A stretch of 38,929 nt of DNA from Nanobdellota archaeon (GCA_021800365.1 JAJYZA010000007.1:1-38929); one strand, 5' to 3'; positions 1-38,929 are shown, counted from the stretch's first letter. The notes: generated from the letters alone by a model not told the origin. Numbers and translations are program-made.

Positions 1-1298
1 CTCTCTACGGCGGAAAGCACCGCATTTCCCCCGGAAAAGCCGGTATCCCTGTAATCCATGCAGGCAAGAACGTCGTTTATGGATTCGTCCTTAGTCTCCT
101 TGAGGATCATTATGGCTTTATCCACTTCATCCTTTTTTACATAAGAAATAATCTCGGGCAGCTTCGACTTATACGATGAATTGAATGAATTCCTCGCCCT
201 GTTGACCGTCTTTTCCCCGACGATGCTGGATGCGAGTCTAAATGCCTCTTCTTCCTTTATCTTATCTCTGGATCCAGTCACCGCAAGCAATAAAAGATAA
301 GGGAGTCTTCTTCTATCAACTTTTATCGTTTTGCTTTCTCCGGCAGAGACGCTGTATTCTTTCCTATTTTTTTCCGTTGACTTATTGACCAGTTCGGCCA
401 GTCCTTTTCTTTCCTCTTCATCGATGGAAAACAGCATAAGCATCTTCTCTATGCCAAGCTCCTTACTTATCCCATAAGTATCGAACACGTATCCGGAGGC
501 CAGTTTCCTATATGTCTTTATGTTCTCCTTAGTAGGCAGAGGCAGAATGCAGCCGGATCTGACGTAAGCAATGACCGAATCAAAGTCCTCTTTCCGGTCT
601 ATCAACTTATCCAGCCCTTTTCGGCTTATGACGATAATATCATTGTAATTCAGTAGATCCAATGCCCGTTTTCCAACCTTGTTTACGATATCACATGCCG
701 CCCTTACGGCATCTTTATCCCTCGTGTTAAAAGCAATATTTCTCAGCCCCCAAGCGACCCCTCTTGCAGTATCTACTTCATATCTTCCAATCGTCCTTGC
801 AGATTCTATGACAGCACTTTTATCCTTCGTGCTAAAAGCAATCTCTCCCAGCCCCCAAGCAACATTGCTAGCAGCCCCTCCTTCATATCTTCCAATCGTC
901 CTTGCAGATTCTATGACAGCACTTTTATCCTTCGTGCTAAAAGCAATCTCTCCCAGCCCCAAAGCGATCCCCCCCGCAACAGCTTCTTCGTATCTTCCAA
1001 TCATCCTTGCGGATTCTATGATAGCATCTTTATCTTTAGCGCCTATTGCAATCTCTCCCAGCCCCAAAGCAACATTGCTAGCAGCTTCTCCTTCATATCT
1101 TCCAATCGTCCTTGCAGATTCTATGATAACATCTTTATCCCCAGTGCCCATTACAATCTCTCCCAGCCTAGAAGCGATTGCCCATGCAATCTTTCTTTCA
1201 TATTTCTCAATCGTCTCTTCGGCAGCAAGCCTTGCGTCGCGTCCAAGTGCGTCTATCGTCAAAATAGAATCTTTTTCAAGAAAAGTCTCAAGCTTCAT
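1..1298 (-). CDS. Repeat-family protein copy 1 (HEAT/ARM-like repeats + conserved C-terminal region), 3' end cut by window
   Basis: The reading frame is open from the ATG at 1298 to the window edge, giving 432 codons. The protein starts MKLETFLEKD, then has five tandem units of about 35 residues (residues 22-196) built on the pattern IESARTIGRYEG...VAWGLGEIA...TKDKD, which predicts pairs of amphipathic helices like HEAT or ARM repeats. The shared C-terminal region begins at residue 197 (AVRAACDIVNKVGK) and runs off the edge near the SGGNAVLSAVE tract. It lacks the longer 43-residue unit found in copies 2 and 3. It differs locally from the other copies, for example SAGESKTIKVDRRRLP where they have SDGGDKMDIDRSKLP. 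No signal peptide or membrane segment is visible, so it is probably cytosolic. Function unknown; helical repeats usually bind proteins or nucleic acid. Confidence 0.85.
   Translation of the reverse strand, partial: MKLETFLEKDSILTIDALGRDARLAAEETIEKYERKIAWAIASRLGEIVMGTGDKDVIIESARTIGRYEGEAASNVALGLGEIAIGAKDKDAIIESARMIGRYEEAVAGGIALGLGEIAFSTKDKSAVIESARTIGRYEGGAASNVAWGLGEIAFSTKDKSAVIESARTIGRYEVDTARGVAWGLRNIAFNTRDKDAVRAACDIVNKVGKRALDLLNYNDIIVISRKGLDKLIDRKEDFDSVIAYVRSGCILPLPTKENIKTYRKLASGYVFDTYGISKELGIEKMLMLFSIDEEERKGLAELVNKSTEKNRKEYSVSAGESKTIKVDRRRLPYLLLLAVTGSRDKIKEEEAFRLASSIVGEKTVNRARNSFNSSYKSKLPEIISYVKKDEVDKAIMILKETKDESINDVLACMDYRDTGFSGGNAVLSAVE
711..1235 (-). repeat. Five tandem 105-bp coding repeats (copy 1)
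   Basis: Five 35-codon units lie head to tail in the N-terminal half of copy 1. At DNA level, near-identical blocks such as GCAGATTCTATGA and TTTATCCTTCGTG recur every 105 bases. The spacing is exact, so gain or loss of a unit keeps the frame. Confidence 0.85.
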
Positions 1299-1317
1299 GA
1301 CCCTTATTGAATACAAT

Positions 1318-1328
1318 TAATATATAAC
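1318..1328 (-). promoter_or_regulatory. TATA box of repeat-family copy 1
   Basis: On the minus strand a TATATA core (1321-1326) ends 22 nt before the ATG at 1298. This spacing places transcription start at or just before the start codon, so the mRNA is probably leaderless. The same geometry recurs in copies 2, 3 and 4. Confidence 0.6.
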
Positions 1329-1343
1329 TCTTTTTTTGCTAAA

Positions 1344-1847
1344 TCATCCTATATACACGTCTTTGTTGTTGCTGGGTTTACTGCTCTTCAAACTGTCCAA
1401 TATTTCCGTAGATAAGGCAGCAGATTCTTTTTCCAACAAAAGTAAAGTCTTTATTGCATCATTATAAATGGAAATCATGGCTTCTCTGTCATAGTCCTCT
1501 TTGAGGATAAGGGCCTGATCTAGATTAAACGTAAGAATATAATATTTTTCCGCGAGGGCGGTGGCCTCTTTTAATTTGTTTCTTTCTTTAAGGCATTTGT
1601 AAGACATCATCTGACCGTAAGATGTCGGCTGCGAAGAGATTGAAGAAAACCACGAAGCCTCATTGGCTGATTTATTTCCCGTTTTCCTAATAAGGAATAA
1701 AAAGAAGCTTTTTTCATCATAAAATATGGGATCTTCGCCTTCCAGTAGCCCGGACATCCAGTAAAAGTATTTTACATCTATAAGCTTCTTTGAGAATTTT
1801 TTGTAATAAGCGTTGAAGTTTTTATACAAGTTTTTCTTATCTGCCAT
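1344..1847 (-). CDS. Hypothetical protein, coupled to cysS
   Basis: This is a 167-residue protein that I do not recognise. It is rich in lysine, tyrosine and phenylalanine, looks largely helical, and shows no membrane segment, signal peptide or metal motif. Its ATG lies inside the last codons of cysS (11-nt overlap), so the two are almost certainly co-transcribed and translationally coupled. The helical pattern is loosely reminiscent of TPR-type folds but no clear repeat can be read. Existence as a gene is likely; function is unknown. Confidence 0.7.
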   Translation of the reverse strand: MADKKNLYKNFNAYYKKFSKKLIDVKYFYWMSGLLEGEDPIFYDEKSFFLFLIRKTGNKSANEASWFSSISSQPTSYGQMMSYKCLKERNKLKEATALAEKYYILTFNLDQALILKEDYDREAMISIYNDAIKTLLLLEKESAALSTEILDSLKSSKPSNNKDVYIG

Positions 1848-3237
1848 ATTTTCTATTCTTTATGATTATGTAATTTGAATTCGCTAAGTCTATTATCTTG
1901 AAGCCGGCGTCATTTATAATGGTTCTTTTTTTGTCTGCTTCCATCCACGCCTTTTTGTCCCTCAGTTCCTTGCGTTCATTGGCCAACGTGATTATCTCCT
2001 GAGGTACGTTATATGACTTTATTATACCCAAAACCGAGTCCATTTCAAATACAGCATTACGTAATTCTTCATAGTCAGATTGATTTATCTTGCCTTCAGC
2101 GACCTTCTTGTTTATTATGTCGATTAACCTAAACAGTTGCGTCATTGCGAGTGGTAGGTTTAGGTCCTCCAATACAGCGTCTTTGAAGCCATTTAATGCA
2201 ATCTTGGCACTCTTTAGTGAATCTTTATCACTCGAATAATCTCCCCTTTCAAGTTTATCAAAAGATTTCATAGTAATATCTATATCTTCTAGTGTTTTCT
2301 CGTATTTTTTTAGAGTATCTAAGTGCAAGTCAAGCACTGCCCGATAATGTACGTCAAGTGTCATTAGCCTGAATGACAGCGGATCGAAACCTAGTTTTTC
2401 CAAATCACGTAGTGTATAGAAATTGTGTAGGCTCTTCGACATTTTTTTCTCGTTTACAAATAAATGTCCGGGGTGTAGCCAGTATCTAACGAAAGGTTTT
2501 CCAGTATACGCCTCACTCTGCGCTATTTCATTCTCATGGTGTGGAAATATTAGATCAATGCCTCCGCTGTGTATGTCGAGCGTTTCCCCGAGATGTTTTA
2601 TGCTCATTGCTGAACATTCTATATGCCAGCCCGGTCTACCCCTCTGTATTCCATCTTCCCAGAAGACGTTCTCGTCTTCCTTTGTCCAGTCTTTCCACAG
2701 CGCGAAATCCGCCGCACTTTCTTTATCATACTCGTCGTTTTTTATCCTCGCCACGTTGCTTTTGAAGCTAGCATGCGATAACTTTCCATAATCCTCGAAT
2801 TTCGATACATTATAATATATCCCGTCGTCTGACTTGTATGCATAACCTTTTTTCAGTAGACCGTATATAATTGTTTTCATCTCGTCTACACTTTCGGTGG
2901 CGCGGGGATAACTCTCAAATTCGCTGATATTGAGATCCCTTAGATCATCAAATAAATACTTCGTGTACATCGCCGCGTATTCCTTTAGGGCCATCCCTCT
3001 TTTCTTAGAGTTTTTTATCATCTTATCATCTACATCGGTTATATTCATAACCTGCTTTACTTTGAATCCGGCGTAGACAAGACTTCGGCGCAAAATGTCG
3101 TAGAAAATGAATGTCCTTAAGTTACCTAGATGGGCAAAATCGTATACAGTCGGACCGCAGCAATAAATCTTCACATTTGTCGGATCCTGCGGAATAAATT
3201 CTTCAATCTTCCTGTTCATCGTGTTATAAAATTTCAT
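1837..3237 (-). CDS. cysS: Cysteinyl-tRNA synthetase
   Basis: This class I aminoacyl-tRNA synthetase charges tRNA-Cys with cysteine using ATP. At 466 residues it has the normal family length. The N-terminal CCGPTVYD (26-33) holds the zinc-ligand cysteine, followed by the HIGH signature as HLGN (36-39). Further zinc-site elements are WHIECS (204-209) and [10 protein letters not shown] (233-242), and the KMSKS loop is at 265-269. The C-terminal helical anticodon-binding part is present. The start at 3237 follows from alignment of the MKFYNT...CCGPTVYD beginning. It heads a two-gene operon with the unknown gene at 1344-1847 and is transcribed divergently from 3298. Confidence 0.97.
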
Positions 3238-3297
3238 TTTAAATTAAAACACCAACATAATTAAAGCATTTAATAATATCGACTTTTAATATTCAAT

Positions 3298-3957
3298 ATG
3301 AACCTCTCGTCGCGTTTTATAGCTTGGATAGGAGGAACGCTCCTGTTTGTTGGTTTACTCCTTTTTATTACTTTTTATGCGGTAAATAGCTCTGGCGTAC
3401 TTTCTTCTCAGTATTTCAATACGGCAATACACGAGATAGTGAATGCCTCGACCTTTTCAGGTGGAAACTCTCTGCTCGGTGGCAATTCCAGCAGCCAGAA
3501 TATGACGAATTTTCTCGGTAGTTTTAATTCAAACTGTAATCTTCTTTGTCTTGTGCAGGCACCATCAAGTCTGCCGATCTCACAGTCTTCCTTTGGATTC
3601 TATCAGCTGATTTCAGAGATTTTAGCCGCGGTAGGGGCCGTACTTATGTTCCTCTCCTATACTGGCGGTGATAAGTTATTTGCCATAGGCAAAACATCCC
3701 TTTCCGCGGCGATAATCTCATTTGTATCGACTTATGTGCCAATTGCGTATTTGTTGCCTTATCTCGCATCCAGCTTTAACGTGCACGGATTTTCTATAGT
3801 TATACCCGTAAGCGTTACCGCGCCGTTCACGAACGTTGTTCTGAGTTTGGATACGATATTCATGATTGCTGGAGTCGTACTGATAGTTGTTGGACGCATC
3901 GTATTTAGAAAGAAGACACAGGCGCCGCAATCAGGGCAGAAAATAACGGAACTTTAA
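3298..3957 (+). CDS. Hypothetical four-helix membrane protein
   Basis: The 219-residue protein has four likely membrane segments: about 8-30 (GGTLLFVGLLLFITFY), 102-122, 126-158 (one long or two short) and 185-204 (FMIAGVVLIVVGRIVF), with a short basic tail. Between the first two lies a 70-residue Ser/Asn/Gly-rich loop with a pair of cysteines (CNLLC, near 79-83) that could form a disulfide outside the membrane. The A+T-rich 60 bases shared with cysS hold divergent promoters, and the ATG is close to the expected transcription start. No family is recognised. Confidence 0.75.
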   Translation: MNLSSRFIAWIGGTLLFVGLLLFITFYAVNSSGVLSSQYFNTAIHEIVNASTFSGGNSLLGGNSSSQNMTNFLGSFNSNCNLLCLVQAPSSLPISQSSFGFYQLISEILAAVGAVLMFLSYTGGDKLFAIGKTSLSAAIISFVSTYVPIAYLLPYLASSFNVHGFSIVIPVSVTAPFTNVVLSLDTIFMIAGVVLIVVGRIVFRKKTQAPQSGQKITEL

Positions 3958-4323
3958 AATCAGAAGATCACATATCATGATTTTTTTGAACTTATTTTTA
4001 TTATCCCGCTTATTAATTTTGGATGATATTCACCCATCTTTTACATATATCATATAAAACCTGTGTGTTTTATCGCGCATTTAGAAGTTTTTGGAAGATC
4101 TTAAAAAAGTTACCAGTGGAAAAATATTTTTCATACATCCCATATTCTTTTAGGCGGTTGCTTAAATACACGGCTAATCACGAATTACACAATAAAATTC
4201 AACTAGAGCCAGGCAAATTTATTCATCATGTAACTCCTGCAGGCATTATTTAGTTTTCATTCATTTGGAAATGGCATAACAATGCAAAAAAAGGATTAAT
4301 AAAATAAAAACCACTTAAAGACC
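3958..4323. other. Intergenic region without a convincing gene
   Basis: This 366-base A+T-rich stretch holds a 76-codon open frame (4023-4253, +), which I do not accept as a gene. Its composition (many F, Y, K, H) is what A+T-rich noncoding DNA gives, and I see no promoter or ribosome binding site at a suitable place. No tRNA-like cloverleaf was seen. The last 50 bases should carry the promoter of the gene starting at 4324. Confidence 0.5.
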
Positions 4324-5175
4324 ATGAAAAGGCAATCCGCTCTAGAAAAGTTATTGGATAACTGGGAAAAACATTCGGACGAACTGGACATCGGCAATGA
4401 GATTCGAATAGATAAAGGTAAGTTATCTGTTTTGTTAGATGAGCTAAAAATAAGAAAACCAAAGTACATAATTATCGGGGAAGAACACAAGTGCAATGAA
4501 TCTTTTTACTTAATAAAATCGCTTTTGAAGGCACACGTCGTGGGGTCGCTTTATCTAGAAGGTTTTAACATCGGAGAGTTGACTGGACAGCGTAGGAGCA
4601 AGACGACCTTAAAAACAATAGTTAACTTATTGCACCCAGAAAAATGGTATAAGCTCGCGGTTCTCGCAGAAAGAGAGGGATTAAAAGTCTACGGTTTTGA
4701 TTCCCGTCCCTCTGAAAGTACAGAAGATTTAATGGCATATAGGGCCAGATGGGCCGCGAAATATCTAAATATGGCAAAAGATACGCCCGCGCTAGTCCTG
4801 ATAGGCCTTGCCCACATAGGCGTGGATAATTTCAGTAGATACGACGAAAATTTGAACGTTGTAAGTGCGTTGATGCAAAAAGGTGTGAAGAGGGAAAATA
4901 TCCTGTCTATTGCAGCGTACGATCTTCCATATGGCGGGGAGTCTGGAAAATTCACCAAAAAGTCAAAAAATGGTTCATTAAAGAACATAGAGATAAAGGC
5001 CGGCGACCTACTAAGAGTCGATGATGTACTTTGCTTAGCCGGTTTGGAAGGGCTAAAAAAAGATTATGAATTTTCTGACTATGTAATTTTCTATGGAAAC
5101 TCAAGCGTAAGAAATATGTTAGAAGACTTATGCTACATGAGCCACTATCTTGGCAAAAAATCTGGGAGGAAATAA
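4324..5175 (+). CDS. ChaN/TraB/EreA-superfamily-like protein
   Basis: This is a 283-residue soluble protein. The pattern fits the superfamily that joins ChaN haem-binding proteins, erythromycin esterase EreA and TraB/TIKI proteases: an early IIIGEEH (49-55), then LYLEGFN (76-82), VYGFDSR (122-128) and a late LVLIGLAHIG (157-166). In that family the Glu/His of the first motif and the His of the last form the catalytic or metal site. There is no lipobox or signal peptide, so unlike ChaN it should be cytosolic. The last 100 residues are not recognisable. It stands alone between two noncoding stretches. The superfamily is likely; the substrate is unknown. Confidence 0.6.
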   Translation: MKRQSALEKLLDNWEKHSDELDIGNEIRIDKGKLSVLLDELKIRKPKYIIIGEEHKCNESFYLIKSLLKAHVVGSLYLEGFNIGELTGQRRSKTTLKTIVNLLHPEKWYKLAVLAEREGLKVYGFDSRPSESTEDLMAYRARWAAKYLNMAKDTPALVLIGLAHIGVDNFSRYDENLNVVSALMQKGVKRENILSIAAYDLPYGGESGKFTKKSKNGSLKNIEIKAGDLLRVDDVLCLAGLEGLKKDYEFSDYVIFYGNSSVRNMLEDLCYMSHYLGKKSGRK

Positions 5176-5491
5176 GATTGTGCAATATTTCGAAGTGCTG
5201 GCATATAATATAACGAAAATAGTCCACGCAGGCATATAGATTTCACTTGTGCGGTCCGACGTGAAATTAGTGTATGGTATCAAAACAATTGCAGACTAAA
5301 TACGTTCATGGTTAAAAACCAACGCGTATATTTTCTCAGTCCTTTATCGAGAGTGCTTTATCTTTGCCAACGTCCCGCGATTTGCTAAAGAAATAATATA
5401 ATGTATCCTTCAGAAAATTAATCAACCTAAATATAACTAAATGACAGTAACGCAATAATACCGTCGATAACCTTCGAAAGTTTCCTTATGG
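5176..5491. other. Intergenic region with one short hairpin
   Basis: No gene is visible in these 316 bases. A 7-bp inverted repeat (ATTTCAC at 5240-5246, GTGAAAT at 5261-5267) lies 65 bases past the upstream stop codon. It could be a transcript-end structure, but it has no following T-run. Confidence 0.4.
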
Positions 5492-5587
5492 TTAAGCGCA
5501 GCACGAACAACCGCACGTGCACTTTTCTACCGAGTGATCACACGGACAGCACTTCGATTCCGCAGCTTTTTTGCCCTTCTTTGCCAT
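5492..5587 (-). CDS. 31-residue cysteine-rich metallothionein-like peptide
   Basis: The minus strand encodes MAKKGKKAAESK followed by a tail with eight cysteines and one histidine (C13, C14, C16, H18, C23, C25, C27, C29, C30), arranged as CCPCDH then CTCGCSCC, and ends in TAA. The CxC and CC spacing is typical of small soft-metal-binding peptides. The lysine-rich start is typical of a translated soluble protein. A TATA box (CATTTATA on the plus strand, 5609-5616) ends 21 nt before the ATG, the same leaderless geometry used elsewhere in the window. No homologue is named here; a role in binding zinc, copper or iron is inference from the cysteine pattern. Confidence 0.6.
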   Translation of the reverse strand: MAKKGKKAAESKCCPCDHSVEKCTCGCSCCA

Positions 5588-5608
5588 AAGAAAATAATGC
5601 ATATCGCG

Positions 5609-5616
5609 CATTTATA
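5609..5616 (-). promoter_or_regulatory. TATA box of the cysteine-rich peptide gene
   Basis: TATAAATG on the minus strand ends 21 nt upstream of the ATG at 5587, consistent with a leaderless transcript. Confidence 0.5.
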
Positions 5617-5687
5617 CGAAAATTGCATAGTCTTATAACTACAGTGCAGTAATAAGACATTTATAGTACCTCTTTTCATAATTAATC

Positions 5688-6566
5688 ATGAAGAAAACCC
5701 TATCCGTTTGCTATCCAAATAATCCAACATTGGAAAACGACACTACGTTGGATAGTTTTTATACACTAAAAAATAGCGGAATACATACTGATTATTGTTC
5801 ATTGGAAGCCGGCTTGGCAATCTTAAAGAGATATTATAATTGGTTATGCAATAAATCATCGGCTGGCGGCCAGTATCCCAGATTAGAATGGAAGAAAGAA
5901 AAGTCGACCTTGGAAAAACTGCTTGCTGGCTGTAAAGGAGTAGTTAGTGGCGTATATAATGGCACATCTAGGGAAGAAAGCATAGAAAGCATCTTGTCAT
6001 TGCGTAGTGAAATAGAAACTTACGCAACATTTGAAGATAACTTAAGCACGGACAGACATATCCACAAAGGGTATTCTCAATGTGAGCAGCAGTTGGCATG
6101 GGAATTATATAAAATAAGTCGTACCGAAGGGAAATTCGATAGCGTTTTTTATATCGCATCGGGCGGTGCGGAACCGGCTTTATTATTTTGTGCGCTCCGG
6201 GGTGGGATACCGATTCCAATACGTTACTCCAGATTTGGAGATCACGACCGATATGTGGTACTTCCAGCTGATATGCCAGAGGAATATATAAAAGAAAAAG
6301 TAAAAGGGAAAAGGATACTCGTTGTCGACGATTTTATTATGACCGGCACCAGCATGCTAGGCACGATAAATTATCTAATGCAGTATGAGCCAAAGACCGT
6401 TTACGGCTGCGCATTAAAATTAGATTTTTGTGCGAAGCTCAAAGCACTCCGTCGCCTTGGATTTATTGCAGACGACTCTTTTCCGAATACAGAGCAAAAC
6501 TACGTATTTCGTTTTGCCGCAAAACAGAGATACGCGACGAAAATAAAGAAACTTCTGCTGCCATAA
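5688..6566 (+). CDS. Phosphoribosyltransferase-domain protein
   Basis: The 292-residue protein has a type I phosphoribosyltransferase core in its C-terminal half. The PRPP-binding loop is RILVVDDFIMTGTS (209-222), with the paired acidic residues D214 and D215 and the TGTS phosphate loop. An upstream FYIASGGAEPALLFCAL segment (154-170) corresponds to the first strand and pyrophosphate loop. The N-terminal 130 residues carry no recognisable domain. The base or other acceptor cannot be read from the sequence. It is a single gene with its own upstream A+T-rich promoter region and is followed by a hairpin with a T-run. Confidence 0.75.
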   Translation: MKKTLSVCYPNNPTLENDTTLDSFYTLKNSGIHTDYCSLEAGLAILKRYYNWLCNKSSAGGQYPRLEWKKEKSTLEKLLAGCKGVVSGVYNGTSREESIESILSLRSEIETYATFEDNLSTDRHIHKGYSQCEQQLAWELYKISRTEGKFDSVFYIASGGAEPALLFCALRGGIPIPIRYSRFGDHDRYVVLPADMPEEYIKEKVKGKRILVVDDFIMTGTSMLGTINYLMQYEPKTVYGCALKLDFCAKLKALRRLGFIADDSFPNTEQNYVFRFAAKQRYATKIKKLLLP

Positions 6567-6650
6567 ACTACTTATTTGCAGTCGATTGTCTAATAAACAA
6601 CAGCACCGTAAAGATGTGTTTGATTCCAATGCAGTCAATCTAAAAAATTT

Positions 6651-6672
6651 CAGTGAGTAGCACTGGGTTTTT
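6651..6672 (+). terminator. Possible terminator after the phosphoribosyltransferase gene
   Basis: CAGTG (6651-6655) and CACTG (6661-6665) form a 5-bp stem with a 5-base loop, followed by GGTTTTTG. The T-run alone can terminate archaeal RNA polymerase; the stem is short. Confidence 0.35.
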
Positions 6673-6718
6673 GTTTGTATGATCTTGATTCGTGCAGTAT
6701 GCGCTTATTTTGGTTCTT

Positions 6719-7447
6719 TTAGTCACTGTCATCGTCCATAAGCAAGATCAACTTTCTATATGGCTCGTTTGATATCTCATCCTCAAAATCACTCATTGTA
6801 TCAAGTTCATAAATTACTATTAGTGTAAGCAATATCGCAGACACCATAAGAAATACTACGACCAATGACGCAGCACTATAAGGGAGCGTGGTTATTGCTA
6901 GTATCAGTACCAACAGGACGGATAAGAACAGTTCGAGTATCCATTGTATTAAAGGAAGTCTATCTTTCGCAAGGGTTATCTGTCGATCTCTCGAAGTCGA
7001 AGCTAGTTTTGCCTCGTCTATTATCGCCCCAAATATAGCATTGTCTCTCGCGCCTCTGACCTTTATCGCGGATAGAAGCCAAAGAAGCGAGTGGAATTTT
7101 TTATGCGCTTCGTTGCCTTGCGCATAGGCTTCTAGATTGAGGGAGATGGTTTCTGTACAGTATTCTTTTATGCTTTTTGCTATTTTTTTATAAGCAGACT
7201 TGTCAGATAAGCCCTTCGATAGAAGATATACTGATTTTAATGAGCTTACTTCCAAGTCAAAAGAATCGCGTAATTCATCTAGAGCTTTGTCTACATCATT
7301 TATCGCAAAGGCAGACATAACACCGTATGTTACTCCGATAACAACGAAAAATAAACTCGATTCGTCAAGTGGCAATAATTTAATGGGATTAAGCGCCAGA
7401 GTCAATGCAAGGATTATTGCGATAACTGCCAAACTAATTGTCTTCAT
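6719..7447 (-). CDS. DUF4239-like (bestrophin-like) membrane protein
   Basis: The protein has 242 residues. Two membrane helices sit at the N-terminus (about 3-20 and 29-48). A soluble helical domain (about 50-165) follows, then two more membrane helices (about 170-188 and 192-214). The tail reads YELDTMSDFEDEISNEPYRKL. The order of two helices, a cytosolic helical domain, two helices and a final acidic motif with an NEPYRKL-like end resembles DUF4239 proteins, which are thought to be distantly related to bestrophin channels. That match is by eye and only moderate. The gene stands alone on the minus strand. Confidence 0.55.
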   Translation of the reverse strand: MKTISLAVIAIILALTLALNPIKLLPLDESSLFFVVIGVTYGVMSAFAINDVDKALDELRDSFDLEVSSLKSVYLLSKGLSDKSAYKKIAKSIKEYCTETISLNLEAYAQGNEAHKKFHSLLWLLSAIKVRGARDNAIFGAIIDEAKLASTSRDRQITLAKDRLPLIQWILELFLSVLLVLILAITTLPYSAASLVVVFLMVSAILLTLIVIYELDTMSDFEDEISNEPYRKLILLMDDDSD

Positions 7448-7595
7448 CTTAATTCTTAAGCAGCGTATACTTAAATCTTATAATGAGTAATTAAAGGAAG
7501 TGAACGTTTAACAAATACGCTAGAAATTCCTCTTTCGAAAGATGTTCGGGTGAATTTCACGGAGTATATCTTCGTGGATTAAACAAAGCCATTAG

Positions 7596-9566
7596 TCATA
7601 TCCTTAAGACATATCCAGAAGCTCCATTTTTATCGGCATCGAGATATCCTTTGGTGTCCAGTTTCATCTTTATCTTTCCCTTCTCCAACCCGATATGTCC
7701 GAGGCAATCCATGAACTTCTTAGGAGTCTCGTTTGTGCCGCCTTCGCCGAACAATATCCTTTTTGCCCCTTTCTCTTTCGCCCTTTCCACCAAGTCCCTG
7801 CGGACTGCATCGAATATCTTAGGCTTCCTGAAGGTCCTGTGTCCCTCGACGGAATCGACCAGAAAAGTCCCATCATCCATGTAGCATATCGCGCTCCCAA
7901 GTGTCTTACCGCCGACGTCGTATCTTACAAGTGTAAACCGCTTGTCCCTGCAATAATCGTATATCCCCTCGTGAAAGTACCTTGGAAGGTATACGCAGGC
8001 GATCTGCACCCCGCTGTCATAATCGAGAGGATCATTGCTCTCTACGGCGGAAAGCACCGCATTTCCCCCCGAAAAGCCAGTATCCCTGTAATCCATGCAG
8101 GCAAGAACGTCGTTTATGGATTCGTCCTTAGTCTCCCTTAGGATCATTATGGCTTTATCCACTTCATCCCTGTTTACATAAGAAATGATCTCAGGCAGCT
8201 TTGACTTATACGATGAATTGAATGAATTCCTCGCTCTGTTGACCGTCTTTTCCCCGACGATGCCAGAGGCGAGTCTAAACGCCTCTTCTTCCTTTATCTT
8301 ATCTCTGGATCCAGTCACCGCAAGCAATAAAAGATAAGGCAGCTTACTTCTGTCTATATCCATCTTGTCGCCTCCATCGGAAATGCTGTATTCTTTCCTA
8401 TTCCTTTCCGTCGACTTATTGACCAGTTCGGCCAGTCCTTTTCTTTTCTCTTCATTGACAGAAAACAGCATAAGCATCTTCTCTATGCCAAGCTCCTTAC
8501 TTATCCCATAAGTATCGGATACGTATCTGTAAGCCAGTTTCCCATATGTCTTTATGTTCTCCCCAGTAGGTAGAGGCAGAATGCAGCCGGATTTGACGTA
8601 AGCCGCTACCGCATCAAAGTTCTCTTTCCGATCTATCAACTTATCCAGCCCTTTTCGGCTTATGACGATAATATCATTGTAATTCAGTAGATCCAATGCC
8701 CGTTTTCCAACCTTATTTACGATACCGCATGCCAATCTCACGGCATCTTTGTCCCCCGCGTCAATCGCAATCTTTCCCAGCCCCCAAGCGACTATCCCAG
8801 CAGCCTCTCCTTCATATCTTCCAATCATCCTTGTAGATTCTATGACGGCATCTTTATCCTTCGTGTTAAAAGCAATCTTTCCCAGCCCCCAAGCGACACG
8901 CATCGCAGTAACTCCTTCATATCTTCCAATCATCCTTGTAGATTCTATGACGGTATCTTTATCCTTAGTGCCCATCGCAATCTCTCCCAGTCCAGAAGCG
9001 ACTTCACCCACAGCAGCCCCCCCATATCTTTCAATCGTCCTTGCAGATTCTATGGTAACGTCTTTATCTTTTGTGTATGCTGCAATATACAATAACTGAG
9101 TCGCGACGTTTGTAGTATTATATTTATCTTTTTTTACCACGTTTATTATCTCGTCCAACGACATTATTCTAGCGGCATTTAGAACGGTGTCTTTATCCTT
9201 AGTGTCCGTCGCAATCTCTCCCAGCCCCCAAGCGACTATCCCAGCAGCCTCTCCTTCATATCTTCCAATCATCCTTGCAGATTCTATGACTGCATCTTTA
9301 TCCCCGGTGTCCGTCGCAATCTCTCCCAGCCCCCAAGCGACGTCACTCGCATAATCTCCCCCATATCTTCCGATTATCCTTGCAGATTCTATGACTGCAT
9401 CTTTATCTTTAGCACCTATTGCAATCACCCTTAGCCCCCGAGCGACCTCCCTCGCAACATTTCCTTCATATTTCCCGATCGTCTCTTCAGCAGCAAGCCT
9501 TGCGTCGCGTCCAAGTGCGTCTAGCGCCAAAATATAATCTTTCTCAAGCAAAGTCTCAAGCTTCAT
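7596..9566 (-). CDS. Repeat-family protein copy 2, complete
   Basis: The start is the ATG at 9566 (MKLETLLEKD), as in every other copy; an in-frame ATG at 9611 would bypass the conserved promoter. The product has 656 residues: a 21-residue leader, seven helical repeat units (22-274; the fourth is a divergent 43-residue unit with IMSLDEIINVVKK), then 382 residues shared with the other copies. In the C-terminal region, SGGNAVLSAVESND is followed by VQIACVYLPR and then a strand-strand-helix-strand-helix pattern (TLVRYDVGGKTLGSAICY, GTFLVDSVEGHR, a long helix, AKRILFGEGG, NETPKKFMDCLG) that resembles a GNAT acetyltransferase fold without a clear glycine-rich CoA loop. Function unknown. Confidence 0.85.
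   Translation of the reverse strand: MKLETLLEKDYILALDALGRDARLAAEETIGKYEGNVAREVARGLRVIAIGAKDKDAVIESARIIGRYGGDYASDVAWGLGEIATDTGDKDAVIESARMIGRYEGEAAGIVAWGLGEIATDTKDKDTVLNAARIMSLDEIINVVKKDKYNTTNVATQLLYIAAYTKDKDVTIESARTIERYGGAAVGEVASGLGEIAMGTKDKDTVIESTRMIGRYEGVTAMRVAWGLGKIAFNTKDKDAVIESTRMIGRYEGEAAGIVAWGLGKIAIDAGDKDAVRLACGIVNKVGKRALDLLNYNDIIVISRKGLDKLIDRKENFDAVAAYVKSGCILPLPTGENIKTYGKLAYRYVSDTYGISKELGIEKMLMLFSVNEEKRKGLAELVNKSTERNRKEYSISDGGDKMDIDRSKLPYLLLLAVTGSRDKIKEEEAFRLASGIVGEKTVNRARNSFNSSYKSKLPEIISYVNRDEVDKAIMILRETKDESINDVLACMDYRDTGFSGGNAVLSAVESNDPLDYDSGVQIACVYLPRYFHEGIYDYCRDKRFTLVRYDVGGKTLGSAICYMDDGTFLVDSVEGHRTFRKPKIFDAVRRDLVERAKEKGAKRILFGEGGTNETPKKFMDCLGHIGLEKGKIKMKLDTKGYLDADKNGASGYVLRI
8745..9503 (-). 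repeat. Seven tandem coding repeats (copy 2)
   Basis: Six units of 105 bases and one of 129 bases (43 codons) lie in tandem. Units 3 and 7 are almost the same at protein level (MIGRYEGEAAGIVAWGLG), as expected if one was copied from the other. Confidence 0.85.
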
Positions 9567-9588
9567 AGTGTTTATTGAATATAATTGG

Positions 9589-9597
9589 TATATAAAG
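9589..9597 (-). promoter_or_regulatory. TATA box of repeat-family copy 2
   Basis: CTTTATATA on the minus strand ends 22 nt before the ATG at 9566. The spacer AATTATATTCAATAAACACT is shared with copies 3 and 4, so the whole core promoter is conserved as a unit. Confidence 0.65.
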
Positions 9598-9734
9598 CTT
9601 TCTATTCTCAAGTAGTAAGTAAAATGTATATATGCGAATAAGTTAAAAGCGAAGTTTTTTATCTATAGTTGAATGATACTATGTCGTTCAATGTGCATTT
9701 GCACATATTTAAAATACGAAAAAGTAGATGTTCT

Positions 9735-10952
9735 ATGATCCTACAGAATACGACCCTGGATTTTTTCCTGCTCGGCGCATCTGCTATACTTCTCATCGGA
9801 TTTTTGGGCAGGGCGATAGCAAGGAACACGTCAGTTCCTCACATAGCATGGCTTATGCTATTTGGCATGTTGTTTATCCCAGTCTTTAATTTTGTTCCAC
9901 AATCCAGCCTTTTATCGATAATCTCATTCGTTTCTAGTATCGTTATCCTTATTTTTATGTTCAATGCTGGGCTTAATATCAATCTCCACAGACTTCTCCA
10001 AGAAGCATCTAGGGCTTCCATAGTCGGCATTGTAAATTTCGTTGTAGCTGCAGTAGCGGCGTTCTTTGTGATGTTTTTACTTGGATATGGGATGATCCTG
10101 TCGAGCTTGACAGGCATAATAGTTGGGAGCATAGGCTCGACTGTAATACCATACGTATGGCAAAATGCCCTACGCAGAAATAAAAATAAAGACCTGCTGG
10201 TGTTAGAATCGGCGATATCCGAGCCGTTGAGCATAATCTTAGTTTTGGTCATAATAAGCACAATATTGATCAATAACTATCAGGTAAGTTTTCTTGCTAC
10301 AACATTAGTTTCTGAGTTCTCAATAGCAATAGTTCTTGGGGCCGTTTTTGCGTTTGCGTGGATCCCAGCGATGAGCTATTTTCAGCGATACAAATATGAA
10401 TACTCTTATGCTGCGTCGTTGTCGTTGGTTTTCATAATTTACACAATAGTACAAGATTTGGGCGGAAGTGGGCCTATCGCCGCCTTGATGTTTGGGCTGG
10501 TGATAGCAAATGGTGAAGATATATATCGTGGGCTGAATTATCACCATAGTCACTCCTTCACTTTAAGTAAAGAATCGAAATCGTTTCACGACCTCATAAC
10601 TTTTTTTACGACGTCATTTTTCTTTGTTTATTTTGGCGGACTAATCACGCCGTCCGATTATTACGGCTTTCTTTTAGGAATAATTATCGGACTGGTGTTA
10701 CTTCTTGCTAGAATCGCCAGTACACATCTCGCTTTGTTTAAATCAGAATTTTCAGGAAGCGATAAATCTTTGATATCTTATATGGTTTCGCGTGGCACTG
10801 GTGCTGCCGTGGTAGCTGTATTGCCTATTTCATATGGCATCCTCAATCTGCAGTTTTTAGACGTAATATTCATGACTATCCTTACAACGATCGTTATGAA
10901 CAGCTTGCTGGTGGCAAATTATAAAATAGTACCGCCAATACCGGCAAGTTAA
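9735..10952 (+). CDS. Cation/proton antiporter (CPA family), first of a pair
   Basis: This integral membrane protein of 405 residues has about 11-13 helices and should exchange Na+ or K+ for protons. The start at 9735 is preferred over 9669 because a TATA-like TATTTAAAA (9706-9714) ends 20 nt before it. An N-terminal VPHIAWLMLFGMLF segment and the FMFNAGLNINLHRLLQEA motif (75-92) are typical of NhaP/KefB-type exchangers. The ion-site helix, where relatives have an Asn-Asp or Asp-Asp pair, reads LESAISEPLSI (157-167) with Ser162-Glu163 instead. The second antiporter starts 12 bases after its stop, so the two form one operon. Confidence 0.85.
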   Translation: MILQNTTLDFFLLGASAILLIGFLGRAIARNTSVPHIAWLMLFGMLFIPVFNFVPQSSLLSIISFVSSIVILIFMFNAGLNINLHRLLQEASRASIVGIVNFVVAAVAAFFVMFLLGYGMILSSLTGIIVGSIGSTVIPYVWQNALRRNKNKDLLVLESAISEPLSIILVLVIISTILINNYQVSFLATTLVSEFSIAIVLGAVFAFAWIPAMSYFQRYKYEYSYAASLSLVFIIYTIVQDLGGSGPIAALMFGLVIANGEDIYRGLNYHHSHSFTLSKESKSFHDLITFFTTSFFFVYFGGLITPSDYYGFLLGIIIGLVLLLARIASTHLALFKSEFSGSDKSLISYMVSRGTGAAVVAVLPISYGILNLQFLDVIFMTILTTIVMNSLLVANYKIVPPIPAS

Positions 10953-10964
10953 CGTGCGCGGAAT

Positions 10965-12170
10965 ATGCAAGACCCAATATTCGCTTTTTCGATTGCAGCG
11001 GTTATAATATTTATTGCATTCATAGCCGATCAGTTCTTTAAAAAAAGTGGCATTCCTTCCTTTATTCTCTTGATTTTTGCAGGCATAGTATTGGGACCTA
11101 TTACAAATTTAATCTCAAGAAACGTGCTACTCCCTCTTTTGGGCACGGTAGCAGAATTGACTTTGATGATGGTATTGTTTTATGGCGGGATGGATATAAA
11201 TTTGCACAAACTATTGGCGAATAGCGGGCGTGTTTTTATTCAAGTAGTTTTGTACGTTATCCCTTCGACCATGCTTATTGCGGCATTCGCCAACTACGTA
11301 TTGGGGTGGGGATGGCCCCAGGCTTTGATATTTGGTTCGATCGTCGGTGGTGAAACCACTGCAGCGGTCATGGTGCCTCTTTCCAGAGGCCTTAAATTTA
11401 AAGAAGCTACGAGAGTATTTCTTGTATTAGAATCTGCCATGAACTCCGTGTTTTCAGTTATACTGTTCCTGACTTTCATCGGCTTTTATCAGACAGGAAC
11501 GGCGAGTTCGTATACCGCGATAAGCAGTATAGTATCAAACTTCTCTATAGGCATCGTAATAGGCTTGACTTTGTCCCTTATTTGGGTATCTGTGCTTGCC
11601 TATGTTAAGCAATATAAATATACGTATGTGCTTACGCTCGGGTTTCTTCTTGCTACTTACGTAATCGCGGACGTATTTGGGGGAAGTGCATTGCTGTCAG
11701 TCCTAGTTTTTGGAGTGCTGCTCGCTAACCACAAGTTCGTCGAAACATTCCTCAGAAGAAAACTCCATATCGATACTCTCAAACGCAGGTTGTTTGAGTT
11801 TCAAGGAGAGCTTAGCTTTCTATTGGAGGCATTTATATTTGTTTTCTTGGGGCTTATCGTCAGTATCTCATTAAACAATATATTTTTTGGTCTACTAATC
11901 GGTGGAATGATTACTTTAATATTGTTAATAGTTCGTGGGCTGGCAGTTTCAGTTTCGACTTTTAAATCGACAATAAGCAAAGACAAGAAAACCCTGATGC
12001 TGCTGTGTGCGCAGGGACTTACTCCGGCGACGCTTGCGGTCTTGGCTATCGGATATGGAATCCCCTTAGCAAATACATTCATAGGTTTGGTTACATACGT
12101 AATAATATTTACTAATACTATAACGGCAGTAGGCTCTTTTTTCGCCGCAAAACATTTGAGTGCGGCATAA
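10965..12170 (+). CDS. Cation/proton antiporter (CPA family), second of a pair
   Basis: This 401-residue polytopic membrane protein is paralogous to the gene just upstream. It shows the same LMMVLFYGGMDINLHKLLANS motif region (67-87), a helix GSIVGGETTAAVMVPLSRG and a C-terminal TPATLAVLAIGYGIPL. In the ion-site helix LESAMNSVFSV (155-165), Asn160 is kept but the usual Asp is Ser161. Being in an operon with a sister whose ion site is altered in a different way, the two may work as a heterodimer; that is inference. CPA antiporters are normally homodimers that use the Asp for cation and proton binding. Confidence 0.85.
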   Translation: MQDPIFAFSIAAVIIFIAFIADQFFKKSGIPSFILLIFAGIVLGPITNLISRNVLLPLLGTVAELTLMMVLFYGGMDINLHKLLANSGRVFIQVVLYVIPSTMLIAAFANYVLGWGWPQALIFGSIVGGETTAAVMVPLSRGLKFKEATRVFLVLESAMNSVFSVILFLTFIGFYQTGTASSYTAISSIVSNFSIGIVIGLTLSLIWVSVLAYVKQYKYTYVLTLGFLLATYVIADVFGGSALLSVLVFGVLLANHKFVETFLRRKLHIDTLKRRLFEFQGELSFLLEAFIFVFLGLIVSISLNNIFFGLLIGGMITLILLIVRGLAVSVSTFKSTISKDKKTLMLLCAQGLTPATLAVLAIGYGIPLANTFIGLVTYVIIFTNTITAVGSFFAAKHLSAA

Positions 12171-12334
12171 TAAATACTAAAAGTGCGAGTATCCTACCAA
12201 TTAACGAAGTTTATTAATCATAATACTACGTCATAGCGTTTCTTATGGATAAGTTCTTAGATAGGCCGTAAAAAATCATATTTCATACAATAGTGCACGA
12301 AGCATTCACACAAAAGCGTTATCCGGTAAGGGAT

Positions 12335-14410
12335 CTACGGCTCCCATACATATCCAGAGGCTCCATCTTCATCGGCTTCGAGATATCCTTCGGTGTCCAG
12401 TTTCATCTTTATCTTTCCCTTCTTCAACCCGAGGTGCCCGAGGTAATCCATGAACTTCTTAGGAGTCTCGTTTGTGCCGCCTTCGCCGAACAATATCCTT
12501 TTTGCCCCTTTCTCTTTCGCCCTTTCCATCAAGTCCCTGCGGACCGCATCGAATATCTTAGGCTTCCTAAAGGTCCTGTGTCCCTCGACGGAATCGACCA
12601 GAAAAGTCCCATCCTCTATGTAGCATATCGCGCTTCCTAGTGTCTTGCCTCCGATATCGTATCTTACCAGCGTGAACCTATCGTCCTTGCAGTATTCATA
12701 TATACCTTCATTATAACTTCTCGGAAGATACACGCAGGCGATCTGCACCCTACTGTCATAATCAAGAGGATCATTGCTCTCTACGGCGGAAAGCACCGCA
12801 TTTCCCCCCGAAAAGCCAGTATCCCTGTAATCCATGCAGGCAAGAACGTCGTTTATGGATTCGTCCTTAGTACTCTTTAGTATATTTATCGCTTTGTCCA
12901 CTTCATCCCTGTTTACATAAGAAATGATCTCAGGCAGCTTCGACTTATACGATGAATTGAATGAATTCCTCGCCCTGTTGACGGTCTTTTCCCCGACGAT
13001 GCCAGAGGCGAGTCTAAATGCCTCTTCTTCCTTTAGCTTATCTCTGGATCCAGTCACTGCAAGCAATAAAAGATAAGGCAGCTTACTTCTGTCTATATCC
13101 ATCTTGTCGCCTCCATCGGAGACGCTGTATTCTTTCCTATTCCTTTCCGTTGACTTATTAATCAGTCTGGCCAGTCCTTTTCTTTTCTCTTCGTCGATGG
13201 AAAACAGCATAAGCATCTTCTCTATGCCAAGCTCCTTACTTATCCCATAAGTATCGGACACGTATCTGTAAGCCAGTTTCTCATATGTCTTTATGTTCTC
13301 CCTGGTAGGCAGAGGCAGAATGCAGCCGGATTTGACGTAAGCCGCTACCGCATTAAAATCCTCTTTCTGATCTATCAACTTATCCAGCCCTTTTCGGCTT
13401 ATGGTGGTAATGTCTTTGAGATTCAGTAGATCTAATGCCTGTTTTCCAACCTTATTTACGATACCACATGCCGCCCTCACGGCATCTTTATCCTTCGTTT
13501 CAAATGCAATGTCTACCAGCCCCCCAGCGATCTCTCTTGCAGTATCTCCTTCGTATCTTCCAATCGTCCTTTCAGATTCTATGACTGTATCTTTATCCCC
13601 AGTGTACCACACAACATTTTCCAGATACAAAGCGACCTCTCTTGCAGTATCTCCTTCATATCTCCCGATCGTCCTTGCAGATTCTATGACTACATCTTTA
13701 TCCTTCGTGTCTAATGCAATCTCCCCCAGCTCAGAAGCGACTCCTATTGCAGTATATCCTTCGTATCTTCCGATCGTCCTTGCAGATTCTATGACTACAT
13801 CTTTATCCTTCGTGTTTAATGCAATCCTTCTCAGCCCCCCAGCGACCCCTAGTGCATTATCTCCTTCGTATCTTCCGATCGTCCTTGCAGATTCTATGAC
13901 TGAATCTTTATCCTTCGTGAATTCTGCAATACGCAACAAACAATCCGTGATGTCAGTAGTATACTTCTTTTCTTTTTTTATCGTGTTTATTATCTCGTCC
14001 AATGACATTATTCTCGCGACATTTAGAATGGCGGCTTTATCCTTCGTGTAAATTGCAATCCCCTCTAGCCCATAAGCGATTTTACCAGCAGTCCATCCTT
14101 CATATCTCCCGATCGTCCTTGCAGATTCTATGACTACATCTTTATCCTTCGTGTTTAATGCAATCTCTCCCAGCCCCCAAGCGACCCCTCTTGCAGTATC
14201 TCCTTCGTATCTTCCAATCGTCCTTGCAGATTCTATGACTACATCTTTATCCTTCGTGTCTAATGCAATCTCCCCCAGCCCACAAGCGACCCCTGCTGCA
14301 GTATCTCCCATATATCTTCCGATTGTCTCTTCTATAGCAAGCCTTATGTCGCATCCAAGTGCGTCTATCGCCAAAATATAATCTTTCGCAAGCAAAGTTT
14401 CAAGTTTCAT
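12335..14410 (-). CDS. Repeat-family protein copy 3, complete and longest
   Basis: The product has 691 residues: a leader of 21, eight helical units (22-309; the fourth is the 43-residue divergent unit LNVARIMSLDEIINTIKK), then the 382-residue common region. It shares with copy 4 the tracts AINILKSTKDES and RSYNEGIYEYCKDDRFT, but shares with copy 2 the FGEGGTNETPKKFMD tract, so it is a mosaic. The unit sequence DTKDKDVVIESARTIGRYEG is repeated almost word for word. No targeting signal is visible. It lies downstream of the antiporter operon in convergent orientation. Confidence 0.85.
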   Translation of the reverse strand: MKLETLLAKDYILAIDALGCDIRLAIEETIGRYMGDTAAGVACGLGEIALDTKDKDVVIESARTIGRYEGDTARGVAWGLGEIALNTKDKDVVIESARTIGRYEGWTAGKIAYGLEGIAIYTKDKAAILNVARIMSLDEIINTIKKEKKYTTDITDCLLRIAEFTKDKDSVIESARTIGRYEGDNALGVAGGLRRIALNTKDKDVVIESARTIGRYEGYTAIGVASELGEIALDTKDKDVVIESARTIGRYEGDTAREVALYLENVVWYTGDKDTVIESERTIGRYEGDTAREIAGGLVDIAFETKDKDAVRAACGIVNKVGKQALDLLNLKDITTISRKGLDKLIDQKEDFNAVAAYVKSGCILPLPTRENIKTYEKLAYRYVSDTYGISKELGIEKMLMLFSIDEEKRKGLARLINKSTERNRKEYSVSDGGDKMDIDRSKLPYLLLLAVTGSRDKLKEEEAFRLASGIVGEKTVNRARNSFNSSYKSKLPEIISYVNRDEVDKAINILKSTKDESINDVLACMDYRDTGFSGGNAVLSAVESNDPLDYDSRVQIACVYLPRSYNEGIYEYCKDDRFTLVRYDIGGKTLGSAICYIEDGTFLVDSVEGHRTFRKPKIFDAVRRDLMERAKEKGAKRILFGEGGTNETPKKFMDYLGHLGLKKGKIKMKLDTEGYLEADEDGASGYVWEP
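13484..14347 (-). repeat. Eight tandem coding repeats (copy 3)
   Basis: Seven units of 105 bases and one of 129 bases. The DNA motif GCAGATTCTATGACTACATC recurs in four of the units, indicating recent unit duplication. Confidence 0.85.
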
Positions 14411-14432
14411 AGTGTTTATTGAATATAATTGG

Positions 14433-14440
14433 TATATAAA
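14433..14440 (-). promoter_or_regulatory. TATA box of repeat-family copy 3
   Basis: TTTATATA on the minus strand ends 22 nt before the ATG at 14410, the same geometry and spacer as copy 2. Homology with the copy 2 upstream region fades shortly beyond the box. Confidence 0.6.
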
Positions 14441-14529
14441 CTTTTTTATTCGTTAGTAATGAATAAAGTAGGTACATTTATCCCGATAATTTAGAAGTGG
14501 GATGCTTTAATTTAGTGATTAGATAATAA

Positions 14530-15087
14530 TCAGTGGATATTTTTAACAACGTAATCAGAGCGTGTCTTTTCTGCAGTTTCTGGGTCAAACTTTATGTCTT
14601 TTATCCCGACCACATTGAGGAAATACTTACAGCTTTCACAGACCCAATAATGTCCTGCAAGATAAATCGTCGCCCCGTTTAGTTTTTTAAGTTCTTCTTC
14701 CGAAAAAACTGAAATTATGCCTTCTCTCGTCATTTTTAGATGGCTTGAAAATTTATGCAGTTCCGCGGGCTCCATCTTTGTGCTTATATTAAGACAAGCC
14801 ATACGTTCAGCATGTATCGGTGCGCAAAGTTCATAACCTGTTCCAGTTTTTATAGCGCTTCTCGGGCAAGATAAAATTTTTTGGCCATATTCATAGCCGG
14901 ACGGTGCACAAGAATTTGAACCAAGCGATAGGACGAGATATTTATTTGACAATAGTTCATAACGAGCTATCGCTGCCGCAGTCCGCGTCTTTACACAGTT
15001 CGAATTGCTTAATTCGTTGCGCACGTATCTGAATAGTTCCTCTTCTGTGTTTACAAGTATCCCTAGTAAATTTTTGCGCCAGTTCAT
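14530..15087 (-). CDS. Zinc-dependent CMP/dCMP deaminase-family protein
   Basis: This 185-residue protein of the cytidine-deaminase fold has the zinc site split as usual: CAPIHAERMACL (88-99), with His92 as ligand and Glu94 as proton shuttle, and WVCESCKYFLN (148-158), with Cys150 and Cys153. The GSNSCAPSGYEYG stretch (56-68) and the long insert before HAE resemble ComEB-like dCMP deaminases, where additional Cys/His residues bind a second metal. Members hydrolytically deaminate cytosine nucleotides, often dCMP to dUMP. The usual Pro before the first cysteine is Val here. A TATATAAA-like box lies upstream. The family is likely; the substrate is inferred. Confidence 0.75.
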   Translation of the reverse strand: MNWRKNLLGILVNTEEELFRYVRNELSNSNCVKTRTAAAIARYELLSNKYLVLSLGSNSCAPSGYEYGQKILSCPRSAIKTGTGYELCAPIHAERMACLNISTKMEPAELHKFSSHLKMTREGIISVFSEEELKKLNGATIYLAGHYWVCESCKYFLNVVGIKDIKFDPETAEKTRSDYVVKNIH

Positions 15088-15201
15088 CCAACCATAAGAT
15101 TGTAGGAGGTTTATATACTTTTAAGCCGGATTTGATCGATTCTGAAGTTTAGACTTTACAATCGCTATTAAAGTGTTTGTCTTAAGACGTTATTGTAGAA
15201 G

Positions 15202-15912
15202 TTATAAATAAAAACCTCCTTTGTATTTGTTTACGAAGCACTTCTCGACAGAAGCTGCCAATTCAGGGTTATGAGCACGTACAAAATTCATATACTCTAT
15301 ACATTTCTGTTTGCTTGCGGAGCCTATCTCACCAGTATTTGGATCCGCACTTTCCGGTACCCACGTTAAATATGCCTGTTCTATGTGCGCATACGGGTCC
15401 TCGCTTATTTTCTTGTGAAGCGGTGCATAAACACTAAACCACTCCCATTTTTTCTCCCCAAATTTTTTACCGTATTTGAGGATAGCTTCAAGAGGATATC
15501 CACTCATCAGGCCCATCTCATAATCGTCCTTTGCGTGTATGTGGCGATATTGGTTATCGGCATTTTTGCTTATGCTAAACAACATATCTGCATGTGTTTT
15601 TCGTTTTCCCATATTTAAATTATCAAATATATTTACACCAGTAACGGTACAGTAAAGACCCAGTCTATTTTTAATTACCCTATAAACACTTCTTTTTACC
15701 GCAAGAATTTCTTTATTTGGCATTATTAACTTACCGATTGATTTACTTCCTCTCAAGTCTATATTTTGGATAAGGAGATGGGTAGCAGGTACAAGGTCGT
15801 TTGCAACAAGATAAAGATCTAAGTAGTTCAGTGGATATAACTTGTACTTTTTAGCAACGCCGCTTATTATATCCTCTATAGTCTGCTTGCGTCTAACGAT
15901 GTAATTAACCAT
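15202..15912 (-). CDS. Hypothetical protein
   Basis: A 236-residue soluble protein that I do not recognise. The N-terminal 50 residues look like a helix-rich domain (QTIEDIISGVAKKYKLYPLN). The middle has strands (KSIGKLIMPNKEILAVKRSVYRVI). A distinctive YEMGLMSGYPLEAILKYGKKFG segment (about 132-153) and a C-terminal CIEYMNFV...CFVNKY segment follow. No catalytic pattern is evident. It lies between the deaminase and fumarase genes on the same strand, with 100 and 60 bases to its neighbours, so a shared operon is possible but not shown. Confidence 0.65.
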   Translation of the reverse strand: MVNYIVRRKQTIEDIISGVAKKYKLYPLNYLDLYLVANDLVPATHLLIQNIDLRGSKSIGKLIMPNKEILAVKRSVYRVIKNRLGLYCTVTGVNIFDNLNMGKRKTHADMLFSISKNADNQYRHIHAKDDYEMGLMSGYPLEAILKYGKKFGEKKWEWFSVYAPLHKKISEDPYAHIEQAYLTWVPESADPNTGEIGSASKQKCIEYMNFVRAHNPELAASVEKCFVNKYKGGFYL

Positions 15913-15970
15913 AAACGAGATTATTGGTTATTTTTTATTAAAGAATGCACTTACTATAAATAGCTGGATT

Positions 15971-17395
15971 TCAGCGTTTCCCGCCTTTTTTTGCATCCGG
16001 CATGTCAAGTCTGCGCGGCGTAGTAAGATTATATGGATCGAATATTTTTTCGATAGTCTTCTTGTCCAATAGCCCACTTTCCTCGACCACTTCCCTAACG
16101 CTTTTATTCTCCCTTATTGCTTTTTTCACGATATCCGCGCTCTTTTCATAGCCGATATAGGGGTTCAGAAGCAGTCCAACACCCGGCGTCTTCTCGACAA
16201 GCTCCTTCATTCTTTCCCGGTTCGCCTTTATGCCAGTTATCGCCTTTTCCGTCATTATCTCTACTGCGTTTCTTAAGATTATCAGATCATGCGGAAGATT
16301 GTATGCTATAACCGGCTCCATCATGCTTAACTCAAACTGCGCGGCTTGCGTGGCGAGGGTTATTTTATCATTGTCTCCAATCACGGAAAACGCAACCATT
16401 GTTACCATCTCTATTATACTCGGATTGACTTTTCCCGGCATTATCGAGGAACCGGGCTGCACTGCCGGAAGTTGTATCTCCCCCAGTGCTGTAACTGGGC
16501 CAGAATTCATAAGCCGTAGGTCATTTGATATCTTTATTAAATCAACAGCCAGTACCCGCAAAGCACCGGATAGAGCCATCAGATCAGACGAGGAACCCGT
16601 AACTTTAGGTAGGTCGTTTGATTTCCTTATTTTCAGACGGGTAAATTTGGCAAGTTTCTCTATCGTCTTTTCGACGTATCTCGGGTCGGCGTCAACGCCA
16701 GTTCCGACCGCCGTGGCGCCTATATTAATCTCCAATAGTTTATCCGAGGAGATTTTTATCCTCTCCACGGAATCTCCTATAAGATCCCTCCATGCAGCGA
16801 ACTCCTGGCCCAATCGTATCGGTGCGGCGTCCATCAGATGTGTTCTTCCGCTTTTTATTATGTCGTCAAATTCCTTCGCTTTTTTATCAAGAGCTTTCGA
16901 CAGGTTCACTAAGGCTTTGATCAATCGCTCTGAAAGCCATATGGAGGCGATCTTTATAGCAGAAGGTATAACATCATTGGATGACTGGCACATATTTACA
17001 TGATCATTCGGATGCACGACGCCATAGTCCCCCCGCTTTCCACCCAGAATCTCTATAGCTCTGTTCGCTAGTACTTCGTTCACGTTCATGTTATTTGAGG
17101 TGCCTTCGCCAGCCTGATAAACATCAACTACGAACTGGTCAGCCATTTTTCCGGACAGGGCCTCATCAGCGGCCTTTACTATGGCGGAAGCTATCTTCCC
17201 ATCCAGTAGTCCAATCTCAGAGTTCGATTCTGCCGCGGCCTTCTTTATTAGCACTATCGCGTCTGTGTATTCTTTTATGGGTTTTATTCCGGATATCGGA
17301 AAGTTTTCTATTGCTCTTTGAGTCTGGGCGCCCCAATAAGCATCTTTTGGTACCTTTACATCACCTAAGTAATCGTGTTCGATCCTGAATTCCAT
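15971..17395 (-). CDS. fumC: Class II fumarase (fumarase/aspartase superfamily)
   Basis: This 474-residue enzyme should interconvert fumarate and malate. The signature GSSIMPGKVNP is at 315-325. Substrate-site elements are GEGTSNNMNVNEVLANRA (96-113), HPNDHVNM (128-135), QSSND (137-141) and GRTHLMDA (183-190) with the catalytic-acid-side His186. QSSND and RTH are as in fumarases; aspartases usually have QSTND and RTQ. The N-terminus YWGAQTQRAIENFPISG is also fumarase-like. The stretch after the signature (MEPVIAYNL) is closer to aspartase, so substrate choice is not fully certain. With the isocitrate-dehydrogenase-type gene at 37339 it points to a partial citric acid cycle. Confidence 0.9.
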   Translation of the reverse strand: MEFRIEHDYLGDVKVPKDAYWGAQTQRAIENFPISGIKPIKEYTDAIVLIKKAAAESNSEIGLLDGKIASAIVKAADEALSGKMADQFVVDVYQAGEGTSNNMNVNEVLANRAIEILGGKRGDYGVVHPNDHVNMCQSSNDVIPSAIKIASIWLSERLIKALVNLSKALDKKAKEFDDIIKSGRTHLMDAAPIRLGQEFAAWRDLIGDSVERIKISSDKLLEINIGATAVGTGVDADPRYVEKTIEKLAKFTRLKIRKSNDLPKVTGSSSDLMALSGALRVLAVDLIKISNDLRLMNSGPVTALGEIQLPAVQPGSSIMPGKVNPSIIEMVTMVAFSVIGDNDKITLATQAAQFELSMMEPVIAYNLPHDLIILRNAVEIMTEKAITGIKANRERMKELVEKTPGVGLLLNPYIGYEKSADIVKKAIRENKSVREVVEESGLLDKKTIEKIFDPYNLTTPRRLDMPDAKKGGKR

Positions 17396-17402
17396 AAATT
17401 AA

Positions 17403-17564
17403 TTAAGCATCGTTTTTATTAAAACGTATATCGGGCCTAAAAGACAAGCAATCGCTATAACTGCGTTCCGCGGCATTGATGGAAATTCACCAGACGAAGC
17501 ATTGTGCAATTTTTTGGAAGAATATAGAAAACTTAAATATCCAGAATCCTCGTCTGAAGAGTAA
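17403..17564 (+). pseudogene. Start-less open frame, possible gene remnant
   Basis: A plus-strand frame of 53 codons between two stops reads as a normal-looking protein end (KRQAIAITAFRGIDGNSPDE, then CNFLEEYRKLKYPESSSEE). It has no ATG or GTG, and its beginning lies in the fumC promoter, so it cannot be intact. A hairpin follows directly. It may be the tail of a lost gene. The neighbouring 165 bases up to 17729 hold that hairpin and the promoter of the next gene. Confidence 0.3.
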
Positions 17565-17566
17565 CA

Positions 17567-17594
17567 GACCGGATTAGACGGCCGGTCATTACCG
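17567..17594 (+). terminator. Nested hairpin, possible transcript end
   Basis: GACCGG (17567-17572) pairs with CCGGTC (17582-17587). An alternative small stem pairs CGGT (17583-17586) with ACCG (17591-17594). The structure lies 3 bases past the stop of the remnant frame. There is no T-run, so termination is only a guess. Confidence 0.3.
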
Positions 17595-17690
17595 ACCGAG
17601 TTGATTATTGTAGCAATTTCTTATAAGCATTTATAACCAAGACAGCTTTCTTCGTACCATATAAAGTTTATCGACGAAAGGCCCCAAAGC

Positions 17691-17698
17691 TTTATATA
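17691..17698 (+). promoter_or_regulatory. TATA box for the 17730 gene
   Basis: TTTATATA lies 31 nt before the ATG at 17730, giving a leader of a few bases. Confidence 0.4.
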
Positions 17699-17729
17699 CT
17701 ATAATAACCATAAATAAGTAGTTAATAAT

Positions 17730-18005
17730 ATGTACATGGTTTGGAAGGAAAAAAGTATTGAGCCGATGTTGTTGATAGGGTTCAGAGAGAAGAAGTTGAG
17801 GCAATCGACCCTAGATGAATTTGGCGAGATAGAAAGTACGGCGTTGCCGTTGTCGCTATTGTATGCTGTCAATAGACCATATCCTTTGTCGGAAGTATTA
17901 TCCCCGCCGATGCTGGAAAAAAGATTATATAAGAAAAACGTTTCGGCCAATAACATATACTTTAATGGGCGGAAGCGCAGAAATTCACTATATGGAACTC
18001 TCTAA
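17730..18005 (+). CDS. Small hypothetical protein, possibly frameshifted
   Basis: A 91-residue frame beginning MYMVWKEKSIEPMLLIGFRE follows a clear TATA box. The first 78 residues look like real protein. The last part (NGRKRRNSLYGTL) looks less so, whereas the +1 frame from 17965 continues MGGSAEIHYMELSNLEELRE... to a stop at 18049-18051, just before the kinase-like gene. Either two overlapping small genes exist or a one-base change has split one gene of about 105 residues. It probably shares an mRNA with the kinase-like gene at 18073. No family is recognised. Confidence 0.5.
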   Translation: MYMVWKEKSIEPMLLIGFREKKLRQSTLDEFGEIESTALPLSLLYAVNRPYPLSEVLSPPMLEKRLYKKNVSANNIYFNGRKRRNSLYGTL

Positions 18006-18072
18006 CTTAGAAGAACTTCGGGAGATCAAGCCGAGCAAGAAAAGTGTTTGATACAAATAAGGAAATGATGCC

Positions 18073-18696
18073 ATGGAATCAAGGAACAACATGAATTTAA
18101 ATCTCGAAGACCTGCTTGGAGCGCAAATAAATATCGATAAAAATGGCATGAAAGTGATTCGTTTGTCCGATGTAAAACTGCCATATCTAAATAACAATAG
18201 TGTTTACGTAAAAAGGCTGGAACCGACATATTTTGCCGGAGATCTGGTGTATGGGGAGTTCAGAAACTTGTGTAGAATCCACGATATTGCACCCGATTAC
18301 ACGGTAGCACCCTATGCTCTCATAGTCGATAAACAAGGACACTACGTTGGCTACCTAATGGAAGCCGTTGCGGGAGAAGACCTGGAAATCGACAAAAGAA
18401 AATTGATGCTGCCGGGAGAAGCAAGAGAAGTGAGATCGCAGATAGTATCCGCTATGGGGTTGCTGCATTCAAAAGGGATCGGGCACGGCGACTTAGACTA
18501 TTCGAATATAGTCAAGTATAAGAAGGACGGACAGGCATACATAAAGTTGATAGATCCGGCGCCGAGCTTAAGGCGCAAAGACGATGAAAGAAATATCAGA
18601 GAAGACAAGAAATGGCTAAAGTCGATGATGTCCGATTATTGGGAGGATAGGGACGTTAGATTCACCAGCCAATGGAAACAAGCCAAAAATTTTTAA
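18073..18696 (+). CDS. Small protein-kinase-fold protein
   Basis: The 207-residue protein has hallmarks of a kinase fold: VYVKRLEP with the likely ATP-anchoring Lys47, a helix-C acidic residue Glu62 in YGEFRNL, a hinge-like YLMEAVAGEDL (94-104), and a catalytic loop GHGDLDYSNIV (137-147) with Asp140 and Asn145. The metal-binding motif, usually DFG, reads IKLIDPAPS with Asp161. No glycine-rich loop is visible and the C-lobe is very short, so it is closer to RIO, Bud32 or aminoglycoside-kinase-like small kinases than to a full eukaryotic-type kinase. The substrate is unknown. It lies 21 bases after the preceding small frame. Confidence 0.7.
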   Translation: MESRNNMNLNLEDLLGAQINIDKNGMKVIRLSDVKLPYLNNNSVYVKRLEPTYFAGDLVYGEFRNLCRIHDIAPDYTVAPYALIVDKQGHYVGYLMEAVAGEDLEIDKRKLMLPGEAREVRSQIVSAMGLLHSKGIGHGDLDYSNIVKYKKDGQAYIKLIDPAPSLRRKDDERNIREDKKWLKSMMSDYWEDRDVRFTSQWKQAKNF

Positions 18697-18700
18697 TAGT

Positions 18701-18846
18701 TTAATTTGATTGCTGCATGCCTTTAGCATCAATAACAACATAGCCAGCGTCGTTGTATACGTTCTTGGCCTTGTAAGCGTATCCGCACAAGTTACTCTAA
18801 ATTTATCCGTTATATTGGACTGTCCGCAACCGAATTGTGCAGCCAT
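18701..18846 (-). pseudogene. Small cysteine-containing gene with a frameshift
   Basis: Behind a strong TATA box on the minus strand (TTGTATAAATAG, ending 17 nt before the ATG at 18846) the frame begins MAAQFGCGQSNITDKFRVTC and then turns into unlikely sequence. Shifting frame at the TTGTGCGG tract continues as GYAYKAKNVYNDAGYVVIDA and KGMQQSN to a TAA at 18701-18703. The joined product would be about 48 residues. Either the gene is broken, the read has a one-base error, or the frame is shifted during translation. The reading is mine; no family is claimed. Confidence 0.45.
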
Positions 18847-18991
18847 ATAGACCAAAATTAATCTATTTATACAAGTGACGTTCTATTAATATAATAAATA
18901 TATTGTAAATGGATAAACTTTACAATAAAAGTAAGTTTAATATCACTTGATATTTAGCAGTTAGGCTTTATTGAAAGCCTTAATTGATATT

Positions 18992-18997
18992 GGAGGT
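18992..18997 (+). promoter_or_regulatory. Ribosome binding site that sets the dnaG start
   Basis: GGAGGT lies 6 nt before the ATG at 19004 and inside the frame that would be read from an upstream TTG at 18971. This makes 19004 the start and shows that this organism also uses Shine-Dalgarno initiation. Confidence 0.7.
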
Positions 18998-19003
18998 AAA
19001 AAT

Positions 19004-20194
19004 ATGGCAAAAATAGGACCAGCTTCGTTTAAGTATATACTGCACGCGAAATTCACCGCAGACAGCCTTGTTGATAAACCGGATGTAATAGGCGCAGTTT
19101 TTGGTCAGACGGAAGGACTTTTAGGCGAGGAATTAGATCTAAGGGAAGCTCAGAAGAACGGAAAGATCGGCAGAATAAACGTAGATAGCTCATCCAGCGG
19201 CAGCAAAACTACCGGTGAGATAACCATACCGACTTCGTTGGACATAGCGGAAACGGCCCTCATAGGTGCTGCAATAGAAACAATAGACAGGATAGGCCCG
19301 TCTAAGGCCACGGTTAATGTAAGCAATATAGAAGATGTGAGAACGTCAAAGCGGGAGTTTATAATGAGAAAAGCGCAGCAATTGCTCAGTGAGGCGCTTA
19401 AAACTACAGCCGTAGACACTACAGAACTTCTCCAGAAGCTGTATGAGGACGTCAGGCAGAAAGAATTCGTGGAATACGGGGCAGAAAAGCTTCCCGCAGG
19501 ACCAGAAATAAACGATTCTGATGAAGTCATAGTCGTAGAAGGTCGTGCTGATGTCATGAATATGCTGAAACACGGTTTCACAAACGTAATCGGAATGAAC
19601 GGGACAAACATACCAAAAACGGTGATAGATCTAAGCCGAAAGAAGACTATAATCCTGTTCGTAGATGGCGATCGCGGCGGAGAGATGATTATAAGCGCAT
19701 TTTCTAGCCTAGGGCATATAGATTTTGTCGCTAAAGCACCGAGTGGCATGGAAGTCGAGGAGCTCTCAAAAAAGGAGATAAATCAGGCACTTCGTGCAAA
19801 AGTTTCATTTGATGATTACAACGTTGTCGGAAAATCTTCAGAACAGATCCCCGAGCGTAAGCAAGCGCCAGCTCAAAGGCAGGCGGTGGAAATTCCATCA
19901 GAATTAAAGGAAAAAACATCAGCTTTGATAAATGAAATAATAGGTACGCGGGGCGCTTTCTTGATAAATGAAAAATTCGAGATAATAGGGAAGATTCCAT
20001 ACAAGGAAGTCGAGGCAGCTATTCTAAACATAGAAAATGTATTCATGCTAGTACTCGACGGCGCGATTACGGATGAGATAGTGAAATCTGCGGAAGAGAG
20101 TGAAGTAAAATATGTCGTCGGTAGCAGAGTTGCTGGCAGCAGTCAGTCGACCATGCTCTTAGCGTATAGCGATGTTGGCTACAAGTATCGTTAA
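19004..20194 (+). CDS. dnaG: Archaeal DnaG primase
   Basis: The 396-residue protein starts MAKIGPASFKY. The N-terminal archaeal domain is followed by a TOPRIM domain with the glutamate in VIVVEGRADVMN (Glu179) and the acidic pair in ILFVDGDRGG (Asp221, Asp223). The archaeal C-terminal region (about 300-396) is present. Archaeal DnaG can make RNA primers and is also a stable part of the RNA exosome, where it helps with adenine-rich RNA. Archaeal DnaG lacks the N-terminal zinc finger of bacterial primase, as here. A single gene with a strong ribosome binding site. Confidence 0.97.
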   Translation: MAKIGPASFKYILHAKFTADSLVDKPDVIGAVFGQTEGLLGEELDLREAQKNGKIGRINVDSSSSGSKTTGEITIPTSLDIAETALIGAAIETIDRIGPSKATVNVSNIEDVRTSKREFIMRKAQQLLSEALKTTAVDTTELLQKLYEDVRQKEFVEYGAEKLPAGPEINDSDEVIVVEGRADVMNMLKHGFTNVIGMNGTNIPKTVIDLSRKKTIILFVDGDRGGEMIISAFSSLGHIDFVAKAPSGMEVEELSKKEINQALRAKVSFDDYNVVGKSSEQIPERKQAPAQRQAVEIPSELKEKTSALINEIIGTRGAFLINEKFEIIGKIPYKEVEAAILNIENVFMLVLDGAITDEIVKSAEESEVKYVVGSRVAGSSQSTMLLAYSDVGYKYR

Positions 20195-20357
20195 GAATGT
20201 CTGATTTATCAGGCTGCTATAGAACGGCTGATGCGTCATCAATAACCCGCATAAATCATCAAAGGTCAATGCATTATTGGTAAACCTTTCAGTTTTTTAA
20301 AAACAATAGGTTTTTTAAAGACTGTGCCCATAAGATAGTATAATGTAACGATTATAT

Positions 20358-20750
20358 ATGGAATACAAAATGATGGGAATAAACGAGCTTAGAAAAGGCG
20401 ACACGATATTGGTCGATGATCAGTTTATCTGCAAGATAACGGACATAACGCTAAGTGCCCCGGGAAAACACGGTCATGCAAAGGCGAGGGTTGAAGCCGT
20501 TGGGATATTGGACGACAAAAAAAGAGTTTTTGTAATGTCAGCGGAAGATCGTGCAAAAGTACCGCTAATTGAGAAACGCACCGCGCAGGTCATAAGCGTT
20601 AACGACGGCAAGGCCCAGCTTATGGACATGGAGACTTATGATGTTTTCGAAACTACTGTTCCGGAAGAGTTTAAGGATAAGATGACTGAAGGAGTTCAGG
20701 TAACTTATTCAGATTTGCTTGGCCAGAAGTTAATAAAAGGAATAAAATAA
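20358..20750 (+). CDS. eif5A: Translation factor aIF5A
   Basis: This 130-residue protein has normal length for the family. It binds the ribosome and eases peptide bond formation at difficult sequences. The loop LSAPGKHGHAKARV (32-45) holds Lys37, the site converted to hypusine or deoxyhypusine, followed by the OB-fold C-terminal domain. The gene has its own upstream A+T-rich promoter (about 160 bases after dnaG). The presence of the hypusination loop is a firm sign that the organism is an archaeon. No deoxyhypusine synthase gene is in this window. Confidence 0.97.
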   Translation: MEYKMMGINELRKGDTILVDDQFICKITDITLSAPGKHGHAKARVEAVGILDDKKRVFVMSAEDRAKVPLIEKRTAQVISVNDGKAQLMDMETYDVFETTVPEEFKDKMTEGVQVTYSDLLGQKLIKGIK

Positions 20751-20869
20751 GGAAACACTCTGTAGACTGGGCTCAACTTTACATAAAGGAACTTTACACC
20801 AGATAGCCCGTCGGTTTTTATCGTGGAGCGCCAGAAAGGTATTTAATTAGATATTAAGTAATAAATTAT

Positions 20870-21457
20870 ATGGGGACGCTTATGAGCCTGTATTCACAAT
20901 TATCGGCGGGCGATTGGTACTTTTTATTGTTTACCCTTTTTATCGCCATATTTTTAGGGCTGGCACTAGCAAAATTCTTGGATAAAAAGAATAAACTAAT
21001 CCATTTCAATAAAGAACTTGTTGCAACTATCATTACAGTCTCCATGTTTCTAGAAATCATCGCGGCTCTTTATTTATTGGTATTTGATGGAAATCTAATC
21101 TATTACGCTTGGTTGCATTGGCTTGGTTTGCTTGTATTTACCGCGGTAAATATCATGCTCCTTGAACTTTATTTATTATCATATACGCGCGTAGTGTATT
21201 ATAGTTTGTCTATTTGGAGCCTTGTTGGTATCGCAGCGATGGTATTCGATGTAATTTTAAACCTGCCATTAAGCGAATTTGCCGGTAATATCGGTGGATT
21301 GGGCGGCGCGAATTACTTGTTTGGTTTTGGAGCAGCAGGGACTGGATCGACTTTTGGTGTATCATTTGCGTTCGTTCTCTTGTTGCTTTTTTCCGTCGTG
21401 ACATTCGCAGCGTCCATACTAAAGATGCTTAAGAAACAGAAGCAACGAAAGCACTGA
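20870..21457 (+). CDS. Hypothetical polytopic membrane protein
   Basis: The 195-residue protein has about five membrane helices (about 16-36, 50-72, 81-105, 108-130 and 160-183) and a lysine-rich tail (KMLKKQKQRKH), so the C-terminus should be cytoplasmic by the positive-inside rule. A glycine-rich loop (GNIGGLGGANYLFGFGAAG, about 139-157) lies before the last helix. No family is recognised. TATA-like sequence precedes the ATG. It is followed by another unrelated small membrane protein gene. Confidence 0.75.
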   Translation: MGTLMSLYSQLSAGDWYFLLFTLFIAIFLGLALAKFLDKKNKLIHFNKELVATIITVSMFLEIIAALYLLVFDGNLIYYAWLHWLGLLVFTAVNIMLLELYLLSYTRVVYYSLSIWSLVGIAAMVFDVILNLPLSEFAGNIGGLGGANYLFGFGAAGTGSTFGVSFAFVLLLLFSVVTFAASILKMLKKQKQRKH

Positions 21458-21674
21458 ATAGTATCCGTTCAAGATTTTTGGCAGTCTTCCACTTTTTAGA
21501 CTCCCAGGAGAATATAACCCGGCCATTGGCTTCCGCGATGTAATTGTCCGGTTAGAAGCATTTTTTCTAATCGCTCTATGGTTTGAATACACGTTTTTTG
21601 TATTTAAGTTGCCTTCGGATTTAATTCAATCTAAACGGATATATACAATAAACTTCTATAATATCAAATTAATT

Positions 21675-22250
21675 ATGAAAAAATCGGGCTCGAAAAAGAG
21701 CAAAGATCCAAACCATTTTGTATCCTATGTATTATTTGCGGCGGCAATGGCTGCGATGGTCCTGATAGTCTTTGCTTTGGATTTTTTGCCTCGTGCTTCT
21801 TTTTTGCAGGACGGGGTTTTTTTAATAGGCGATATTATCCTTTTGATCGTAGCGATAGAGAATAAGCAGAAGAATCTTATCGCAATTCAGACGGTGATAC
21901 TTATCGGCATAGTTTTATCGCTCTTTTCAAATGGAATCTTTATGACCACGACGGTGATACTCAGCGCAATAATCCTGCTGATTGGCTATCTCTACTCCGT
22001 GCATTATTACAGCAAGGAACCAATAGGATTTATAGGCAGCGCCGGATTTGTCCTTTTAGCAATCGGTTATGCACTCAATACAGGGAACACGCAAATTTTA
22101 AACTCTCTTGCGTTTGGAATCGGAGCCATACTGGTAGCGATTTATTCGCTGCTGTCTCTTTTATTGTATAAAGTACGCGTGCAGATCGTCTGGATAATTT
22201 TGAATGTGGTTTTTGCGATAGGGCCACTTGCTTATCTGGCATCTCTTTAG
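21675..22250 (+). CDS. Hypothetical polytopic membrane protein
   Basis: I place the start at the ATG at 21675 (MKKSGSKKSKDPN) rather than the in-frame ATG at 21609, because the intervening 22 codons contain a TATA-like TATATACAATAA and look noncoding. The resulting 191 residues start with a basic cytosolic segment followed by about six closely packed helices. No charged motif suggests a transport or catalytic function. It ends 40 bases before the tnpB-type element. Confidence 0.7.
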   Translation: MKKSGSKKSKDPNHFVSYVLFAAAMAAMVLIVFALDFLPRASFLQDGVFLIGDIILLIVAIENKQKNLIAIQTVILIGIVLSLFSNGIFMTTTVILSAIILLIGYLYSVHYYSKEPIGFIGSAGFVLLAIGYALNTGNTQILNSLAFGIGAILVAIYSLLSLLLYKVRVQIVWIILNVVFAIGPLAYLASL

Positions 22251-22287
22251 GATGAGCCGGTAATTAAACCATCTTATTTATCAAAGG

Positions 22288-22673
22288 TGGGGGGAAAACC
22301 CACCTGCTTTAGCGGTGGGATTAGAGCGAACTTAAAAATGGGAAACATAAATAGCAGAAAGAAGTAGATAACAATATGCTGACAGCATACAGATTTAGGT
22401 TGTATCCCAATGAGGAGCAGAAAGAGATATTCTCCAGATACTTCGGCTGCAGCAGGGATTTCGGTCTTGAACAGATAGGACTGAATCCGATACCCTCGGA
22501 CAGAGGGGAATACAAGCCTGTGGAGAACCCTCTGACGGCGGAACTTGCAAAGATGAAAATCAAAGCAAGGTCTACGAGCCATGATTCAAAGAAGCAGGAA
22601 CTATACGCTCTGAGGAAGCTTAAGCTTCCGATAGGAGCTGGAAGCCTATGAATTCATTCATGGGGGGTGTCAC
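22288..22673 (+). mobile_element. Internally deleted IS200/IS605-type tnpB element
   Basis: The left end has a hairpin (CCCACC 22299-22304 with GGTGGG 22314-22319) and a conserved lead sequence GAGCGAACTTAAAAATGG before the tnpB start. The right end has the hairpin CCTATGAA-TTCA-TTCATGGG (22645-22664) overlapping the tnpB stop, then GGTGTCAC. The two ends enclose only 92 codons, so about three quarters of tnpB is missing and the element cannot move by itself. Solo relatives of the left end (27148-27242) and right end (38478-38527) occur in this window, so a family of such ends exists in the genome. Confidence 0.8.
22376..22651 (+). pseudogene. tnpB: tnpB remnant, N-terminus joined to C-terminus
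   Basis: The 91-codon frame begins MLTAYRFRLYPNEEQKEIFS and RYFGCSRDFG, the classic TnpB N-terminus, and then jumps to LNPIPSDRGEYKPVENPL, a TnpB C-terminal pattern, ending LPIGAGSL. The RuvC-like nuclease core and the zinc finger, which make up most of a normal protein of about 370-400 residues, are absent. It is therefore a nonfunctional deletion derivative. Confidence 0.85.
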
Positions 22674-22697
22674 AAGAATCATTGCGTATTAACTCAT

Positions 22698-23807
22698 ATG
22701 ATATATCCGGATTATTCGAGAAACCAATGCGCCATCGCATCAGAGGTGTTAAAAAGGTTCGGTATAAATTACGGGAAAAGCTCCCTCGGGCTGCTTAGCC
22801 AGAAAAATAAAAAGTTATCTATCGTTGTCGTAGATGGCTTGGGCTGGAATCTGTTTTCCAGACTAAAATTACCGAGTGACGTTTATGCATTAAAGACAAC
22901 GTCCGTATTTCCATCGACAACTGCCTCATCTTTAGCGTCGCTATCGACCGGATTGACACCCGGAAGCCACGGGATAATAGGCTATCGGGCCTTTTTTAAG
23001 GAGACTGGTTCCATTATAAAACCGCTGGAATTTACTTATGCGTCCTCACACATTAATGAAGCACTAGCGCGGATATCACGGCTGACCGACTTGGTAAAAT
23101 TTAAAACTTCTTTTGAAATCCTTAAAAAGAAGAGGATACGGAGTGCGGTGTTATTGCCAGAACAGCTCGTTGGAAGCTCTTATAGCAATTTAATATTCTC
23201 CGGCGTTACACAAATGATAGGCTATTCGAATATATGGGATGCTCTTTTCTTGTACAGCAAGCTGCTTGATAACCCGAAGGTACGACTAGTTCATCTTTAC
23301 TTACCATACATTGATTCGTTGGAGCACGCGTATGGTGAGGATGGTAGGCCGGCTTTCGACGCGGCGGTATACGTCTTGGATAAATTAATCCATATCCAGA
23401 AAAGCAGGGCAAAATACGCTAGCACAGTAATAACTGCAGATCATGGCCATATTAACTTAGGCAAGAGAATAAACCTGCGTTCCGATAAAGCGCTGATGGA
23501 TAAACTTGAGTTACCCCCGTATGGGGATGGTCGTGCACCGCTGTTTAGATCAAGAAGCGATTTAACCATGCAGCTGTCAAGATATAATTTAAAAGTCTTC
23601 GGCAAGAAAGATGCGCATACTCTTCTAGGGCAAATAGATAGAGAAGTATCCAAAAACATGCCGGATTTTATCGGCATTCCATCCGACGATTCTTATTATG
23701 AATATGATTTCAACACTTTAAAGGGGAGGAAAAAAGCTCTTATGAAATCCAATCACGGCGGCTTATCAGAAGATGAAATGGAGATACCCCTGCTTACTTT
23801 AGACTAA
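22698..23807 (+). CDS. Alkaline-phosphatase-superfamily phosphodiesterase/pyrophosphatase
   Basis: This 369-residue enzyme of the type I phosphodiesterase/nucleotide pyrophosphatase group has two-metal-site motifs in order: VVVDGLGWN (43-51) with Asp46, the nucleophile region FPSTTASSLASLSTGLTPGSHG (71-92) with Thr74 or Thr75, YIDSLEHAYG (204-213) with Asp206 and His210, TADHGH (246-251) with Asp248 and His249, and SNHGGLSEDE (351-360) with His353. Such enzymes cleave phosphodiesters or phosphomonoesters using zinc. No signal peptide is visible. The deleted tnpB element ends only about 25 bases before the start, so its promoter must lie in or before that element. Confidence 0.85.
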   Translation: MIYPDYSRNQCAIASEVLKRFGINYGKSSLGLLSQKNKKLSIVVVDGLGWNLFSRLKLPSDVYALKTTSVFPSTTASSLASLSTGLTPGSHGIIGYRAFFKETGSIIKPLEFTYASSHINEALARISRLTDLVKFKTSFEILKKKRIRSAVLLPEQLVGSSYSNLIFSGVTQMIGYSNIWDALFLYSKLLDNPKVRLVHLYLPYIDSLEHAYGEDGRPAFDAAVYVLDKLIHIQKSRAKYASTVITADHGHINLGKRINLRSDKALMDKLELPPYGDGRAPLFRSRSDLTMQLSRYNLKVFGKKDAHTLLGQIDREVSKNMPDFIGIPSDDSYYEYDFNTLKGRKKALMKSNHGGLSEDEMEIPLLTLD

Positions 23808-23989
23808 TTAAGCTATAAGTCTAAATATATTTGATGCTCCCACGATTAAGATTATTAGTTTTCCACTCAACTTTACGTAAATGCTTCTAGGCGTTTGGCA
23901 TAACACGCTTTTTTAAGACTTAAATATAAGTTCAGCACTTATTATCCTCTTAAATAAGTCGATTAGCACGTGACAGAAAAATTGGTGCG

Positions 23990-24916
23990 ATGAAATCCGT
24001 AATAATAAACTGTGATCCTGGAATTGATGATGCACTGGCAATAATGCTGGCTATAAAATCTAAGCGCTTAGATATAGCTGGGATAACCACATCATTCGGC
24101 AATACGTCAGTGCAAAGGACGACGGATAACGCACTCGCATTGCTAGATTATCTCGGCGTAAAGATCCCTGTTGCACAGGGTGCAGGAAAACCCGTAATCG
24201 GTAAGAGGATAAAAGCGAATTACGTACATGGCGAAAATGGTTTTGCAAACATAGTGCTTCCCAAAAAATCCATGTCCGTGCCAGAAAATGCAGATGATTT
24301 TATAATAAAAAACGTAGAATCCGGGCGCGTAGACACGCTGATAAGTACCGGTCCGCTTACTAATATCATAACCGCTTTTAAGAAGAAGCCGGACATAATG
24401 CACAGGGTAAAAGATTTGATAATAATGGGCGCGGCGATAACGGAACCGGGCAGCGTAACGCGGGTAGCTGAATTTAATTTTTATTGTGACCCATACGCGG
24501 CAGATGAGATACTGCACACCTCCGTAAAGAAAACCCTCATCTCACGAGACGTTACGCAACGTGTCATCCTAAAACCGACCGATTTGCAGCGTTTCGGCGA
24601 TGGTAAGGTGGCCAAGCTCGCCGTAAAACTTATACGTTTCTATCAGAAATTTTATGTAAACGTCTTAAAATTAGAAGGTAATCCGTTGCCGGATGCGCTG
24701 ACGGTCGGATATGCCATAAATAAAGACTTTATAGAAACGAAGGATATGGACGTAGTTGTAGAGACCGAGGGAATACATACGCACGGTATGTCGATAGCCG
24801 AAAGACGAGAAGGGAAATTTCAGGAAGAGGCGAAATTGAACGCTGCGGTAAGCGTTAAAGTAAACGCTAAGGAATTTATAGATTATTTTATAGAAACTTT
24901 ATCCTCAAAGGATTAA
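23990..24916 (+). CDS. Nucleoside hydrolase-family protein
   Basis: The 308-residue protein of the inosine-uridine nucleoside hydrolase family would split nucleosides into base and ribose. The calcium site is present: INCDPGIDDA (6-15) with Asp9, Asp13 and Asp14, the GPLTNI loop (121-126), EFNFYCDPYAA (161-171) and Asp235 in NPLPDALTVG (231-240). Two usual residues differ: the first Asp of the DxDxGxxDD signature is Asn7, and the His just before the last Asp, the leaving-group acid in the Crithidia enzyme, is Pro234. The activity or base preference may therefore differ from the textbook enzymes. TATA-like sequence lies about 45 nt upstream. Confidence 0.85.
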   Translation: MKSVIINCDPGIDDALAIMLAIKSKRLDIAGITTSFGNTSVQRTTDNALALLDYLGVKIPVAQGAGKPVIGKRIKANYVHGENGFANIVLPKKSMSVPENADDFIIKNVESGRVDTLISTGPLTNIITAFKKKPDIMHRVKDLIIMGAAITEPGSVTRVAEFNFYCDPYAADEILHTSVKKTLISRDVTQRVILKPTDLQRFGDGKVAKLAVKLIRFYQKFYVNVLKLEGNPLPDALTVGYAINKDFIETKDMDVVVETEGIHTHGMSIAERREGKFQEEAKLNAAVSVKVNAKEFIDYFIETLSSKD

Positions 24917-25030
24917 ATATAGATTCAAGTAACTGATATGGCTCTTTTTACATAAAATTGAGCAGAAAATCACGATTCTAATCATGAAATAAATGCGACG
25001 GGGGACAGAATGAATATTATGAGGAACGGG
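24917..25030. other. Intergenic stretch before duplicated block B
   Basis: I see no gene or clear structure here. The sequence changes from unique to duplicated at 25031. Confidence 0.4.
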
Positions 25031-25141
25031 GAGTAATTAAAGGAAGTGAACGTTTAACAAATACGTTGGAAATTCCTCTTTCGAAAGATGTTCGGGTAAA
25101 TTTCACGGAGTATATCTTTGTGGATTAAACAAAGCCATTGA

Positions 25142-26878
25142 TTATATCTCCGAGACGTATCCAGAAGCTCCATTTTTATCGGCTTCAAGATATCCTTTGG
25201 TGTCCAGTTTCATCTTTATTTTTCCCTTCTTCAACCCGAGATGTCCGAGGTACTCCATGAACTTCTTAGGAGTCTCGTTTGTGCCGCCTTTGCTGAACAA
25301 TATCCTTTTTGCTCCTTTCTCTTTCGCCCTTTCCACCAAGTCCCTGCGGACCGCATCGAATATCCTAGGCTTCCTGAAGGTCCTGTGTCCCTCGACCGAA
25401 TCGACCAGAAAAGTCCCATCCCCCACGTAGCATATCGCGCTTCCTAGTGTCTTGCCCCCGATATCGTATCTTACCAGCGTGAACCTATCGTCCTTGCAGT
25501 ATTCATAGATACCTTCATTATAACTTCTCGGAAGGTATACGCAGGCGATCTGCACCCTGCTGTCATAATCAAGAGGATCATTGCTCTCTACGGCAGAAAG
25601 CATCGCATTTCCCCCCGAAAAACCAGTATCCCTGTAATCCATGCAGGCAAGAACATCGTTTATGGATTCATCCTTAGTACTCTTTAGTATATTTATCGCT
25701 TTGTCCACTTCATCCCTGTTTACATAAGAAATGATCTCAGGCAGCTTCGACTTATACGATGAATTGAATGAATTTCTCGCTCTGTTGACCGCCTTTTCCC
25801 CGACGATGCCGGAGGCGAGTCTAAATGCCTCTTCTTCCTTTAGCTTATCTCTGGATCCAGTCACTGCAAGCAATAAAAGATAGGGCAGCTTACTTCTGTC
25901 TATATCCATCTTGTCGCCCCCATCGGAAATGCTGTATTCTTTCCTATTCCTTTCCGTTGACTTATTAATCAGCCTGGCCAGTCCTTTTCTTTTCTCTTTG
26001 TTGACAGAAAACAGCATAAGCATCTTCTCTATGCCAAGCTCCTTGCTTATCCCATAAGTATCGGATACGTATCTGTAAGCCAGTTTCCCATATGTTTTTA
26101 TGTTCTCCCTGGTAGGTAAAGGCAGGATGCAGCCGGATTTGACGTAAGCAAAGACCGCATCAAAATCCTCTTTCTGATCTATCAGCTTATCTAACCCTTT
26201 TTGGCTTATGGTGGTAATGTCCTTGTAATCTAGTAGCTCTAATGCCTGTTTTCCAACCTTGTTTACTATACCACATGCCGCCCTCACGGCATCTTTATCC
26301 TTCGTGTAAATTGCAATCTTTCCAAGCCCCCAAGCGACCCCCTCTGCGGCATCCCCCCCGCATCTTCCGATCGTCCTTGCAGATTCTATGACGGTATCTT
26401 TATCCCTCGTTTCAAATGCGATGTCCCCCAGCCCCCAAGCGACCTCTCTTGCAGTAACTCCTTCATATCTTCCAATCATCCTTGCAGATTCTATGACTGC
26501 ATCTTTATCCTTCGTGTAAATTGCAATTCCCCTCAGCCCAGAAGCGACCCCCTCTGCGGCATCCCCCCCGCATCTTCCGATCGTCCTTGCAGATTCTATG
26601 ACGGTATCTTTATCTTTAGCGCCTATTGCAATCTCTCCCAGCCAGTAAGCGACACGCATCGCAGTAACTCCTTCATATCTCCCAATCATCCTTGCAGATT
26701 CTATGACGGTATCTTTATCCTTAGTGCCCATCGCAATCTCTCCCAGCCAGTAAGCGACCCCCTCCGCAAAATTTCTTTCATATTTCCCAATCGTCTCTTC
26801 AGCAGCAAGCCTTGCGTTGCGTCCAAGTGCGTCTATCCTCAAAATATGGTTTTTCTCAAGTAAAGTCTCAAGCTTCAT
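25142..26878 (-). CDS. Repeat-family protein copy 4, complete and shortest
   Basis: The product has 578 residues: leader of 21, five helical units (22-196) and the 382-residue common region. The 43-residue divergent unit is missing. Units 3 and 5 both contain the unusual RTIGRCGGDAAEGVA, and units 2 and 4 both contain RMIGRYEGVTA, so a two-unit block was duplicated. Tracts in the C-terminal region follow copy 3 (NILKSTKDES, YNEGIYEYCKDD) and copy 5 (FSKGGTNETPKKFMEYLG), while the flanks follow copy 2. Function unknown. Confidence 0.85.
   Translation of the reverse strand: MKLETLLEKNHILRIDALGRNARLAAEETIGKYERNFAEGVAYWLGEIAMGTKDKDTVIESARMIGRYEGVTAMRVAYWLGEIAIGAKDKDTVIESARTIGRCGGDAAEGVASGLRGIAIYTKDKDAVIESARMIGRYEGVTAREVAWGLGDIAFETRDKDTVIESARTIGRCGGDAAEGVAWGLGKIAIYTKDKDAVRAACGIVNKVGKQALELLDYKDITTISQKGLDKLIDQKEDFDAVFAYVKSGCILPLPTRENIKTYGKLAYRYVSDTYGISKELGIEKMLMLFSVNKEKRKGLARLINKSTERNRKEYSISDGGDKMDIDRSKLPYLLLLAVTGSRDKLKEEEAFRLASGIVGEKAVNRARNSFNSSYKSKLPEIISYVNRDEVDKAINILKSTKDESINDVLACMDYRDTGFSGGNAMLSAVESNDPLDYDSRVQIACVYLPRSYNEGIYEYCKDDRFTLVRYDIGGKTLGSAICYVGDGTFLVDSVEGHRTFRKPRIFDAVRRDLVERAKEKGAKRILFSKGGTNETPKKFMEYLGHLGLKKGKIKMKLDTKGYLEADKNGASGYVSEI
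26291..26815 (-). repeat. Five tandem 105-bp coding repeats (copy 4)
   Basis: The order of unit types is A-B-C-B-C, where B has RMIGRYEGVTA and C has RCGGDAAEGVA. The tract CTCTGCGGCATCCCCCCCGC is shared by the two C units, which indicates duplication of a 210-bp pair. Confidence 0.85.
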
Positions 26879-26900
26879 AGTGTTTATTGAATATAATTAG

Positions 26901-26908
26901 TATATAAC
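26901..26908 (-). promoter_or_regulatory. TATA box of repeat-family copy 4
   Basis: TTATATA on the minus strand ends 22 nt before the ATG at 26878. About 50 bases further upstream are also shared with copy 2. Confidence 0.6.
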
Positions 26909-27133
26909 GCTTTTTATTCTCAAGTAGTAAGTAAAATGTATATATGCGAATAAGTTAAAAGCGAAGATCCTTCGCTCCATTTAGCCTGTAGGAAGACCAA
27001 TACGAAAAGGTAGACATGGATTGTAAAGTCTTAAATAAAAGGAAAAAGAAATATTTCTGACTTATAAATTTGACAATGGCCCTTGCGAAATAGGGAGCAA
27101 ATAAAGGACTTTTAAGCAGTCACATTATACTTA

Positions 27134-27141
27134 TTTATAAA
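27134..27141 (+). promoter_or_regulatory. TATA box before nadM
   Basis: TTTATAAA lies just upstream of the element-derived left end. Transcription from it would start near 27165, inside the palindrome, so the nadM leader would consist almost entirely of mobile-element sequence. Confidence 0.45.
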
Positions 27142-27147
27142 GTGTTA

Positions 27148-27242
27148 GCGGGAAAACCCACGATTTAAATCGTGGGATGAAAGCGAACGCAAAAATGGAA
27201 AACATAAATAACAGGAGAGGTAAAATAACAATATGTTGACAG
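27148..27242 (+). mobile_element. Solo left end of the tnpB-type element
   Basis: This stretch matches the left end at 22291-22385: GGAAAACCCAC, a hairpin, GCGAAC, AAAAATGG, AACATAAATA, ATAACAATATG and TGACAG in the same order and spacing. The hairpin here is the perfect 20-base palindrome CCCACGATTTAAATCGTGGG (27157-27176). Homology stops five codons after the element's ATG, where the nadM sequence takes over. No right end is adjacent. Confidence 0.75.
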
Positions 27243-27769
27243 ACAATAACATGCGTGCTCTTTTAGTGGGGAGGTTCCAGCCGTTTCACAATGGCCATCT
27301 CAACCTAGTCGAGAAGATACTTGAAAAAAGCGATTCTATAATCATAGTTATAGGGAGTGCACAGCACTCTTACACCCTAGAGAATCCCTTTACGGCTGGG
27401 GAACGCTTAGAAATGATTTCAGCGGTCTTAAAAGAATCAGTGCACAAAGATTTTTATATAGTGCCAGTGGAAGACGTGGATTCAAATTCTATTTGGGTCT
27501 CACACATAGAGACATTAGTGCCTAAATTTGATGTGATATTTACAAATAATCCGCTTGTTAGAACACTTTTCTTGGATAAAGGATACAAGGTCGAATCGAC
27601 GAGTTTGCATGATCGGAGTGATCTTTCCGGCACAAATATAAGGAAAAAGATGTTAAAAGGTGAACACTGGGAGCAGTTAGTGCCGGTGCAGATTTCAAAG
27701 TACATAAAACAAATCGGTGGCGTAAAAAGGATAGCGATGATTGCAAAGTCAGATAAAGCGACACTTTAG
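27233..27769 (+). CDS. nadM: Nicotinamide/nicotinate mononucleotide adenylyltransferase
   Basis: This archaeal-type adenylyltransferase joins ATP with NMN or NaMN to give NAD or NaAD. The nucleotide-binding motif GRFQPFHNGH is at 13-22 and LSGTNIR at 131-137. Archaeal relatives begin at the Met equivalent to residue 7 (MRALLVGRFQ, ATG at 27251). The upstream ATG at 27233 is the start codon of the tnpB-type left end and has GGAGAGGT about 11 nt before it, so the protein probably carries six extra residues (MLTDNN) from the element. It is the first of five NAD-pathway genes in the next 8 kb. Confidence 0.93.
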   Translation: MLTDNNMRALLVGRFQPFHNGHLNLVEKILEKSDSIIIVIGSAQHSYTLENPFTAGERLEMISAVLKESVHKDFYIVPVEDVDSNSIWVSHIETLVPKFDVIFTNNPLVRTLFLDKGYKVESTSLHDRSDLSGTNIRKKMLKGEHWEQLVPVQISKYIKQIGGVKRIAMIAKSDKATL

Positions 27770-27887
27770 CAAAAACCTCCAATATAAAATGATTTTAAAA
27801 CCAAATATTTTGCCGGGGTGCGCAACAGTAAATTTACATTTCTTCTAGTGGCCCGCGTGGCCAAAGTACAACAAATTTTAAAAAAGA

Positions 27888-27905
27888 TAAGGTATTAATA
27901 CCTTA
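27888..27905. promoter_or_regulatory. 18-bp palindrome, candidate operator of the toxin-antitoxin operon
   Basis: TAAGGTATTAATACCTTA is a perfect inverted repeat ending 16 nt before the antitoxin ATG at 27922, overlapping the expected transcription start. It overlaps a second small palindrome CCTTAAGG (27901-27908). Its position and symmetry fit a dimeric repressor, and the antitoxin has a ribbon-helix-helix-like N-terminus. Confidence 0.6.
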
Positions 27906-27921
27906 AGGGATAATAATTATT

Positions 27922-28434
27922 ATGGAACTAAAAGCTTACATCAATGACGAAGTCGGCAAAAGTTTAAGAGACGGTGCACTAAAACGTTTTGGCTATTTTA
28001 AAGGTTCATTAAGCAAGGCGGTAGAAGAAGCAGTAATTCAATGGTTGAAAACAAATGAGCGTATTAATGAAAGGATACAGAAAATCATGGAGAAAGCTGC
28101 CAACGATCCAGAGGTTATTGCCATATTCGTCTTTGGGAGTTTTGCCGAAAAGAAAACGAATTATAGGGATGTGGATTTGGCGTTCCTATTGGCTAAGGAC
28201 AAAGACGAACTATCAGTACTTTCTAAATATGAAGACTACGAGAATGATCCAAAACTGGACATTTCTTGCCTGAACTCTTTGGCGGTTAATGTAAAAAAAG
28301 AAGTTTTGGACAACGGTACAATGCTGTTCTGCAAAGATAAGTCAAAGCTTTATGCTTTTGCAATGCGCACATTAATGGAATATGAGGAGTTTAAACACGT
28401 CTACGAATTAATGGTTTATGGAAATACTAACTAG
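27922..28434 (+). CDS. mntA: MNT-type antitoxin nucleotidyltransferase with RHH-like N-terminus
   Basis: The 170-residue protein has a minimal nucleotidyltransferase domain: FVFGSFAEKKTNYRDVDLAF (69-88) with Gly72-Ser73 and Asp83/Asp85, the acid pair that binds metal and ATP. In MntA/HepT pairs this enzyme adds AMP to the HEPN toxin and so silences it. The first 45 residues (ELKAYINDEV, then helix, then FKGSLSKAVEEAVIQWLK) look like a ribbon-helix-helix DNA-binding domain, which a minimal MNT protein does not need. The toxin gene overlaps by 17 nt. Confidence 0.8.
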   Translation: MELKAYINDEVGKSLRDGALKRFGYFKGSLSKAVEEAVIQWLKTNERINERIQKIMEKAANDPEVIAIFVFGSFAEKKTNYRDVDLAFLLAKDKDELSVLSKYEDYENDPKLDISCLNSLAVNVKKEVLDNGTMLFCKDKSKLYAFAMRTLMEYEEFKHVYELMVYGNTN

Positions 28435-28855
28435 GTTAGAAGAAAAATTAGCCGACATAAAAGGTTATCTCGGTGAAATCGAGAGCAAGCTTCCTGCATC
28501 ATTAGAAAATTATAGGGCCGCGGATTTCACCCTCAAAAGGGCTACAGAACGGGACCTACAACTCATCAATGATGGCGAGATAGACGTTTTAGCACTCCTA
28601 GTAAAACTTAAGGAGCTGACAATAGCCTCTTCTGAAGAAGGGCTAATAGATAAATTTAATAATCTACTGAGCAGGAAAACACTAAACCACCTACGGGAGT
28701 TTCGTCGCCTCAGAAACATGTTAACGCATGCATACAAGAACGAGGTTTATGATGAAGTCGTCTTTAATTCAGCAAAAAAATCCGTCGATGTGCGCACCTT
28801 TATCAAAGAGGTAGAAAGGATACTTAAGCCTTCGGAGACGGATAAAATCAGATAG
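28418..28855 (+). CDS. hepT: HEPN-domain toxin (HepT/DUF86-like)
   Basis: This 145-residue helical protein has the HEPN ribonuclease motif Rx4HxY as RNMLTHAY (99-106). In known HepT toxins the Arg and His cleave RNA and the Tyr is the residue modified by the partner nucleotidyltransferase. The gene overlaps the end of mntA by 17 nt, which couples translation of toxin to antitoxin. The long central helices (LKRATERDLQLINDGEIDVLA) are typical of DUF86. The pair sits as an insertion between nadM and the nitrilase genes, as is common for mobile toxin-antitoxin modules. Confidence 0.85.
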   Translation: MEILTRLEEKLADIKGYLGEIESKLPASLENYRAADFTLKRATERDLQLINDGEIDVLALLVKLKELTIASSEEGLIDKFNNLLSRKTLNHLREFRRLRNMLTHAYKNEVYDEVVFNSAKKSVDVRTFIKEVERILKPSETDKIR

Positions 28856-28976
28856 CACGCCGCTTTAGCTTCTAGTGCATGTTAAAATTGCGCGCTACAA
28901 ATGCCAAATTAAGCAGAATAAGCGTTATTTATAAGTAGTAATCTATTTATATGCCTTCCAATCATATAATATCAAT

Positions 28977-29756
28977 ATGGTAACTGATAGTTACAAGGTG
29001 GGTCTGATAAGGCTGTTAACGCCAAAAGCGTATATCACCGAAAAGACCAATCTGCAAGCCACGCTAGGATGCATAACCGCAGGGAAAGAATTGGGGTTAG
29101 ATTTGCTCGTAGGCCCGGAATGGGGGCTGATGTTAGGCCAGGATGAAGATGCCGAACTCTCTCCAAAGGACGCCACAAAATTTTATCCTGCAAACCCTTG
29201 GCGGTTGCCATATTCTCCGCGCGAGGCCAGAAAAATAATAAATTTGCTTAAAGACGCTACAAAAGGCAGCGATATGATAGTTATGCCGGGCACGATGATG
29301 ATTTACACATCTGCATTAAAGCTATACAATGTGATGCCAGTATTCAGGGATGGAAAAGTGATATATTCTGTTTTTAAGAATAAGGACGGCTGCAGCACTG
29401 AATATAATTTAGATGGAACACTTAAGTTAGCCTTGCAGGCGCAGGGAAAAAAGAGGGTATCTTCCTTCGAATGCGCCGGAATCAAGTTCGGCGTTGAGAT
29501 ATGTGCTGATCGCGGTTTACTAGCCAGCAGCCTGCCTTCGCGATCTTTAGATATCCAGGTACTGTCTTCTTCGGGAGTGTGCTATACAGAAACCCTCGCC
29601 TTAAAGGAGACTGGATATGTTGTGTGTGCAGATGGCAATACTGCTAGTTCTAACGTAAGAACGGCGACAAATTGGCCAGCAGATGCGCGTCTCAGAATAT
29701 ACGATGAACTGGACGTTTACACGCTTCCAAAGGTTAAAGGCCGATATGTCGGATGA
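28977..29756 (+). CDS. Nitrilase-superfamily (carbon-nitrogen hydrolase) protein 1
   Basis: A 259-residue protein with the Glu-Lys-Cys arrangement of the nitrilase superfamily: VGPEWGL (Glu48), VIYSVFKNKDG (Lys134) and FGVEICADRG (Cys176). Members cut amides or nitriles, or serve as glutaminase domains, for instance in glutamine-dependent NAD synthetase. The protein is slightly shorter than usual (260-300). It is followed by a paralogue whose ATG overlaps its last codons by 11 nt, so the two are coupled. The location inside a NAD gene island is suggestive, since the nadE here lacks a glutaminase domain, but a link is inference. Confidence 0.75.
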   Translation: MVTDSYKVGLIRLLTPKAYITEKTNLQATLGCITAGKELGLDLLVGPEWGLMLGQDEDAELSPKDATKFYPANPWRLPYSPREARKIINLLKDATKGSDMIVMPGTMMIYTSALKLYNVMPVFRDGKVIYSVFKNKDGCSTEYNLDGTLKLALQAQGKKRVSSFECAGIKFGVEICADRGLLASSLPSRSLDIQVLSSSGVCYTETLALKETGYVVCADGNTASSNVRTATNWPADARLRIYDELDVYTLPKVKGRYVG

Positions 29757-30570
29757 AAGTTATTATGTAGGCATAATAAAATTAAATACAGGTTTTAGCC
29801 ATAATAAAGGACATAATACCCGAACAACAATTAAATGCATAAAAGAAGGTGTGAAGCGGGGTTTAGATTTAATTGTAGGGCCCGAGTGGGGTTTAGCATC
29901 TAAATATTCACTGACCGATAAGTTTGCCCCGCGCGATGCAGTAAATCTTTTTGCAGCGGTGTACCCAGATGTACCAAAAACGGCTATTAAAAGGAGCAGT
30001 TTGCCGTATTCTCCGCGCGAGGCCAGAAAACTAATCAATATAATCAAGGACATAACAAAAGGAAGCAATGCAATAGTTATGCCCGGCACTATGATGATTT
30101 ACACAAATGGAAAAAACCTGTATAACGTGATGCCAGTATTCAGGGATGGAAAAGTGATATATTCTGTTTTTAAGAATGAGAACGGCGGTAGTTGTAACTT
30201 TGATTTAGACTGTGCGCTGCACTTATGCGCTCCCGGGCGAGATTCAGAAGACGCGCGCGTATCCACTTTTAAGCAGAATGGCTTACACTTTGGTGTGGAG
30301 ATATGTGCAGACAGGGGCTTATTAAGAACAAAAGTCGCGCCACGGTCATTAGATGTGCAAGTTTTATCCTCCTGTGGCTTGGATGATACCGAAACAGACG
30401 CATTAAAGAACGATGGATACCAAATATGTTCGGATGGCCAGTCTGGGCTTTCTTATGTAAGTACAAAAGACGGTACAGAGCATCTTCCTCCGCTTAATAA
30501 ATCTACCAGCGCGTCTCTAGAAATTTATGGTATTCGTCGGGCAAAAACGGGGAAAATACGCGGGGTCTAA
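29746..30570 (+). CDS. Nitrilase-superfamily protein 2
   Basis: The ATG at 29746 (MSDESYYVGIIKL) is the natural start because it aligns with the first residues of the upstream paralogue; frames read from 29683 lie inside that gene. The 274-residue product keeps Glu47 (VGPEWGL), Lys143 (VIYSVFKNENG) and Cys187 (FGVEICADRG). Some DNA tracts are identical to the first gene (AACGTGATGCCAGTATTCAG region), so the pair arose by recent tandem duplication or is being homogenised. The two may act as a hetero-oligomer. Confidence 0.75.
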   Translation: MSDESYYVGIIKLNTGFSHNKGHNTRTTIKCIKEGVKRGLDLIVGPEWGLASKYSLTDKFAPRDAVNLFAAVYPDVPKTAIKRSSLPYSPREARKLINIIKDITKGSNAIVMPGTMMIYTNGKNLYNVMPVFRDGKVIYSVFKNENGGSCNFDLDCALHLCAPGRDSEDARVSTFKQNGLHFGVEICADRGLLRTKVAPRSLDVQVLSSCGLDDTETDALKNDGYQICSDGQSGLSYVSTKDGTEHLPPLNKSTSASLEIYGIRRAKTGKIRGV

Positions 30571-30605
30571 ATCATGTTAACAAGCCATAAAAAAGGAGAT
30601 ATAAA

Positions 30606-30725
30606 ATTGGAATAATCCGAGTAGACGACTCACAGTTAGAAACATGTGGAACAGACTTTACGCTAAACTGCATAAAATACGGTATAACGTTAGGATTTGA
30701 CCTGAAGTCTGTCACACGACCATGA
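30606..30725 (+). pseudogene. Third nitrilase-like copy, truncated remnant
   Basis: Thirty-five bases after nitrilase 2, a frame without ATG reads IGIIRVDDSQLETCGTDFTL and NCIKYGITLGFDLKSVTRP, then TGA. It aligns with the N-terminus of the other two (VGIIKLNTGF...TTIKCIKEGVKRGLDLIVGPE). A ribosome-binding-like GGAG (30595-30598) survives upstream. The rest of the gene is lost. The promoter of the NAD kinase gene begins right after it. Confidence 0.7.
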
Positions 30726-30788
30726 TTCATGCGCGAAAAACCAGATGAGTCGTTTAATTATAAATAGTTTTGAATACACGTCTTAATT

Positions 30789-31832
30789 ATGAAGTTCGGT
30801 CTGGCTTTTGACAAAAGAGACGAAAAAAGCATGGCGATAGCACGCGAAATAACCAAAATACTAAAAGACTCAAAACAGGATGTCGTACTGGAAAGTAAGG
30901 TACCTGGTTTTCAATGGAAGACAAAAATAGCAAGCATACGTTCAATGAACGTCGACATAGTGATTTTGATAGGGGACAGTTTTAATGTATTAAGAACGTT
31001 TAAGGAGCTGGATCGCATGAAGGTCTTAGTTCTAAGCGTCACTACCTCTTCAACTAATTTTTTCTCAGAAATAACAGCAGACCAGTTCCCAAAGGCGCTG
31101 GAGAAGATACAAAACGGTGATTATACAGTAGAGGAATATTCTAGGTTAGAAGCGAAGGCCGATGGAGCCGAATCATCGATAGCGCTGAACGACGTCGTTA
31201 TAACCGCGGGAAAAAGTGCGACCATAATGTCATACGAGGTGATTATTGACGGTAAATTAATCTTTAGGGACGCTGGTGATGGCGTAATAATATCAACGCC
31301 AATTGGCTCAACCGGTTATTCATCTTCTGCGGGTGGACCGGTTGTGTTCTCGAATGCTAAGGTTTTCATTGTGACTCCCATATCTTCATTGAATCAAAAC
31401 AAACCTTTTGTGGTAAGGGACAGCAGCGATGTGCTGATAAAATCGATACAGTGTCCTACAGGCGTAGAGGTCGTCACAGATGGAAGATTCAGGGCCAAAC
31501 TAAAAGGAGAGGAAGTACTTGTAAATAATGCGGATGCGCCAGCCGAATTTATCAGGTTTAAGGAGTTTAGCAAGAACGTATTTGATAAATTGAAGAAGCG
31601 GATGCCAGAGAATGGTAACTTACCACAGAGTGCGCCTCCATCAGCGAAATTTCTATTTAAGATATTGCAATATGAAGGCGCGCTCACGCAGAAAGAATTG
31701 ATACAGATGAGCGCCATGCCTTCAAGAACGGTCAGATCTGGACTCAGCTATTTACTAAAAAGTGGAATCATTGAGGAACAGCGTGCGCTTCGCGACGCTA
31801 GGTACAGCGTCTATTACATTAAAAGCTCTTGA
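30789..31832 (+). CDS. nadK: NAD kinase fused to a C-terminal winged helix
   Basis: Residues 1-275 are an ATP-NAD kinase that makes NADP. Conserved parts are ALNDVVI (132-138, usually NExxI-like) and DGVIISTPIGSTGYSSSAGGP (164-184). The first motif, usually GGDGT, reads LIGDSFNVL (60-68): the Asp is kept but the flanking glycines are not. Residues 286-345 (FKILQYEGALTQKELIQMSA, MPSRTVRSGLSYLLKSGIIE) look like a MarR/ArsR-type winged helix-turn-helix, a domain NAD kinases normally lack. A TATA box (TTATAAATA) precedes the start. Convergent with pncB. Confidence 0.85.
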   Translation: MKFGLAFDKRDEKSMAIAREITKILKDSKQDVVLESKVPGFQWKTKIASIRSMNVDIVILIGDSFNVLRTFKELDRMKVLVLSVTTSSTNFFSEITADQFPKALEKIQNGDYTVEEYSRLEAKADGAESSIALNDVVITAGKSATIMSYEVIIDGKLIFRDAGDGVIISTPIGSTGYSSSAGGPVVFSNAKVFIVTPISSLNQNKPFVVRDSSDVLIKSIQCPTGVEVVTDGRFRAKLKGEEVLVNNADAPAEFIRFKEFSKNVFDKLKKRMPENGNLPQSAPPSAKFLFKILQYEGALTQKELIQMSAMPSRTVRSGLSYLLKSGIIEEQRALRDARYSVYYIKSS

Positions 31833-31848
31833 TACATGCACTGGTATA

Positions 31849-33285
31849 CTACGTGTTAGTCTGTGCCTTTTCGAGTAGCCTTTTTTTTAGTGAATTTAAT
31901 TCATCACTAATCCTTACCGGATAGGTCTCCGCGCCCCGTAGAACCTTATACTTGTCAGGTAACCTCGCCGTTTCATCTAAGCAAAACTTTCTTATCTCAT
32001 TTATCTCAGGAAACTTGTATATTATCTTTCCGCCCAATACTATCGGTATAAGAAGCGGTTTAGAACCCGGCGGTGCGCCTTCATCAAACAACTTTATTTC
32101 ATCATATGAATATTTATTATCACTATACACCCTGTAAACTTGTTTCTTGCCGGGGAGCGTAGTTTTATCTACATCATTGCTTACTTTTATCTTGGGTATA
32201 GGTTTACCGTTTTTTGTGACCTCGACCAGTTTGTATACGCCGCCGAGTGCGGACACTTCTCCCTTATCTTCCATAGAATCGTAATTTGCCCCGGTTATCA
32301 GCCTTGTGCCGACGCCGAAGCCATCAATCGGTGCACCATTGGAGAGCAGTTCTTCTATCTTGTATTCATCAAGATCGCTACTGACTAAAATTTTAGAGTC
32401 CTTAAAACCGGCGTCGTCCAGAATCTTCCGCACGCCACTGCTCAATTTTAAAAGGTCCCCACTGTCCAATCTTACGCCTTTTAAATCGTAACCCTTCTTT
32501 TTTAATTCTCTGCCAACGATACATGCATTTTTAGCGCCGTTTAATGTGTCATATGTATCTATCAATAAGACCGTATTGTGTGGGAATGATTCCGCGTATT
32601 CTCTGAATGCCTGTAGTTCCGAGTCACGCTCCTGTATAAATTTATGCGGCATCGTTCCTATGTATGGGATACCAAATTTTTTACCGGCAAGCACAAGCGC
32701 ACTGCCGGTAGTGCCCGCGATATAAGCTGCTCTTGAGCCAAGGAGAGCGGCATCTCTTCCATGCGCGCGTCTGGCGCCAAATTCAAGTATCGTCTTTCCC
32801 TTTGCCGCATTCACTATCCTAGACGTCTTTGTTGCTATCAACGTTTGAAAATTCATTACACTTAATATATACGTCTCGAATAACTGCACGTCTATTGAAG
32901 GACCGGTTATACTAAGGATAGGTTCATTCGGAAAAATCGGCGTTCCCTCCGGTACGGCGTATATTTCTCCCCCGAATTTGAAATTTTTGAGATAATCGAG
33001 AAACTCCGCGTTGAAGTCGTTTCCAGAGGTTTTCTCCAGCCATTTACTATCCTCTTCGCTAAGCTTATAATTATTTACGAAATCTATTACCTGTTCGAGG
33101 CCGGCTGCGATCATGTAAGAACCAAGATACTTCGGTACTTTTCTTACAAAGAACGTTTCCGTTATTATCTCATTGTTTGCGCGGTCAAAATCTGCTTTGC
33201 CGCCGGTGAGCTCATAATAATCCAGAAACAGCGCTAGTTCATCTTTACTTATCAAAGCTGGTTCCAGGCCTTTCATATTAGACAT
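31849..33285 (-). CDS. pncB: Nicotinate phosphoribosyltransferase
   Basis: This 478-residue enzyme turns nicotinate and PRPP into nicotinate mononucleotide. Typical segments are GPSIDVQLFETYILSVMNFQ, LEFGARRAHGRDAAL (the phosphate-binding, substrate-site stretch), GTMPHKFIQ (the segment around the active-site His), GVRLDSGDLLKLS and SSDLDEYKIEELL. The size and order match the larger archaeal/bacterial PncB form. The start MSNMKGLEPALISKDELALF is likely; Met4 is an alternative. It is the only NAD island gene on the minus strand and ends 17 bases from the end of nadK. Confidence 0.93.
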   Translation of the reverse strand: MSNMKGLEPALISKDELALFLDYYELTGGKADFDRANNEIITETFFVRKVPKYLGSYMIAAGLEQVIDFVNNYKLSEEDSKWLEKTSGNDFNAEFLDYLKNFKFGGEIYAVPEGTPIFPNEPILSITGPSIDVQLFETYILSVMNFQTLIATKTSRIVNAAKGKTILEFGARRAHGRDAALLGSRAAYIAGTTGSALVLAGKKFGIPYIGTMPHKFIQERDSELQAFREYAESFPHNTVLLIDTYDTLNGAKNACIVGRELKKKGYDLKGVRLDSGDLLKLSSGVRKILDDAGFKDSKILVSSDLDEYKIEELLSNGAPIDGFGVGTRLITGANYDSMEDKGEVSALGGVYKLVEVTKNGKPIPKIKVSNDVDKTTLPGKKQVYRVYSDNKYSYDEIKLFDEGAPPGSKPLLIPIVLGGKIIYKFPEINEIRKFCLDETARLPDKYKVLRGAETYPVRISDELNSLKKRLLEKAQTNT

Positions 33286-33411
33286 TCTTATGTATACGCT
33301 AGCTTAATTTATCCTTGTACTTTGCGGCAAGTTTCTCTTTTGTCTAATTGGTATATACAATATTTGCCTGTAACTCTTTCTATTAATCTACGGTGCATTC
33401 ATAATTAGATT

Positions 33412-33909
33412 ATGAGAAAACCTGTCCTTCGAAGAAAGGAACGGAGACGATTTATGAAAAAACATACCAGATTAGAAGGGATTATAAAAAAGGAGAGCAA
33501 GTTAAATTGGGTAGCAGATTTTTGGCTGAATGTGCTTGAAGGTTTGGGCGGGATTCCTAGAATACACGATTATTCGTATAGTGGTGATCGTCTTGCGCAC
33601 GCCGCCGGTTCTCATCCAGCGGATTATGGGTCTATGAGTGGTATTAATGGCTTTTCTGTGCGGTACAGTTTAAAGCATGACTCTTTTATGACATTACAGA
33701 TATTTTATCAAACGCAAGAAATTTTGACGTTCTCTTTTTATACTAATAATGGGCAATACCGTACTATGTATGATCGCTTTGAAATATCAAAATACGAGAA
33801 CGGTGTGTTGGAGAACGAGCTCACTAAAATGCTTCCCAAAAAAGAAAAAATAATAGTGGGCTTAATTGAGAAGCGACAGCAAAGGGAACACGACGCAGAA
33901 AGAAGGTAA
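33412..33909 (+). CDS. Hypothetical basic protein, possibly truncated by an in-frame stop
   Basis: The 165-residue protein is unrecognised. It has a very basic start (MRKPVLRRKERRRFMKKH), a middle of short strands (FMTLQIFYQTQEILTFSFYT) and a charged helical end (KIIVGLIEKRQQREHDAERR). The TAA stop is directly followed, in the same frame, by an ATG and 19 more codons (MEAAEEELKERMLALGPIS, 33910-33969) that continue the same kind of helix. Either a nonsense change shortened the protein or a tiny second gene follows without a gap. It precedes pncA by 14 bases after that second stop, so probably the same mRNA. Confidence 0.6.
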   Translation: MRKPVLRRKERRRFMKKHTRLEGIIKKESKLNWVADFWLNVLEGLGGIPRIHDYSYSGDRLAHAAGSHPADYGSMSGINGFSVRYSLKHDSFMTLQIFYQTQEILTFSFYTNNGQYRTMYDRFEISKYENGVLENELTKMLPKKEKIIVGLIEKRQQREHDAERR

Positions 33910-33972
33910 ATGGAAGCTGCAGAAGAAGAATTAAAGGAGAGAATGTTGGCTCTGGGGCCAATATCTTAAGTA

Positions 33973-33980
33973 AAGGAGGT
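33973..33980 (+). promoter_or_regulatory. Strong ribosome binding site of pncA
   Basis: AAGGAGGT lies 3 nt before the ATG at 33984, within the typical range for internal genes of archaeal operons. Confidence 0.6.
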
Positions 33981-33983
33981 AAT

Positions 33984-34613
33984 ATGGTAAAAGCTTTGTT
34001 AGTGGTAGATATGTTGAATGACTTCTTGAACAAAGACGTCAATCCACGCGTAAGTTGTCCAAGAGGACTTAATATAGTGCAGAACCTGGTAAAACTTACA
34101 AACTCTGCGCTGGAAAAAGGCATACTTCTAATATACTGTAGTGATGCACATCTTCCTTCAGATTATGAACTGAAGGTATGGGGACCGCACGCCATGCAGG
34201 GAACTAAGGGTAGCGAGATAGTGCCGTGGCTGCCTATAAATAACCTTTATACAATAAAGCGCGGCGAAGGACTAAACGAGGTTTTAGCCCGCAAATCAAA
34301 GGGACCTTTTAATGTAGAAAAAGGGACTTACAGCGGTTTTAGGGACAATGGCGGCATAGATACGGCTTTGGACAAGCTATTGAAGTTAAAAGGCATTGAT
34401 ACCTTGTATATAACCGGTCTCACAACTGGGATATGCGATAGGCATACTTCTGCGGAAGCGTTCTTTAGAGGTTATAATGTAGTCTTGATCGAAGACGCGG
34501 TGGAAGGGTTCACGGCCGAAGAGAACGAGCAGGGAAAGGCGTACATAAAAGCGAACTACGGTGCTAAGGTACTTAACACAAAAGACGCCTTAAAAGAATT
34601 TAATGAAGTCTAG
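33984..34613 (+). CDS. pncA: Nicotinamidase
   Basis: The 209-residue enzyme of the isochorismatase-like family hydrolyses nicotinamide to nicotinate and ammonia. The catalytic triad is visible: Asp9 (LLVVDMLNDF), Lys113 (NVEKGTYSGF) and Cys151 (TGLTTGICDRHTSAEAFFRG). Metal ligands fit Asp54 and His56 (CSDAHLPSD) and His69 (VWGPHAMQGTKGSEI). A short insert precedes the Lys strand (ARKSKGPF). nadE begins 8 bases after the stop, so the two are one operon covering the first and last steps of nicotinamide salvage. Confidence 0.9.
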   Translation: MVKALLVVDMLNDFLNKDVNPRVSCPRGLNIVQNLVKLTNSALEKGILLIYCSDAHLPSDYELKVWGPHAMQGTKGSEIVPWLPINNLYTIKRGEGLNEVLARKSKGPFNVEKGTYSGFRDNGGIDTALDKLLKLKGIDTLYITGLTTGICDRHTSAEAFFRGYNVVLIEDAVEGFTAEENEQGKAYIKANYGAKVLNTKDALKEFNEV

Positions 34614-34621
34614 GGTACCAT

Positions 34622-35443
34622 ATGAATGTCCCTGCAGAGCTAGCGATTGATCCAGAACGGGCGATAAACCACGGCGTCGAATGGGTGAAAGAATATTTTG
34701 CTAGGGCTAGAATAAATACAGCGGTCATAGGGGTTTCTGGAGGCAGCGATTCTGCGTTGACTGCATATATCTGCTGCAAAGCAATTGGGCATGAAAATGT
34801 TAAGGGACTGATCATGCCGCTTGGTGATTCAATGTCTGCTAGCGATATGCGCGATGCCGAAGAACTGTGCGAGACACTAGGGATGGGAAATAGAAAGATA
34901 GACATTGAGAAAATATTCGACGAGATAGCTAAAACTAACAGCTCGAAGAACCAAGATCGAATCGCGATGGCAAACGTAAAAGCTAGAATACGTATGCTAC
35001 TTCTGTACAAAGAAGCAAATGAAAGAAAGGCGATAGTAGCCGGCACAGACGATAGAAGTGAACATGAACTAGGTTACTATACTAAATATGGTGACGGGGG
35101 CGTCGACATAAATGTACCGGAGTACTTATACAAAACACAGGTTAGATCAGTATTGTATCACTTGGGGAGTAAAGAGAATATGAAGATATTTACAAGGATA
35201 GCAGAAAAAGTGCCGTCTCCTCAGTTATGGAAAGGTCACACTGCAGAAGGCGAGCTCGGTATGTCATATGAAGACATAGACAGGATATTCTATTACAAAA
35301 ACGAGGGCGGATTCGGGGATAAGATTGAATCCATAGCAAAAGCAACCGGCATTAAGCCATCCGAAGTGCGTAGAATAATCGATTTTTCGCACTCGAATGC
35401 GCACAAAAATGTACTCCCGCCGGCACCTTCAATATTCATTTAG
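34622..35443 (+). CDS. nadE: NAD synthetase, ammonia-dependent type
   Basis: The 273-residue enzyme activates NaAD with ATP and amidates it to NAD. The PP-loop SGGSDS is at 39-44; the second signature GTDDRSEHELGYYTKYGDGG is present, as is VPEYLYKTQVRSVLYHLG and the late SPQLWKGHTAEGELGMSYEDID. There is no N-terminal nitrilase (glutaminase) domain, so it should use free ammonia, which the neighbouring pncA releases, or ammonia from a separate glutaminase. It follows pncA at 8 bases. Confidence 0.96.
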   Translation: MNVPAELAIDPERAINHGVEWVKEYFARARINTAVIGVSGGSDSALTAYICCKAIGHENVKGLIMPLGDSMSASDMRDAEELCETLGMGNRKIDIEKIFDEIAKTNSSKNQDRIAMANVKARIRMLLLYKEANERKAIVAGTDDRSEHELGYYTKYGDGGVDINVPEYLYKTQVRSVLYHLGSKENMKIFTRIAEKVPSPQLWKGHTAEGELGMSYEDIDRIFYYKNEGGFGDKIESIAKATGIKPSEVRRIIDFSHSNAHKNVLPPAPSIFI

Positions 35444-35499
35444 ACAACCACTGCAACATTTTAATCTATAAATACTGGTATGGTTCTATAGTTAACGAT

Positions 35500-36075
35500 A
35501 TGCCTAAATCGACTAAAATCGACAAGACGATCAAGAAAGCAATAGCTCTCGCTTTAGCTGCAAGGGAAAATGCAAAATCTTTTAGATCAAAAGTAGGGAT
35601 TGCATTTGAAATGTACGATGGTAGATTAATCCCAGGATTTAATATAGAAACATATGGGCATAAGGGCAATCATGCTGAGGAAGTAGGTTTAATCATTGCC
35701 ATGTCAGAAGGATATAGCGGAACAGATTTTAGGAGAATGATAGAGGTTTATCAAGATGCAGGCCACGAAGATATAGAAGTTTTTCCTGCATGCCCATTGG
35801 ACTGTTGGGGTCGTTTACTTGAATTTACCCATCCATATCTAGAAATAGTAGTCGCAGACATACATGGGAATATACATTACAGTACAATGTTAAAGGAGAT
35901 GGTTAGTGGGATTAAACCGCCGGCACAGGTATACCCCTCGAATAAAATAAGATTAGCTAAGCCAAAATCAAACATAACCCCCAAACTCCCTCTGAACAAA
36001 CGCTTAAAGCCTATGTATGACTCAGATTTGGAATTTAGGCAATACTGTGACGAGGTTTTAAAAGTAAAGCATTAA
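35500..36075 (+). CDS. Cytidine-deaminase-fold protein
   Basis: The 191-residue protein has a zinc-deaminase signature: GNHAEEVGLI (56-65) with His58 and Glu60, then VFPACPLDCWGRLLEF (94-109) with Cys98 and Cys102. In classical cytidine deaminases the second motif is PCGxCRQ with two residues between the cysteines; here there are three. The last 70 residues (basic, proline-rich) have no counterpart in small cytidine deaminases. Upstream TATA-like sequence (TATAAATA) lies about 25 nt before the start. The fold is likely; the substrate is uncertain. Confidence 0.65.
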   Translation: MPKSTKIDKTIKKAIALALAARENAKSFRSKVGIAFEMYDGRLIPGFNIETYGHKGNHAEEVGLIIAMSEGYSGTDFRRMIEVYQDAGHEDIEVFPACPLDCWGRLLEFTHPYLEIVVADIHGNIHYSTMLKEMVSGIKPPAQVYPSNKIRLAKPKSNITPKLPLNKRLKPMYDSDLEFRQYCDEVLKVKH

Positions 36076-36257
36076 TGAATGTCGTCCCATTATCTTACGC
36101 AAGAATTCGTATAGTCATATTTTTATGTCCGAATATAGGCATGGTTTTGTTTATAAAATCCCTTTTGTTTACAAAGTCACTATTGTTCTATAACTTACAA
36201 ACAAAGCTTGCGGTGGTTCTCTTGATTCTGATTCAACTTTGTTTCCTATGTATCTAA
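36075..36257 (+). CDS. Possible 60-residue hydrophobic peptide, doubtful
   Basis: The ATG overlaps the stop of the preceding gene (TAATG). The frame codes for two hydrophobic stretches (VIFLCPNIGMVLFIKSLLF; LAVVLLILIQLCFLCI). It could be a small membrane protein, but A+T-rich noncoding DNA gives similar frames and the duplicated KSLLF string reflects a local DNA repeat. Confidence 0.2.
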   Translation: MNVVPLSYARIRIVIFLCPNIGMVLFIKSLLFTKSLLFYNLQTKLAVVLLILIQLCFLCI

Positions 36258-36285
36258 AATAGATTACTTTGCCTGGATTTAATGT

Positions 36286-36969
36286 TTATAAGTAATGCTT
36301 CTTTACCAGCTCTTCAAGCAGATTTGCCTGCCATTTTTTTTCCATTGCGGGATTAGCAGCAGCTCTAGCAGCATACTCGGCAGCAGACAAAGCATACCCA
36401 GCAGCATACGTAGTAGACCTAGCAGCATACATAGCAGACCAAGCAGAATCTCCAGCAGGCCAAGGATAATTTGCAGCAGACCAAGCAGAAATTCTATTTT
36501 CTTCAGTAGGTTCTTTCAGCCATTTCTCCGCGGCTTTGATGGCTTCTCTGGGTCGAGCGTCGTCTGGATATTTCCTCTCGAAGTTCGGAAGCACGTGTCT
36601 CGCACAACCGATGGCATATTCCACCGACAGCGGTTTCAGGTCTATCTCCCTTGTAAGCGTCATTTCATTGGCTGCGAATAGTCTTTTCCCACAATAGACC
36701 ACGTCTCGGGCTTCCACCTCGAATAAACGATCGCTTAGGCAAAGATTCTCTACTCGGTGATTATTGAAAACCGAGTATAGATCAGATGATGCATGGAAAC
36801 CTCTAAAGCCAGCTATGACTTCGCCGTCATATGTGAGTGCGACGCCGGGAGTCCATTGTGGCCGGTCTCCTTCAAAGCTTCTAAGGTCTCCGGATACGAA
36901 TTTATAACCCGTTGTTGTATTTTGTTTTCTGAATAGTATCTCTGATAGTCTTCTAATCATTTCTTTCAT
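36286..36969 (-). CDS. DUF7666-like domain joined to an Imm5-like alanine-rich immunity domain
   Basis: The first half (about 20-110) has the pattern GYKFVSGDLRS...YDGEVIAGFRGFHASSDLYSVFNN...VEARDVVYCGKRLFAANEM, like phage-associated DUF7666 domains. The second half (115-227) has ARHVLPNFERKYPDDARPRE followed by AIKAAEKWL and runs of AWSAA/AARSTTYAA/AEYAARAA, which resembles putative immunity proteins of the Imm5 type. Such proteins protect against polymorphic toxins in bacteria. A strong AGGAGGT ribosome binding site lies 9 nt before the ATG. No toxin gene is adjacent. The assignment is by eye; acquisition from a phage or bacterium is plausible. Confidence 0.6.
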   Translation of the reverse strand: MKEMIRRLSEILFRKQNTTTGYKFVSGDLRSFEGDRPQWTPGVALTYDGEVIAGFRGFHASSDLYSVFNNHRVENLCLSDRLFEVEARDVVYCGKRLFAANEMTLTREIDLKPLSVEYAIGCARHVLPNFERKYPDDARPREAIKAAEKWLKEPTEENRISAWSAANYPWPAGDSAWSAMYAARSTTYAAGYALSAAEYAARAAANPAMEKKWQANLLEELVKKHYL

Positions 36970-37104
36970 AGTCTTTTGACCTCCTTGTTTTAATCACTAT
37001 TTTAGAGTATAAGATGACTTTGAGCATATAAAGCTTTTTGTGGCTGGGATTTTGTAGTTTTATTGATAATTAAACTACAAGGCCTGCGGCAATTTGTTAG
37101 ATAA

Positions 37105-37314
37105 AAAATCCCTTTTGTTATATGTACCGATGATTATGGGATCTTCGGCACCCCGCTTAAAAATGAAATATCTCCTATTTCGACCGCCAATAAATCGGAT
37201 GAGAAAACTATAGAGGCTAAACCGAAATGTACTCCTTTAAGAATCTTCATGGTACACACTGAGAACGGACAGAATTTTAATGAATTATTCTTAGTCAAAA
37301 CGCATTATTACTGA
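37105..37314 (+). pseudogene. Start-less open frame, possible gene remnant
   Basis: Sixty-nine codons between stops read PFVICTDDYGIFGTPLKNEI at the beginning and LRIFMVHTENGQNF, then NELFLVKTHYY, at the end. The composition resembles protein, but no start codon lies near the beginning. The remaining bases of this 369-base gap (36970-37338) hold the promoter of the immunity-like gene and nothing else I can name. Confidence 0.25.
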
Positions 37315-37338
37315 TTCTTATCGTGTAAAAGCGGCACC

Positions 37339-38361
37339 TTAAATTTTCCCGGCAATCTCTTTGCCGACTTCAGAGCACTTTGCCGTCCCACCCAGATCAT
37401 ATGTGAGAACCTTTCCTTCTCTCAGCACCGACTCGACGGCCACCTGTATGGCATTTGCGGCTTTATCGTATCCCATCCATTCAAACATCATCTTGACTGA
37501 AAGTATAGTCGCTATTGGATTCACTTTATCCATTCCAGTATACTTTGGAGCTGAACCGTGTATCGGCTCGAACATCGCATAATCTTTTCCAATATTTGCT
37601 GCCGGGCCAACTCCAATACCCCCGACGGTCTCAGCAGCTTCATCAGAAATTATGTCCCCGAATAAGTTTTCCGTTACTATAACATCATAAGTCTCCGGTT
37701 TACTTATCAACCACTGCGTCATCGCATCGACATGGACATCGTCTGCCCTTATTTTCGGATGTTTTCTACTTTCGGTATAGAAAACTTCTTTAAACAATCC
37801 ATCAGATGCCTTTAAGATATTGGCTTTATGGACAAGAGTAACATGTCCTTTTCTTTTTTTTGCCAGATCAAAGGCGAACCTGCATATCCTTTCGCATGCG
37901 CCCCGGGTTATCAGGCGTATCCCTATCGCCGTGTTTTTATCGACAGAAAAATCAAGGCCAGCATACAACCCCTCTGTATTTTCGCGCACAATGACTAGAT
38001 CTATGCCGGGTTTTATGCTTTTTACATTCGGTAATGCCTTTGAAGGCCTTACGTTTGCATATAAATCGAACATCTCCCTTATTTTAACTGCAAGACTGCT
38101 CAAAGAACTAGCCCCTTCCGGTGTCGTTGCAGGACCTTTTATCACACAGTCACTATTTTTCATCAGAGTCACCGTTTCTTCCGGCAGATTCGTACCATAT
38201 TTCTCTACGCAGTGTAATCCCCCCTCGCCAAATTTGTAGGTTAGGTTTATTTTAAATCGTTCTTTTGTAGCGTCTATGACCGGAAGAGATGCATTTATTA
38301 CATCTTCACCTATCCCATCACCTTTTATTATCGCTATTTTCCAGCCAGATTTAGAAACCAT
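37339..38361 (-). CDS. icd: Isocitrate dehydrogenase-type decarboxylating dehydrogenase
   Basis: The 340-residue enzyme of the isocitrate/isopropylmalate dehydrogenase family should oxidise and decarboxylate a 2-hydroxy acid, most likely isocitrate to 2-oxoglutarate. Key parts are KGDGIGED (13-20), FDLYANVRP (98-106), RENTEGLY (126-133) with Tyr133, HKANILK with Lys179, and NLFGDIISDEA with Asp236 and Asp240. HGSAPKY (268-274) and Tyr321 match the residues that bind the NADP phosphate in the E. coli enzyme. The substrate-recognition stretch is SSLAVKIREM; where E. coli has SLN, Asn is replaced by Ala91, so another acid cannot be excluded. Confidence 0.85.
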   Translation of the reverse strand: MVSKSGWKIAIIKGDGIGEDVINASLPVIDATKERFKINLTYKFGEGGLHCVEKYGTNLPEETVTLMKNSDCVIKGPATTPEGASSLSSLAVKIREMFDLYANVRPSKALPNVKSIKPGIDLVIVRENTEGLYAGLDFSVDKNTAIGIRLITRGACERICRFAFDLAKKRKGHVTLVHKANILKASDGLFKEVFYTESRKHPKIRADDVHVDAMTQWLISKPETYDVIVTENLFGDIISDEAAETVGGIGVGPAANIGKDYAMFEPIHGSAPKYTGMDKVNPIATILSVKMMFEWMGYDKAANAIQVAVESVLREGKVLTYDLGGTAKCSEVGKEIAGKI

Positions 38362-38477
38362 AATCTAATTAAGCCGGTTTAAAATAAAAAGCTGTGTATT
38401 GGGAAAAACTCCAGAGCATCCGATGACAGCATAGACAGTTTGAATAAAACCAGAATAAAATAAAGGCTTATTTGGCA

Positions 38478-38527
38478 GTTGCGCCCCTGGCTGGAAGCCC
38501 ATGAATTCATTCATGGGGGGATGTCAC
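38478..38527 (+). mobile_element. Solo right end of the tnpB-type element
   Basis: GCTGGAAGCCCATGAATTCA, then TTCATGGGGGGATGTCAC, matches the right end at 22637-22673. The hairpin CCCATGAA-TTCA-TTCATGGG (38498-38517) has a perfect 8-bp stem. Just before it the frame LAVAPLAGSP followed by TGA keeps the last codons of a TnpB protein. No left end or tnpB body is nearby. Confidence 0.7.
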
Positions 38528-38578
38528 AGGCATCAAACGCACACCTTTTTCTGTGCGTAGGCTTTTGTATGTAGCCTT

Positions 38579-38929
38579 TTATATTTTCAGTATATATCCT
38601 CTCGCTTTGTCTTCATCGGCTTCGAGATATCCTTCAGTGTCCAGTTTCATCTTTATCTTTCCCTTCTCCAACCCGAGTTTTCCAAGGTACTCCATGAACT
38701 TCTTAGGAGTCTCGTTTGTGCCGCCTTTGCTGAACAATATCCTTTTTGCTCCTTTCTCTTTCGCCCTTTCCACCAAGTCCCTGCGGACCGCATCGAATAT
38801 CCTAGGCTTCCTGAAGGTCCTGTGTCCCTCGACTGAATCGACCAGAAAAGTCCCATCATCCATGTAGCATATCGCGCTTCCTAGTGTCTTGCCTCCGATA
38901 TCGTATCTTACCAGCGTGAATCTATTATC
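38579..38929 (-). CDS. Repeat-family protein copy 5, C-terminal end only (5' part outside window)
   Basis: The last 116 residues of the common C-terminal region are visible, from the RFTLVRYDIGGKTLGS equivalent at the right edge to EDKARGYILKI. It carries the FSKGGTNETPKKFMEYLGK tract found otherwise only in copy 4. The number of helical units cannot be known. The sequence after its stop is unlike that of the other copies; the solo element right end lies 50 bases beyond. Confidence 0.85.
   Translation of the reverse strand, partial: DNRFTLVRYDIGGKTLGSAICYMDDGTFLVDSVEGHRTFRKPRIFDAVRRDLVERAKEKGAKRILFSKGGTNETPKKFMEYLGKLGLEKGKIKMKLDTEGYLEADEDKARGYILKI

Follow-up and report, generated by a model that had tools for sequence, protein, structure and literature searches.

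Multiple copies of a helical-repeat protein family with a constant, predicted GNAT-fold C-terminal module in a Nanobdellota archaeon

The window analysed here is the whole of contig C30 (38,929 bases) of a Nanobdellota archaeon, whose Parvarchaeota-type DPANN genome comprises 898,414 bases in 30 contigs and is 98.4% complete. Five copies of one protein family were found in it by computational analysis, all on the minus strand and together occupying about 7.4 kb, or 19% of the 38,929 bases (Table 1). An earlier note on this DNA had placed five copies at these positions and estimated their share at about a fifth of the window, and all five were recovered. Each full copy is built from an N-terminal arm of repeats, with units in register at 105 nt (35 amino acids), and a C-terminal module of exactly 382 residues, an architecture that is well supported. 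The module is 89–93% identical in protein sequence among the three full copies, and its DNA is 85–95% identical from copy to copy.

Table 1. Family copies, their parts and adjoining conserved regions on contig C30
Feature	Position	Strand	Remarks
Copy 1	1-1298	minus	3' end cut by contig end
Copy 1 arm	711-1298	minus	
Copy 1 C-terminal module	3-710	minus	first 235 residues
Copy 1 promoter region	1299-1373	minus	TATA-like TTATATAT ~30 nt ahead of ATG
Copy 2	7596-9566	minus	656 aa from ATG
Copy 2 repeat arm	8745-9566	minus	
Copy 2 C-terminal module	7596-8744	minus	
Copy 2 promoter region	9567-9641	minus	TTTATATA ~30 nt ahead of ATG
3' flank (~110 bp)	7485-7595; counterpart 25031-25141	minus	common to copies 2 and 4 only
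Copy 3	12335-14410	minus	691 aa
Copy 3 repeat arm	13484-14410	minus	
Copy 3 C-terminal module	12335-13483	minus	separately modelled
Copy 3 GNAT-fold domain	12335-12802	minus	
Copy 3 promoter region	14411-14485	minus	
Copy 4	25142-26878	minus	578 aa; whole protein modelled
Copy 4 repeat arm	26291-26878	minus	
Copy 4 C-terminal module	25142-26290	minus	
Copy 4 promoter region	26879-26953	minus	near-identical to promoter of C29 copy
Copy 5	38579-38929	minus	last 116 aa of GNAT-fold domain; 5' end cut by contig end

Comparison of the flanks indicated that the copies' own promoters are conserved, the promoter sequence of copy 2 being kept in copies 3 and 4 and in copies on other contigs, and that the remaining flanks are unrelated between copies, except for the 3' stretch common to copies 2 and 4. 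Given these unrelated flanks and the 85–95% identity of the C-terminal DNA, the copies represent distinct genes instead of a double assembly of one gene. An assembly artefact, which the earlier note had named as a possible undoing of its interpretation, is contradicted by the differing flanks and by the presence of relatives in independent assemblies.

Nine N-terminal and 10 C-terminal ends were counted in the genome, which therefore holds at least 10 copies; at roughly 2 kb each, these take up about 2% of its length. All copies outside C30 are cut by contig ends (C13, both ends of C29, C24, C18, C12, C15, C3, C27, C16 and C21), and 13 of the 60 contig ends fall inside copies. The family offers an explanation for the breaks in assemblies of this lineage. 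Two groups were distinguished in a tree of the module. The window copies group with those on C12, C13, C18 and C3, their nearest relative being one G022 protein, while the copies on C24, C15 and the start of C29 lie nearest to proteins of genomes G022, G003 and G014. The N-terminal copy on C29 combines a promoter and N-terminus of first-group type with repeats and a C-terminus of second-group type; it is either a natural chimera formed by recombination inside the repeats or a false assembly join.

The shared orientation of the copies, to which the earlier note had attached a chance of 1 in 16, is real, being seen in 5/5 on C30, 2/2 on C29 and 3/3 on one contig of genome G015 (fragments counted), but it is weak evidence and bears little on function. 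It probably reflects tandem duplication, as same-strand tandem pairs occur in relatives at loci L076 and L079. The copies are scattered among metabolic genes, with flanking genes that are metabolic or of no known function, and no partner gene recurs around them within the window, as had been claimed. Around the relatives, recurrence among neighbours is limited to pilin-like genes (seven loci) and one syntenic block found in three genomes; no secretion partner was present among the neighbours at these loci. The window also holds a HepT/MNT-type pair and an Imm5-like gene.

Two-helix units of 35 and 43 residues, about four to eight of them in the window copies, make up the N-terminal arm, which is an alpha solenoid. 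In the model of copy 4, the 35-residue unit has a short helix at positions 2–12 and a long helix at 17–34; tandem two-helix units of about this length are also the basis of HEAT, ARM, TPR and PPR repeats. The arm follows the consensus DKDxVIESARTIGRYEGxxAxxVAxxLxxIAxxTK, the scaffold of which is near-invariant. No HEAT, ARM, TPR, PPR or other repeat model in Pfam or NCBIfam matched it over cut-off, and its Foldseek matches in the PDB are designed helical-repeat proteins.

Against this scaffold, codons were compared across 33 aligned 35-residue units from seven copies of this genome. Eight hypervariable positions of the unit (18, 19, 21, 22, 25, 29, 32 and 33) have a pN/pS of 1.12 (bootstrap 0.97–1.32) compared with 0.31 (0.26–0.39) at the other positions, a contrast that carries the selection of the eight by their entropy. 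Since pS is similar in the two classes (0.44 at the eight positions and 0.37 elsewhere), the variability does not stem from the local mutation rate. Judged from the codons, a pN/pS near 1 would fit diversifying or relaxed selection alike. On helix B, the long helix, the eight positions are grouped along a single face (p = 0.0009), and E, G, D, W, T, R, N, S and Y are abundant among their residues; the net charge of the arm is negative (−3 to −14). The entropy profile recurs in other lineages with Spearman coefficients of 0.60–0.72 obtained from few units. A repeat arm with its variable positions on one helix face fits the recognition of variable partners proposed in the earlier note. Helix A has invariant K2, R10 and R14, which makes its contact with nucleic acid possible. 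Diversification driven by a reverse transcriptase, as in the target of a diversity-generating retroelement, was ruled out, as the reverse transcriptase model PF00078 had no match in this genome (control matches in 3 of 14 genomes).

AlphaFold models were obtained for the whole 578-residue copy 4 (pLDDT 92.7) and for the module of copy 3 (pLDDT 92.2). The module consists of a helical middle domain followed by a mixed alpha/beta domain (the last ~150 residues) with a predicted GNAT fold, including the mixed sheet and the alpha3 helix after strand 4 that characterize this superfamily. The top Foldseek matches of the C-terminal part in the PDB are GNATs, archaeal Ard1 and RimI among them, with a probability of 1.00 and a moderate best E of 1.1e-3; the top match in BFVD is also a GNAT (E 6.4e-4). 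Pfam matches stay below cut-off, with PF13480 at ~15 bits in one window copy (cut-off 22) and PF00583 at a best E of 0.0017 in 7 of 24 members. After strand 4, none of the 30 sequences tested has the canonical acetyl-CoA loop [QR]xxGx[GA]; in its place stands RTFRKP or another sequence. The donor may therefore be something other than acetyl-CoA, or the module may lack enzymatic activity.

In the widest alignment, C250, Y264, A285, I286, D297, S298, E300, F344, Y367 and E369 (module numbering) are invariant, giving the signature C..Y..VDS.E, and R306 and K307 are invariant within the window-type family. Invariance of C250, Y264, D297, S298 and E300 across such divergence is what might be expected of a working cleft. 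With partial copy 1 left out, the C-terminal dN/dS between copies is 0.17–0.26, which indicates purifying selection on the module.

No Pfam, NCBIfam, PHROGs or PADLOC model matched the copies over cut-off, in agreement with the description of the family as unrecognised. The PADLOC defence models gave isolated weak matches only, in one member each, and HP1 Orf24 and similar were set aside as chance matches. The statement that no known family has this C-terminal region holds in that the region is unannotated, but the GNAT fold found behind the helical middle domain means that it is no longer fully unknown. Searches of PDB sequences with a single protein and with a profile returned nothing usable, and relatives were not found among viral contigs (four profiles) or among phages and plasmids (tblastn). 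Neither terminal inverted repeats of ≥30 bp nor a transposase was detected in or beside the copies, and a signal peptide or a transmembrane segment could not be recognised in the translations by eye. The family is not mentioned in the full-text literature that could be searched, a scope that includes the accessible text of the lineage papers PMC10134863, PMC5864196 and PMC7779479 and excludes most subscription papers.

A first scan for relatives with a narrow profile gave no matches, while a wider profile gave 33 loci. With a profile of the module, 19 of the 55 genomes searched were positive, this one included, all in the window's own family: 15 of 27 congeneric genomes, three of four others of the family and, among genomes of the same class that lie outside the family, none of 23. 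Two congeneric genomes of 90–91% completeness are without the module. The profile search of this genome and related archaea returned a lineage-expanded family with relatives, and a patchy one; an important role in the sense of an essential one, as the earlier note had suggested, is not borne out by this distribution, and its interpretation as a whole is partly supported. Most of the named records in which relatives occur are MAGs labelled 'Nanoarchaeota' or 'Candidatus Parvarchaeota'; the labels Micrarchaeota, Aenigmatarchaeota, Nanohaloarchaea and Rehaiarchaeum are rarer.

Broader profiles extend the module to other families in the same class, where it stands behind different arms. In hhalign comparisons it matched the C-termini of proteins from G078 and G359 (E 1.3e-15, 359 columns), from G012 and G011 (E 9.1e-13, 250 columns) and from G059 (E 2.6e-9, 123 columns). 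Helical repeats of 46 residues precede it in G078 and G359, another helical repeat with a TGIxP motif precedes it in G012 and G011, which belong to the window's own genus, and a bactofilin-like beta-helix (just below the Pfam cut-off) precedes it in G059. A direct comparison of arms was made for one pair, the window type and the TGIxP type, and detected no similarity. Within the genus, the TGIxP type is the sole type in G011 and G012, as the 35-residue type is in the other carriers. A PPR identity for the TGIxP arms is plausible by eye and unsupported by Pfam. One weak match was seen in G004, and a match in G258 was dropped as too weak. In a G312 protein, an apparent second, classical GNAT follows the module (judged by eye).

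A constant module joined to exchangeable arms, the helical ones varying on one face, would suggest a recognition protein with a fixed effector. The reading we prefer, to which we would give a probability of roughly one half, is that these are lineage-expanded cytoplasmic recognition proteins with diversifying, exchangeable arms that direct a conserved acyltransferase-like module towards different partners. The alpha solenoid would be the modular binding arm, with a putatively exposed helix-B face diversified between repeats, copies and species, and would deliver the helical middle domain and atypical GNAT-fold domain to differing macromolecular partners, most likely proteins. The module may then act on the bound partner, probably through transfer of an acyl group, a natural guess from the predicted fold. 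NatA offers a model, in which the solenoid Naa15 presents substrates to the GNAT Naa10; here one chain would combine both functions, with many arms. Each gene would be expressed from its own promoter, and the copies would multiply through duplication and recombine within their repeats.

The partners may be viral, of a host or the cell's own, and several other explanations of the family bear on this. An intracellular defence role, in which the arms serve as sensors for proteins of phages or mobile elements and the module modifies those or a cell component, like other proteins combining a repeat sensor with an effector, would accord with the diversifying arms, the varying copy number, the pairing of an exchangeable sensor with a constant effector and the lack of a signal peptide evident by eye. 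We consider it somewhat unlikely, as there is no PADLOC family match at a useful level and the copies are dispersed among metabolic genes instead of clustering with defence genes, though the HepT/MNT-type pair and the Imm5-like gene do lie in the window. The proteins could otherwise act on the host archaeon of an episymbiont, as effectors or interaction factors whose arms keep pace with the proteins of that host. Host-associated microbes commonly have repeat families that are expanded and change fast, which would suit this explanation. The patchy distribution is compatible with defence and with host interaction alike. DPANN archaea of this lineage are described as host-dependent in PMC10134863. 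Direction at a host is nevertheless unlikely, given that the translations show by eye neither an evident signal peptide nor a transmembrane segment and that no secretion partner adjoins the copies; the former mildly favours a role inside the cell.

A solenoid binding nucleic acid, as in PPR, OPR and TALE proteins, with a GNAT-like domain acting on RNA or aminoacyl-tRNA would explain the 35-residue two-helix units, the invariant K2, R10 and R14 of helix A and a non-canonical loop in which the invariant R306 and K307 could bind phosphate. Yet the negative charge of the arm and the presence of eight variable positions per unit, not one or two, favour protein partners and, with no PPR model over cut-off, make this explanation quite improbable. 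That the copies are a mobile or selfish gene, promoter and gene spreading together, or else an artefact of sequence or assembly has already been largely refuted and is very improbable. Promoter and gene are indeed carried together among unrelated genes and contig ends do often fall inside copies, but the inverted repeats, transposase and viral, phage or plasmid relatives that might accompany such a gene were not found in the searches described above, purifying selection acts on the module, three genomes share synteny at one locus and relatives occur in independent assemblies.

Taking the preferred reading of recognition proteins with a fixed module one tentative step further, the family could represent an undescribed DPANN recognise-and-modify system, in which one effector module is served by interchangeable arms (at least two helical repeat types and a beta-helix), the helical ones diversifying on their binding face, as a repertoire of innate sensors or host-directed modifiers. 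Ultra-small archaea have few genes beyond those of core life, yet this one keeps at least 10 diversified copies of a protein unnamed in the libraries. If the arm-plus-module reading is true, these would be natural archaeal modular binders with one fixed effector, and what DPANN archaea recognise inside the cell would become directly testable. The family also provides a profile with which an unannotated domain family can be sought throughout DPANN.

The closest likenesses to known systems are partial. With the GNAT superfamily (PF00583/PF13480) the module shares the predicted fold of its last ~150 residues and weak Pfam matches, and it differs in lacking the canonical loop, in its own C..Y..VDS.E signature and in the helical domain that precedes it. 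The stacked units of the arm resemble those of HEAT, ARM, TPR and PPR proteins, but its consensus is its own. Multi-copy ankyrin and leucine-rich-repeat proteins of host-associated microbes are likewise lineage-expanded and patchy, with variable binding faces; the repeat here is different, the GNAT-like module is constant and a secretion signal is not evident by eye. In NatA-type complexes, a helical solenoid (Naa15) is paired with a GNAT (Naa10) as a helical-repeat arm is with a GNAT-fold domain here, a likeness of working drawn by description only, whereas the window family is a single chain in many diversified copies with a non-canonical cofactor loop.

The NAD-related genes of the window are not unique in their position beside the family of repeat-arm and acyltransferase-fold proteins: at L067, a locus bearing a family member in a relative, NAD kinase, NAPRTase and NAD synthase, a subset of the window's cluster, likewise adjoin a family copy. 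Pilin-like genes (SALEYMMTYGWAILIIVIV) also recur close to family copies in relatives (loci L057, L065, L067, L071, L075 and L078). Several of these pilin-like genes carry long extensions that look extracellular.

Features of the window
Feature	Position	Details
NAD-related gene cluster	23990-35443	nucleoside hydrolase, nucleotidylyltransferase, NAD kinase, nicotinate phosphoribosyltransferase, NAD synthase
Dispersed repeat outside family	22637-22681 and 38490-38535	46 bp, 91%
Dispersed repeat outside family	22273-22385 and 27130-27242	113 bp, 79%
Nucleotidyltransferase and HepT-like genes	27922-28855	overlapping
Two paralogues side by side	28977-30570	82% identity across 209 nt
Gene matching Imm5-like, DUF6931 and DUF7666	36286-36969	close to copy 5 of the family

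The C-terminal module of the family occurs in two neighbouring proteins of approximately 1000 aa each, encoded on the same strand, on contig C4 of genome G334 (L186), one of which has an in-frame TGA inside the matched part. The copy at the end of contig C29 (L006) is mixed, its promoter and N-terminus belonging to one subfamily and its repeats and C-terminus to the other; it may be either a natural recombinant or an assembly chimera.

A relative of the window's paralogue pair, encoded at L057, reads like a nitrilase. The overlapping nucleotidyltransferase and HepT-like genes share the layout of an MNT/HEPN toxin-antitoxin pair.
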